Shown piece by piece: positions 1-64,000 of a stretch of DNA of 64,000 nucleotides (position 1 is the stretch's first letter; every line of letters begins with the position of its first letter). The position numbers were made by a program, and so were the translations under genes. This DNA is from Typha latifolia (taxonomy: Eukaryota; Streptophyta; Magnoliopsida; Poales; Typhaceae). Where the stretch lies: the NCBI GenBank assembly GCA_019914945.1, contig CM034110.1, forward strand, positions 2,175,001 to 2,239,000, read 5' to 3'. The notes beneath the pieces are model-generated. The model was not told where the DNA came from. It saw only the letters and a list, made by a program, of their open reading frames with translations, and ran no database searches.

Positions 1-1617
1 ATTTAGGTGTAATAAGAATCAAGAGAAAAATGATGCAATGTAGTCTCCAACCATGTAGTCAACACATGCATACCCATGCTAATCTATTACATGCATACTC
101 ATGCTACAATATAATCATCTCTCATCATCTCTATTTTTCATCATCATACTCATATCCAAGATCAGCCTAATTATATGCATGATAAAAATATGTTTGACTA
201 TAATCATCTAGATAAAGTCATATAATTATGTTAGAGGCCAAAACATGTATGTATGTAATATATAATATAACCTAATTTGAAAAAGGCGTCTAGGAGATAA
301 GACTACTCACATCTAATCAAAAATCTCGAACCACGTATCTCTCACATCTATTAATCAAACATTAACTCATCGACAAGGTCCATGAGGTATCACATAAGGG
401 GGTTCAGGATCTGAAAATATTTAAGTAGCAAGAAGTTAGTCGTTCATCTAATTAAAATCTGTTCATGTAAAATATGGTGATTTATTAGATTTTAGAATTT
501 CTACATATCTTTATAACTAGCTAGATTTTTAATTATAAATAAAAATATAAATATTGATAAAAACCTAATTATAATTAAATTATGGTTCTCACTCTATCTT
601 GATTCATTAGGGACTATGTAGTCATTACTTTATAAAATAATAAATAAATAAGCCAAGTATTTTATTTGTTACAAAAAAATAATAATATATAATAAATTAT
701 TAGAATTCCGTAAAATGTATCTCATAAGAATAATAGTATATAAATCTGATAGTTATAATATACAAATCTATCTATTAATCTAATAGATATATAAATAAAT
801 AGTAAATATAAATATTACCTATATTTATACCTAATTAATCATTAATTATACAAATTATAATTAATAATACTTATATTGAAGAATGTATATTACTATTAAA
901 ATAATTAATGTCTAAATAATCTATTTGCATTAATTTTGAAATAAATACCTAAAAACATAAATAAAATAAAATAGAATAAATAAATAAATAAAACACTGGT
1001 GGTGCCACTAGTGCTGGGCTTTGTGCAGAAAGAGGAGTAGTAGAAGCTGAGGAAGAAGAAGAAGAAAGGAAGAAGAAAGAAGAACGAAGAAACAAAAAGA
1101 AGAGGAGAAGGAAGGAGGGCACGGACCCGGGCTCGCAGGGAGGGCACCTACCGCTGCTAGCCAGCCAGCGGCCGGCCTCTCATCGGCGGCTTGGCTCCGG
1201 CGAACCCGAGCTAAGGAGGAAGAAAGAGAGAGAGAGAGAGAGAGAGAGAAAAGAAGAGAGAAGAAAAGAGATAAGGAGAAAGAGCTCACCAACATGTTCT
1301 AGGGGAGGTGGCGGCAACGGTGGCGGCAAGCCGGCGGAGTGGTGGCGGCAGTAGAGAGAGAAAGAGCGTTTGAGAGAGAAAGGAGAGTGAGAGAGAGATG
1401 AAGAGAGAGAGAGGATAGAAATAAAAGAGAGGCGGTGGGGAGGGAGGCCGCAGCGGTGGCGGGGCCCACTGCGCCAGCTAGCCCAGCTAGGTTGGCTATG
1501 CCGGCGCCTAGGGCGCATGGCACCCTCCCCTCCTTCCAATGTATGGCACGAGGCCGGCCACACTGTGGCCGACCACATCGTGCCATGCAATAATAGTTTG
1601 TTTTTATCTTTCTTTTT
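1..1617 (+). repeat. 3' part of a long LTR (same family as 55275-57997)
   Basis: The stretch matches 56399-57980 along its whole length: the same opening words, the same AT-rich middle, the same GA-rich microsatellite (about 1221-1262) and the same GC-rich tail with a hairpin (1543-1586). The copy starts before the window. Its terminal bases are missing: family I integrase sequence resumes at about 1618 where the intact copy would end in TTGTTACA. It is therefore a truncated LTR lying in a type A family I element. Open frames here come from the GA/CT repeats and are not genes. Confidence 0.8.
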
Positions 1618-3545
1618 TATCAATAGTCTCCATAGGCCCTTGTCCGCAGGTACCTTGATCTGCCCGCACTCAAGTACCAACCCGTCATGCTCCTCGTGCT
1701 CTAGGTGATTTGATGGGTTCTCTCTCAGCTCCTCCATGAGTTGGACTAGATCACTACCCTCTACGCTGGCTCTCTACAGATTTGAGTAGGGAAAAGTGGG
1801 TGCTCAGAAAGAAGCAAGCTCACTAGCGTCCCACACATATGGTAGTTCAAACAGCGGTTGCAACGCTGGTTCTTGCCTTGGTTGATTTCCATCCAACAGT
1901 ACTCTTTGATCATTCCTCCAAAATGTAAGTGTGAGGTTTGTAAAGTCAAATGTCACGCGCCCCAAGCTTCGAAGCCACTAAGTCTCCAAAACGATGTCGG
2001 CACCCTACAAGGCCAATAGATAAAGATCCAATGTGAAAGTTTGGACTTACACCTTCAACTCCATGTCTCCACAAATAAAATATGCTCGCAATATGGTACC
2101 ATCTCCGATCGTCACATCGAACCCGTCCGTGGGTTTCGACTCGAGCCCAATCTTCCTAAGAAGTCTCTTCTCAATAAAGTTGTGAGTGGACCCAGTATCG
2201 ATTAAGATTCTCACTGTGGTTTTCTTAACTATACCGTTCACCCGCAAGGTCTTTGGTGCAGCTGTCTTGGAATAGGCGTGGAGGGAGATTTTAGCCATAA
2301 TGTCATCCACGGGCAGCTCCTCCGCTACTCCTTCTTGCTGTTCAACCACACTCTCATCTTCAGCTGCAACCTCATCCTCCACTTCCTTCAATCCATCTAT
2401 TAGCATCACCGTTCCCATCGGTTTAGCGCAGCGATGTCCTGGTACGCAGTTCTCATCACAACGAAAGCATACACCTTTGGCTCTTCGCTCCTCCACTTGT
2501 GCAGGTGTGAGTGCTCAACCCAGACCTTTAGGTGCATACATCACATCATGGGAGGGCCTCAGGGGTGCTCGAGGAGGCACTATTGCAGCAGCAGCTCTTG
2601 GTATGCCGACCGCATTTCCTACCACTATGGTTGGCCGAACCGAGTTGCGACTATCTTGGCTTGTTTAATTTTGTTTGATGTGAATCTTCATTGCTCGATG
2701 GTTGTCTTCCATTAGTACTACATCCTCGAAAACCTCCTTTAACGTTCTAGGCCTTAAAGCCCTCACATCGGCTTATATGTCTCCCCGTAGTCCCGAGATG
2801 AAAGTGCTGCAAATTCTTCTTGGTATGCTCCAACCGTGGTCTTTTGTATAGTCTTTGAGAGGAGAGCATCAATGTCTTCATACTCCGATGCTCCAAATCG
2901 CCACATGATATCGGTGTAGAAATCGGCCCAACTTTCAATCGTATCATGGCCATTGGTTACCTGAAACCAATAAAGTGCCGCATCTTCAAGGTGGAAACTC
3001 GCAAGCGTCACCTTATATTTTTTCGCTATACCTTAGTACGTGAAGAATTGTTCCGCCTTATACAATCAATCGATCGGGTCACTACATTTGAACTTTCAAA
3101 ATTCGAGACGCACGGTTCACCCACGGATACCACTATCTCGTTCTAGAACATATCCAGGCCCTTGTCTAACCTAAGGAGGATGCATCATGAATGGTTGATG
3201 ATCCCTCCTTCAGTTTATGTTAACTTGACGCAGTTCTGGTTCGTCTTACCTCACCCAAGTGTTTAGATCTCCAAGATGATCTCCATGTAGGTTTTGTTAT
3301 CAGATGAGCTCACCCGCAACTTGGCCTGGTGGAACCATTCTTGCTAGTCATTGCCCATAGGGTGAGGGTAGTAGAGGTTCTTGCTGGTGAAGGTTCTGAA
3401 CCGGTGGCAGTGGGTTCATGGTGATAGACTCGTATCGTGGGGTCATTGATGCATTTTCAATCGCCATAACTTTTCTTGTCGCCCGTATTTCTCGCATCAT
3501 CTCTATCATCATCTGATTATTGATGGCCATTTGTTCGGAAAGAGA
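1618..3545 (-). pseudogene. Ty3/gypsy family I Gag-protease-(integrase start) fragment, type A
   Basis: Read on the minus strand this is Gag from about 3545 (SEQMAINNQMMIEMMREI), a zinc-knuckle region near 2440-2480 (CFRCDENCVPGHRC), protease with the active-site motif DTGSTHNF near 2190, then the end of protease (LLDGNQPRQEP near 1890) followed directly by the sequence that normally follows RNase H (DASELASF near 1815) and the integrase N-terminal lead-in (GLVLECGQIKVP near 1660). Reverse transcriptase and RNase H are absent, as in element A. Stop codons and frameshifts break it; the 5' end abuts an unrelated integrase fragment at 3545 and the 3' end is cut by the LTR at 1617. Confidence 0.85.
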
Positions 3546-4157
3546 CTGTGTTGTAAGACAACTACGCCCACGATAAGAACTCCAACTATCGTCTCGATAT
3601 CTCTCTAACAAAGCACCTCAAGTACTACTCAATGCCTCGATTGAACACCTCAGTTTGGCCGTCTGTCTATGGATGGTAGGCCGAATGAAAGTTCAATCGA
3701 GTCCTCTACAATCTAAAAAACTCCATCTAAAAGTCGCTTATAAATACACGATCACGATCCGAGACAATCGTGCATGGCATGCCATATAACCGAGCAACAT
3801 TTCTAACAAAAATTTCAGCCACTGTCTTGGCTGAAAATGAATGTGACAATGCAGAAAAGTGCGCATACTTGCTCAATCTGTCAACTACCACAAAAATAAT
3901 AGAATAACCACGTACCAATGAAAGACCCTCTATGAAATCCATAGAAATATCTTCCCAAACAAGATCCGGTATAGGTAAAGGTTGTAGTAATCCGGCTAGT
4001 TTAAATGTGGTTACCTTAGCCCTTTAACAGATTTTGCAAGCACAGACAAAACTCCTCACATCACGTCTCAATACTGGCCATGTGCAACTCTGAGATATCC
4101 TTCTATAAGTCCTCAAGACACCCTCATGACTAGCCTCTGGAGTTTGGTGTAAGTTCT
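3546..4157 (-). pseudogene. Ty3/gypsy family II integrase fragment
   Basis: The minus strand encodes the integrase core: PIPDLVWEDISMDFIEGL near 3950, [15 protein letters not shown] near 3860 and the second catalytic-aspartate motif TIVSDRDRVFISDF near 3735. The upstream part retains the CX2C end of the zinc-binding domain near 4030. It is truncated at both ends, by family I Gag at 3545 and by a family II LTR at 4158. A fragment only. Confidence 0.85.
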
Positions 4158-4960
4158 TGATGGGATACGGTACCAAAAGATAGACTACGGAATAATTCCT
4201 TCAAGATCTGGATTTATTATACAAATCAATCCGCGCAACCGTGGAAAAATCTTCACCAATTATTATCCTGTAGTCAGAAAATTATGAAACAAAGTGGATT
4301 AGATCCATAACTTTTTGTTCTACAATTTTTAGTCTATGACCTTCATAGATTTGAACTACAATAGGGACAAAAATAAAAAATAACGCGGGTGATGGTGGTG
4401 GTGACGGGTGGAGTGGATGTTATGGTTATATGGGTAATGGAGATGAAGGTAGATGGTGGATGTGGTTATGGGATATAGACGAAGGGGAAGAAGTGGTCAA
4501 GATACCAAGGAAGAGGGAGGACTCGACAGTCGAGGGAGATTAGAAGTTAGGAGAGACCTTACCAACGGTAGAGGTGGTAGGTTGGTGAAGAGGGAGGAGA
4601 GAGATTAGGGTAGAGAGAATAGATAGGAGGCAAAAAATGAATAATCCAATAGCATAATAAATTTGGCTGCCATCCACACCTTTATAGAAGCTAGCCAACA
4701 AGCCCTAATAACAATAACTAACCCTAATCCTAGTACAATCCTATCGATCGCGTTCGAATGCACCTGATCGCATTCGAACGCACAAAAGACATTCTCTTTA
4801 TGTGCGAACATAATGTAGGCATTCGAACGCGCATTTCACATTCTCTGTATTTGCGAACTTGATGTAGGCGTTCGCAAGGGCGTTCGAACGTGACCTACAG
4901 GAGTTTTATTTTAATTGAAATAACAACTAATACAGAAAGAAAAGATTCTAACTAAATATC
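4158..4960 (-). repeat. Family II LTR (3' LTR of the element at 4961-7712)
   Basis: It begins TGATGGGATACGG and ends at ACTAAATATC, where the internal 3' end of a family II element (chromodomain side) starts. It resembles the LTRs at 15208, 20589, 24586 and 26857. It carries the GCGTTCGAACGC-type motif cluster at about 4745-4895 and a TTTATA-type TATA region in minus orientation near 4680. It lies inside another family II integrase (left flank), so the element inserted into a relative. Confidence 0.85.
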
Positions 4961-5773
4961 CCCCACCTTGCCCTCAAGGTATAAAGTCGGTGAAACGCTC
5001 CAAGAAATCAGTCTCCAACTCCCATGTCACCTCATCGGATGGCTTGCCAAGCCACTCGACTAGAATCTCCATCTCTAATTTGGTATAATGTCGTCATCGG
5101 TGACTAGCAAGTACACGAGCTAGCTCTACGATCTCTATCTCCTCCAATGGCTCCGGTAGAACTGATCCAATGACCTCATGATCTCTAATCCGTTCCCTCA
5201 ATAATGGAACATGGAAGATGGGATACACTCTCGACCCCTTCGACAGCTCCAAACAATATGCAATCAGACCAATACGCTCTAACACCTGAAACGGACCGAA
5301 GTAGTGATGTGCTAACTTCTAGTTTCGCATTGGACACAAGGTCACCTATCGATACGGTTACACCCTCACAAACACCCAATTGCCAATATCCAACTCCTGC
5401 TCCCTATGGCTGCGATCTTAAACTTTCTTCATGCGGTTTTGAGCAAGTTTAAGATGGGTATGCAACCTCCTCAATGTGGCGTCTCTATTCATCAAAGTTA
5501 AGTCCACATCTGTCCGATCTACAGATGCCACTAGATCATAAGCACGTAATGTTATAGTCGTGCGTCTATACAACACCTCAGAAGGAGTCATGCCAATGCT
5601 GCTATGGTAAGTGGTGTTGTAAGACCACTCCACCCACGGTAAGAACTCTAACTATCGTCTCAGCATCTCTCGAACAAAGCACCTCAAGTACTACTCAATG
5701 CCTCGATTGACCACCTAAATTTGGCCGTTCGTCTATGGATGGTAGGGCAAACTAAAGTTCAATTGAGTCCCCT
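4961..5773 (-). pseudogene. Family II integrase C-terminus and chromodomain-side fragment
   Basis: Minus-strand translations give the integrase end and linker: WSYNTTYHSSIGMTPSEVLY near 5610, the GSRVYPIFHVPLLRERIGD-like segment near 5215 and RHR/EWLGKP-like chromodomain remnants near 5050-5100. Several stops and frameshifts. The sequence is interrupted at 5773 by a solo LTR and continues at 6638; the two halves join at CCCCTGCAATC as in the uninterrupted copies. Confidence 0.8.
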
Positions 5774-6637
5774 TGATACAATCTCCTCTTGGGCTAAGAT
5801 TCGATCTCTTCCAATTCTCTGATCTGGACTAGATCTGGCATGGAACTTTGAAATAAGATCCTAAAGATTTCGTTGTCAGATCGATGTGAAATTTGGCTAT
5901 GTTGTATCCCCAGAAAAGAGTTGTCCAACAAATCAAGTTTCAAGCAAATCGGATGTGGGGATCTCAAGATATTGTCCAATTAGTGGACAAACATCAGGGG
6001 GTTTGATCAGGATCCGTGGAAGGGGTTATGGTTGATGGAAGAGTTAGGGCAAGTGTTGGATAAATTGGAAGAAGGGGGAGGAGAGGGCCGCCCCTAAGGG
6101 TCTAGGGTGATTGGCCAGTCGAGGGAGGTTAGAAGTGGCATCGCTGGGGATTGAGAGAACGGGAGTGAAGAAGACGAAGGAGGCAAGACAAAACTCAATT
6201 CATCAATAATAATCTCTGGTTGCCATCCACATCCCTTTTAGAGGCTAACCAAACTCAAAATTAACCCTCAATAATATAATTTTCCCGACCGCATTTGAAC
6301 GCGCCCGACGTCATTCGAATGCACTGAGTTCGCTCTTCTTTGGATTTGCGAACGCGATATAGGCGTTCGAACGCGCGATCGAACGCACCTATTTCCCACT
6401 TCTCTAGATTTGCGAATGTAATGCAGGCGTTCATAGTGCGTTCGAATAGGGCGTTCCAACACACAATGCACACTCTCCAACCACGTTCACAACCGCGTTT
6501 GAGCGCACTCCCCCGCGTTCGAATGCGACTTACAGAAAACTTATTTTCTTTGGAATTAAACATTAAAACAAGAAACAAAAACATTCCTAAAGTTTATCCA
6601 TGCTCGAAACGATATCGGTGAAGTCTGAATCGTATCA
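5774..6637 (-). repeat. Family I solo LTR with CCCCT target duplication
   Basis: The 864-bp unit begins TGATACAATC and ends GAATCGTATCA, the termini of family I LTRs. The flanking five bases are CCCCT on both sides (5769-5773 and 6638-6642), and the host integrase sequence continues across. No internal region is present, so this is a solo LTR left by LTR-LTR recombination. The GCGTTCGAACGC cluster lies at about 6290-6530. Confidence 0.93.
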
Positions 6638-7712
6638 CCCCTGCAATCTGAAAAACTCCATCCAAAAGTCGCTCATAAATACACGATAACGATCCGAGAA
6701 AATCGTGCATGGCATGTCATATAACCAAGCAACATTTCTCACAAAAATTTTAGCCACTAACTTGGCTGAAAATGAATGTGACAATGCCGAAAAGTGCATA
6801 TCCTTGCCATGTAACCAAGCAACTTCTCTATAACCGGAATGGGACACCGGTTCTTAACTGTAATAGCGTTCAATGCCCGATAGTTGACACAAAAACGCCA
6901 TGTCCCATCCTTTTTTTGCACCAATAGCATGGACGATGAGTATGAGCTATGACATGGTTGAATGAGGCCTTGCTCTAATATCTCGGCTACTATCTTGGAG
7001 ATAACTTCCTTTTGCACATGTGGATACCGATATGGCCTAATATTCGCCGATGCAGCCCCGGGCACAATCTCTTTGCGATGGTCCGCCGTTCTCCTTGGTG
7101 GCAACTTCTTTTGTTTCTCAAATAGTCTAGCAAATTTGTCTAATAAATTAGACAACTCGATGGTAGTATTTGGACTCAATTGAGGCTCGTCTCCTATTGG
7201 TCCTAACTGAAGAAGATTGGCCAAATCATTCGCACATGGCAGCCCCACCATCGGCTGCATCGCAGGAATCAGCGGAGATCGAACGCCATCAAGCTACACA
7301 TCTTTGTTTCCTTGCTTAAATTTCATCCCCATGCTCCGAAAATCAAAATTGACAGGTCCCAACCATTGCAACCATTGTGTGCCTAGGATAATATCTGCTC
7401 CTCGAAGTGCCAATGGATATAAGTCCACAATGATGTCATTTCCTTGCACCTGTATACCAACCCGACGACACAAGTTCTCCGCATTAAGCTTCGTGTCGTC
7501 TACAATAGTAATGTCAAACCCCGTGGTCAGTTCAGCATCCAAACCGAATCTCCTCACTAACCTCTCATCTAGAAAGTTGTGTGTACGCCCAGAATCGATG
7601 AGGATGAACACACAATGCTTTCTAATTAGTCCGTCTACCCGTAACGTCCTCGGTGCAGAAGTACCTGAATATGCATGCATCGATATTTCAACTTAGATAT
7701 CTTCCTCCACTG
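6638..7712 (-). pseudogene. Family II integrase/RT/protease fragment with internal deletion
   Basis: Read on the minus strand: protease and pre-RT region (HAYSGTSAPRTLRV near 7675; active site DSGRTHNF near 7590, a DSG in place of DTG; GADIILGTQWLQWLGPV near 7390), then the RT N-terminus (RPYRYPHVQKEVISKIV near 7030, WRFCVNYRALNAI near 6890, CPIPVIEKLL near 6840). At about 6812 RT jumps into the integrase core (HFSALSHSFSAK near 6780, SDRYRVFMSDF near 6690). Most of RT, all RNase H and part of integrase are deleted. Its 5' end is cut by an LTR fragment at 7713. Confidence 0.85.
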
Positions 7713-8015
7713 ATACGATCTCCCCTTTTGGGCCAAGGTCGATCTATTCTGATTTTCAGATCTGGACAAGATCTAACACAAAAATTTGAAAATAGATCCC
7801 GAATGATACCGGCATCAGATGGACATGAGATTTTGATATGTCGTAGCTCCAGAAAAATGCTTTCCAAAAAATTAAGTTTTAGGTGATTCGGATGTAGGGA
7901 TCTCGAGATATCGTCCAATTAGTGGACGAACATTAGGGGGTCCATCTTAGGATCCGTGGATGGAGGCACAAGATCCTAAATGATGGTGGATGGTGGTGGA
8001 CCAAGCTTCGGATGT
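7713..8015 (-). repeat. Family I LTR fragment (3' terminal part)
   Basis: It begins TGATACGATCTCCCC, a family I LTR terminus in minus orientation, and follows other copies (GATCTGGACAAGATCT, ATTAGTGGACGAACAT) up to about 8010. There the rest of the LTR, including TATA and the palindrome cluster, is missing and family I protease begins directly. Confidence 0.8.
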
Positions 8016-9622
8016 AGGGATTTCCATCCAGTAGAACTCTCTAGTCATTTCTCCAAAATATCAATGAGAGGTTTGTACAGTCAAATGTCATGGGCCCCAA
8101 GCTTCGAAGCTATTGAGTCTCCAAAATAATGTCGGCACCTCTCAAGGCCAACGAATAAAGATCCAATGTGAAACATTGGCTTTGCACCTTCAACTCCACA
8201 CCTCCACAAATGAAATATGCCTGCAATGTTGTGCCGTCTCCTATTATCACATCGAATCCTTCCATAAGAATCGACTAAAGCCCAATCTTCCTAAGAAGCC
8301 TCTTGTCAATGAATTTGTGGGTGGACCCGGTGTCGATCAAGATTCTCACTTTGGTTGTCTTGATTACACCGTTCACCTGCAAAGTATTTGGTGCGGCTGT
8401 CCCGGAATAGGCGTGGAGGGAGATCTCGGCCATCATGTCCTCCACAGGTCGCTCCTCAGCTACTCCTGCTTGCTATCCAGTCACACCAACATCTTCATCT
8501 GCAATCTCATCCTCAGCCTCCTCCAATCCATCGATTAGCATCACCGATCTCATCGGTTTATCACAGCGATGCACGAGTACAAATTTCTCATCACAGCGAA
8601 AACATAGGTCTTTGGCTCTTCACTCCTCCACTTGAGCAGGTGTGAGTGCTCATCTCGGACCTCTAGGCGCATACTTCACATCTTGGGATTGCTTTCAGGG
8701 GCACTCGAGGAGGCACCATTGTAGTAACGGTCCTTGGTACATCGGTAACATTTCCTACTGCTATGGTTGGTTTAGTTGGATTACAGCTTCCTTGGCTCGT
8801 CTAGCTCTATTTGAGGTGTAACTTCATGGCTCGATGTTTGTCTTCCATGAGTATCGCATCTTTGAAGGCCTCCTTTAAGGTTCTAGGCCTTAAAGCCCTC
8901 ACGTCGGCTTGTATGTCTCCCCGCAACCTAGAGAGGAAGGTGCTGTGAACTTGCTGATCCGACCATGGAGGTTGGCATCGGCCACTTATCCTCTCAAATT
9001 CTTCCCAACTATGGTCTTCTGCACCGTCTTTAAGAGGAGAGCATCAAAGTCTTCATACCTCGACGCTCCAAATCATTGCGTGATATCGGCGCAAAAGTCA
9101 ACCCAAGTTTTGATAGCCTCATTGGCATTGGTTGCTCGAAACCAATAAGCGCCGCATCTTTAAGGTGGAAGCTCGCAAACGTCACCTTGTATTCTTCCAT
9201 CGTACCCTGGTATGCAAAGAATTGATCCGCCCAATACAACCAATCGATCGGATCGCCACCTTTGAACTTAGGGAATTCGAGACGCATGATTTGCCCACGG
9301 ATGCCATTGTCTCGATCCGGATCATGTCCAAGTCCTTGTCTAACCGAAGGAGGATGCACCATGAATGGTTTATGATCGCTCCTTCAATTTTGATTAACTC
9401 GCCAAGGTTCAGGTTCGTATTGCCCCACCCAAGGATCTAGAATCTCCAAGGTGATCTCCATAGTGGTAAGCTTGTCGGATGGGCTCACTTGCAATTGGGC
9501 CCGGTGGAACCATCCTTGCTTATCTTTGCTAATAGGGTGGTGGCAGCAGCGGCTCTTGTGGTGGCAAATTCTGAACCGATGGCGACGGGTTCATGGGAGT
9601 GGACTCGCGTCGTGGCAGCGGG
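8016..9622 (-). pseudogene. Family I Gag-protease fragment
   Basis: Minus strand: Gag N-terminal proline-rich part (RESTPMNPSPSVQ near 9590), the conserved Gag core (FPKFKGGDPIDWLYWADQFFAYQGT near 9260; RPRTLKEAFEDAVLMEDK-like near 8860), zinc knuckle near 8600, and protease (ILIDTGSTHKFIDKRLL-like near 8320). Nothing follows protease. At about 9622 the Gag N-terminus is fused to the chromodomain of the neighbouring element (EWLGKPT joined to AMNPLPRREST), so an LTR was lost between two tandem internal regions. Confidence 0.82.
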
Positions 9623-12600
9623 TTCATAGCAGTGGGCTTGCCTAGCCACTCGATCAGCACTTCGGTCTCCAATCTGGATCCATGGCATCTTCTCCTGCGG
9701 CCTAAGACTCGGACCGGTTCAGTTTGGCCATCTTCCTCCATTGGTTCGGGCAAGGTCGAACCCACCACATGGTTAGGCCTGATCTGGGCCTTCAATGCCG
9801 ATATAGGAAGACCGGATGGATCCTAGTCCCCTCAGGTAGGTCCAACCGGTAAGCTACTGGACTGATTCGTTGTACTTATAACCCAACTTCTGGTTCAAAA
9901 TTGGTCTCAATGTGGATTGCCGGTACAGTTGAGCTCGAACGAACACCCATTAATCCACCTCAAACTCTCGCTCACACCGGCCTTTGTCATGAGTCTGTCA
10001 TGCGGTTTTGGGCTGTTGCTAGGTGAATCTTGAGCCGTCTCAAGGTTTCATCTCGATCAGCAAGTTCCAAGTCGAGCTTGGTTCTATCCACCACCGCGAG
10101 TCTATCGTAGGTACGCAAGATAGGGGGAGTGCGCCCATTAACCTCCTCAAAGAGGGTCATGTCGATGCTAGAGTGATGAGCAGTATTGTATGACCACTCG
10201 GCCCATGGAAGGAATTTGACCCAATCCTTTGGTCGGTCCGCCACAAAGCATCGCAAGTATTGCTCTAGTCCGCGATTCACCACCTCGGTTTGGCCATCCG
10301 TCTCGGGGTGAAAAGCTTAACTAAGGTTGATTCAAGTCCCTTGCAATCTAAAGAACTCAGACCAAAACACGCTGATGAAGATGCGATCCCGATCTGACAC
10401 GATCGTCCTAAGTATCCCATGCAAGCGCGCCACTTCCCGAACAAAAATTTCAGCAACCTTTTTTGTTGAAAATGGGTGCGGCAATGCTATGAAATGAGCA
10501 TATTTGCTCAGCCTATCCACCACAATGAACACCACCGATTGTCCTCGAACCTCTGGCAGCCCCTCGATGAAGTCCATGGAGATGTCCTCCCAAATATGCT
10601 CTGGTATAGGTAGTGGTTGCAACAGCTCGCTAGGTTTGAGCATCTCCGATTTGACTAGTTGGCAGATTTGACATTCACAAACATATTTCTTCACATCTGA
10701 CTTCATCGTTGTCCATATATAGTTTTGGGCCAGCCGCTTGTAGTACGTAAGACCCTTTCATGGCCTACTATAGGAGTATCATGGAAGTGTGCCATCAATA
10801 GTCTCCGTAGCTCTTCGTCCACGGGTATCTTGATCGACCCGCATTCGAGTACCAACCCATCGCGCTCCTCATGCTCGGGTGGCTTGATGGGTTCTCTCTC
10901 AGCTCCTCCATGAGTCAAACCAGATCACTATCCCCTGCGCTGGCTCTCCGCAGATCTGCGAAAAAAATGAAAAGTGGGTGCTAAGAAACAAACGAGCTCA
11001 CTTGCGTCCCCTATGCTTGAAAGTTCAATCAGCGGTTGATTTTCATCCAACAGCACTCTCTGGTCATTTCTCCAAAATGTCAATGAGAGGTTTGTAAAGT
11101 CAAATGTCACGGGCCCCAAGCTTTGAAGCCATTGAGTCCCCAAAATAATGTCGGCACCTCGCAACGCCAACGGATAAAGATCCAATGTGAAACATTGGCC
11201 TTGCACCTTCAAATCCACACCTCCACAAATGAAGTCTACCCGCAATGTAGTGCCATCTCCAATCGTCACATCGAACCTTTCCATAGGTTCTTACTCAAGC
11301 CTAATCTTCCTAAGAAGTCTCTTGTCAATGAAGTTGTGGGTGGACCCGGTGTCGATCAAGATTCTCACTATGGTTGTCTTGATTACACCGTTCACCCATA
11401 AAGTCTTTGGTGTGGCTGTCTCAGAATAGGCATGGTGAGAGATCTCGACCATCATGTCTTTCATAGGTCGCTCCTCAGCTACTCCTCCTTGCTGTCCAGC
11501 CACACCCTCATCTTCATCTGCAATCTCATCCTTGGCCACCTCCAATCTATCGATTACCATCACCGATCCCATCGGTTTAGCGCAGCGATGCCCAGGTACA
11601 AATTTCTCATCACAACGAAAGCATAGGCCTTTGGCTCTTCGCTCCTCCACTTAAGCATGTGTGAGTGCTTGTCCCGAACCTCTAGGCACATACCTCATAT
11701 CTAGGGATGGCTTTAGGGGCACTCGAGGAAGCACCATTACAGCAACAGTCCTTAGTACGCTAGTAACATTTCCTGCTGCTTTGGTTTGTTAAGCTAGATT
11801 GCGGCTTCCTTGGCTCGTCCAGCTAAATTTGAGGTGTAACTTCATGGCTCGGCGTTTGTCTTCCATGAGCACCGCATCTTCGAAGGCCTCCTTTAAGGTT
11901 CTAAACCTTAAAGCCCTCACGTCGGCTTGTATGTCTCCCCGTAGCCTAGAGATGAAGGTGCTGCGAAATTGCTGATCCGTCCATGGAGGTTGGCATCGAT
12001 TACTTATCCTCTCAAATTCTTCTTGATATGCCCCAACCATAGTCTTTTGCACCATCTTTGAGAGGAGAGCATCGAAGTCTTCATACCTCGACGCTCCAAA
12101 TCATCACGTAATATTGGCACAAAAGTCAGCCTATGTTTCGATAGCCTCATTGGCATTGGCTGCTCGAAACCAATGAAACGCTGCATCTTCATGGTGGAAG
12201 CTCGCGAGCATCATCTTGTATTCTTACACCATACCCTAGTATGCAAAAAATTGCTCCGCCCTATACAACCAATCGATCGGATCACCACCTTTGAACTTGG
12301 GGAATTTGAGACACACGATTTGTCCAGGGATGCCATTGTCTCGATCTGGATCATGTCCAAGTCCTTGTCTAACCGGAGGAGGATGGACCATGAATGGTTG
12401 ATGATCCCTCCTTCGATTTTGATTAACTCGCCGTGGTTCATGTTCGTATTGCCCCGCCCACAGATCTAGATCACCAAGGTGATCTCCATAGTGGTTAGCT
12501 CGTCGGATGGGCTCACCTACAACTAGGCCTGCTGAAATCATCCTTTCTTGTCTCTGCCCAAAGGGTGGTGGTAGCAGCGGTTATTGTGGTTGCAAATTCT

Positions 12601-12901
12601 GAACCGGTGGCGGCGAGTTCATGGGAGTGGTCTCGCGTCGTGGGGTCGATGGTGTATTCCCATTCCTCATGGCTTCCCTTGTCGCACGGAATTCCCGCAT
12701 CATCTCTATCATCATCTGGTTGTTGATGGCTATTTGTTCGGAAAGAGACCCCAACATGGCTTGAATACTAGGTTCTTCCGTATTCCGATTATATCGGGTG
12801 ATTCCGTGGGTGGAAGTCCCCGCAATCGTTTCCCCCTCCTATATTGGGAGAATCTCTTCTTCATCATCTCGCCGTGCAGCCATGGCTCTGATTGTCGTCA
12901 T
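9623..12901 (-). pseudogene. Family I type A internal region (Gag-PR-IN-CHD, no RT/RNase H)
   Basis: Gag starts at the ATG ending at 12901 (MTTIRAMAARRDDEEE-like). Order on the minus strand: Gag 12901-11660, zinc knuckle CFRCDEKFVPGHRC near 11600, protease ILIDTGSTHNFIDKRLL near 11340, protease end (LLDENQPLIELSS near 11040), then at once DASELVCF (near 11000) and the integrase lead-in GLVLECGSIKIP (near 10830). Integrase follows: zinc-binding region HFHDTPIVGH near 10790 and CQICQ near 10670, core MDFIEGLPEVRGQ near 10570, SDRDRIFISVFW near 10390, then QNRMTDS near 9990 and chromodomain RLETEVLIEWLGKPT near 9650. Reverse transcriptase and RNase H are missing. Stops and frameshifts make it inactive. 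Confidence 0.88.
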
Positions 12902-12926
12902 AGGAAGAAGGTGTTTGAGGAACGGT

Positions 12927-12939
12927 GGCTCTAATACCA
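12927..12939 (-). promoter_or_regulatory. tRNA-iMet primer-binding site (one mismatch)
   Basis: The reverse complement of GGCTCTAATACCA is TGGTATTAGAGCC, close to the usual plant initiator-tRNA-Met site TGGTATCAGAGC. It sits three bases inside the LTR that starts at 12943 and 26 bases before the Gag ATG. Confidence 0.8.
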
Positions 12940-12942
12940 GCT

Positions 12943-13813
12943 TGATACGATCTCTCCTTTTGGGCCAAGGCTCGATCTATTCTGATTTTCAGATTTGGAC
13001 AGGATCTGACATAGAACTTTAAAAATAGATCTCGACCGATGGCGCTGTTGGATGGATGTAAGATGTTGATATATCATAGCCCTGGAAAATATCTTTCCAA
13101 CAAATCAAGTTTTAGGCGAATCGGATTTAGGGATCTCGAGATATCGGCCGATTAGTGGACGAACATCAAGGGGTCTGTCTTAGGATCTGTGGATGGAAGC
13201 ATGAGATCCAAGATGATGGCGGATGGTGGTGGACCGGCGTTAATGGGGTGGCACTGGTGAATAAGTGGTGGTGGAAGGGTTATGGGTGATGGAAGGGTTA
13301 GGGCAAATGTTGGATAGATTGGAAGAAGGGGGGACCAGGGTGATTGGCCGGTCAATGGAGGCTAGAATCGGCGTCGATGGGGATCGAGAGAATGGGAGCG
13401 AAGAAGATGAAGGACACAAGGCAAAAACTCAATTCATCAATAATGACTCCATGGTTGCCATTCACAATGTTAGAGGCTAACAAAATAATTCAAAAATAAC
13501 CCTAAATAGTATATTTTCATCGACCGCGTTTGAATGCACCCGATCGCGTTCGAATGCATATTTTTTGCACTTCTCTAGATTTTCGAATGCGATGCAGGCG
13601 TTCGCGGCACGTTCGAACGCAAAATTTGCACTCTCTAGATGTGCAAACCTGATGCAGGCGTTCACAACTGCGTTCGAATGCACTACACCCGCATTCAAAC
13701 GAGACATACAAAAAACTTATTTTTTTAAGAATTAAATACTAAAACAAGAAACAAAGACACCCTTAAAGTGTACTCATGCTCGAGACGACATCGGTGAAGT
13801 CCGCATCATATCA
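12943..13813 (-). repeat. Family I LTR shared by two internal regions
   Basis: It begins TGATACGATCTCTCC and ends GCATCATATCA. On its left are a primer-binding site and Gag (it acts as a 5' LTR); on its right are the 3' internal end (CCACCATGCTTCCGCAACC) and a chromodomain (it acts as a 3' LTR). The palindrome cluster is at about 13525-13700. Confidence 0.88.
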
Positions 13814-14240
13814 ATCCACCATGCTTCCGCAACCTTGTCCTCAAGTTTTGAAATTGGGGAAGCGATCCATGATATTTGACTCTAGCTCCTAGGTAGACTC
13901 GTCAGTGGGCTTGCCTAGCAACTCGATCAGCACTTCGGTCTCCAATCTGGATCCATGGCATCTTCTCCTGCGGCCTAAGATTCGGACCGGTTCAGTTGGG
14001 GCATCTTCCTCCATTGGATCGGGCAAGGCCGAACCCACCACATGGTTAGGCCCGATATGGGCCTTCAATGCCGATACATAGAAGACCGGATGGATCCTGG
14101 TCCCATCAAGTAGGTCCAACCAGTAAGCTACTGTACCGATTCGTTGTAGCACTCGGTACGGACCATAGTATGGATTGTCGGTATGGTTGAGCTTGAACGT
14201 ACACCCATTGATCCACCTCAAACTCTCGCTCAAGCTGACC
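13814..14240 (-). pseudogene. Family I integrase-end/chromodomain fragment
   Basis: Minus-strand translation shows NPYYGPYRVLQRIGTVAYW near 14150, HPVFYVSALKAHIGPNHVVG near 14070 and the chromodomain stretch RLETEVLIELLGKPTDEST near 13910. The part before it is deleted relative to element A (HTDNPYYGPY joins earlier sequence). It is the 3' internal end belonging to the LTR at 12943-13813. Confidence 0.85.
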
Positions 14241-14431
14241 TTTGGGCCAAGGCTCAATCTATTCTGATTTTCAAATCTTGACAGGATCTGACACAGAATT
14301 TTGAAAATAGATCCTGAATGATGTCGCCATTAGATGGACGTGAAATGTTGATATATCATAGCCCCTAAAAAGAGCTTTCCAACAAATCAAGTTTCAAACA
14401 AATCTGATGTAGGGATCTCGAGACTGTCGAT
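14241..14431 (-). repeat. Family I LTR internal fragment
   Basis: The sequence GGGCCAAGGCTCAATCTATT through GGGATCTCGAGA follows the terminal 200 bases of family I LTRs but lacks their ends. It joins chromodomain sequence on the left and family II Gag on the right, so it marks a rearrangement. Confidence 0.75.
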
Positions 14432-15080
14432 GAACATCACACTCCCAATCGATTTGGAACATCGATGATCGGAGGCGAAACATTCATCGCATCGAAAGCA
14501 AAGGGCCTGCGCTCAATGCTCCTCCACCTGGGTAGGTGTGAGAGTTCAAACGGGGGGTCTAGTGCCTTCTCTAACATCGAAAGAAGGTCTAGTACTTGCG
14601 GCCGTTGTCTTTAAACCCGCAGAATTTTTAGTCGACGTTTTAGGTGCAAACTGCCCATCTCGGTTGCCCCAACTTATTTTCGATGCCATCTTGAGAGCCT
14701 TAGGTTTTTGCTCCAACCTCACGACCTTCTCAAAGGCCTCTTCAAGAGTTGTAGGACAAAGAGCACTAACATCCGCCTGTATCTCATGCCGCAGCCCTAA
14801 AATGAATGTGCTCATCAATGTCGGTTCGAGCCAAGGTGGCTCACAACGACCACTAACTCTTTCAAATTAAGCTTGGTACTACAATACGGTCGTCCTCTCA
14901 ACAAACTTGCTTAATGTGGCAGCAAAATCTTCATATGCCGTTCTCCTAAATCTGCGTATAATCCTCCTACAAAAATCAACCCAACCGGTAAATCCTCCAC
15001 CACGAATAACCGATCTATAGCAATGCAGTGACATTCCTTACAGGTGAAAGCTTGCCATTTGGACCTTTGCGTCCTCCCAT
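14432..15080 (-). pseudogene. Family II Gag fragment
   Basis: Minus strand: FILGLRHEIQADVSALCPTT near 14790, EEAFEKVVRLEQKPKALKMA near 14720, and a zinc-knuckle remnant near 14500. It corresponds to 19410-20080 of the fuller family II element. It ends beside the primer-binding-site array at 15081. Confidence 0.8.
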
Positions 15081-15207
15081 GGGCTCAAATACCAATTTGA
15101 TAGGTTCTCGATACCAAAGATAGGCTACGCAACGTGATACCAAATGATAAGCTCTGATACTAATTTGATGTGCTCTGATACCAATTTGATGGGCTCTGAT
15201 ACCAATT
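15081..15207 (-). repeat. Reiterated primer-binding sites at a family II LTR junction
   Basis: Three copies of GCTCTGATAC(C/T)A(A) start at 15151, 15172 and 15193, exactly 21 bases apart and separated by ATTTGATG-type spacers. Further degenerate copies lie at about 15082-15100 and 15134-15150, with an LTR-end-like stretch (TCGATACCAAAGATAGGC) between them. On the minus strand each core reads TGGTATCAGAGC, the plant tRNA-iMet primer-binding site. The same arrangement occurs at 25619-25766. Confidence 0.85.
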
Positions 15208-16040
15208 TGATGGAGTCTTGTACCAAAAAGTCGGCTACGGAACAATTCCCTTAAGATCTGAATTTATTGCAGAAAACAATCCGCGCAACCGTGGGAAAAT
15301 ATTCGTCAAATATTCTTCGTTAGTCAGAAAATTACAAAACCAAGTGGATTTGATTCATAACTTCTAGATCTACAACTTTCTATTGATGCCCTTCACAGAT
15401 TCAAAATAAAACTGGGACGAAAATATAGAATAACGTGGGTGATAGTGGTGGTGACAATTGGAGTGGATATTAGGGTTATGGATGGGTATGGAGATGGAGG
15501 TGGATGGTGGATGTGAAAAAAGAATATAGATGAAGGGAACGAAGTGGTCGAGATCCCAAAGAAGAGGGGTGGCTCGACAGTCGAGGGAGATTAGAAGTTA
15601 GGAGAAACCTTGCCAATGGTAGAGGTGAAAGGATGGTGAAGAGGGAGGAAGGAGATTAGGGTAGATAGATAATAGAGAGGAAAGAAATTAATATTTCAAT
15701 AGCATTATAAATTTGGCTGCCATCCACATATATATAGAGGCTAGCCAACAAGTCTTAAAACAATAAGTAATCCTAATTATAGAAGATTCCCACCGATCGC
15801 GTTCGAACGCGCCCGATCGCGTTCAAATGGACAAAATACATTCTTTGTATGTGCGAACGTGACGCAGGCATTTGAACTCGCTCGATCGGGTTCGAACGCA
15901 CAATATGCATTCTCTATATTTGTGAACCTGATGCAGGCATTCGCAAGGGCGTTCGAACGCGACCGCACTAGCTTTCAAATGCGACTTACAAGAATTTTAT
16001 TTTAATAAAAATAAACAACTAATGCAGTAAGAAAAGATCA
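15208..16040 (-). repeat. Family II LTR (3' LTR of element D)
   Basis: It starts TGATGGAGTCTTG and runs to AAAAGATCA, where the last bases of the LTR and the polypurine region are deleted and integrase-end sequence follows. The palindrome cluster is at about 15795-15985, and the TATA-like stretch (minus orientation) near 15730. Confidence 0.83.
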
Positions 16041-19000
16041 TAAGATGAAAAGTTAGGAAAACGCTCTAAGATATTTGTCTCCAACTCCCATGTCGGCTCA
16101 TTGGATGGCTTGCTAAGCCACTCAACTAGAATCTCCATCTCCAATCTGGTACCATGTCATCGTCGACATCTAGCAAGTACATGAACTGGCTCTATAATCT
16201 CCGTCTACTTCAATGGCTCCGGTAAACCTGATCCAATGACCTCATGATCTCCAATCCGCTCCCTTAGTAATGAAACATGAAAGACAGGATGCACTCTCGA
16301 CCCCTTCGGCAGCTCTAAATAATATACAACCGGACCAATATGCTCCAACACCCGAAATGGACTAAAGTAGTAATGCACTAACTTTTGGTTACGCATCGGA
16401 CGTAAGGTCACCTATCGATACAGTTGTACCCTAACAAACATCCAACTATTGATGTCGAACTCCTGCTCCCCGTGGCTACAATCATAAACTTGCTTCATGC
16501 GGTTTTGAGAAAGTTTAAGATGAGCATGCAACCTCTTCAATATGGCATCTTTATCCAACAACGTTAAATCCACCTCCTTCCGATCAGCCGATGCCACAGG
16601 ATCAAAAGCGCATAACGTCAGAGTCGTGCGTCCATACACCACCTCAAATGGAGTCATGCCAATGCTATTATGGTAGGCGGTGTTATAAGACCATACCACC
16701 CACGGTAATAACTCCAACCATCGTCTCAGCATCTCTCCAACAAAGCACCTCAAGTACTACTCAATGCCTCGATTGACCACCTCGGTTTGGCCGTCCGTCT
16801 GCAGATGGTAGGCCGAACTGAAGTTCAATCGAGTCCCCTGCAATATGAAAAACTATGTTCAAAAGTTGCTCATAAATACACGATCACGATCCGAGATAAT
16901 CATGCGTGGCATGCCATGTAACCGAGCAACATCTCTAACAAAATTTCAACCACTGACTTGGGTGAAAACGGATATAACAATGCCAAAAAGTGTGCATACT
17001 TGCTCAATCTGTCAACCACCACAAGAATAACAGAATAATCACGTACCAACGGAAGACCCTCTATGAAATCAATAGCAATGTCTTCCCAAACACGGTCCGG
17101 TATAGGAAAAGGCTGAAGTAATCCGGCCGATTTCAATATGGTTGCTTTAGCCTTTTAACAAACTTTGCAAGCATGGACAAAACTCCTCACATCCCGTCTA
17201 AATCCTGGCCATGTGCAACTCTGAGATATCCTTCTATAAGTCCTCAAGACACCCTCATGACCAGCGTCTAGAGTTTGGTGGACGTGCTCCAATAAGTTCG
17301 GGCATCCGAATGCATCCGCAGTTTAGCATCAAACTGCCTTGATTCTCTAACTCTGGATGGCAGTCTGGATCATCCATCACCTCCTGTAACAATCTCAAAA
17401 CATCTTGGTCAGATGTACATGCATACCTCAGCTCGTCAAGGAAAGGAAAGGTAGGAGATGAATAGACTGCAAGCTCGGTGGTATTGGGTTGGCGCCATAG
17501 TGCATCCGCCGCTCTATTTTCCGTTCCCTTCTTGTATTGTATTTTATAATAATACCCCAACAATTTTGTGACCCATCTTTGCTGTGCCGAAGTGTGTATA
17601 TGCTGTCCTATAATGTATGGAAGGCTCCTTTGATCGGTTCGGATAATGAATCGTCTACCGATCAAATAAGGCCTCTACTTTATCACCACATGCAGAATTG
17701 CCAATATCTCTCTCTCATAAGCCGATAATTGCTGAGATTTTTGTGATAAAGCCTTGCTAAGATAGGCAATGGGACGTCCTCCTTGCATTAGTACAACTTC
17801 TATGCCAACACCCGATGAATCACATTCCACAATGAACTCTTTGATGAAGTCCGGTAGCGCTAGAACTAGCGCAGTCGTCATTACTGTTTTTAATTTTTCA
17901 AAGGCTGAAGTGGCTTCATCTGTCCATCTAAAAGAGTCCTTCTTCAACAAAGAAGTGAGGGGAGCAGCGATCTTGCCATATCCGGTGATGAAACGGCGAT
18001 AGTATCCAGTCAGCCCCAAAAATCCTCTCAATCCGGTGGTAGTAGTAGGAATAGGCCAAGCGGTCATGTATGCAACCTTTTGAGGATCTATCGCTACACC
18101 ATCCGCTGAAATAATGTGGCCTAAATACTCTACTTGTGATACTCCTCATAGGCACTTGAACTTCTTGATCTTAAATTGATTTTGTTTCAATAAATTCAAC
18201 ACATCCTCCAAATGTCGCCAATGCTACAATTTAGTCCTACTATACACCAAAATGTCGTCAAAAAATACCTTCGCAAGAGAGGCCAAAATATATCATTCAT
18301 GAGGCCTTGAAAGGCAGCTGGAGCATTGGTGAGTTCAAAAGGCATCACCCGGAACTTGTAATGCCCGTTTAGAGTTTGAAACACAATTTTGTGCCCATCC
18401 GCCGGGTGAACTCTAATATGGTCGGACTTGCAAGCTCGTCCAACAACTCCTCGATAACCGAAATAGGGTATCGATCCTTGACGGTAATAGCATTTACTGC
18501 CCGATAGTCAACACAAAAATGCCATGTTCCGTCCTATTTTTACACCAATAGCACAAGGGATGAATATCAGCTATGACTTGGTTGTCTGAGACCTTCCTCC
18601 AACATCTCAGCTACCATCTTTGAGATAACTTCTTGTTGCACATGTGGATACCGATATAGCCTCATGTTTGCTGGTGCAGCCTCGGGTACAATCTCTATGC
18701 GATGGTTCGCCGCTCTCCTCGATAGCAATTCTTGTGGCACCTCAAACAGTCTAGAAAAGTTATCTAATAAATTAGACAATTCAATGGTAGTACCTGAACT
18801 CGTTTGAAATTCATCTCCTACTGATCCTAATTTAAGAAGATAGGCCAAATCATACGCACAAGGCAGCCCCACCATAGGCTGCATCGCAAGAATCGGCAAA
18901 GACCGAACGCCTTCAAGCCGCACAACTTTGTTTCCTTGTTTAAATTTCATCCACATGCTCCGGAAATCAAATGTGACGGGTCCCAAACTTTGTAACCACT

Positions 19001-20588
19001 GATTACCAAGGACAATGTCTGCTCCTCACAGCGCTAACGAATACAAGTCCACAATTATGTCATATCTTTGCATCCGTATACCGACCCGGTGACACAAGCT
19101 CTCCGCCTTAAGCTTCGTGCCGTCTCCAATAGCAACGTCAAATCCCGCGGTCGGTTTGGCATCCAAACCCAATCTCCTCACTAACCTCTCGTCTAGAAAG
19201 TTGTGTACTCCTTAAATCAATGAGGATGTGCACACAATACTTTCTAACGAGTCCATCTACTTGTAACGTCCTCGGCGTGGAAGTACCCGAATATGCATGC
19301 ATCGATATTTCAGCTTGGATATCTTCTTCCACACCCATCTCAATGGCCTCAACGTGAGCCTCCTCTGGACACTCTCCATCATCAACAACCTCATCATCAT
19401 CCTCGAGACCATCAATGAGCATCACACTCCCGATCGGTTTGGTATACTTATGACCAGGGGTGAAACGTTCATCGCATCGAAAGCAAAGGCCCTTCGCTCT
19501 TCGCTCCTCCACCTCGGCAGGTGTGAGGGTTCGAACGGGGGTTTTTTTTACCTCCTCTAATACTAGCAGTCGCTGTCCTTGAACCTATAGAATTTCCATC
19601 CGACATTCTTTGTGCAAACCGCCCATCTCGGTTGCCACAATTGGTTTTCGATGCCATCTTTAGAGCCTTATGCTTTTGCTCCATCCTCACAGCCTTCTCA
19701 AAGGCCTCCTCAAGAGTAGTAGGACAAGGAGCCCGAACATCTGCCTATACCTCCTCTTGCAACCCTGAAATAAATATGCTAATTAAAATCGGTACGAGCC
19801 CAGGTGGCTCACAATGACTACTAACTCTTTCAAACTCAGCTTGGTACTCTAATACGGTCATCCTCTGAACCATCTTGCTTAATGTGGCAGCAAAATCTTC
19901 ATATGCAGCCATCCCAAATCTATGTGTAATCCTCTTAAAAAAATTAGCCCATCCGATAGTTCCTCCACCATGAATAACCGATCTATAATAATGCAATGCC
20001 GTCCCTTGGAGGTGAAAGCTTGCCATCTGGACCTTTGCATCTTCCATTGTACCTTGACAATCAAAATATTGTTCAACTTGAAACACCTAATCCGTTGGAT
20101 CACCGCCTTAGAATTTTGAGAAATCCAAGCGTGCGGTTCTCCCTAGAATAACTTTGTCGGGTTCGCGAAAGATTCTTTGTTCAAGTCTAAACCTTTGTGC
20201 AAGTTGATCCCCTTCTCTAAATCTTTGAGCACGTCCATCACCATCTCCAAAAGGATCAACCTCATCCCGTTCCTTGGAGGTGAAAGCTTGCCATCTCGAC
20301 GAAGCGCACCGGTGCCGCACGCCTCTTAGGTTCCACCACTATCGATCCTTGGTTTTGCAACGAAGGTGAGGAATGATGTGTAGGCATAGGTAAGAGGGGA
20401 TCATTGACACTCACATGATGCACCTAGACCTGTGGTGAATTAGTTCGATGAGGTCCCATCGTTGTTCCTTCTTGAAACTCCGATCGTCGTCGAGGAGATA
20501 ACGATTCAAATCGATTCATAACATATTCCTTGAAATCATTGTGATCCTTTTGAATTGAGTCAACTCTATGCATCAATATATGGAATAT
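16041..20588 (-). pseudogene. Family II gag-pol of element D
   Basis: Domains on the minus strand from 5' to 3': Gag core (VQMASFHLQGTALHYYRSV near 20010), zinc knuckle CFRCDERFTPGHKY near 19470 (last Cys changed to Tyr), protease region near 19200 (DLRSTQ in place of DTGST), pre-RT FDFRSMWMKFKQGNK near 18970, RT start RPYRYPHVQQEVISKM near 18660, the FFDD active-site motif near 18250 in a shifted frame, GFLGLTGYYRRFITGYGKIAAP near 18020, RNase H (VECDSSG near 17820, YEREIL near 17710, RTDQRSLPY near 17620, NRAADAL near 17520), integrase ([14 protein letters not shown] near 17070; SYNTAYHNSIGMTPFEVVYG near 16690) and the linker to a chromodomain near 16100. Multiple frameshifts and substituted catalytic residues show it is dead. 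Confidence 0.87.
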
Positions 20589-21436
20589 TGATAAGTTCTT
20601 AAACCAAAGATAGGCTATGCAATGATTCCTTCAAGATCTGGATGTATTACGGGAATAAGTCAGTGCCACCGTGGGAAAATATTCATCAAATATTCTCCAG
20701 TATTCATAAAATTACAAAACTATTTGGTTAGATCCGTAACTTCCTAATATACAACTTTTGTATTTACGCCCTTCACAGATTCGAACTCTAGCAGACACAA
20801 AAACATTGAATAATGTAGGTGATGGTGGTGGTGATGGGTGGAGTGGATGTTAGGGTTATGGATGGGTATGGAGATGAAGGTGGATGGTAGATGTGATTAA
20901 GGGATATAGACGAAGGGAACGAAGTGGTCGAGATCCCAAAGAAGAAGGGTGGCTCAACAGTCGAGGGAGATTAGAAGTTAGGAGAAACCTTACCAACGCT
21001 AGAGGTAGAAGGATGGTGAAGAGGGGGGAGGAAGAAGTCTAGAGAGAAGATAGGAGGCAAGAAATCAATAATACAATAGCATTCTAAATTTGGCTACCAT
21101 CCACATATATAGAGAGGCTAGCCAACAAGGCCTAAAACAATATGAAACCTTAATTCTAGAGGATTCCCGTCGATTGTGTTCGAACGCGCCCGATTGCGTT
21201 CGAACGCAACAAAAGACATTCTCTATATGTGCGAACGCAATGCAGGCATTCGAACGCAGGCGTTCGAACTCGTCCAACCGCGTTCGAACACATAATATGC
21301 ATTTGACCCTGATGCAGGCATTCGCAAGGGCGTTCGAACGCGACCCCTCTTGCGTTCGAATACGACCTACAAGAATTTTATTTTAATAAAAATAAACACA
21401 TAATGCAATAAGAAAATATCCTATCTAAGTGTATGA
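20589..21436 (-). repeat. Family II LTR (5' LTR of D, also 3' LTR of the next unit)
   Basis: It starts TGATAAGTTCTT and ends AAGTGTATGA (usual terminus TATCA with one change). The right flank is the 3' internal end of the next family II unit (CCACCACGCTTTCCCC), so the LTR is shared between two internal regions. The palindrome cluster is at about 21175-21365. Confidence 0.87.
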
Positions 21437-24400
21437 GACCACCACGCTTTCCCCACTTTGCCATCAAGATGAAAAGTCGAGAAAATGCTCCAAGATATTA
21501 GTCTCTATCTCCCATGTCGCCTCATCAGATGGCTTGCCAAGCCACTCCACTAAAATCTGCATCTCCAATCTAGTACCATGTCGCCGTCAGCGTCTAACAA
21601 GTACTTGAACTGGCTCTATGATCTCTATCTCCTCCAATGGCTCCGAGAGAACCGATCCAATAATCTCATAATCTCCAATGCACTTTCTCAACAATGAAAC
21701 ATGAAAAATACGATGCACTCTCGACCCCTCTGGCAGCTCCAAACGATTTGCAACTCAACTGCCGATGTCGAACTCCTGCTCTCTATGCCTATGATCATAA
21801 ACTTGCTTCATGTGGTTTTGAGCAAGTTTAAGATGAGCACGCAACCTTTTCAATGTGGAGTCTCTATCCAACAAAGCTAAGTCCACCTTCGTACAATATG
21901 CAGATGCCACTAGATCGTAAGCGCGTAACGTCGAACCGTGCATCTATACACCACCTCAAATGAAGTCATGCCAATGCTACTATGGTAGGCGGTGTTATAA
22001 GACCACTCCGCCCACAATAAGAACTCCAACTATCATCTCGGCATCTCTCCCACAAAGCACCTCAAGTACTGCTCAATGCCTCCATTGACCACCTCAGTTT
22101 GGCCATCTGTTTGTGAATGGTAGGTCGAACTAAAGTTAAATTGAGTCCCCTGCAACCTAAACATATCAGTCCAAAAATCACTCATAAATACACGATCACG
22201 ATCCAAGATAATTATGTATGGCATGCTATCTAACCGAGCAACATCTCTAACAAAAATTTTTGCTACTGACTTGGCTGAAAATGGATGCGACAATGCCGAA
22301 AAATGCACATAATTGCTCAATCTGACAACCACCACAAATATAATAAAGTAACTATGTACCAGCGGAAGACCCTCTATGAAATCCATAGAAATGTCTTCCC
22401 AAACACGGTCCAGTATAGGTAAAGGCTGAAGTAATCCGGACAGTTTCAATGTGGTTGCCTTAGCCCTTTAACAGATTTCGCAAGCACGGATAAAACTCCT
22501 CACATCCCGCCTCAATCCTGGCCATGTGCAACTCTAAGATATCCTCCTATAAGTCCTTAAGACACCCTCATGACCAGCCTCTGGAGTGTGGTGAAAGTGC
22601 TCCAATAATTTCTGCCTTAATCCATCATTTGTAGGCACTCGAATGCATCCGCAGTCCAGCAGCAAACCACCTCAATTTTCAAACTCCAGAGGGCACTCTG
22701 GATCATCCATCACCTCCTACAACAATCTCAAAATATCTGGGTCACATGTACATGCATACCTCAGCTCATCAAGGAATGGAAAGGTAGGAGATGAATAGGC
22801 TACAAGCTCGGCGATATCGGGTTGGCGCAATAGTGCATCCGCTGCTCTATTTTTCGTTCCCTTCTTGTATTGGATTTCATAATCATATCCCAGCAATTTT
22901 ATGACCCATCGCTGCTATGCCGGAGTGTGTATGCGTTGTCCCATAAAGTATGGAAGGCTCCTTTGATCAGTTCGAATAATAAATCGTCTACTGATTAAGT
23001 AAGGCCTCCACTTTGTCACCGTAGGTAGAATTACTAACATCTCTCTCTCATAAGTCGATAATTGCTGAGATTTTTGTGACAAAGCCTTACTCTATGGGAT
23101 GTCCTCCTTGCATAAGTACAACTTCTATGCCAACACCTGACGCATCACGTTCCATAATGAACTCTCTAGTGAAGTCTGGTAGTGGTAGAACGTGTGCCGT
23201 CGACATTGCTGTTATTAGTTCTTCAAAGGCTGAAATGGCTTCATTCGCCCACCTAAAAGAGTTCTTCAATAAAGAAGTGAGAGGAGCAACGATCTTGCCA
23301 TATCCGGCGATAAAGCGTCGCTAATATCCGATCAGCCCAAAAAATCCTCTTAGTCAGGTGGTAGTAGTACGAATAGGCCAAGCGATCATACATGCAATCT
23401 TTTGAGGATCCACCGCTACACCATCCGCTGAAATGATGTGGCCTAAATACTCCACATGTGGTACTCCCCGTAGGCACTTGGACTTTTTGATCTTTAGTTG
23501 GTTATGCTTCAACAAATTCTACACGTCCTCCAAATGCCGCCAATGCTCCAATTCAGTCCTACTATACACCAAAATGTCGTCAAAAAATACCAAAACATAC
23601 CTTTACAAGAGAGGCCAAAATATATCATTCCTGAGGCCTTGAAAGGTAGCTGGAGCATTGGTGAGACCAAAAGACATCACCCGAAACTCGTAATGCCCGT
23701 TCGGAGTCCGAAATGCAGTTTTTGCACATCCGCTGAGTGAACTCTAATTTGATGATACCCGACCCTCAAGTCAAGCTTACTAATTATAGTCGCCCCTGCA
23801 AGCTCGTCCAGCAATTCCTCGATAACCGGAATGGGATACCGGTCCTTGATGGTAATAGCATTTAGTGCTCGATATTCAACACAAAAATGTCATGTCCCGT
23901 CCTTTTTTTGCATCAATAGCACGGGAGATGAGTATGAACTTTGACTTGGTTGAATGCGGCCTTGCTCCAACATCTCGGCTACCATCTTTGAGATAACTTC
24001 TTTTTCAGATAACTTCTTTTTGTGCAGGTTGATCACTCTCTCTAAATCCTCAAGCAAGTCCATCACCATCTCCATAGGGATCAACCTCATCCTCAAAGTG
24101 CCAAGCCTTCTTATCGACGAAGCACATTGGTGTCGCATGCCTCTCGGGTTCCACCACCGTGGGTCTTGGGTTTTGCAACGGAGGTAGGGAATGATGTGTG
24201 GGCATAGGTAAGAGAGGATCATTGACACTCACATGACGCACCTGGACCTGTGGGATATCAGTTCGATAAGGTCCCACCGCTGTTCCTTCTTGAAACTCCA
24301 ATCGACATCGAGGAGATAACGAATCAAATCGGTTCTTGACATATTCCTTGAAATCATTGTGATCCTTTTGAATTGATTCAACTCTGTGAATCAATGTATG

Positions 24401-24571
24401 GAACATGCCCCTAAGTTCATCCATATTCGCACTCATGGACGTTGGTTAACTCGATCCTACCGTGGTCGCTCCAAAGGATTGAGTCTTCCCTTGTCAGTGT
24501 GCTCTCCATATGTCTCCTTGCTGATGTTATCTTTCTTGTTTCAACCATTAATGGAGGTCTGAGTTTCACTT
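21437..24571 (-). pseudogene. Family II internal region with Gag-RT deletion junction
   Basis: From the 5' side on the minus strand: Gag N-terminus (MSANMDELRGMFHTLIHR near 24430), then at about 24010 Gag jumps into RT (KEVISKMVAEMLEQGRIQPS), so protease and most of Gag are missing. RT has FFDDILV near 23580. RNase H follows (MERDASG near 23150; YEREM near 23050; RNAADALLRQPD-like near 22840), then integrase ([14 protein letters not shown] near 22380, the SDRDRVF-like LDRDRVFMSDFW near 22195, [17 protein letters not shown] near 22100) and linker/chromodomain to 21437. A direct repeat of GATAACTTCTTTTT marks the deletion junction at 23992-24020. Non-functional. Confidence 0.85.
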
Positions 24572-24583
24572 GCTCTAATACCA
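24572..24583 (-). promoter_or_regulatory. tRNA-iMet primer-binding site of a family II LTR
   Basis: GCTCTAATACCA reads TGGTATTAGAGC on the minus strand, two bases inside the LTR that starts at 24586. Single copy, unlike 15081-15207 and 25619-25766. Confidence 0.8.
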
Positions 24584-24585
24584 AT

Positions 24586-25422
24586 TGATAAGTTATTTAA
24601 CCATAGATAGGCTACGCAACGATTCCTTCAACATATCGATGTATTATAGGAATTAGTCTGCGCGACCGTGGAAAAATATCTGTCCAATATGCTCCAGTAG
24701 TTAGAAAATTATGAAACCAATTGGGCTATATCCGTAACTTCCTGATCGACAACTTTAGTATTTATGACCTTCACAGATTCGAACTATAGCAGGGACAAAA
24801 ACACGGAATAACATGGGTGATGGTGGTGGTGACGGGTGGAGTGGATGTTAGGGTTATGGATGGGTATGGAGATGTAGGTGGATGGTGGATGTGATTAAGG
24901 GATATAGACGAAGGGAATGAAGTGGTCGAGATCCCAAAGAAGGGGGTGGCTCGACAGTCGAGCCAGAGTAGAAGTTAAGAGAAACCTTGCTAACGGTGGA
25001 GATGGAAGGATAGTGAAGAGGAAGGAGGGAGAAGTCTAGAGAGAAGATAGGAGGCAAGAAATCAATAATCCAATAGCATTCTGAATTTGGCTACCATCCA
25101 CATATATATAGAGGCTAGCCAACAAGTCCTAAAATAATATGAAATCCTAATTCTAGAGGATTTCCATCGATCACGTTCGAGCGCGCGTGATCCTGTTAGA
25201 ACGCACCAAAAGACATTCTATGTATGTGCGAACGCGATGCAGGCGTTCGAACACAGGCGTTCGAACTCGCCCGACCGTGGTCGAATGCACAATATGCGTT
25301 CTCTGTATTTGCGAACCTAATGCAGGCGTTCGCAATGGCGTTCGAACGAGACCTACAGGAATTTTATTTAAAAAAAAATAAACACCTAATGCAATAAGAA
25401 AAGATCCTATCTAAGTGTATCA
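24586..25422 (-). repeat. Family II LTR
   Basis: It starts TGATAAGTTATT and ends AAGTGTATCA. The primer-binding site and Gag lie to its left and a short Gag-leader fragment to its right. Palindrome cluster at about 25175-25350. Confidence 0.88.
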
Positions 25423-25618
25423 AACATGCCCCTAAGTTCATCCATATTCGCACTCATGGACGTTGGTTGACCCGGTCCTGCCGTGGTCACTCCAAAGGAA
25501 TCGGCCTCACGGTTAGGGTCATCGAGGATTGAGTCTTCCCTTGTCTGTGTGCTCTCCATAGGTCTCCTTGTTGATGTCATCTTCCTTGTTTTAACAATTA
25601 ATGGAGGTCTGAGGTACG
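25423..25618 (-). pseudogene. Family II Gag leader/N-terminus fragment
   Basis: The minus strand encodes MESTQTREDSILDDPNREAD near 25555 and MSANMDELRGMFDTL near 25460. It lies between two same-orientation family II LTRs with nothing else, so all of the internal region after the Gag N-terminus has been deleted. Confidence 0.83.
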
Positions 25619-25766
25619 CCTGCTCTGATACCAATTGATAAGCTCTAATACTAATTTGATAGGTTCTCGATACCAAAGATAGGCTACGCAACGTGATACC
25701 AAATAATAAGCTCTAATACCACTTTGATGGGCTCTGATACCAATTTGGTGGGCTCTGATACAACTT
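25619..25766 (-). repeat. Second array of reiterated primer-binding sites
   Basis: GCTCT(G/A)ATAC(C/T)A-type cores start at 25622, 25642, 25710, 25731 and 25752; the last three are 21 bases apart. Between them lies the same LTR-end-like stretch (TCGATACCAAAGATAGGC) seen at 15104-15130. The order and spacing match the array at 15081-15207, so the structure predates the separation of the two copies. Confidence 0.85.
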
Positions 25767-26283
25767 TGATGGAGTCTTGTACGAAAAGGTCGTCTACGGA
25801 ACAATTCCCTTAAGATCTGAATTTTTTATAGAAAATAGTCCGTGCAACCGTGGGAAAATATTCATCAAATATTCTCCTTTAGTCAAAAAATTATGAAACT
25901 TCCTGATCTACAACTTTTGTATTTACGCCCTTTGTAGATTCAAAATGTAACTAGGACGAAAATATGGAATAACGTGGGTGATGGATGGGTACGGAGATGG
26001 AGGTAGATGGTGGATATGATTAAGGGATATAGATGAAGGGAACGAAGTGGTCGAGATCCCAAAGAAGAGTGGTGGCTCGACAGTCGAGGGAGATTAGAAG
26101 TTAGGAGAAACCTTGCCAATGATAGAGGTGGAAGGATGGTGAAAGGCAACCCCACCTGATGCAGGCGTTCGCAAGGGCTTTTGAACGCGACCCCACCTGC
26201 GTTCGAATGCGACTTACAGAAATTTTATTTTAATGAAAATAAACAACTAATGAAGTAAAAAAAGATCCTAACTAAATGTATCA
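25767..26283 (-). repeat. Family II LTR with internal deletion
   Basis: It starts TGATGGAGTCTTG and ends AAATGTATCA, but at about 26145 it skips from the R/U5 side straight to the distal palindrome cluster (AAAGGCAACCCCACC), losing the TATA region. Confidence 0.83.
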
Positions 26284-26843
26284 CCTCCGTTGTTCCGTGA
26301 CAATCAAAGTATTGTTCAACTTGAAACACCAATCTTTTGGATTTTCGCCTTAGAATTTTGGAAAGTCCAAGCATGCGGTTCTCCCCCGAATAGCATTGTC
26401 GGGTTCGTGAAAGATCCTTGGTTTAGGTCTGAACATTTGCGCATGTTGATATCCTTCTCTAAATCCTCGAGCATGTCCATCACTATCTCCGAAGGGATCA
26501 ACCTCATCCTCACAGTGCCAATCCTCATCTTCGATAAAGTGCACTAGTGCCGCTCGCCTCTCGGGTTCCACCATCGCCGATCTTAGGTTTTGTAACGGAG
26601 GTGGGGGATGATGTATAGGCATAGGTTAAAAAGGATCATTGACACTAGCATGTCGCACTTGGACATATTCACACCCATGGACATTGGTTGACTCGGTCAT
26701 GTCGTGGTCGCTCCAAAGGAATCGGCCTCACGGTTAGGGTTATCGTGGGTTGAGTCTTCCCTTGTCAGTGTGCTCTCCATTGGTCTCCTTGTCGATGTCA
26801 TCTTTCTTGTTTCAACCATTAATGGAGGTCTAAGGTTCGTCTA
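26284..26843 (-). pseudogene. Family II Gag N-terminal fragment
   Basis: Minus-strand translation includes PEPRIFHEPDNAIRGRTACL near 26400 and HHPPPPLQNLRSAMVEPERR near 26600, followed by the leader with VETRKMTSTRRP-like sequence near 26800. It stops at 26284 against an LTR end. Confidence 0.82.
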
Positions 26844-26855
26844 GCTCTAATACCA
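26844..26855 (-). promoter_or_regulatory. tRNA-iMet primer-binding site
   Basis: GCTCTAATACCA gives TGGTATTAGAGC on the minus strand, one base inside the LTR beginning at 26857. Confidence 0.78.
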
Positions 26856-26856
26856 A

Positions 26857-27589
26857 TGATAGGGTTCTATGGTACCAAAAGATAGAACCGTAACTCCTTA
26901 TTCTACATTTTTTGTATTTAATCCCTTCATAGATTCGAACAGCAACTGGGACGAAAATATGATATATTGCGAATGATGGTGGTGGTGACGGGTGGAGTGG
27001 AAGTTATGGTTATGGATGATAATAGAGATGAGGGTGGATGGGTGATGTTGTTTAAGGGATAAAGACGAAGGGGAATAAGTGGTCAAAATCTCAAAGAAGA
27101 GGGAGGACTCGACAGACGAGGGAGATTAGAAGTTAGGAGAGACCTTGCCAACGGTAAAGGTGGTAGGTTGGTGTAGAGGGAGGAGGGAGATTAGGGTAGA
27201 GAGATGATAGAGAGGCAAGAAACTAATATTCTAATAGCATAATGAATTTGGCTGCCATTCACACATTTATAGAGGCTAGCTAACAAGCCAAAATACAATT
27301 ATTAACCCTAATTCCAGAAGATTCTCGCCGATCGCGTTTGAATGTGTCCGATCGCGTTCGAACGCACAAAAGGCGTTCTTTGTATGTGCGAACGTGATGC
27401 ATGTGTTCGAACACGCCCGACTATGTTTGAACGCAGATTTTGCATTCTCTATTTTTATGAATCTAATGCAAGTGTTCGCAGGGGCATTCAAAGCGACCCC
27501 TTCCACGTTCAAACGCGACCTACAGAAATTTTATTTTAATAAAAATAAATAACTAATGCAATAAGAAAAGATCCTAACTAAATGTATCA
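26857..27589 (-). repeat. Family II LTR (5' LTR, outermost of the tandem series)
   Basis: It starts TGATAGGGTTCT and ends AAATGTATCA. The right neighbour is a plus-strand family I fragment, so the tandem family II series ends here. Palindrome cluster at about 27325-27510. Confidence 0.86.
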
Positions 27590-28006
27590 TGGCAATAATT
27601 ATCCACTTACGAGCGTGAAATGCTACCAATTCTGCACGCCGTTACCAAATGGCGACCCTACTTGATTGGCCGACGATTTACTATCCGCAAAGACCAACGT
27701 AGCTTACCCTACTTCATGGAGCAACGTGTGCACACCCCAGCACAACAACGGTGGGTCACTAAACTCCTTGGACATGACTTCGAGCAAGTCTACAAAAAGA
27801 GGATCAAGAACTGAACTACCGATGCCCTTTCACGCCAACCGGACGCAAGCAAGCTCACTTCCTTTTCAGCACCAACCTTTCCTCAATTTTTAGATCTGTG
27901 GGAAGCTAGTGCGCAGGATCAAGTCATGGAGGAGCTCGAGTCAGAATTCAATGATCACTTCCCTAATTTCACACCTTGAGGATAAGGTTGCGGAAGCATG
28001 GTGGAT
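27590..28006 (+). pseudogene. Family I type B fragment: RNase H end joined to element 3' end
   Basis: The plus strand encodes the end of RNase H: YEREMLPILHAVTKWRPYLIG near 27610, RTDQRS-like near 27690, QRVHTPAQQRWVTKLLG near 27730, then LTSFSAPTFPQFLDLWEAS near 27860 and MEELESEFNDHFPNFTP followed by a stop near 27978. Integrase and chromodomain are missing at the same place as in element B (MEELKPEFKDRFTNFKP). The 3' internal end GGTTGCGGAAGCATGGTGGAT precedes the LTR at 28007. The 5' part is lost at 27590. Confidence 0.85.
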
Positions 28007-28905
28007 TGATATGATTCAGACTTCACTGATGTCGTTTTGAGCATATATACACTTGAGGGGTGTCTTTTATTTTTATTTTAATATTTATTTTATAGAAAAA
28101 TAAGTTTTCTGTAGGTCGCGTTCAAACGCGGGTGGGTGCATTCAAACGCACTTGCGAATGTTTGCATCAGGTTCACAAAATGTGTGTTCGAACGCGATCG
28201 GGCACGTTCGAACGCTTGCATTAGGTTCGTATCGATAGAAAACGCCTTTTGTGCGTTCGAACGCGTTCGACCCCCCATTCGAACGCGGCCGGCAAAAATC
28301 CACTATTTCTAGGGTTAATAATTGTCATTTTTAAATTGTTTGGTTAGCTTTTTAAGATGTGAATGGCAACGAAAAATGAATTATTGAATGAATTGACTTT
28401 TTTCCCTAATCTTCTTGTTCTCCTTCTCTCTCGTTCTCTTATTCCACAGCTCCATAGCTTCTAGCCTCCCTCAACCGGCCACTCACCCTAGTCTCTTAGG
28501 GGCGGGCGGCCCACTCCTCCCCATTCTTCAAATCTCTCTTCCCTTGCCCTAACCCTTTCATCATCCATAATCCCACCATCACCACCTTACTCACCGGTGC
28601 CACCCCATTACCGTCGGCCTACCACCTCCATAATCCACCTAGGATCTCATGCCTCCATCCATGGATCAATAGACAAATTCCCTAACGTTCGTCTACTTAT
28701 CTGACGATATCTTGAGATCTCGTTGTCCGATTTTCCTAAAATTAGATTCGTTGGAGAGCTCTTTCCCAAAGCAACAGCTACCAAAAGTTTATGTTGATCC
28801 GACAACTATAATTTCTGGAATCCTCTTCCAAAGTTCTGTGCCAGATCATGTCCAGATGTGAAAACAGGGATAGATCAAGCTTTAGCCCAAGGGGAGATCG
28901 TATCA
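28007..28905 (+). repeat. Family I LTR (3' LTR of the truncated type B copy)
   Basis: It starts TGATATGATTCAG and ends GGAGATCGTATCA, in plus orientation. The palindrome cluster is at about 28105-28290. The right neighbour is a minus-strand family II-like protease fragment. Confidence 0.88.
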
Positions 28906-29309
28906 ACTTCCCGCCTTCAACTTCATGTCATCACTAATTGCTACATCAAACATTATTGTCGACTCCTCTTCCAATCCAACCGCTCGACCAACTGTTGATC
29001 TAAGAAGTTATGTGTACTCCCCAAATCCATAAGAAAATGTACACATCACTTCTTGATCAAGCCATCCAGTCAAAGAGTTTACAATACGGTGGTACCCGAG
29101 TACGCATATAAAGAGATCTTTTCCAGTATATCTTCCTCCTTGCACTCTTCTTGGTTCAGCTCTTGATTCACTTTTGGGCAGTCTTCCTCAGCAGCAACAT
29201 CCTCTTTGAAGTCCTCTTGACCAACAATGAGCATTATGCTACCGTAGCTCACATGCAGTAGTGTTCGGATATGAAACACTCATCACATTGAAAGCAAAGA
29301 CCCTTAGCC
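28906..29309 (-). pseudogene. Divergent gypsy Gag/protease fragment
   Basis: The minus strand shows an acidic linker (EEDCPKVNQELNQEECKEED near 29150), ISLYAYSGTTVL near 29095 and a protease-like DLGSTHNFLDQ near 29015. It resembles the family II Gag-protease linker (HAYSGTSTPRTLQV) but is clearly more divergent, so it may be a third subfamily. Truncated both sides. Confidence 0.7.
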
Positions 29310-30060
29310 CTTCAAAATCTGAATTTATTGCAGGAAGCAGTCCGCGCAACCGAGGGAAAATATTCACCAAATATTCTCCAGTAGTCAGAAAATTATGAAA
29401 CCAAGTGGAATCAATCCATAACTTCCTGGTCTACGTTTTTTTTTACACCCTTCATAGACTAGGATGAAAACATGATATATTGCGGATGATGGTGGTGGTG
29501 ATGGGTGTGGAGTGGATGTTAGGGTTATGGATGATACTGGAGATGAGGGTGGATAGGTGATGTTGTTTAAGTGATTAAGACGAAGGGAAAGAAGTAGTTG
29601 AGATCCCAAAGAAGAGGGAGGACTCGACAGATGAGGGAGATTAGAAGTTATGAGAGACCTTGTCAACGGTAGAGCTGGTAGGTTGGTGAAGAGGGAGGAG
29701 GGAGATTAGATTAGAGAGATGATAGAGAGGCAAGAAACCAATATTTCAATAGCATAATGAATTTGTCTTCCATCCACACCTTTATAGAGGCTAGCCAACA
29801 AGACAAAATATAATTATCAGCGCTAATTCTAGAAGATTCCCATCGATCGCATTCGAATGCACAAAAAGTGTTCTCTGTATGTGCGAATGCGATGTAGGCG
29901 TTCGAACGTGCCCAACCGCGTTCGAACGCACATTTTGCATTCTCTATTATTGCGAACCTGATGCATGCGGTCGCAAGGGCGTTCGAACGTGACCCCTTTT
30001 GCGTTTGAACGCGACCTATAGAAATTTTATTTTAATGAAAATAAACAACTTATGCAATAG
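29310..30060 (-). repeat. Family II LTR lacking both ends
   Basis: It matches family II LTRs from CTGAATTTATTGCAGG to ACAACTTATGCAATAG. Neither the TGATA nor the TATCA end remains. Palindrome cluster at about 29845-30025. Confidence 0.83.
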
Positions 30061-30895
30061 AGGCTGAAATATATCATTCATAAGACCTTAAAAAGTAGCT
30101 GGAGCATTGTGTGACCAAAAGGCATCACCCAAAACTCACAATGCTTGTCCAAAGTTCGAAATGCAGTCTTGTGCATATCTACTGGGTGAACTCTAATTTG
30201 ATGATACCAGACCCTCAAGTCAAGCTTGTTAAATATAGTCGCCCCTGCAAGCTCGTCCAGCAACTCCTCTATAACCAGAATGGGATACCGGTCCTTGATG
30301 CTAATAGCATTTAGTGCTCGATAGTCGACACAAATATGCCATGTCCCATCCTTTTTTTGCACCAATAGCACGGGCGATGAGTAAGAGCTATGACTTGATT
30401 GAATGAGGCCTTGCTCCAATATCTTGGCTACCATCTTCGAGATAACTTCCTTTTGCATATGTGGATACCGATATGGCCTCATATTCGCCGGTGCAGCCCT
30501 GGACACAATCTCTATGCAGTGGTCTGTTGTTCTCCTTGGTGGCAACTCCTTTGGTTCGTCAAACAATCCAGCAAATTTGTCTAATAAATTAGACAACTCT
30601 ATGGTAGTATCTGGACTCATTTGAGGCTCGTCTCCTGCTTGTCCTAACTGTAGAAGATAAACCAAATCACTCGCACATTGCAGCCCCACCATCGACTGCA
30701 TCGTAGGAATCAACTGAGATTGAATGCCATGAAGCCGCACATCTTTGTTTCCTTGCTTAAATTGCATCCACATGCTTCGAAAATCAAAATTGATAGGTCC
30801 CAAGCTTTGTAACTACTGAGTGCCAAGGGCAATGTCCGCTCCTCACATCGCCAACGGATTCAAGTCCACAATGATGTCGTGTCATTGCACCCGAA
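30061..30895 (-). pseudogene. Family II protease-end/RT fragment
   Basis: Open on the minus strand for 241 codons from 30803: FDFRSMWMQFKQGNKDVRL, the pre-RT linker (TTIELSNLLDKFAGLFDEP), RPYRYPHMQKEVISKMVA near 30470, ICVDYRALNAISIKDRYPI near 30330, LDLRVWYHQIRVHP near 30210. It ends near 30078 before the FFDD motif. The 5' side is cut at 30895 by the outer end of element A. Confidence 0.85.
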
Positions 30896-31869
30896 TAATA
30901 CGATCTTCTCTTTGGGGCTAAGGCTCTGATACCAGCTTGATACGATCACGCCTTTTTGATAAAGGGTCGATCTCTTCCAATTCTTGATTTGGACTAGATC
31001 TGGCACGGAACTTTGAAATAAGATCCCAAAATGTTCCGCCGTTGGATCAATGTGAAATTTTGATATGTTGTCGCCCTAGAAAAGAGCTTTCCAATAAATC
31101 AAGTTTCAGGCGAATCGGAGTTGAGGATCTCGAGATACCGTCCGATTAGTGGACGAACATCAGGATGCTATGTTTTGGATCCGTGGATGGAGGCACGGGA
31201 TCCTAGGTAATGATGGTTGGTGGAGGACCGGCGTTAATGTGGTGGCACCGGTGAAAAGTGATGGTGGATGGGTTGTGGTTGATGGAAGGATTAGGGCAAG
31301 TGTGGGATAGATTGGACGAAAGGGGAGAAAAGGGCCACCCCTAAGGGACTAGGGTGATTAGCCGGACGAGGGAGGTTAGAATCGGCGTTGCCGGGGATTG
31401 AGAGAACGGGAGCGAAGAAGACGAAGGAGGCAAGGCAAAACTCAATCTCAATAATCAATCCTAATTTTGGTTGCTCTACACATCCTTTTATAAGCTAACC
31501 AACAACTCACATTAACCCTAAAACATAATTTTCGCCGACCGCGTTCGAACGCACCGAATTAGCTCTTCTAGACTTGCAAACGCGATGCAGGCGTTCGAAC
31601 GCATGATCGAACATGCCTGTCGGTATTTGCGAATGCAATGCAGGCGTTCACAGTGCGTTCGAACGCACCGCGTTCGAACGCACAGTACATTCTCTTCACC
31701 ACGTTCACAACCCCGTTCACAAACCGCGTTCGAACTCACTCCACCCGCGTTCGAACGCGACTTACAGAAAACTTATTTTAATAGAAATTAAACACTAAAA
31801 CATGAAATAAAAACACTCCTAAAGTGAATCCATGCTCGAGACGACGTCGGTGAAGTCCGAATCGTATCA
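30896..31869 (-). repeat. 3' LTR of element A with U5-side extension
   Basis: The usual terminus TGATACGATCACGCC is at 30938 and the other end (CGAATCGTATCA) at 31869. To its left, 30896-30937 holds a primer-binding-site copy (GGCTCTGATACCA at 30922-30934) and AATACGATCTTCTC, matching 35310-35351 of the other LTR. Palindrome cluster at about 31545-31765. Confidence 0.87.
31486..31492 (-). promoter_or_regulatory. LTR TATA box (element A, 3' LTR)
   Basis: TTTTATA on the plus strand reads TATAAAA on the minus strand, in the setting CTTATAAAAGGATG. It lies downstream of the palindrome cluster in LTR orientation and is at the same place in the other family I LTRs. Confidence 0.65.
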
Positions 31870-31896
31870 ATCCACCACGCTTCCGCAACCTTGTCC

Positions 31897-34800
31897 TCAA
31901 GGTTTGAAGTTCGGAAAGCGATTCATGATATCTGACTCTAGCTCCCAGGTAGACTCGTCAGTAGGTTTGCCCAGCCACTCAATTAGCACTTCAGTCTCTA
32001 ATCTGGTCCCATGGCGTCTTCTCCTACGGTCTAATACTCGGACCGATTCAGTGGGGCCATCCTCCTTCATTAGTTCGGGTAAGGCCGAACCCACCACCTG
32101 GTTAGGCCCGATCTGGGCCTTCAATGCTGATACATGGAATACCGGATGTATCCGGGTTCCTTGAGTAGGTCCAACCGGTAAGCTCTTTGGACCGATTCGT
32201 TGTAGCACTCGGTACGGACCGTAGTACTTGTAACCCAACTTTTGGTTCAAAATTGGTCTGAATGTGGATTGCCGATACGGTTGAGGTCGAACGAACACCA
32301 ATTGTTCCACCTCAAATTCTCGCTCACGTCGGCCTTTGTCATGAGTTTGCTTCATGCGGTTTTGGGCTGTGGCTAGGTGAGTCTTGAGCAGTCTCAATGT
32401 TTCATCTCGATCAGCAAGCTCGAAGTCAAGCTCGGTCCTATCCGCCGCCGCGAGTCTATCGTAGGCACGCAAGACAGGGGGAGTGCGCCCATAAACCGCC
32501 TCAAAGGGGGTCATGTCGATGCTAGAGTGATGAGCCGTATTGTATGACCACTCAGCCCATGGAAGGAATTTGACCCAATCACTTGGTCGTTCCGCCACAA
32601 AGCATCGCAAGTATTGCTCCAGTCCGCGATTCACCACCTCGGTTTGGCCATCTGTCTCGGGGTGATAAGCTGAACTCAGGTTGATTTGAGTCCCTTGCAA
32701 TCTGAAGAACTCGGACCAAAACTCACTGATGAAGATGCGATCCCGGTCTGACACGATCGTCCTAGGCATCCCATGCAAGCGTGCCACTTCCCGAACAAAA
32801 ATTTCAGCAACCCTTTTTGCTGAAAACGGGTGAGACAATGTTATTAAATGAGCATATTTGCTCAGTCTATCCACCACAACCAACACCACCGATTGTCCCC
32901 GAACCTCCGGCAGCCCCTCGATGACGTCCATGGAGATATCCTCCCAAATACGCTCTGGTATAGGTAGTGGTTGTAGCAGCCCGCTAGGCTTGAGTGCTTC
33001 CGATTTGACTCGTTGGCAGATTTGACATTCACGCACATACTTCTTCACGTCCGTCTTCATCGCTGTCCATGTACAGTTTTGGGCCAGCCGCTTGTAGGTA
33101 CGTAATACCCCTTCATGCCCTGCTATAGGAGTATCATGGAAGTGTGCCATCAATAGTCTCCGTAGCTCTTCGTTCCGGGGTACCTTGATTCGCCCGCACT
33201 CTAGTACTAACCCATCGCGCTCCTCGTGCTCGGGGTGGCTTGAGGGGTTCTCTCTCAACTCCTCTATGAGTTGGACCAGCTCACTATCCTCTGCACTAGC
33301 TCTCCGCAGATCTGAGAAGAAAGGAAAGGTGGGCGCCGAGAAAGAAGCGAGCTCCCTTGCAACCCCTTCATTTGGAAGTTCAAGTAGCGGTTGGCTTCCA
33401 TCTAGCAGCACTCTCTTGTCATTTCTCCAAAACGTCAATGTGAGGCTTGTAAAATCAAATGTCACGGGCCCCAAGCTTCGAAGCCATTGGGTCCCCAAAA
33501 CAATATCGGCACCTTGCAAGGCCAATGGATAAAGATCTAATGTGAAAGTTTGGCCTTGCACCTTCAATTCTGCACCTCCACAAATAGAATCCGCTCGCAA
33601 TGTGGTGCCATCTCCGATCGTCACATCGAACCCTTCCGTGGGTTCCGACTCGAGCCCAATCTTCCTAAGGAGCCTCTTGTCAATGAAGTTATGGGTGGAC
33701 CCGGTGTCAATCAAGATTCTCACTCTGGTTTTCTTGACTACCCCGTTCTCCCGCAAGGTCTTTGGCGTAGCTGTCCCCGAATAGGCGTGGAGGGAGATTT
33801 CGGCTATCATGTCCTCCACGGGTTGCTCCTCAGTTTCTTCTCCTTGATGTCCAGCCACATCTGTACCTTCAGCTGCAAACTCATCCTCCGCTTCCTCCAA
33901 TCCATCGATTAGCATCACCGATCCCATCGGTTTAGCGCAGCGATGCCCGGGTACAAACTTCTCATCACAACGGAAGCATAGGCCCTTGGCTCTTCTTTCT
34001 TCTACTTGGGCTGGTGTGAGTGCTTGTCCCGGACGTGCATACTTCACATCTTGGGATGGCTTCAAGGGTGCTCGAGGAGGTACCACTGTAGCAGCAACCC
34101 TTGGTACTCCGATAGTATTTCCCGCCGCTATGTTTGGTTGAGCTTGATTGTGGCTTCCTTGGCTCATCCAACTCTGTTTCAAGTGTATCTTCATGGCCCT
34201 ATGTTTGTCTTCCATAAGCACCGCATCTTCGAAGGCCTCCTTTAAGGTTCTAGGCCTTAAAGCCCTCACATCGGCTTGTATGTCACCTCGCAACCCGGAG
34301 ATGAAGGTGCTGCGAAGTTGCTGATCCGTCCATGGTGGATGACATTGGCTACTAATTTTCTCAAATTCTTCTTGGTATGACCCAACCGTGGTCTTTTGCA
34401 CCGTCTTTGAGAGGAGAGCATCAAAGTCTTCATATCCCGATGCTCCAAATCGTCGTGTGATATCGGCACAAAATTCAGCCCAAGTTTCGATAGCTTCAGT
34501 GGCATTGGCTGCTCGAAACCAATGAAGCGCCGCATCCTCAAGGTGGAAGCTCGCAAGCGTCACCTTGTACTCTTCCGCCGTTCCTTGGTATGCAAAGAAT
34601 TGCTCCGCCCTATACAACCAATCAATCGGGTCGTCACCTTTGAACTTGGGGAATTCGAGACGCACGACTTGTCCACGGATGCCATTGTCTCGTTCCGGAT
34701 CATGTCCTTGTCTAACTGGGGGAGGATGCACCATGAAGGGTTGATGATCCCTCCTTCGGTTTTGATTAACTTGTTGTGGTTCCGGATCGTATTGACCCGC

Positions 34801-35226
34801 CCACGGATCTTGATCTCCAAGGCGGTCTCCATAGTGGCTCACCCGTCGGATGGGTTCACCTACAATTGGACCTGGTGTAACCATCCTTACTTGCCTCTGC
34901 CCATAGGGTGGTGGTAGCAGCGGCTCTTGTGGTTGCAAAGGCTGACCCGGTGGCGGTGGGTTCAAGGGGGTGGACTCGCGTCGTGGGGTCGATGGTGCTT
35001 TCCCGTTCGCCCGTAGTTCCCGCATCATCTCCATCATCATCTGGTTGTTGATGGCCAATTGCTCTGAAATAGACCCCAACATGGCTTGAACGCTGGGTTC
35101 TTCCGTATTCTGATTAGATCGGGCGGTTCCACGGGTGGAAGTCCTTGCAATCGTTTCTCCCTCCTCTATTGGGAGAATCTCTTCTTCATCATCTCGCCGT
35201 GCAGCCATGGATCTGGTTGTCGTCAT
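31897..35226 (-). CDS. Gag-protease-integrase-chromodomain polyprotein lacking RT and RNase H
   Basis: One uninterrupted 1109-residue frame starting MTTTRSMAARRDDEEE. Residues 1-400 are Gag, with the core FPKFKGDDPIDWLYRAEQFF; the zinc knuckle CFRCDEKFVPGHRC is near 415; the aspartic protease motif ILIDTGSTHNF is near 507. At about 610-625 the protease end (LLDGSQPLLEL) passes straight to ELASFSAPTFPFF, the segment that follows RNase H in related copies. Integrase follows: HDTPIAGH and CQIC (zinc-binding, near 690 and 735), catalytic D in MDVIEGLPEV, D in VSDRDRIF and E in QTEVVN, the last two separated by exactly 35 residues, as the D,D(35)E signature requires. The C-terminus is a chromodomain (EVLIEWLGKPTDESTWELES). 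All visible catalytic residues of protease and integrase are intact. The missing RT means it could not copy itself alone. Whether it is expressed cannot be told from sequence. Confidence 0.93.
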   Translation of the reverse strand: MTTTRSMAARRDDEEEILPIEEGETIARTSTRGTARSNQNTEEPSVQAMLGSISEQLAINNQMMMEMMRELRANGKAPSTPRRESTPLNPPPPGQPLQPQEPLLPPPYGQRQVRMVTPGPIVGEPIRRVSHYGDRLGDQDPWAGQYDPEPQQVNQNRRRDHQPFMVHPPPVRQGHDPERDNGIRGQVVRLEFPKFKGDDPIDWLYRAEQFFAYQGTAEEYKVTLASFHLEDAALHWFRAANATEAIETWAEFCADITRRFGASGYEDFDALLSKTVQKTTVGSYQEEFEKISSQCHPPWTDQQLRSTFISGLRGDIQADVRALRPRTLKEAFEDAVLMEDKHRAMKIHLKQSWMSQGSHNQAQPNIAAGNTIGVPRVAATVVPPRAPLKPSQDVKYARPGQALTPAQVEERRAKGLCFRCDEKFVPGHRCAKPMGSVMLIDGLEEAEDEFAAEGTDVAGHQGEETEEQPVEDMIAEISLHAYSGTATPKTLRENGVVKKTRVRILIDTGSTHNFIDKRLLRKIGLESEPTEGFDVTIGDGTTLRADSICGGAELKVQGQTFTLDLYPLALQGADIVLGTQWLRSLGPVTFDFTSLTLTFWRNDKRVLLDGSQPLLELPNEGVARELASFSAPTFPFFSDLRRASAEDSELVQLIEELRENPSSHPEHEERDGLVLECGRIKVPRNEELRRLLMAHFHDTPIAGHEGVLRTYKRLAQNCTWTAMKTDVKKYVRECQICQRVKSEALKPSGLLQPLPIPERIWEDISMDVIEGLPEVRGQSVVLVVVDRLSKYAHLITLSHPFSAKRVAEIFVREVARLHGMPRTIVSDRDRIFISEFWSEFFRLQGTQINLSSAYHPETDGQTEVVNRGLEQYLRCFVAERPSDWVKFLPWAEWSYNTAHHSSIDMTPFEAVYGRTPPVLRAYDRLAAADRTELDFELADRDETLRLLKTHLATAQNRMKQTHDKGRREREFEVEQLVFVRPQPYRQSTFRPILNQKLGYKYYGPYRVLQRIGPKSLPVGPTQGTRIHPVFHVSALKAQIGPNQVVGSALPELMKEDGPTESVRVLDRRRRRHGTRLETEVLIEWLGKPTDESTWELESDIMNRFPNFKP

Positions 35227-35251
35227 TGGAAGCGCTTGTCCGAGGAAAGGT

Positions 35252-35348
35252 GGCTCTGATACCAGCTTGATACGATCACACCTCTGGCTATGGAGCTCTG
35301 ATACCAGATTGATACGATCTTCTCTTTGGGGCTAAGGCTCTGATACCA
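35252..35348 (-). repeat. Three primer-binding sites next to the 5' LTR of element A
   Basis: GGCTCTGATACCA occurs at 35252-35264 and 35336-35348, and GCTCTGATACCA at 35295-35306. Each is followed by a terminus-like T(G/T)(A/T)TACGAT (35268, 35310, 35352). On the minus strand each is TGGTATCAGAGC, complementary to the initiator tRNA-Met 3' end by the usual plant rule. The third site lies within the extended LTR. Confidence 0.87.
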
Positions 35349-36235
35349 GCTTGTTACGATTAGGCACGGAACTTTGAAATTAGATCCCGAAATATGCTGT
35401 CGTCGGATCGACGTGAGATTTTGATATGTTGTAGCCTCGCAAAAGAGCTTTCCATAAAATCTAGTTACAGGCGAATCGGAGTTGGGGATCTCGAGATATC
35501 GTTCGTTTAGTGGACGAACGTCAGGATGCTCTATTTTGGATTCGTGGATGGAGGAACGAGATCCTAGGTAATGGTGGATGGTGGTGGACCGGCGTTAATG
35601 TGGTGGCACCGGTGAAAAGTGATGGTGGAACGGTTGTGGTTGATGGAAGGATTAGGGCAAGTGTTGGATAGATTGGACGAAGGGGGAGAAGAGGGCCACC
35701 CCTAAGGGACTAGGGTGATTAGCCGGACGAGGGAGGTTACAAGCGGCGTCGCCGGGGATTGAGAGAACGGGAGCGAAGAAGATGAAGGAGGCAAGGCAAA
35801 ACTCAATCTCAATAATCAATCCTGATTTTGGTTGCCCTACACATCCTTTTATAGGCTAACCAACAACTCACATTAACCCTAAAACACAATTTTCGCCGAC
35901 CGCGTTCGAACTCGCCCGACCACGTTCGAACGCACCGAATTAGCTCTTCTGGATTTGCGAACGCGATGCAGGCGTTCGAACGCGTGATCGAACGCGTCTG
36001 TCGGTATTTGCGAACGCGATGCAGGCGTTCACAGTGCGTTCGAACGCACAGTACATTCTCTTCACCATGTTCACAACCCCGTTCACAAACCGCGTTCAAA
36101 CTCACTCAACTCGCGTTCGAACGCGACTTATAGAAAACTTATTTTAATGGAAATTAAACACTAAAACATAAAATAAAAACACTCTTAAAGTGAATCCATG
36201 CTCGAGACGACATCGGTGAAGTCCGAATCGTATCA
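35310..36235 (-). repeat. 5' LTR of element A with U5-side extension
   Basis: It ends at 36235 (GAATCGTATCA). Its other end is TGATACGATCTTCTC at 35310, beyond the ordinary terminus at 35352, so it includes a primer-binding site. Part of the terminal region (the ATCACGCC... stretch) is missing relative to the 3' LTR: TGTTACGATT joins AGGCACGGAAC at 35361. Palindrome cluster at about 35900-36125. Confidence 0.85.
35847..35853 (-). promoter_or_regulatory. LTR TATA box (element A, 5' LTR)
   Basis: TTTTATA on plus, in CATCCTTTTATAGGC, reads GCCTATAAAAGGATG on the minus strand, a good TATA context. It would drive genomic RNA of element A toward lower coordinates. Confidence 0.7.
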
Positions 36236-37357
36236 ATAGGAGAGTTAGAGAGAGAGAGAGGCATGCGCGGGTCATGCGCTAAGCGAGTGACCTGACTTTT
36301 TTTTTTTCTAAGACGCTACAATATATCTTTTTGCTAACATAAATGTTATGGGGCGTATAAATATGCTAGCCTAAGCTCTTATTGTACCGTTTTAAAGTTC
36401 GGTTAATATATACTTTTTGCTACATGTATAAATATTGACGAAACAACTTAAAACAACTATTTTTAATAGATAGTAAATATATTTATTGAGGTATAGATTT
36501 GTCGGGTGAAGTAGTTTTGCCGTGACTATTTTACATGGGATAACATTTTTTTTTCCCTGCAGTTAAATAACGGAGCAAAGCAATATAAGTTTAATTGGGA
36601 GGGGGAAAACCGGAGTGCAGAGAGCTCGAGGGAAAATAACAGGATGGGAGCTGACTTTTTCTCGATGGAAGTGGTTTCGCGTACGTAAAACAAATGGATT
36701 ATTATTCTTTGACATTCCAAGAAATATTAAGAAAGCTCCCGTGAAATCAAGCTGTCGCCCAAGAAATGACAACGGCCGCGAAGAAAATATATTTAAAACA
36801 ATGACGATCCATCCGCCCAATTCAAACGACGAAATAATACAATGAAAGTAAGGAAAGCACGTTTTGCTCCCCGTGGACGCTGCAACTACAACCACCCGTC
36901 TCTTTCTCTAATTTCAAATAGTAGAATAAACCGTCTCTTTCTCTAATTTCAAATGGTAGAATAAATTTTGCATTCTGATATCATTCCCTTAAACAAAACA
37001 AGACATCCTTTTAGTAGTTGATCAACTAATTCTAAAGCTGTTCCAGAAGATATTGGTTTTAGCCTTTTAGGTCAGAGGTTAGTTGGGGTTTGCTTCAAGG
37101 CTTAATAAAAGTCCATCTCAAGGACCAGGTAAGAGATCACAACAAGAAACTCTAGAAACTATTAAGAACGTAGAAATTTCCAATGAGGGGGAGACCGGGA
37201 GAGAGACGCTAAGATTTGTAGTCTAGTGTTAGTACTATTATCAAGTTGTTTATGTACAACGTCTACGTCTGTGCGTATGTAACAAACTGACAGTATGGCA
37301 AGTATTCGTACTTACAAACATTTGATACTAAGTCACTGAAACATTCCTACAAACATC
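36236..37357. other. Low-copy-looking intergenic DNA downstream of the ACR gene
   Basis: AT-rich with a short GA microsatellite at 36238-36262. No coding region, RNA gene or retroelement domain is recognised. It lies 3' of the minus-strand ACR gene, so its right end should include that gene's 3' UTR. Confidence 0.5.
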
Positions 37358-38997
37358 TTACGAGCAGGACCTAATGAGGCCAAGATATGAGAGATTCCTC
37401 CACACTAGGCTGCCAAAATTGAACAACCCAGCTCCACCACCACTTGCGTCATCCCCAGCCGAGCAATGGCGCCGAAGACGCTCCTCGTTCACTTTGAGAC
37501 TCTCCACGCCGATCCTATTGATGACGGCTTCGATCGTCATAGCGTCTGCTGGGTTGCCGGCGGAGTCGGTCACGTAGAATTCGTTCATTGCCATCTCGCC
37601 TTTGGTCGTCACCTCAGCCCTCGTCACCATTAGCCCATACTCGCGGAACGTCCTGGTAACGTCGGCGAGCAGCCCTCTTCGATCTAATGTTCGCAGTTCC
37701 AACCTTATTCCCTGCTCCGGAAAAGGAAAATTTCTGATTATTTACAAGATTTATGAATTGGATTTCTCTGGAATGGAAGTTAAGATACCTCAGATGCTCT
37801 GCGCCCAATGGCGGCCTGCAAGCATTGGATCACCCGCTGCCTCTCTGCCTCAGATCTAATCGGGCAGCCGTCCAAATGTTTGATGTAAAACTCCTGAGAG
37901 GAAAACAAACAAAGCCCATGACGAGTTACCAACCAAAACATCCAAAAGAGAAAGATTGACAAAGAAGAGATCAAAGAACCCACCTGGCAGGCTGTCTCAC
38001 CATTGGTGTGGATAGTGCCATGGAAGACAACATACTCCATGTCCGTGAGAGCACATACAATGTCCAACAGTAGCTTAGGGCGATCGCGGCATCGGACGGC
38101 GACGACTGAGTAACCGCGTTCCGCCCAGTCCAACACCGTGACGGACTCTGCCTCGCTGGATGCCGCAATACGCTCGTAGTCGCGGTCGGCAAACATCAAC
38201 TGGTGGAGCCTACGGTCAGAATTTGTAGTGGCCGGTGAGGACATTGTCGCTCTCACACCAAGGACGCCATCCTCGCCCTTGAGCACCTTCCTCAGCCGTG
38301 CTTCCATGTGGTGGATTCTATACTCATCGGCGATGGGCGAGCCCGAGTCCAAATCCTTGACGAGGACGATGGAAGCGATGCGGCCGTTGTGGGTCCAAAC
38401 CTTGGCGTCCACCACGCTGCAGTTAAGCTCCGCCAGCACCGCGAAGACTTCCGATAAGAGCCCGAGGCGGTCGGCGCCGGTGAGCTCCAAGGCCGTGAGG
38501 TTGGCGAACTCGGCGTTGTTGGGTACAGAGTCGGCGGCAGAGTCGGCGCTGAGCGCGCGCTCGATGGAGGAGATGACGGCGGTGTCGGTGATCTTGCAGC
38601 CGAGGAGGTCGATGACATGGAATACGTCCATGAACCAGCGGCCATCGGAGGAGATGTAGCCCTTAGTGATGGTGAGGCCAAGATCCGAAAGGACTTGGAT
38701 AGCTTCCAAGAGATTCCCGTGCTTCCGAGCGCTATCCACCTACGACACCAAGTTATTCAAACGAAAGTTAGAGAATAAAACAACTCGATTGCGGAATTGG
38801 GTGATAATTATAGTTTGCAACGGTGAAGGATTACCTTGACTAGTGTTGCGGTGGGGGAGACGGCATTGTCGATGACGACCCTGTGAGATTGGAGCCAAAG
38901 GAGGTCAATTAAATTTCAGAGCAAAAGGAGAGGAAAAACAAAAAGAGACGAACCTGGGATTGTTCATGCCATTCACGAGCTTCTCGTACTCATCCAT
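37358..38997 (-). CDS. ACR: ACT-domain-repeat (ACR) protein, five exons
   Basis: Minus-strand exons by GT-AG splicing: 38997-38954, 38880-38835, 38739-37984, 37893-37789 and 37711-37358, giving 1305 nt and 434 residues plus stop. Introns are 73, 95, 90 and 77 nt. The start MDEYEKLVNGMNNPRVVIDN is the usual ACR opening, and 434 residues suits a family of roughly 440. Four ACT domains are seen: near 26-100 (VDSARKHGNLLEAIQVLSDL), 112-190 (LTGADRLGLLSEVFAVL), 239-315 (RCRDRPKLLLDIVCALTDM) and 320-400 (LRTLDRRGLLADVTRTFREY). The linker has RRLHQLMFADRDYE, a hallmark of plant ACR proteins. ACT domains bind small ligands, often amino acids; plant ACRs are thought to be regulatory or sensing proteins without an enzyme domain. 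The 90-nt intron has no stop in frame, so an unspliced reading also stays open. The coding exons are much richer in GC than the surroundings. Which ACR paralogue it is cannot be decided. Confidence 0.95.
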
Positions 38998-40980
38998 GCA
39001 TCGCCTCTTCTTTCCTTCCCCTTCTCTTGTGAAATTTCAAACTCTCTGCCTTGCTCTTCCCCTGTTTTCCTCTGTTCTTCCTACGGGAGACGCACAAGAA
39101 TTGCAAAAGTTACATAAACCCAAGACTATGGGCTTTCTCCTATTTGTCAAACCGGCCACGTATCTACGCTAAAAATAGATACTCCGACCCAAGTCAAATA
39201 CTTCCTCGGGCAGCCATTCTCTTACTTGTGCCAGAAGTTACCATTAATGCAAGCCCGTCTAGATCGTTTTCAAGCTCATACTGCACTGGTTATTTAAGTG
39301 GACCAATTTTGAAAAGATGCAGACGAGAAATAGAGTAAATATTTAGGCTAATTTGGATTTTTCTGCTAACTAACCTTCTGTACCTTACAATCCTGGGGCC
39401 ATTTAATTGCACAGAAGTTAGGTAGGTAGATAGTTGTTAGTCTTCATTAATAAATCTTAATCCTTTCGTCGTACTTTTTAAGGTCCTCAGGGCTGTAATC
39501 TGCCACGGGGATGCGTAGCTTAACTTACGAAATTATTTATTCTTAATGAAACACTAGTGAGGGGATCAGGACTAAGGAGATGGTCGGCCGACTTACCGGA
39601 AAGTAGACACTGACAGGAACCGGGACGCGCTGGTGGAGGGGGAGGCATGTTGACGTGTCGTACTTCGAATGGTCGGAGTGGTGGTCAGGGGACAAGGACA
39701 TCGAGGCGCACGCCCTGGCACGTGAGGCCATTCGAATGAGTCGCCACGTTTCGCGAGCGGAGACGGTCGTGCGACGCGGTGGCTCAGAGTCGGCATGCGG
39801 CGTCCGCACAAGGACAAAAGGTGCGGGCCTTCCGAATAGAAAAGATTAAAGCTGAAACAATTTCGGGACTTTTCCATTCACAGCATTAGAATAGAAAAAA
39901 TAAAATTAACTTGGGTGATTTTTGGAAAAAATAAAGAAACATAAGGCATTTTAAGTTTTCGTGAGTCAGACTCACTTTATATTTTATTTACATGTTAGAC
40001 TTTTTTCTATTTATTTCTTAACTTTGCCCTTAAATTATGCGGTGAAGAAAAATAAATTTAATCAGTCAAGTTTGATGGTTTTAGTAAATTGTACTATTTT
40101 GTCGATGGAGTGAGTAATAATAAGGTGTGAAATAAATTACATAATAAAAAGAAAAAATATATAAATTTAGAATTAATATACATTAATTAGTTACGGTAAA
40201 TTATGTTTAATAAAACTTCTCAAATTCTCTATATCTTTGTTTCTGATGAGAAATTTTATATTTGACATTTAATTTAGTTAAATACTATGAAGAAAATAAT
40301 GGTTGCAAGATTATAAATGTTAAGTTTAAAACGGATGGGCTATTTGAAATTGAGTCAAATCACCGGATAGTAAAATATAATTTTTCCTAACTTTTAATAT
40401 TACATAGATATTATACTTTTTTTGTTTTGGATAGAAGAAGAGAATTTATAATTAATGTAAAATTTGAGCAACCAATTGTCCATTTATAGATGAATACCAG
40501 AAAAGAATAAAATTTTATACTATTATAGAATAACATATCTAATCAACCAATTCTCGGACACCTTTTTATTTACCCCGAGACTAAGATCTCGTTTTATTAG
40601 TTCATAACGTTCTTTAATGATTAACTTTATACGTATCTCTTAAATATAAATTATATACATCTATAATTTTATTTTATTTTGTTGTTTGGTTATAAAACAT
40701 AATGATTACTATGAATAGAATTATGCAAGAATTTGTATTTACTTACTATAAATAAGTATGTTAATTATAAAAAAATCTTGCTCAGAAAATATGCATAACT
40801 TTATCACATCTTCTACATCTACTTGTAACAAAATTATGTTCATAACTTAACTTGTATAAGGTCTGACCAAAATATATATAAATAAATATTTGGCTGTAAA
40901 ATATATTTAGGGGAGTCCTCTACTTTTACATGTGACAAAATTATGTGCATAACTTATTATGTCTTAAGTCTTTACTATCT
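38998..40980. other. Intergenic DNA upstream of the ACR gene
   Basis: 38998-39100 is CT-rich (GA-rich on the gene strand) and fits a 5' UTR. 39560-39830 is a GC-rich patch with short open frames that I do not recognise. 39870-40980 is strongly AT-rich with no gene seen. The promoter of the ACR gene should lie here but no convincing TATA box stands out. Confidence 0.5.
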
Positions 40981-43900
40981 TCATAATTTTGATAATTCAG
41001 ACCTCATCTTAGTTTCTCAGCCTCTCACAGGAGAAAACTATATTTCTTGTAGCCGAGCGATGCTCATCACATTATCTATTAAAAATAAAGAGTGCTTCAT
41101 TGACGGAATTATACCTTGTCCAGCAGGTACTAATCCTTCTATACATTCATAGATTAGGAATAACAATATTGTTATATCTTGGATCTTTAACTCTGTTTCT
41201 AAGGACACATCTGCTAGTTGATCTATTCCAATTCAGCTAGAGAAATTTGGATTGATCTCTAAGAAAGATATCTTCAGAAAAATGGCCCTAGAATTTTTCA
41301 ACTTAGACATGATCTAATGAACCTCTCTCAAGGACAAATGAATGTAAGTACATATTTCATTAAGCTAAAGACTATTTGAGAAAAGCTTAGTGATTATAAA
41401 CCTATTTGTACTTGTGGTCGTTGTTCTTGTGGGAGAATTAAATCCATTGTAGATCATCACCAAATGGAATATATTACGTCCTTCTTGATGGAACTTAATG
41501 ATTCTTTTTCCCAAGTCAAAGGCCAACTTCTTCTTATGAACCATATTCCACCTATTAACAAGGCGTTTGCACTTATCCGTGAAAAATGAAGTTTCTAAAT
41601 ATATTATTTTCACTAGATCTCAATCCAATAAGAATTGAAAAAAAAAGGAAAGACCTCTTTACACTCACTGTGGTAATGAAGGACATATAATTGATAGGTG
41701 TTATAAACTTCATAGTTATCCACTAAATACAAATCAAGGCAAAACATAACCCTCAAACTTCTGTATATCTTGTTAATCATGTTATTGATTCCACATCTAA
41801 TGGCAAGACTGATAATATAGGTGGTTTTGTATAAATGCTCAATCCAGTTCAGTATCAACATTTGATAAATATGCTATCTAATTACTTGAGTGCAATCAAA
41901 GCTAATAGTGAGACTTTTGCAAGTACTTTTGCTCCTTCATGTACTTGTTTTTAAGTCTCTCAATCCTAGTATTCAGTCCCCTAATATTTGGATCGTGAAT
42001 TCTGGTGCAATTAGTCATATATGCTTCACCAAATCAGCTTTTCTTCACATGTAGCTAGTTTAAAATCTCTTCATTACTCTATCGAATCATAATAGAATTC
42101 CTATTTTCTATATAGCATAGTGAAACTCAATTCTGTTTTGTTGCTTAAGAATGTTCTTTATGTGCCTCAATTCAGATTCAATCTTCTATCTGTCAGTTCC
42201 TTACTCGAAAGATACCTCCATTCATGTTAAATTCTTTAGTGGTTCTTGTATAATTCAAGATCTACACAACGAGAAGATGATTGGCAAGGGTAAAAGGCTT
42301 ATAGATCTTTATGTCGTTGAAGCCTTTTCTTATTTCAACAAGGTTGATTTAGTTTTTCATGAATGTAATTTCATTTTTTCTACTACTAATATTACTTCTT
42401 CTAAACTTTGGCATCAAAGACTAGGCAATTTATCTTTTAAGAGATTGGATTTGTTGAGAGAACAATTACATTTTTCTTCTAATAAGGAAAACTTGCATCA
42501 TCCTTGTTCTATTTGCCTATTGGCTAAGCAGTGCATATTATTCTTTATTTCTTATAACAATTTATCCAAGAAATCCTTTGATCTCATTCGTTGTCATACT
42601 TGGGGTCCATATCATGTTAAATCTCATGCTAGAGATAGATATTTTTTTACTTTGGCTAATGACTGTACATGTTTTATTTGAATTTTCTCATAAAAAATAA
42701 GTGAGAGGCTTGTTCCATTATACCAAGATTCTTTAAAATGGTTGAGATTTGGCAAAACTATCATAAAATTTAGGAGTGCCTCATAAAGTGCTTCCTTAGG
42801 AGTTAAACTTCCATTTTCAATTCAGTGAGTTTTTTCCAATCAAAAGGTGTTTTTCACCCATTTTCCTGAGTTGACAGACCTGAGCAGAATTTAGTGGTAG
42901 AAAAGAAACACTAGCATTTGCTTAATATTGCTTGAGCTTTATTTTTTCAATCCGAAGTTCCTATTCAGTTTTGGAGCCAATGCGCATTGACTACTACATT
43001 CTTAATCAATCGTTCTCCTCTCCTACAACATCAAATGCCATAATATCTCCTTTATCAAATTCCATAATCTCTCCTTTATCAAATTCCTATGGATTATAGC
43101 TTTCTCAAAGTGCTTGCTAGTCTTTGTGTTGTCTCAACTTTATCTTCTCAAAAGACTAAGTTCCAACCAAGGGCCATTGCTTGTTTCTTTGTTGGGTATT
43201 TACCAGGTATCAAAGGATATAAACTCTATAACATTACTTCTATTTTTTTATTTTATTTCTAGAGATGTTGTCCTCCATGAACATTTATTCCCCTTTCATA
43301 GCATCTTTTCTGTGCCACAGACATTCTTGATCCATTTTGAAATCTAATTTTACCTCATATCTTCTCAAACTTACCTTCTTCAAATGAATCTCTAAATTCT
43401 ACTTTACCTAATTCCATTTACCATACTACTAATACTTGTAGTGATTATGTTGCCATTGATCATGATACTACTGATCATACTGATCATGCTACTGCTACTG
43501 ATTCTAGCATACTTGTTCCTGAGCCTTCTCACCATGATAACCCTCCTCATAGAAAATCTTGTAGAACCATAATACCTCCCACTTACCTAAAAGATTTCCA
43601 TTGTAACATTTTATCTGAAACAACTCTTTCCCATTCATCCACACCATATCCTATATCCCAATATACCTGTTACGCAAACCTATCCTCATCTCATAACTCT
43701 CATTCTCAACATTTTTGCTCATGAGGAACCATTATTTTACCATCAAATTGTTAAGCATGCTAAATGGAGAGATGCTATGAATACTGAACTAGCTGCTATG
43801 GAAGCAAACAATACTTGGACTATCACTATTTTGCCTACAAGCAAGCATTCTATTGGGTGTAAGTTGATCTATAACGTCAAATATCACTCAGATGGGAGTA

Positions 43901-45260
43901 TTGAACGGCATAACTCAAGATTAGTTGCTAAGGGCTACACCTAACAAGAAGGATTGGACTTCATTGAAATATTTTCTCTGGTCGCTAAGTTGGTAACTAT
44001 TAAAGTACTCTTGGCAATTGCTTCAAATACAATTGGCCATTGATCCAGCTTGATGTTAATAATGCTTTTCTACATTGTGTGACTTATTTGAGGAGGTTTA
44101 CATGGACTTACCTCTTGATTATTGACAATCCTATTCTATTGTTAAGGGGAGAAACTTGTATGTCAATTACACAAATCAATTTATGGATTAAAACAGGAAT
44201 TTTCATCAGTGGTTCTCAAAGTTTTCTAAGCACTTCTTCAACATGGTTTTCATCAATCCAAGTTAGATTATTCTTTTTTCATTAAAGGATCTAGAACAAA
44301 TTTCATTGCTCTCTTAGTTTTATGTTGATGATATACTCATAACAGGTTCTAATCCTCAAGCCATTACTTCTCTCAAAAAGTTTCTTAACACTTATTTCAA
44401 ACTTAAAGATTTAGGCAAGCTGAAATATTTCCTTGTCTTGAAATTGCTTGATCTGGCTAAAGGAATTTTCTCTCTCAAAGACATTATACACTTCACTTAC
44501 TTGAGGATACATGCTTTCTTGCTTCCAAACCAACTATTTTGCCTATGAATCCTAAACTCACACTAAGTTCTTTTGAAGGAGATCTACTTGAAGATGCACC
44601 GTTGTACAAAGGCTTGTGGGAAAATTGCTTTATCACATAATTTTCAGGTCTACCATTACTTTTGCAGTTCACAAACTTAGTTAGTTTGCATCCAACCCTA
44701 GACAGGCACATCTAGCTGTTGTTCATCATCTTCTTCAATTTCTAAAAGCAATTCCAAGTCAAGGCTTGTTAGTTTCCCCATCCTCCTAATTTTAACTTTG
44801 TGCATTCTCTAATGTTGATTAAGGTTCTTGTCTCGATTCTAGGAAGTCAATCACTAGATTTTGTATCTTCTTAGGAGACTCCTTAGTCTCTTGGAAAGCT
44901 ATGAAGCAAACAAATCTTTCTCGCTCTTTTCCAGAAGTCGAATATAGAGCTGTAGCCTCTACAACCAAGTGAGCTTATTTGGCTTCATCAACTTCTCCAA
45001 GACTTTATTATATCTGCAACACCTACTCTCCTCTTTTGTCATAATCAAGTTGCCATTCACATAGCCTCCAATCGCATATTCCATGAGCAAACTAAACACA
45101 TCGGGATCAATTGTCACTTTGTTTGATACAAACTTTTTGAAGGATTTTTGAAGCTTCTACCTATTAGAAGAACTCATCAACATGCTCTGATCTTTTTTTC
45201 ATTACTACGTAAGATGACCATCTATAACATTCATGCTCTTGAGTCCATCTTGAGGGAGAG
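40981..45260 (+). pseudogene. Decayed Ty1/copia retrotransposon internal region
   Basis: Plus-strand order: Gag start (SQPLTGENYISCSRAMLITL near 41010, IKNKECFIDG near 41080), a zinc knuckle THCGNEGHIIDRCYKLH near 41660, protease remnant near 41990 (WIVNSGAISHIC-like), the pre-integrase segment KLWHQRLGNLSFKRLD near 42410 with HHPCSICLLAKQ near 42500, integrase remnants to about 43350, RT ([19 protein letters not shown] near 43810; [11 protein letters not shown] near 43910; FYVDDILI at 44318-44340) and RNase H remnants ([15 protein letters not shown] near 44940). It ends near 45260 with LESILRESN and a purine-rich GAGGGAGAGT. Many stops and frameshifts. No LTR pair or primer-binding site was found. 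Confidence 0.85.
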
Positions 45261-46379
45261 TAACAGAATAAATAACATAATTAGTTAGCCTATTGTTATA
45301 GTTGAAAAAAACCTAAACACATGTATGTCTCTAAACCCTAGGCAATGATATCACCCATTTGCTTAAATAAATGCGAAATAAATATTGAAAAACTAAAGCA
45401 AAGATGAACACCAAGATTTTTATGTGGAAAAATCTAAATAGAAAAAAAAATCACGGATCCAAACCCGGATCAAAACCAATCACTAGAACTGTAGTAGTTA
45501 CAAGGCTAACTTACAATATAACTCGTCGATCCGTACGACTTTGTTTCTCTCAGTCTCACTTGATAGAACCCATGATTCACTACTTCCCATAATTTATCTC
45601 CAATCTCAGTAGCCATCGAGATTGATCCTTCATGAAGATGACCCTTAAGATGAAAGATTGGTGCAATATAGAAGAGACGGACCTTGTTGGTAGAAGAATG
45701 ATGTAGCCTCAAGAACTCTTTTTCAAAAGCATTCACCAACACTCCTACAGTTATATGTTGCTAAGAGAAGGCCAAATTCAAGTCATATTAGAACTCAAAT
45801 AAGTCTAGTATTTTGCATATTACATAGGTGCATTCGAATGCGGTCTAAGTGCGTTCGAACGAGCTGACTTGTTCTCAAGTGTGTTTGAATGGGCCTATGT
45901 ATGTTTGAACGCGATGACTTGATTTTTACTAGTTGAGTTTGAACGCGCACATATACTCCTCTATATGTGTGAACGTGCTGTGAACAGCCCTTGATTGCGT
46001 TCGAATGGCAAAAATGTGTTATTTGTATTTGCAAATGTCTGAACACGCATTTGAACGACATGAACACGTTCTCTATATTTGCGAACACCTAAACACGCGA
46101 TCAAGTGAAAGTAACTTGAAGTAAGATCATACAAAATTAAAGATAGTAAACACATAGGATCTAAACTTCAATTATCATAAAAGCAAAACAACAACTTATC
46201 ATCTAAGCCAAGCATTCAGCACAATATACATAATAATGCAAATAAAGCAAAATGCAAAATGCAACTCTCTCCTTACTCCCCCCTAAACTAAATTCCCTAC
46301 TCCTAAATTCGATCTCTTACTATCTCTCACTCTCTCACTCTCACTCACTCTTCCCCTTTTTGATAGAAAATTTCAAAGT
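45261..46379. other. Unassigned repeat-like DNA with a GCGTTCGAACGC-type cluster
   Basis: 45830-46100 holds a run of TTCGAA/TTTGAACGCG-type motifs and CTCTATATTTGCGAAC, very like the U3 clusters of the gypsy LTRs, but the flanks do not match family I or II LTRs. 46260-46360 is CT-rich. No gene is seen. Confidence 0.5.
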
Positions 46380-47530
46380 CTAAGCACTAGGAGGAGGAAA
46401 GTGGCGATGAAGGATAGATAGCACAAGAATCAAACACAGTCCCTAACGAGCTTGCTCAGCTCATATCTCTGCTATAGTAGTAGAAAACCTAGCAACTATC
46501 AATTGCAAATTATGAACCTGATTGCTGAGTTGATCAAACCGCTCATTCATAAATTGAAACTCTCTTAGGTTTATAAGATTCATCATCAAAGCTGTCCCCA
46601 GAAGAGATTTCTTAGTGTGATCGTGGTTCAGCGGCAGAATAGGAAGTCAGTTTAAAAGGAGATGGTGCATCATGAGCTTGACTCCTTTGCATAGTGATCT
46701 GATTCAATGGTTTTTGTGCCTTAATAGATGCTTTAGATGAATCAACTCTCACATCACTCTGCATACAAAGTTTGGTAATAAAAATCCCAAATGACAAACC
46801 TTCAAGAGGAGCCTCTTTTAATGCTGCTAACACAATGCTATCATAAATGACTAAGGCAATGTCAATAGACAATAAGCATTGTGTGAAGAAGAAACGCCCT
46901 GATCATGATTGATGCTAGAGTGCCGAGTCTTTGGTGTGACATTATAGAGACAGATTAAGTGCAACATGCGAGCCACTAAAGTCAACTTGGCATATGGCAT
47001 CATATTGCTTTGCCACTCTTACCCCTGTGGTAAGATATCACCAGCAATATATTGAACAGAAGAAAGAGGTTCAGAAAAAGGATACTCAAAGTTGCCCGAT
47101 GAAAAATGAAACTCTACTTGAATAACGTCAAAATCTAGATAGACAGACACACCACGGACTGTTGACCAAATACACTAGTTCAAAACAATTGCATTGCTAA
47201 AAAATTCACAAACAACATCCACATAAGCAGTCATGTCCATCTTACAGATTTTTAGCCACCCATGCTCAGTAAAAAAATTTTCAATTCCCAAGGGTGCAAA
47301 ATCAGTTATGGCCACTGGTCTCTCACATATTATCGGGCAAGTTCCAAAATTATGCTTATATCTTCTTACAACACTTGATGATAAAAATTTTGGGGAAGAT
47401 AATGGCGAAGAAGGGGGCCTTGGCCTCTTGAAAATGTCTACTTTTTTAGGCATTCTAAAGATAAAACACATCGTAACATTCAAAGCATACTCAAAACAAT
47501 ATAAAAATAAAAAAATCCAAGAAACCATGA
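46380..47530 (-). pseudogene. Remnant of a 'putative plant transposon protein' ORF
   Basis: Minus-strand pieces: MPKKVDIFKRPRPPSSPLSS near 47450, a segment ENFFTEHGWLKICKMDMTAY near 47250 followed by VCEFFSNAIV near 47195, then YDSIVLAALKEAPLEGLSFG with IFITKLCMQSDVRV near 46750, and a coiled-coil-like tail (QFDQLSNQVHNLQLIVARF) near 46500. This order resembles the plant transposon-associated protein family often found in LTR elements (Pfam 'Putative plant transposon protein'), but I rely on pattern memory only. Broken by frameshifts and stops. Confidence 0.5.
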
Positions 47531-48816
47531 AAACCCTAAGTGAAATCCATATTCTACATAAAAAAAGGCAAGTTTGTCACATTCAATCGCTCAAGAAATA
47601 TCAAGATAAAATCTCTATCGTGATCAAAACTTCAAAACGCATGAAATCAACCAAGATCAAGGAGGCTAATTTGGATTAAAAAAAAAAGAAAGTATTCTCA
47701 AATCATACCTCGCAAAAAAAATGATGAAGAACTTGAAGATTCACACCCAGAAACACTAGATCTAGAGTAGAAATGCCCTTTGAGAGAATGTAGAGTGGAA
47801 GATTTAGTAAAAAAATTGGAAATTTTGATGATTTAAGAGAGTGGATGAAAAGGGTTTTAGGGTTTGAAGATGGGAAAGATGAAACATTAGGTTCTGACGC
47901 AATATATAAAGAACACGTGTGCGTTCAAACGCACTAGTCCACACGTTCGAATGCGACAGAACCGACATTCGAACTCAAAAGTCTTGCATTCGAATGCGGC
48001 ATTTTTTTCATTTAGAATAGAAAATTCTAAACATTTTTTGTGATGCTCTTCTAAAAATTCAGAATAAATTCAAGATATAAATATGACAATCAAATGAAAT
48101 AAGTCATACACAAATCAATCAAATTATTAAGAGCATATTATGATCAACTTTAATGCATCACACAAATTATAAATTAATCTTGATTGATCATAACAAAATA
48201 CATACGCAAGCGGAGCATTAACAATATAAAACAACCTTATTAAATAAACTTTCCTATTAAACAATAATGCAACACAGTAGTCAAACCGATTTAGTATATA
48301 TTTATGCACTTTTCGACTTATTCTCTAAAATTTGACAAGAATTTTTTTTGTATTATTTTGATCACTGGAACTATATAAGTGCAATGATAGCTTTCACACA
48401 TGAGTAGGTAGCTATTTTCTTATAGTATATAATAAACAATGTATAAATATATATATTTTTTCAAAAAATTTCAAGCAATGTACTAAGTCAAAGTGGACTC
48501 TAAACAAGATGGCTTTCACACTAACTCATTGTAGCCCTTTCCATTGATCTTTTATGAATACATTACTGTTGACTAAGTATGAGGTCAAACTGTGCAAATC
48601 AAAGTCAATAATGAGCTACCCAAGAAAATATTTCATGATGTCCTGCTCACTCAAGAATATACACAAGTTATGAGGGCATTAAATTTAATTTAATTATTAC
48701 ATAAGTCGAGAGAGTAAATAAATTTGAAATGACATAATATACTACAATATGAAAAATTGACTATAATAACTCATAATCAAGAGAAGGTTATATATAGGGT
48801 TTAGGGTTTAGAATTT

Positions 48817-48854
<38 letters not shown>

Positions 48855-48891
48855 CATATAATCTAGAAGTGCACCAATTTTTTTTAAACTC
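47531..48891. other. Unassigned AT-rich DNA left of element B
   Basis: It includes a short GCGTTCAAACGC/GTTCGAATGCG cluster at 47918-47998, two TTTAGGG units at 48793-48810 and a (TA)n microsatellite at 48819-48853. Because element B split a copia element here, the right part should be the 3' end or 3' LTR of copia element G, but no LTR boundary was found. Confidence 0.5.
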
Positions 48892-49844
48892 TGATACGAT
48901 TCGGACTTCACCGACGTCGTCGTGAGCATGGATTCACTTTAGGAGTGTTTTTATTTCATGTTTTAGTGTTTAATTTCCATTAAAATAAGTTTTCTGTAAG
49001 TCGCGTTCGAACGCGGGTGGAGTGAGTTCGAACGCGGTTTGTGAACGGGGTTGTGAACGTGGTGAAGAGAATGTACTGTGCGTTCGAACGCACTGTGAAC
49101 GCTTGCATCACGTTCGCAAATACCGACAGGTGCGTTAGATCACGCGTTCGAACGCCTGCATCGCGTTCGCAAATCCAGAAGAGCTAATTCGGTGCGTTCG
49201 AACGCGGTCGGGCGAGTTCGAACGCGGTCGGGCGAGTTCGAACGCGGTCGGTGAAAATTGTGTTTTAGGGTTAATGTGAGTTGTTGGTTAGCCTATAAAA
49301 GGATGTGTAGGGCAACCAAAATTATTATTGATTATTGAGATTGAGTTTTGCCTTGCCTCCTTCGTCTTCTTCGTTCTCATTCTCTCAATCCCCGGCGACG
49401 CCGCTTCTAACCTCCCTCGTCCGGCTAATCACCCTAGTCCCTTAGGGGTGGCCCTCTTCTCCCCCTTCGTCCAATCTATCCAACACTTGCCCTAATCCTT
49501 CCATCAATCACAACCCTTCCACATCACTTTTCACCGGTGCCACCACATTAACGCCGGTCCACCATCCACCATTACCTAGGATCTCGTGCCTCCATCCACG
49601 GATCCAAAACAGAGCATCCTGACATTCGTCCACTAAACGAACGATATCTCGAGATCCCCAACTCCGATTCACCTGAAACTTGATTTATTGGAAAGCTCTT
49701 TTCTAGGGAGACAACATATCAAAAGTTCACATCGATCCAACGGCGGAATATTTTAGGATCTTATTTCAAAGTTCCGTGCCAGATCTAGTCCTGATCAATA
49801 ATTGGAAGAGATCGACCCTTTACCAAAAATGCGTGATCATATCA
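48892..49844 (+). repeat. 5' LTR of element B
   Basis: Starts TGATACGATTCGG, ends GTGATCATATCA. U3 carries seven TTCGAACGC-containing motifs between 49005 and 49245, including a 20-bp unit repeated in tandem (GCGAGTTCGAACGCGGTCGG). The TATA box is at 49294. Confidence 0.95.
49294..49300 (+). promoter_or_regulatory. LTR TATA box (element B, 5' LTR)
   Basis: TATAAAA in the setting GCCTATAAAAGGATGTG, about 50 bases after the last palindrome motif. It is conserved at 53742 and in both LTRs of element A. Confidence 0.75.
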
Positions 49845-49847
49845 AGC

Positions 49848-49860
49848 TGGTATCAGAGCC
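49848..49860 (+). promoter_or_regulatory. tRNA-iMet primer-binding site of element B
   Basis: TGGTATCAGAGCC, an exact match to the plant initiator-tRNA-Met site, three bases after the LTR end. Single copy here. Confidence 0.92.
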
Positions 49861-49885
49861 ACCTTTCCTCGGACAAGCGCTTCCA

Positions 49886-51844
49886 ATGACGACAACTAGA
49901 TCCATGGCTGCACGACGAGATGATGAAGAAGAGATTCTCCCAATAGAGGAGGGAGAAACGATTGCAAGGACTTCCACCCGTGGAACCACCCGATCTAATC
50001 AGAATACGGAAGAACCTAGCGTTCAAGCCGTGTTGGGGTCTATTTCAGAGCAATTGGCCATCAACAACCAGATGATGATGGAGATGATGCGGGAACTACG
50101 GGCGAACCGGAAAGCACCATCGACCCCACGACGCGAGTCCACCCCCTTGAACCCACCGCCACCGGTTCAGCCTTTGCAACCACAAGAGCTGCTGCTACCA
50201 CCACCCTATGGGCAGAGGCAAGCAAGGATGGTTACACCAGGTCCAGTTGCAGGTGAACCCATCCGACGGGTGAACCACTATGGAGACCTCCTTGGAGATC
50301 AAGATCTGTGGGCGGGTCAATACGATCCGAAACCACAACAAGTTAATCAAAACCGAAGGAGGGATCATCAACCCTTCATGGTGCATCCTCCCCCAGTTAG
50401 ACAAGGACATGATCCAGAACGAGACAATGGCATCCATGGACAAGTCGTGCGTTTCGAATTCCCCAAGTTCAAAGGTGGCGACCCGATCGATTGGTTGTAT
50501 AGGGCGGAGCAATTCTTTGCATACCAAGGAACGACGGAAGAGTACAAGGTGACGCTTGCGAGCTTCCACCTTGAGGATGCGGCGCTTCATTGGTTTCGAG
50601 CAGCCAATGCCACTGAGGCTATCGAAACTTGGGCTGAATTTTGCGCCGATATCACACGGCGATTTGGAGCATCGGGATATGAAGACTTTGATGCTCTCCT
50701 CTCAAAGACGGTGCAAAAGACCACGGTTGGGTCATACCAAGAAGAATTTGAGAGGATTAGTAGCCGATGTCATCCACCATGGACGGATCAGCAACTTCGC
50801 AGTACCTTCATCTCCGGGCTGCGGGGTGTCATACAAGCCGATGTGAGGGCTTTAAGGCCTAGAACCTTAAAGGAGGCCTTCGAAGATGCGGTGCTTATGG
50901 AAGACAAAAATAAGGCCATGAAGATACACTTGAAACAGAGTTGGATGAGCCAAGGAAGCCGCAATCAAGCTCAACCAAACATAGCGACGGGAAATACTAT
51001 CGGAGTACCAAGGGTTGCTGCTACAATGGTACCTCCTCGAGCACCCTTGAAGCCATCCCAAGATGTGAAGTATGCACCTAGAGGTCCGGGACGAGCACTC
51101 ACCCCAGCCCAAGTAGAAGAAAGAAGAGCCAAGGGCCTATGCTTCCGTTGTGATGAGAAGTTTATACCCGGGCATCGCTGCGCTAAACCGATGGGATCGG
51201 TGATGCTAATCGATGGATTGGAGGAAGCGGAGGACGAGTTTGCAGCTGAAGGTGCAGATGTGGCTGGACATCAAGGAGAAGAAACTGAGGAGCAACCCGT
51301 GGAGGACATGATAGCCGAAATGTCCCTCCACGCCTATTCGGGGATAGCTGCGCCAAAAACCTTGCGGGTAAACGGGGTAGTTAAGAAAACCACAGTGAGA
51401 ATCTTGATTAACACCGGGTCCACCCACAACTTCATTGACAAGAGGCTCCTTAGGAAGATTGGGCTCGAGTCGGAACCCATGGAAGGGTTCGATGTGACGA
51501 TCGGAGATGGCACCACATTGCGAGCAGATTTTATTTGTGGAGGTGTGGAATTGAAGGTGCAAGGCCAAACTTTCACATTGGACCTTTATCCGTTGGCCTT
51601 GCAAGGTGCCGATATTGTTTTGGGGACTCAATGGCTTCAAAGCTTGGGGCCCGTAACATTTGATTTCTCAAACCTCACACTGACATTTTGGAGGAATGGA
51701 AGAAGGGTGCTGCTGGATGGAAATCAACCGCGGCAAGGGCCGACATTGCAACCACTTGTGGGTTTTCCTTATGCAGGGGACCGAGCTCTACTATTGCAAA
51801 TGGCTGTTGTTGAACCAGAACATCCACACCACCAAAGGAAGTAG
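49886..51844 (+). CDS. Gag-protease of element B
   Basis: The start at 49886 (MTTTRSMAARRDDEEE) is chosen because it matches element A; a frame opening at 49802 would begin inside the LTR and read through the primer-binding site. Gag runs to about residue 410, with the core FPKFKGGDPIDWLYRAEQFF near 195 and the zinc knuckle CFRCDEKFIPGHRC near 420. The protease motif reads INTGSTHNF: codon 509 (51410-51412) is AAC, so the catalytic Asp is Asn and the enzyme is probably inactive. The frame ends soon after the protease (LLDGNQPRQGP...), 147 bases into the next frame. Gag is nearly identical to that of element A. Confidence 0.92.
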   Translation: MTTTRSMAARRDDEEEILPIEEGETIARTSTRGTTRSNQNTEEPSVQAVLGSISEQLAINNQMMMEMMRELRANRKAPSTPRRESTPLNPPPPVQPLQPQELLLPPPYGQRQARMVTPGPVAGEPIRRVNHYGDLLGDQDLWAGQYDPKPQQVNQNRRRDHQPFMVHPPPVRQGHDPERDNGIHGQVVRFEFPKFKGGDPIDWLYRAEQFFAYQGTTEEYKVTLASFHLEDAALHWFRAANATEAIETWAEFCADITRRFGASGYEDFDALLSKTVQKTTVGSYQEEFERISSRCHPPWTDQQLRSTFISGLRGVIQADVRALRPRTLKEAFEDAVLMEDKNKAMKIHLKQSWMSQGSRNQAQPNIATGNTIGVPRVAATMVPPRAPLKPSQDVKYAPRGPGRALTPAQVEERRAKGLCFRCDEKFIPGHRCAKPMGSVMLIDGLEEAEDEFAAEGADVAGHQGEETEEQPVEDMIAEMSLHAYSGIAAPKTLRVNGVVKKTTVRILINTGSTHNFIDKRLLRKIGLESEPMEGFDVTIGDGTTLRADFICGGVELKVQGQTFTLDLYPLALQGADIVLGTQWLQSLGPVTFDFSNLTLTFWRNGRRVLLDGNQPRQGPTLQPLVGFPYAGDRALLLQMAVVEPEHPHHQRK

Positions 51845-53330
51845 CCTCGACATGGAAGAGCTGCTGCGGGAGTTTCAGGATCTCTTCAAGGAACCCCGAG
51901 GACTACCGCCGAACCGTCGTCATGACCATCGCATCCAAATCATTTCAGGGGCTGAACTCGCGAATGTCCGACCCTATCGGTACCCGCATGTCCAGAAGGA
52001 AGAGATCAGTAAATTGGTGGAGGAAATGCTCGAGCAAGGGATTATTCAACCGAGTAGAAGTGCCTACTCATCGCCGGTGCTGCTGGTTCGGAAGAAAGAC
52101 CGGAGTTGGCGGTTTTGCGTCGACTACCGAGCCTTGAATGCAATTACTGTCAAGGACCGGTATCCAATACCGGTGATTGAGGAGTTGGTGGATGAGCTCA
52201 CAGGGTCGGCCTACTTCAGCAAACTTGACTTAAGAGCGGGATACCATCAAATCCGAGTCGACCTTGAAGATGTACACAAAACGGCGTTCCGAACTCACGA
52301 TGGCCACTATGAGTTCCGAGTCATGCCGTTTGGGCTCACCAATGCACCGGCCACCTTCCAAGAGCTGATGAATGACCTCTTCCGCCCACTCTTGCGTCGA
52401 TACGTGCTCATCTTCTTTGATGATATTCTAGTATATAGCAGGAATTGGAGTGAGCACTTGCGGCACGTGCGGAAGGTATTAAATATCTTGCGACAAAACC
52501 AGCTAAAAGTTCAGATGAGCAAGTGTCTTTGGGGAGAGTCAAGAGTGGAGTACTTGGGGCATATAATCTCTGTAAAAGGAGTGGAAGCCGACCCAAGCAA
52601 GATCAAGAATATGGTGGATTGGCCGATTCCTACTAATCAGAGGGAATTGAGGGGATTCCTTGGATTGACATGGTACTACCGGCGATTTGTTGCCAACTAT
52701 GGCAAAATTGCTGCCCCACTGACCTCCTTACTCAGAAAAGGTGGGTTTCAATGGACGGGCAAAGCAACGGAGGCCTTCGAAGCCTTGAAGACAGGTATGT
52801 CTACAGCTCCGGTTCTAGCACTACCAGATTTCGGCAAACCCTTTGTGGTGGAGTGCGACGCTTCGGGTGAGGGCATTGGAGCAGTTTTGATGCAAGAGGG
52901 CAGACCCGTGGCATATATGAGCAAAGCATTGTCAAGTCAGTCGCGACAGCTATCTACCTACGAGCGCGAAATGCTAGCGATTCTACACGCCGTCACCAAA
53001 TGGCGACCCTACTTGATTGGCCAACGATTTACTATCCGCACGGACCAGCGTAGCTTACCCTACTTCATGGAGCAACGTGTGCACACCCCAGCCCAACAAC
53101 GGTGGGTCACAAAACTCCTTGGGTATGACTACAAATTAGTCTACAAAAAGGGGATTGAAAATCGAGCCGCCGATGCTCTTTCGCGCCAATCGGACACAAG
53201 TGAGCTTGCCGCTCTTTCAGCACCAGCATTTCCTATATCTTCAGATATGTGGGGAACCAATGCAGAAGATCATACCATGGAGGAACTTAAGCCAGAGTTC
53301 AAAGATCGCTTCACAAACTTCAAACCTTGA
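51696..53330 (+). CDS. Reverse transcriptase-RNase H of element B (integrase lacking)
   Basis: This frame is +1 relative to Gag-protease; genuine Pol sequence begins at about 51800 (SSLDMEELLREFQDLF), so the first 35 or so codons are an out-of-frame reading of protease. RT motifs: [68 protein letters not shown] and FFDD at 52413-52424. RNase H residues are all present: D in VECDASG, E in YEREML, D in RTDQRSLPY and D in RAADALSRQ. After SAPAFPISSDMWGTNAEDH the frame reads MEELKPEFKDRFTNFKP and stops; the last part is the chromodomain tail, so integrase and chromodomain are deleted. Since RT and RNase H look intact, this element could supply reverse transcription but not integration. Confidence 0.92.
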   Translation: MEEGCCWMEINRGKGRHCNHLWVFLMQGTELYYCKWLLLNQNIHTTKGSSLDMEELLREFQDLFKEPRGLPPNRRHDHRIQIISGAELANVRPYRYPHVQKEEISKLVEEMLEQGIIQPSRSAYSSPVLLVRKKDRSWRFCVDYRALNAITVKDRYPIPVIEELVDELTGSAYFSKLDLRAGYHQIRVDLEDVHKTAFRTHDGHYEFRVMPFGLTNAPATFQELMNDLFRPLLRRYVLIFFDDILVYSRNWSEHLRHVRKVLNILRQNQLKVQMSKCLWGESRVEYLGHIISVKGVEADPSKIKNMVDWPIPTNQRELRGFLGLTWYYRRFVANYGKIAAPLTSLLRKGGFQWTGKATEAFEALKTGMSTAPVLALPDFGKPFVVECDASGEGIGAVLMQEGRPVAYMSKALSSQSRQLSTYEREMLAILHAVTKWRPYLIGQRFTIRTDQRSLPYFMEQRVHTPAQQRWVTKLLGYDYKLVYKKGIENRAADALSRQSDTSELAALSAPAFPISSDMWGTNAEDHTMEELKPEFKDRFTNFKP

Positions 53331-53359
53331 GGACTCAAGGTTGCGGAAGCGTGGTGGAT

Positions 53360-54246
53360 TGATACGATTCGGACTTCACCGATGTCGTCTCGAGCATGGA
53401 TTCACTTTAGGAGTGTTTTTATTTCATGTTTTAGTGTTTAATTTCCATTAAAATAAGTTTTCTGTAAGTCGCGTTCAAACGCGGTTGGAGTGAGTTCGAA
53501 CGCAGTTTGTGAATGGGGTTGTGAACGTGCTGAAGAGAATGTACTGTGCGTTCGAACGGACTGTGAACGCCTGCATCGCGTTCGCAAATACCGACAGGCG
53601 TGTTCGATCACGCGTTCGAACGCCTGCATCGCGTTCGCAAATCCAGAAGAGCTAATTCGGTGCGTTCGAACGCGATCGGGCGAGTTTGAACGCGGTCGGC
53701 GAAAATTGTGTTTTAGGGTTAATGTGAGTTGTTGGTTAGCCTATAAAAGGATGTGTAGGGCAACCAAAATTATTATTGATTATTGAGATTGAGTTTTGCC
53801 TTGCCTCCTTCGTCTTCTTCGCTCCCGTTCTCTCAATCCCCGGCGACGCCGCTTCTAACCTCCCTCGTCCGGCTAATCACCCTAGTCCCTTAGGGGTGGC
53901 CCTCTTCTCTCCCTTCGTCCAATCTATCCAACACTTGCCCTAATCCTTCCATCAACCACAACCCTTCCACATCACTTTTCACCGGTGCCACCACATTAAC
54001 GCCGGTCCACCATCCACCATTACCTAGGATCTCGTGCCTCCATCCACGGATCCAAAACAGAGCATCCTGACGTTCGTCCACTAAACGAACGATATCTCGA
54101 GATCTCCAACTCCGATTCGCCTGAAACTTGATTTGTTGGAAAGCTCTTTTATAGGGCGACAACATATCAAAAGTTCCGTGCCAGATCTAGTCCTGATCAA
54201 GAATTGGAAGAGATCGAACCTTTACCAAAAAGGCGTGATCGTATCA
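53360..54246 (+). repeat. 3' LTR of element B
   Basis: Starts TGATACGATTCGG right after the internal end GGTTGCGGAAGCGTGGTGGAT and ends GCGTGATCGTATCA. Relative to the 5' LTR it has one fewer 20-bp U3 unit and lacks 46 bp between two AAAGTTC repeats (near 54170). TATA box TATAAAA at 53742-53748. Confidence 0.95.
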
Positions 54247-54251
54247 AACTC

Positions 54252-55119
54252 TTAACAAACAACAAACAACTCATACAATATAGAACCAAAAGTAAAAAGA
54301 AAATCTAAAGATTTGTTAAATAAAAACCTAAAAATAAAAAATAAAATAAAATCATGCAACCCATACACAAAAGAAATCAGTCCAAAGCGCAAATCCCTAA
54401 AGAAGTACGAAGATACTTTGTCATGTTCCAGTGCTATTACTTTGTCTTCAACCAACTCATGTATAAAATGATATCGAATATCAAAGTGTTTTGTACGTGA
54501 GTGTTGCACATAATTTTTTGATATATTAATAGTATTCATATTGTCACAATAAAGCACCATAGTATCTTGTTTAATGTCATAATTCTTAATCATCTGTTTC
54601 ATATACAATAATTGAGAGCAACAACTGCTTGTTGCAATATACTTGGCCGTTGTAGTAGATAAAGATATCGAGTTCTGTTTCTTACTGTTCCAAGCAACCA
54701 GATTATTTCCAACATAAAAATAGCCACTTGAGATACTTTTTCTATCATCATATGAACCTGCCCAATCAGAGTCTGTGTATCTCGATATGACATCACTCAA
54801 ATCATACGTAAACCAGATACCCAAATCAACTATGCCACTAATATATTTTATGATATGTTTTATGACAAACATATGTGTCTCCTTAGGTTCAGACTGAAAC
54901 CTATCACACACACTCACACTAAATGTAATGTCTAGTCTACTAGCAGTTAAATACAAAGGATTACCAATCATGCTCCTATATAGTGTCTAATCAACACTTT
55001 TTCCTAAAATGTTATTTCCTAGTTTGGTAGTTATACTCATAGGAGTCCCAAAAAGAACTTCAACTCACCCATCATGTTCATCTCAAAATGACTATGCATG
55101 AGATCTGCAAACTCCTTAG
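54252..55119 (-). pseudogene. Copia element G: RT end and RNase H
   Basis: The minus strand encodes the RT C-terminal part (FADLMHSHFEMNMMGELKFF near 55090), MIGNPLYLTASRLDITFSV near 54950, and RNase H (RYTDSDWAGSYDDRKSIS near 54770, KQNSISLSTTTAKYIA near 54670, LYCDNMNTINISKN near 54550, RTKHFDIRYHFIHE near 54490). The 720-base frame up to 54971 is open. It continues the RT at 61235-61540 across element F: the two parts meet at the CTAAA duplication. The left side is cut by element B. Confidence 0.88.
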
Positions 55120-55124
55120 CTAAA

Positions 55125-57249
55125 TGATATGATCTTCCCTTTAGGCCAAGGCTCGATCTATTCCGATTTGATCATATCTGGACAAGATCTGACACAGAAA
55201 TTTAAAAATAGATCATGAAAGATTCCACCATTAGATTGACTTAAAATTTTGATATTGTAGTCCCTGAAAAGAGGTGTGACACCCACACTCTAAACACGTG
55301 CATAGCACGAGCCCACACGGCACGTGCATAGCACCTGACCAATCGGTTTGTTACTGACAATCAAATAAACACGTAGTAACATCATAATTTTCTCCACAAT
55401 ATCTAAACTAAGAATAACCCAATTCTAACTGTCAATAGCATACAAATAACCTTACTTGGGCCCCACACAGGCCACAACACATCATCAAGAGCTTTTCACA
55501 ACTACATATACACAATAGAGGTATATACATAATTATATAAGTACAAAGTCACATGCTAAGGTATAAGACAAGGATACAGATACACTTTGGAGGATGTCTA
55601 CTATTACATCAGATAAGATAACTCAATTGTCATACAACACTAACCACACCCTACTCCTCACGCACCAGCAAGAACTCTAAGGGAGTATCCTGCTCTTCTC
55701 AATCACCTGGGTTTTTGAAAAGTAGAAAACAAGAGAGTTATGAGCTAAAGGCTCAGTGAATAGACCTTACCCCGAATTAGTGATGCTAAGCAGAGAGTAA
55801 ATCAAGTACTGGATAATATGAATCATAAAGAGTATCATGTCATGAATGAGTAAATGAATCTGTCCTCAATACTACATAAATGAAATATAGATAACATGTC
55901 ATGTCATAAATGATAAAAATACATAATCCTCGACAATGAATAAACAGATCACCACGTCATATGATCATCATAACTCTCTCTCAAATATGACACACGATGC
56001 ATGCCGACCCTGACAATGCTATGATATAAGATACAATTATATATGATGTATATTGACCACTCAATAATCAGGTATGTTAGATAATAATGAAGTCATATGC
56101 ATTTCTTAACATCACGATCATTACCGACATCTCGGTATAATATCATCATACTAGACCACTGTGCACAGTCAACACCCGATACCCGGTCTCAACATCATGC
56201 CCGAAGGACGTAAGGCCAACAGGATCGCGACCATGTCGAGCGATCAATCATCCACCAAGCGCGTCCTAACCCTCGCGCCCACTCGGGTATCCTCACGCTT
56301 TCTATCAACTATCCTATCAATCACATTTCATGCTTTCCTTCTAAATGACAAATTATATGCATATATCCAGTACGATAACAAGTCAATGCATAACATGAAT
56401 TTAGGTGGAATAGGAATCAAGAGAAAATGATGCAATGTAGTCTCCAACTGTATCGTCAACACATGCATACTCATGCTAATCTATTACATGCATACTCGTG
56501 CTAATCTATTACATGCATACTCATGCTACAGATTAACTCGGTAAACAATCATAATAGTAGAATCATCTCTGATCATCTCTATATATATCACCAATGTACT
56601 CATATTCCAAATCAGTATAATCGAATGCATGATAAAATATGCTCGACTATAATCATCTCTAGATAAAATCATATAATCATGCTGGAGGCCAAAACATGCA
56701 TATACACAAATATATAATATAACCTAATTTGAGAAAGGCGTCTAAGGGATAAGACTACTCACACCACTACAAATACCAAACCACCACTCGTTCACGCTAC
56801 TACGATATCGATCACGCCTCGATAGCTAAGTCCACGGAATCTTGAACAGGGGGGTCAGGATCTGAAATTATTTATAGCAAATATGTCAGTCTTTCTATTA
56901 ATTTAAAATTAACCAGACAAAAGAATAGTTTCTTATTGTAATTATGTACTCTTCAAATATTTGTTTTTGTTATTTATTAATCATAATTATATTATTTATT
57001 TGTGTATTTAGAATATATTTTATCTGTCTATTATTCTCTTTGATAATTAAGAAAATAAGAATTAAGTCACTGCAATTAATTACGTAAGAATATACCTACA
57101 TAACCCTAAAATTCCTTAGGATTAAAATAGTAATGTATATTGCAGGCATTTTGCTAAACATGGTATAATTAGAACTATATACTAGCTATGATATAATTAT
57201 ATTTAATTTGTATAACTTAATTACATTAAATTAACTAAGCTAACCTAAT

Positions 57250-57306
<57 letters not shown>

Positions 57307-58306
57307 AGAGAAGAGAGAGAAAATGAAAAAAAAAACAAAAAATAGAATTGCATTTAGTGCTAGGCTCAGCCCAGCACCATGCACAGCAAGGCGCTGGGCC
57401 GAGCCCAGCGCCACTTGCAGGGTGCAGACAGAGGAGAGAAGGGAAGAAGGAGGAGGAAGAGAGGAAGAAGGAAGAGAAGAAGAAGAAGAAGAAGAAAGAA
57501 AAAGAAAAAAAAAGGATTGGGCCATGGGGGAGGGGTGCGGCCGCTGGTGGCCACTCAGCGGCCGGCCTCTCGCCGACAGCTCAATCCTCCGGCAGTTCTG
57601 AGAGGAAGCCGACAAGGAGAAAAAGAGAAATAGAGAGAGAGAGAGAGGTAGAGAGAGGGAGAGAGAGAGGGAGGGAGGCTCACCGGAGCTAGAGGAGGTG
57701 GCGGCGGTAGTGGGTAAAGAGAGAGAGTGTTTGAGAGAGAGAGAGGAAGAGAGAAAGGTCAGAGAGAGCTCGAAAGAGAAAGAGAGAGAGAGAGAGAAAG
57801 AAAAGGGGGAGAGAGGCGGTGGGGAGGGAGGCTGCGGCGGCGGCGGCAGGGGCCCACCGCGCCAGCTGGCTCGGCCAGGTTGGCTGGGCCAGTGCTTGGC
57901 GCGCGTGGCGCCCATCTCAACTGCCACTGCATGGCACAAGCTGTCGTGCCATGCAGTGCAGGAATAAATAATTTTTTTTTAACCTTGGGTTGTTACAAGA
58001 GGTTTCCAACAAATTAAGTTTTAGGCAAATCAGATGTAGGATCTCGAGATATTGTCCGATTAGTGGATGAACATCAAGATGTCTGTCTTAGAATCCATGG
58101 ATGGAGGCACGAGATCCTAGATGTTGGTGGATGGTGGCAGACCGGCGTTAATGGGGTGGCACTAGCGAATAAGTGGTGGTGGAAGGGTTATGGGTGATGG
58201 AATGGTTAGGGCAAGTGTTGGATAGATTGGAAGAAGGTGGAGAAGTGGGCCGCCCCTAAAGTGTATCCATGCTCGAGATGATGTTAGTGAAGTCTGAATC
58301 GTATCA
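55125..58306 (-). repeat. 3' LTR of element F, interrupted and shortened
   Basis: Starts TGATATGATCTTCCC and ends CTGAATCGTATCA. Without the nested 2723-bp solo LTR and its duplicated AGAGG it is only about 454 bp: at 58258 it jumps from CGCCCCTAAA to GTGTATCCATGC, losing the TATA box and the palindrome cluster that the 5' LTR keeps. Confidence 0.88.
55275..57997 (+). repeat. Long solo LTR (2723 bp) with AGAGG target duplication
   Basis: It begins TGTGACACCC and ends GGGTTGTTACA, an imperfect TG...CA inverted repeat typical of gypsy LTRs. AGAGG flanks both sides (55270-55274 and 57998-58002), and the host LTR reads on across it (CCTGAAAAGAG...GTTTCCAACAAATTAAG). No internal region is present. 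It contains a (TA)n tract (57255-57303), GA tracts (57620-57674, 57720-57825), GC-rich sequence and a hairpin at 57925-57958. A truncated copy is at 1-1617. Length and ends suggest a long-LTR chromovirus such as the Tekay/Del group, but there is no coding sequence to prove it. The 234-codon minus frame over 57235-57939 is a microsatellite artefact. Confidence 0.92.
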
Positions 58307-58341
58307 ATCCACCACGCTTCCATACACCTTGTCATCAAGGT

Positions 58342-60027
58342 GACTCGAGTCAAACTTGCTGTGTTCGGTGGGTCATCCTCAGTCGAGCTTGGATACTTGT
58401 ACTCCTACTGGCCCAAGGTGGAATTTGAGTCTGTCTACATTGAGTCCACTTGGGTCTCGAGTGGTCGAACTAATTGACTCAATGTCAGTTTAGTAATAGA
58501 AATTTGGTGCATCCAATTCCGCTTGGGATGTCGAGTTAGATGTAGTTGGTGGATCCAGATTAGGTCCTCCTAGTGACTCCTATTAGGCTCAACCAGCCGA
58601 ACTGACTGTTGATTATACTCATAATCGTTCTGCCCACTCCATGGATTAGGATCCAAGTCAAATGTATCTTGGTATAATCAAACTCGACTTAAGTCAAGTA
58701 GAGGGTTTTTGATGATGTCCCTTATTTTACTTAATTGAGTCCCCAAGTCCAAAGATGACTCACACATGATTTGACCCCTTTGGCTCTTAGGTCCAACCCA
58801 ACTCATGTCTAGTAATTCAACCTGGTCAAACCCGACCATGTAGTCCTTTTGAAATTCTAACCACTTAGGGTTTTCAAAAAAAAATTGAAATCCCTAATAT
58901 TTGTCCCATAATTCCTTCTCCATCAACCGTTGCCATAGGAGTTGCCTTGGCATGTGGCAGCCATGGCTGAGCAGCGACCGCCTCCAGTAATTGCTCTAGC
59001 AGGGTTCCCGGTGGTGTGGTGGCGGTCGGCGGCAATGGAAGGCCGAAGTTGGCCCAAAAAATGAAATCTTCAGGTCCTTCTTCTTTGTCCCGCTGCAGCC
59101 ACGGCAAGGAGCCTTCGGCCATCTGGAATACGAAAATAGCCTCTTGGGCTGGCAGCGGTTGACTGCTATGGAGGCTGAGGTTGACAAAAACAAAATCTTC
59201 ATCTCCTTCTTCTTTATTTAGTCGCAGCAATGGCAGGAAGCTTTCGGCCATCTGGGTGAGAAAAGCAGCAGCCCACGAGGTCTTTACGGGGTTGTCAGTG
59301 GTCGGTGCTGCCATGGGTGAAAGATCGTGGCCTTCTCCTTCGAGTTTTAGCTCGGCAGAGAGCTGCAATGTCAACTCCGGTGATGACGCTGTCGCAGTCG
59401 ACCATGGATTGACCGAGGAGAATGGTGGAAGGTCGCTGGAGGCCATACATGATTTCTTCCTGGTTGTCGACTCGCCGTGGTTGCAAAGGGAGGTGGTATA
59501 AGGTGGCCCAAGTGTTGGAACTCGCAGTTTCGAATCATCTCCCTCACCACTGGTGAGGATTCTTGATGAGGGATATCCAGCAGCCATGTGTTGTCTTCCT
59601 CCATTCAACAATGGTTCACATGGTTGTCGACTCATCGAAGAACTCCGTTTTGACGTCGAAAGAACCTTTCCAACCATCGAACTTGCCGAGGGAAACTGCT
59701 GCCTTGAAGCTGGACTCTTCGCCGTTGCTGCAGGGATTGAGAAGGGTGGGGCTAGCCTTTCGTGGTTTGTCGGCGAGGTCTTCGGTGCATGGGAAGATGT
59801 GGAGGTTTCAAGGGCTGCTACGATGGTTGAGGATCCCATTGTAGCCAGTGGCGATTTGTTGCGGTTGACCATGGGTCGGGGTGTAGAAGCTCGATCTTGT
59901 TGGATATCCAAACCCTCCCCTATTTTTGTGGGGAATGGGGAGGACGTGGAGGATGTTGGGTATGCCGTGGAGGGCTTCCCATGCTGCCTTACGATTGCCA
60001 TACTTGTTGAAGAAGGTTTCAGCCACG
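58342..60027 (-). pseudogene. Captured sequence in element F, fused in frame to Gag N-terminus
   Basis: The minus strand is open from 60058 to 58874 (394 codons). It starts with the Gag stretch MMMEMMQKIRA and at about 60027 passes into a Ser/Pro/Ala-rich protein that I do not recognise. It has an internal repeat: QMAESFLPLLRLNKEEGDED and QMAEGSLPWLQRDKEEGPED, about 47 residues apart. Upstream, Gag is interrupted by two stops (TAA and TAG where relatives have Gln), so the chimera was once longer and is now broken. The plus strand also has a 169-codon frame (59553-60062), so the true coding strand of the captured piece is uncertain. 58342-58870 has no long frame but is rich in GACTC/GAGTC words. 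No transmembrane or signal segment is clear. Confidence 0.75.
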
Positions 60028-60244
60028 CCCGTATTTTCTGCATCATCTCCATCATCATCTAGTTATTGATGGCCATTTATTTAGAAAGAGAATACAACAT
60101 AGCTTGAATGCTAGGCTCTTTCGTATTCTGATTTGGTCGGGCAGTTCCACGGGTGAAAGTCCCCGCAACTATTTCCCTCTCCTCTATTGGGAGAATCTCT
60201 TCTTCCTCATCTCGCCGTGCAGCCATGGCTCTAGTTGTCATCAT
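60028..60244 (-). pseudogene. Gag N-terminus of element F
   Basis: Reads MMTTRAMAARRDEEEEILPI from 60244, like elements A and B, then two premature stops (SLSK-stop-MAINN-stop) before MMMEMMQKIRA. Gag is cut at about 60027 by the captured sequence. The primer-binding site before it (GGCTCGATACCA at 60271-60282) has lost two bases. Confidence 0.88.
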
Positions 60245-60285
60245 AGGAAGCGCGTGTCGAGGAACCAAGTGGCTCGATACCAGCT

Positions 60286-61229
60286 TGATATGATCTCCCA
60301 TTTAGGCCAAGGCTCGATCTATTCCAATTTGATCATATCTAGATAGGATTTGATATGAAACTTTAAAAATAGATCCCGAAAGATACCGCCGTCGGATTGA
60401 CTTGAGATTTTGATATGTTATAGCCCTAAAAAAGAGTCCAATAAATTAAGTTTCAAGCGAATCAGATGAAGGGATCTCGATATATTATTCGATTAGTGGA
60501 CGAACATTAGGAGGTCTGTCTTAGGATTCGTGGATGGAGGCATGAGATCCTAGATGTTGGTGGATGGTGGTGGACCGACGTTAATGGGGTGGCATCGGCG
60601 AATAAGTGGTGGTGGAAGGGTTGGAAGGGTTAGGGGACGTGTTGGATAGATTAGAAGAAGAGGAGAAGTGGCCGCCCTTAAGGGACTAGGGTGATTGGCC
60701 GGTCGAGGAAGGTTAGAAGCGGCGTCGCTAGGGATCGAGAGAATGGGAGAGAAGAAGATGAAGGAGACAAGGCAAAATACTCAATTCATCAATAATGACT
60801 CCATGGTTGCCATCCACACCTTTAGAGGCTAACCAAACAATTCAAAAATAACCCTAAATAGTGCATTTCTATCGACCGCGTTCGAACGCGCCCGATCGCG
60901 TTCGAACGCACACATTTCTCACTTCTCTAGATTTGCCAACGCAATACAAGCATTTGCAGCACATTCGAATGCACATATTTCTCACTTCTCTGGATTTGCG
61001 AACGCGATGCAAGCGTTCGCAGGCGCATTCGAACGCACAATTCGCACTTTCTGGATGTGCGAACGTGATGCAGATGTTCACAACCGCGTTCAAACGCACT
61101 CCATTCACGTTCCAAAGCGACATACAGAAAACTTATTTTTTTTAAGAATTAAACATTAAAACAAGAGACAATGATGCCCTAAAGTGTATCTATGCTCGAG
61201 ACGACATCGATGAAGTCCGAATCGTATCA
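60286..61229 (-). repeat. 5' LTR of element F
   Basis: Starts TGATATGATCTCCCA and ends CCGAATCGTATCA, next to the CTAAA duplication. Full-length family I LTR with the palindrome cluster at about 60880-61110. Confidence 0.9.
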
Positions 61230-61234
61230 CTAAA

Positions 61235-64000
61235 TTTTGACTCGTTGCTCCCAAGACAATGTAATCCACATATATCTGTGCCGAAACTAAACTCTTGTTC
61301 TTATATCTAATGAACAAAGTCTTGTCTACTCCCCTATGAGTAAACCCTACATCCACTAAAAAAGTAGTCAACTTCTCATACCAAGCTCTTGAAGCTTGTT
61401 TTAGCCTGTAGAGAGCCTTTTTCAATTTAAACATATGCAAAAGAAATTTATGATCTTCAAAACCCTTAGGTTGTTCCACATATACATCTTCATTTAAAAT
61501 ACCATTAAAGAAAGCACTTTTAACATCCAGTTGAAACAATTTAAATTTTAAATGACAAGCAATGGCAAGAAGTATATGATGGACTCTAGTTTAGCAATAG
61601 GTGCAAATGTCTCATCAAAATTTATACCCTCAACTTGAGTGTATCTCTGTGCTACTAGTCTGGCTTTATTTCTAACTATATTGCCATGTTCACTTCTATT
61701 CTTATATATCCATTTTGTTCCAATTATGTTCACATTCTTAAGTCTAGGAATTAAATACCAAACATTATTTCTAGAAAATTGATCTAGTTCCTTATGCATA
61801 GCATTGACCCAAAAATCATCCAACAAAGCTTTCTTAACATTTTTAGATTCAAAAGTAGATGTATAGCAAGTAAATGATACCTCACCTTGGATTTGTCGCC
61901 TTGTCTTCATTGGTTCATTCACATTTCTGATCACTTGTGGCATTGGATGATTTAATTTGACTCTGGCTGATGGTTCTAGTACACTACAGTCATCTTTGTT
62001 CTTTTCAACATTGTCCTCGTTTTTTTTCTCGATTGACAGACCTAGCTCATTTTCCTCATTTCGTCTAGTGTACCTGCAAGAACAAGAATAGGAGTAACTT
62101 CAATTTTATTAACAGTGGTATCATCTACAATAACATTAGTAGATTACATAACAGTAGAAGTGTCAAGATTGAATAATCCATAGGTTCTGCTATTATTAGA
62201 ATACCTTAAGAAAATTCCCTCACTACTCCTAGTATTAAATTTAGTTAAATATTCTCGATCACACAAGATGTAGCATTTGCTATTCAAACACTCAAAAATA
62301 TTTAACACTAGGTTTCTTACCTTTTCAAATTTCATATATAGTCATTTTCGTACTTGGTCTTAGATAAATACGATTTATCACATGGACTGCTGTATTTACC
62401 GCTTCGGCCCAAAACCTTTGAGGAACATATTTAGTATAAAGCATAACATTACAGTTCTTTCTTTCCACAATCTCATTCTGTTGTGAAATTATAGGAGCTA
62501 AAAATTTATGCTGAATACAAAGAGAATCACAAAATATGAAATAACTTTCATTTTCAAATTCTCTACCATGATAAAAAAGAATCCTAATTAAGGTAGTAGA
62601 CTTTTCATTTTGCAATTTCAAGCATAGAGATTTAAAACTTTTAAAGGTTTCAAACTTCTCATGTAAAAAAGCAACCTAGGTATATCTAGAATAATCATCA
62701 ACCATTAAAAATATATATCGTTTACCTCCAAGACTTTCCATTTTTGTTGGTTCCATTAAATCCATATGAACTAATTATAACACACAATCAGTGGTAACTA
62801 CATTTACTTTGTTTTGTGAGATCCTTATTTATTTTTCTATTTGACACAACCTCACACACCTTTTGACATTTATTTCATCTTAGGTATTCCTCTTATAATT
62901 TCTTGTTTGGACAGATTAAATATTTTCTTGTGATTCACATGTCCAAAACGTTGATGCCAAAATCTACAATGTCAAAAGAAGCACTGTTACATTTTAAATT
63001 ATATAAAGTTCTAACAACATAACAATGATCAGATATTCTAGACCCATAAAATATAACATTACCTTCATGATCTAGAATAGTACAATTATTTTTGAAGAAT
63101 TTTACCTCATAATCTTCATCACAAAATTGATTAATGCTCAGTAGTTTGCTTTCAAGCCTTTAACATAAAGGATATTTTCAAGGATAGGAACACCTAGAAT
63201 ACTTGCCTTTCCCTTTCTAATTACCTTGGATGAATTACCATCTCTAAATGTCACAACTCCCCCTTCATATTCTTTGAGTTTAGAAAATATGGATTTGTCG
63301 CCTAACATATATCTTGAACAACCACTATCTAAATACCATAAGTCAGAATTTAAAGCCTTTAAGACAGTATGCACAACATAATATTTCAAATCGTTTTTCT
63401 TAACCCATATGTCCTTTATTTTTACCCTATAAATGAAGGCACTCCTAGGTTTTTGTATAAATTTTTAATTAGGATTAATATGCCCTAGAATACTACAATG
63501 AAAGCATGTGGGAACAAACCCATTTTTACTCACCTTTTGTTGAGGAGTGTCTCTAAAGTTTACCTTTGGTGCTTTTGAGGATTCACCACTTTATTGATTC
63601 GACTTCGATTTCGAGACGTTCATATGGGTTTGCTTTGAAGATACGATTGATGGTTTCAAGTTTTCTTCTTTTTAAAGACCTGTAGAAACACAGACAGTCT
63701 TTTTATTATTTGAATTATCAGTGTATCCAACTCCATACATGTCTTTTCTAGGATTCTAAGCATTTAAAATCTTGTCAAGTTTGTTCTTCTCTTTTAGAAA
63801 CGTCACCTCCTTCTGCAATAACTCTAGTTCGATTTTATCAAACTTCATCTTATCTTTAGCTTCATCGAGTTATTGAGTGAGGTTTTTGACATGTTCAAGT
63901 TCTATTTTGTACTTCTCTTCAAATTGATTTCTTTCCGGTTCAATTACATTGAGTCTCTAAAGTAGTCTAAGGTTGCATTTCTTGAGTTTGAACGACTCTA
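61235..64000 (-). pseudogene. Ty1/copia element G: Gag end, protease, integrase, RT
   Basis: Minus strand from the window edge inward: coiled-coil-like Gag end (63780-63999), zinc knuckle CFHCSILGHINPN near 63490 with its last Cys changed to a stop, protease WYLDSGCSRYMLGDKS near 63310, integrase (YHGREFENESYFIFCDSLC near 62570, IISQQNEIVERKNCN near 62480), the integrase tail near 62200-62330, then RT (NVWYLIPRLKNVNIIGTKWI near 61750, ARLVAQRYTQVEGINFDETF near 61660, FQLDVKSAFFNGILNEDVYV near 61530, LYRLKQASRAWYEKL near 61400). The active-site motif reads YVDY in place of YVDD near 61270. It is then cut by element F and resumes at 55119. The motifs fit a plant copia lineage; it extends beyond the window. 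Confidence 0.9.

Follow-up and report, generated by a model that had tools for sequence, protein, structure and literature searches.

Two complementary partial forms of one chromovirus family

The 64,000-nucleotide stretch of Typha latifolia DNA analysed here (the window) carries two elements, A and B, which we regard, with a probability of about one half, as two old partial lineages of a single chromovirus family that underwent reciprocal losses and complement each other in mixed particles. An autonomous LTR retrotransposon has Gag, protease (PR), reverse transcriptase (RT), RNase H (RH) and integrase (INT); A is without RT and RNase H, and B is without integrase (Table 1). Judging from deletion junctions shared with other copies, the two forms are inherited lineages, each without the enzymes of the other, and the pair suggests an element that moves by sharing enzymes between forms.

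Table 1. Positions of the elements, their parts and related copies within the window.
Feature	Position	Strand	Remarks
A, open frame	31897..35226	-	Gag, protease, integrase, SH3, chromodomain
A, 5' LTR	35268..36235	-	starts TGATACGATTCGG; extra U5-end/PBS modules at 3' end
A, primer binding site	35253..35264	-	TGGTATCAGAGC; two more copies at 35295 and 35337
A, 3' LTR	30938..31869	-	
A, recombination switch point	33463..33501	-	protease region; MaxChi
A-type junction	33347..33366	-	RT, RNase H gone
B, Gag-protease frame	49886..51844	+	ATG at 49886, stop at 51844
B, RT-RNase H frame	51696..53330	+	C-terminal tail nearly identical to that of A
B-type junction	53277..53297	+	integrase, chromodomain gone
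B, 5' LTR	48892..49844	+	
B, 3' LTR	53360..54246	+	
C, second A-type copy	9571..12901	-	broken frames; junction 10992-11011; 5' LTR 12943-13813
D2, third A-type copy	1619..3545	-	junction 1814-1832; ends before integrase core
G, second B-type copy	27600..28905	+	RNase H end, PPT, junction 27926-27946, 3' LTR 28007-28905
F, Gag-protease fragment, same family	8022..9615	-	cut upstream of either junction
Other chromovirus family, locus 1	16046-20140		Gag, PR, RT, RH, INT, CHR pieces
Other chromovirus family, locus 2	21470-24006		RT, RH, INT, CHR pieces

Structure of the two elements

The preliminary description had presented A as a 1109-codon frame for Gag, protease, integrase and chromodomain without RT or RNase H, and B as keeping Gag, a protease remnant, RT and RNase H without integrase or chromodomain; Pfam models bear out both domain contents. 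Along the 1109 codons of A they match Gag, RVP, H2C2, rve, SH3 and Chromo, with the chromodomain at the integrase C terminus (Chromo 2.6e-07, residues 1063-1106), and RVT and RNase H are absent; in B, RVT_1 and RNase H are found, integrase and chromodomain are absent, and the final residues correspond to the end of A. Some details had to be amended: A lies on the minus strand, the protease of B reads NTG rather than DTG and so lacks the catalytic Asp, and the Gag-protease and RT frames of B overlap with a one-base offset. The catalytic residues previously called intact were seen again on inspection for the usual motifs, namely DTG in the protease and D-D-E in the integrase of A, and FFDD in the RT and the acidic residues in the RNase H of B.

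LTRs, primer binding site (PBS), polypurine tract (PPT) and a 5-bp target duplication are all present in B, whereas A is without the duplication. B was inserted with duplication of its target, AACTC standing on both flanks (48887-48891 and 54247-54251), and its LTR pair shows 32 differences in 887 positions (K = 0.037). Comparison of both flanks of A gave no target-site duplication, and its 5' and 3' LTRs differ from each other at 88 of 906 sites, more than either differs from the LTRs of B (44-78 sites). A is therefore considered a rearranged locus, and an insertion age based on its LTRs was rejected on the same grounds. A second element of the same kind beyond the 3' LTR of A was considered and found unsupported, as the PBS-like bases there belong to an LTR-end module that also occurs in the 5' LTR. 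About 14 residues in the C-terminal module of the A integrase deviate from aligned relatives (GPKSLPVGPTQGTR versus GPVAYRLDLPEGTR). With this odd stretch, mismatched LTRs and no target-site duplication in A, and with the lost catalytic Asp and offset frames in B, neither copy is likely to be fully competent today.

Likeness of A and B and exchange between lineages

Gag and LTRs had been described as nearly the same in both elements, and the figures agree: A and B are identical at 1774 of 1848 Gag-PR positions (96.0%), compared with 85.1% between A and C and 84.8% between B and C, and the LTRs of A are 91.5-94.9% identical to those of B. The first 23 bases are the same in all four LTRs, the 15-base 3' ends differ at 0-2 sites, the PPT/LTR starts are identical, and the PBS also matches. 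The PBS of A is presumably the complement of initiator tRNA-Met.

Upstream of the switch point detected by MaxChi, some 100-135 bp upstream of the A junction, the sequence of A is B-like, and downstream it resembles C, F and D2; the observed value was reached in none of 5000 shuffles, and the signal does not tell which of A and B is the recombinant. With Gag-PR of A turning from B-like to C-like, the A and B lineages have recombined, and the mosaic shows that the shared 5' half (LTR, Gag and most of the protease) moved between them. Co-packaging of RNAs may explain this pattern; exchange at the DNA level or a full-length intermediate may also do so.

Origin and inheritance of the deletions

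The A junction is common to three loci of the window (A, C and D2) and was read in all four cluster representatives from Typha angustifolia, whose clusters together hold 35+3+3+1 = 42 member sequences. The B junction is common to B, G and the metagenome protein P0079, the one carrier among 120 proteins listed of 7422 passing. These counts omit F and a chromodomain end (13847-14170), neither of which can be assigned to the A or B type. Away from the junction, D2 keeps 24 bp (within 1855-1884) that are lost from A and C, pointing to one ancestral A deletion followed by a nested one. This pattern shows the A deletion to be an old one passed on by descent, and with both junctions recurring, neither deletion is a one-off.

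The preliminary description had named isolated single deletions as the outcome that would speak against it; further copies of both junctions instead occur in the window and among other proteins. That A and B are dead products of deletion after insertion, their complementarity being only apparent, would accord with the missing target-site duplication of A and the lesions of B. We rejected such deletion in view of junctions that recur in other copies and in proteins from other sequence sources, and regard this explanation as barely credible.

Identical junctions and close Gag sequences in A and B would also be accounted for if full-length RNA had been spliced repeatedly to yield A- and B-type copies, in which case common junctions would not mean common descent. 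Retrocopies of spliced RNA are reportedly known for human L1. However, the inferred 5' edges lack a following GT, both for the A deletion (judged from B) and for the B deletion (judged from C and D2), and the 24-bp deletion shared by A and C and absent from D2 fits inheritance. Both junctions also sit on short matches, GGAC (about 4 bases) and GGAGCT (6 bases), as template switching would leave had it produced the deletions. Given the lack of GT at the 5' edges and a second deletion in some A-type copies only, recurrent splicing was judged a very unlikely origin.

Apparent constraint on the retained enzymes

The enzymes that each form retains look constrained from codon comparisons, with omega at 0.38 (0.23-0.65; 278 codons) for integrase between A and C and at 0.14 (0.07-0.27) for RNase H between B and G, the latter a short test of 81 codons. 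Gag-PR of A and B gave 0.37 (0.24-0.57; 609 codons), and one of ten comparisons, the Gag N-terminus of A and B, was indistinguishable from 1 (0.94; 0.33-4.01). Synonymous divergence between A and C is uneven, at 0.19 in integrase, 0.37 in Gag-PR and 0.50 in the C-terminal part, so that a later exchange of the integrase core is conceivable, perhaps involving complete elements; the constraint on integrase may in part reflect time spent within such elements. Ages derived from the grass rate of 1.3e-8, as given in the available text of PMC9744471, are rough and include decay after insertion.

Possible sources of the missing enzymes

Across the window, tblastn at 80% identity or above located RT of the family in B only, RNase H in B and G only, and integrase in A and C only; no locus of the family with both RT and integrase was found in these 64 kb. 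The other chromovirus family of the window might have mobilised A and B, as every domain is represented by pieces at its first locus, and PBS-like sites, exact or nearly so, are found around both loci. Its frames are broken, however, its identity to B and A is 63-68% in RT pieces, 60-78% in RNase H and 55-64% in integrase, and no LTR start of the A/B family (at most 3 mismatches) occurs between 14 and 28 kb, which leaves it a very improbable source. ARAGORN and Rfam (gathering threshold) gave no matches over the whole window.

The usual view is that non-autonomous LTR elements depend on one complete helper. Beyond the window, a complete autonomous element of this family could mobilise A- and B-type elements, with complementarity incidental, an explanation to which we assign a substantial chance somewhat short of even. 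Template switching would be just as likely if a full-length parent were the partner of either form. A full-length relative does exist in P0007 (1627 aa; 64% identity over the integrase part of A and 75% over RT-RNase H of B), whose pol order places integrase after RNase H, A and B each being without one half; other plants also have deletion derivatives without RT (P0023, P0025 and P0029). A complete helper has been proposed, in the available portions of the reports, for wheat and barley elements (PMC11302176, PMC9744471, PMC5738225). Against such a helper, the window holds no family copy with RT and integrase together, and in both derivatives the frame for the enzymes missing from the other is kept under constraint. 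Nor was any full-length protein assigned to Typha found among 75 hits (candidates of about 610-1940 aa) or the 20 of a second search, although gene models may omit RT-bearing elements and many of the hits are without a species name. Four of the 75 hits had an integrase core without an RT or RNase H model, and all four are from Typha.

The A-type relatives from Typha angustifolia have lost the Gag capsid too, and so would need Gag from elsewhere; the sequence in its place was modelled (P0199) at a mean pLDDT of 35, at which its fold says nothing. Protein searches with P0001 and P0003 found no relative in viral_contigs, and the exact 26-base PPT/LTR pattern had zero matches in viral_contigs and genome_contigs.

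Possible complementation and comparison with known systems

If the two lineages complement each other, as we favour, the A-type and B-type RNAs, whose LTR ends, PBS and PPT match, would be packaged together in Gag particles. Protease and integrase would then come from A-type RNA, and RT and RNase H from B-type RNA; both RNAs would be copied and integrated, and template switching would mix their shared parts. A full-length helper might add to this complementation, and the model would work without one. The two-component arrangement first proposed for A and B has gained from the old shared junctions and from recombination of the kind co-packaged RNAs would give, while mutual dependence of the forms is at most plausible. 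A stricter version, in which a Gag-RT-RNase H RNA and a Gag-protease-integrase RNA are obligately co-packaged and the reciprocal lineages have persisted over millions of years in the absence of any complete parent, seems to us rather unlikely; if true, it would amount to a bipartite retroelement, with a divided genome like that of multipartite viruses.

TR-GAG, LARD and TRIM elements are non-autonomous LTR elements usually described as having Gag only or no coding sequence; unlike these, A and B retain catalytic domains. No reciprocal pair of RT-only and integrase-only forms was met among the papers listed in the literature searches, from which subscription papers were mostly out of reach, and no paper about A/B-type elements among those listed for Typha. 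One close parallel is RLG_Cereba and RLG_Quinta of einkorn wheat, which share LTR ends and PBS as A and B do (here along with the PPT, the LTR 3' ends differing at 0-2 of 15 sites) and for which the available text proposes a protein contribution by the Gag-retaining partner and mutualism (PMC11302176). There, however, Cereba is complete and Quinta is without RT and integrase, whereas A and B each keep one enzyme set and the window showed no complete partner. In wheat and barley, RLG_Wilma with RLG_Sabrina and RLG_WHAM are non-autonomous elements of high copy number, presumably mobilised in trans, and some of them encode Gag or Gag-protease; unlike A and B, they have neither RT nor integrase according to the accessible parts of the reports, and their presumed helper is complete (PMC9744471, PMC5738225). 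In sorghum, recombination between variants of the non-autonomous centromeric chromoviruses CR2-Sb-B and noaCR5-Sb led to prolific recombinants; most CR2-Sb-B lack RT and integrase or have them truncated, and, unlike in A and B, the available text describes no reciprocal RT-only and integrase-only forms (PMC4079200).

Reciprocal loss, constrained complementary frames and exchange of the 5' half would together offer a way for a retroelement to pass from parasitism into mutual dependence, an idea that the small plant genome makes directly testable.

Domain content and insertion structure

The window holds many nested pieces of LTR retrotransposons, among them two elements, A and B, of a family here named family I, whose LTRs start with TGATACGATTCGG, end with ATCGTATCA and are followed by a PBS, TGGTATCAGAGC, which we take to be of the initiator tRNA-Met type. 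The preliminary description had A carrying integrase without RT in one frame, and B carrying RT without integrase or chromodomain. Domain searches agree, finding neither RT nor RNase H in the A frame and neither integrase nor chromodomain in the B frames. The catalytic residues reported as intact are likewise borne out by motifs present in the protease and integrase of A and the RT and RNase H of B. As individual copies A and B may not be competent, given the NTG protease motif and frame offset of B and a short stretch in the A integrase tail that differs from aligned relatives.

Family I elements and neighbouring features
Feature	Positions	Strand	Content
Element A	31897-35226	minus	single 1109-codon frame: Gag, protease, integrase zinc finger and core, SH3, chromodomain
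Element B	49886-51844, 51696-53330	plus	Gag-protease frame; separate overlapping RT-RNase H frame, one-base offset
C	9571-12901	minus	A-type junction at 10992-11011 (junction alignment)
D2	1619-3545	minus	A-type junction at 1814-1832 (junction alignment)
G	27600-28905	plus	B-type junction at 27926-27946 (junction alignment)
F	8022-9615	minus	Gag-protease fragment
Element E	58874-61229	minus	LTR (61229-60286), Gag N-terminus, then 394-aa frame P0199
Solo LTR, family I type	5774-6637	minus	TSD AGGGG; sits in integrase region of another element
Gene piece	37780-38739	minus	plant ACT-domain (ACR-like), between A and B

B has the TSD AACTC, and its LTR pair differs at 32 of 887 sites. A is a recombined locus, since no TSD is present at its flanks, its LTRs differ at 88 of 906 sites, and its 3' flank lies midway through the protease of a different element, the front portion of which did not turn up beyond the opposite end of A. 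A U5-end/PBS module that includes TGGTATCAGAGC occurs three times, at 42-bp spacing, at the end of the 5' LTR of A (35253-35348, minus), a pattern resembling slippage between U5 and PBS. Tandem PBS-like copies of TGGTATCAGAGC (0-1 mismatch, 21-bp spacing) also occur in another family (15151-15204 and 25710-25763, minus).

Shared deletion junctions

Alignment of junctions across window copies shows that the A-type and B-type deletions each form families, and the alternative raised earlier, that A and B are single isolated deletions, fails. The A junction is common to A, C and D2 and recurs in all four cluster representatives read from Typha angustifolia (clusters of 35, 3, 3 and 1, 42 member sequences), the species of the closest species-assigned proteins to A in a protein search, which points to Typha or a near relative as the probable source of the DNA. 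The B junction is common to B, G and P0079, a 437-aa protein from a 1462-bp JGI contig with 93% identity to B and the only carrier among the 120 matches listed (of 7422). D2, like B, retains 24 bp between two CAACC repeats that are gone from A and C, which points to deletion of RT/RNase H first and a nested 24-bp deletion later; the T. angustifolia representatives also lack the 8 corresponding residues. Short matches (GGAC and GGAGCT) occur at both junctions. Splicing as the origin of the deletions is disfavoured, as no GT is present after the inferred 5' edges of either.

Exchange between the two forms

Gag and LTRs of A and B had been described as nearly alike, and indeed Gag-protease identity is 96.0% (A-C 85.1%, B-C 84.8%, C-F 87.7%, D2 against all others 79-80%), while A LTRs are 91.5-94.9% identical to those of B and 77-78% to that of C. 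A is thus closer to B in these regions, yet has its junction and nested deletion in common with C. The affinity of the informative sites changes between 33501 and 33463 of A (MaxChi, 0 of 5000 shuffles): to the left A agrees with B at 236 sites and with C at 28, to the right at 5 and 10, respectively; a stricter site set places the same switch (148/23 versus 4/11). On the 3' side A, C, D2 and F have Asn-Asp and T. angustifolia Asp-Asp, the corresponding residues being Asn-Gly in B and the RT-bearing relatives P0007 (full-length) and P0018. Because A resembles B left of the switch and is C-type right of it, with residues agreeing, the common 5' half has been transferred from one of the two lineages to the other, or has entered both from one complete source. 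Co-packaging with template switching would be the simplest route; exchange at the DNA level is possible.

Complementation or a complete helper

The favoured reading is that A-type and B-type RNAs enter common Gag particles, where B-type RT would copy both, and A-type protease and integrase would process both and insert them. A and B match in LTR starts, PBS and PPT; the cited part of PMC9744471 gives five criteria for cross-mobilisation, and agreement in the PBS and in the LTR termini are two of them. Mobilisation of both types by a complete helper located elsewhere has nearly the same standing. No complete family I copy (RT plus integrase) was found in the window by tblastn with B RT, B RNase H and A integrase (E up to 1e-4, at least 80% identity counted as family I), which confined RT to B, RNase H to B and G, and integrase to A and C; the remaining matches, at 54-78% identity, are taken as other families. 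In a protein search, 4 of 75 matches (candidates of about 610-1940 aa), all Typha, had an integrase core without RT or RNase H models, and the same four alone lacked both in a second search (20 matches). Neither search gave RT in any Typha-assigned match, which is weak evidence of absence, as these are predicted proteins with incomplete species assignment and annotation may omit RT-bearing models.

Cereba/Quinta, Wilma/Sabrina/WHAM and the sorghum CR elements, in the cited parts of PMC11302176, PMC9744471 and PMC4079200, resemble A/B in partnership, Gag contribution or recombination; unlike A/B, they have a complete partner or lack both enzymes. No reciprocal RT-only/integrase-only pair was among the papers listed by literature searches.

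Constraint and age

Omega was estimated by Nei-Gojobori with bootstrap intervals in ten comparisons, skipping partner-copy stops. Between A and C it was 0.38 (0.23-0.65) for integrase, 0.30 (0.19-0.51) for the C-terminal part with chromodomain and 0.29 (0.22-0.40) for Gag-protease, the last being 0.27 (0.20-0.33) for A/D2, 0.31 (0.24-0.43) for A/F and 0.37 (0.24-0.57) for A/B. A/B values were 0.22 (0.11-0.45) for protease, 0.39 (0.19-0.94) for Gag and 0.94 (0.33-4.01), indistinguishable from 1, for the Gag N-terminus; RNase H of B/G (81 codons) gave 0.14 (0.07-0.27). As A and C have the nested deletion in common, integrase was probably selected while inside RT-less elements. Synonymous divergence of A/C is uneven (integrase 0.19, Gag-protease 0.37, C-terminal part 0.50), so that the integrase core was possibly exchanged later. 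At the grass rate of 1.3e-8 quoted from PMC9744471, Ks gives about 7 My for A/C integrase and 18 My for B/G RNase H, and the B LTR pair 1.4 My, all rough and including post-insertion decay.

Other pieces in the window

The LTR of element E is 77-78% identical to those of A and B. Its frame P0199 has no Pfam match, and structure-model confidence was too low for fold assignment; over residues 1-255 it is 58% like the stretch that P0004, from the 35-member T. angustifolia cluster, has in the position of the Gag capsid, so that a third form, lacking capsid, exists. One LTR serves two internal regions at 12943-14170 (minus), where the C 5' LTR comes immediately after a chromodomain end and a PPT.
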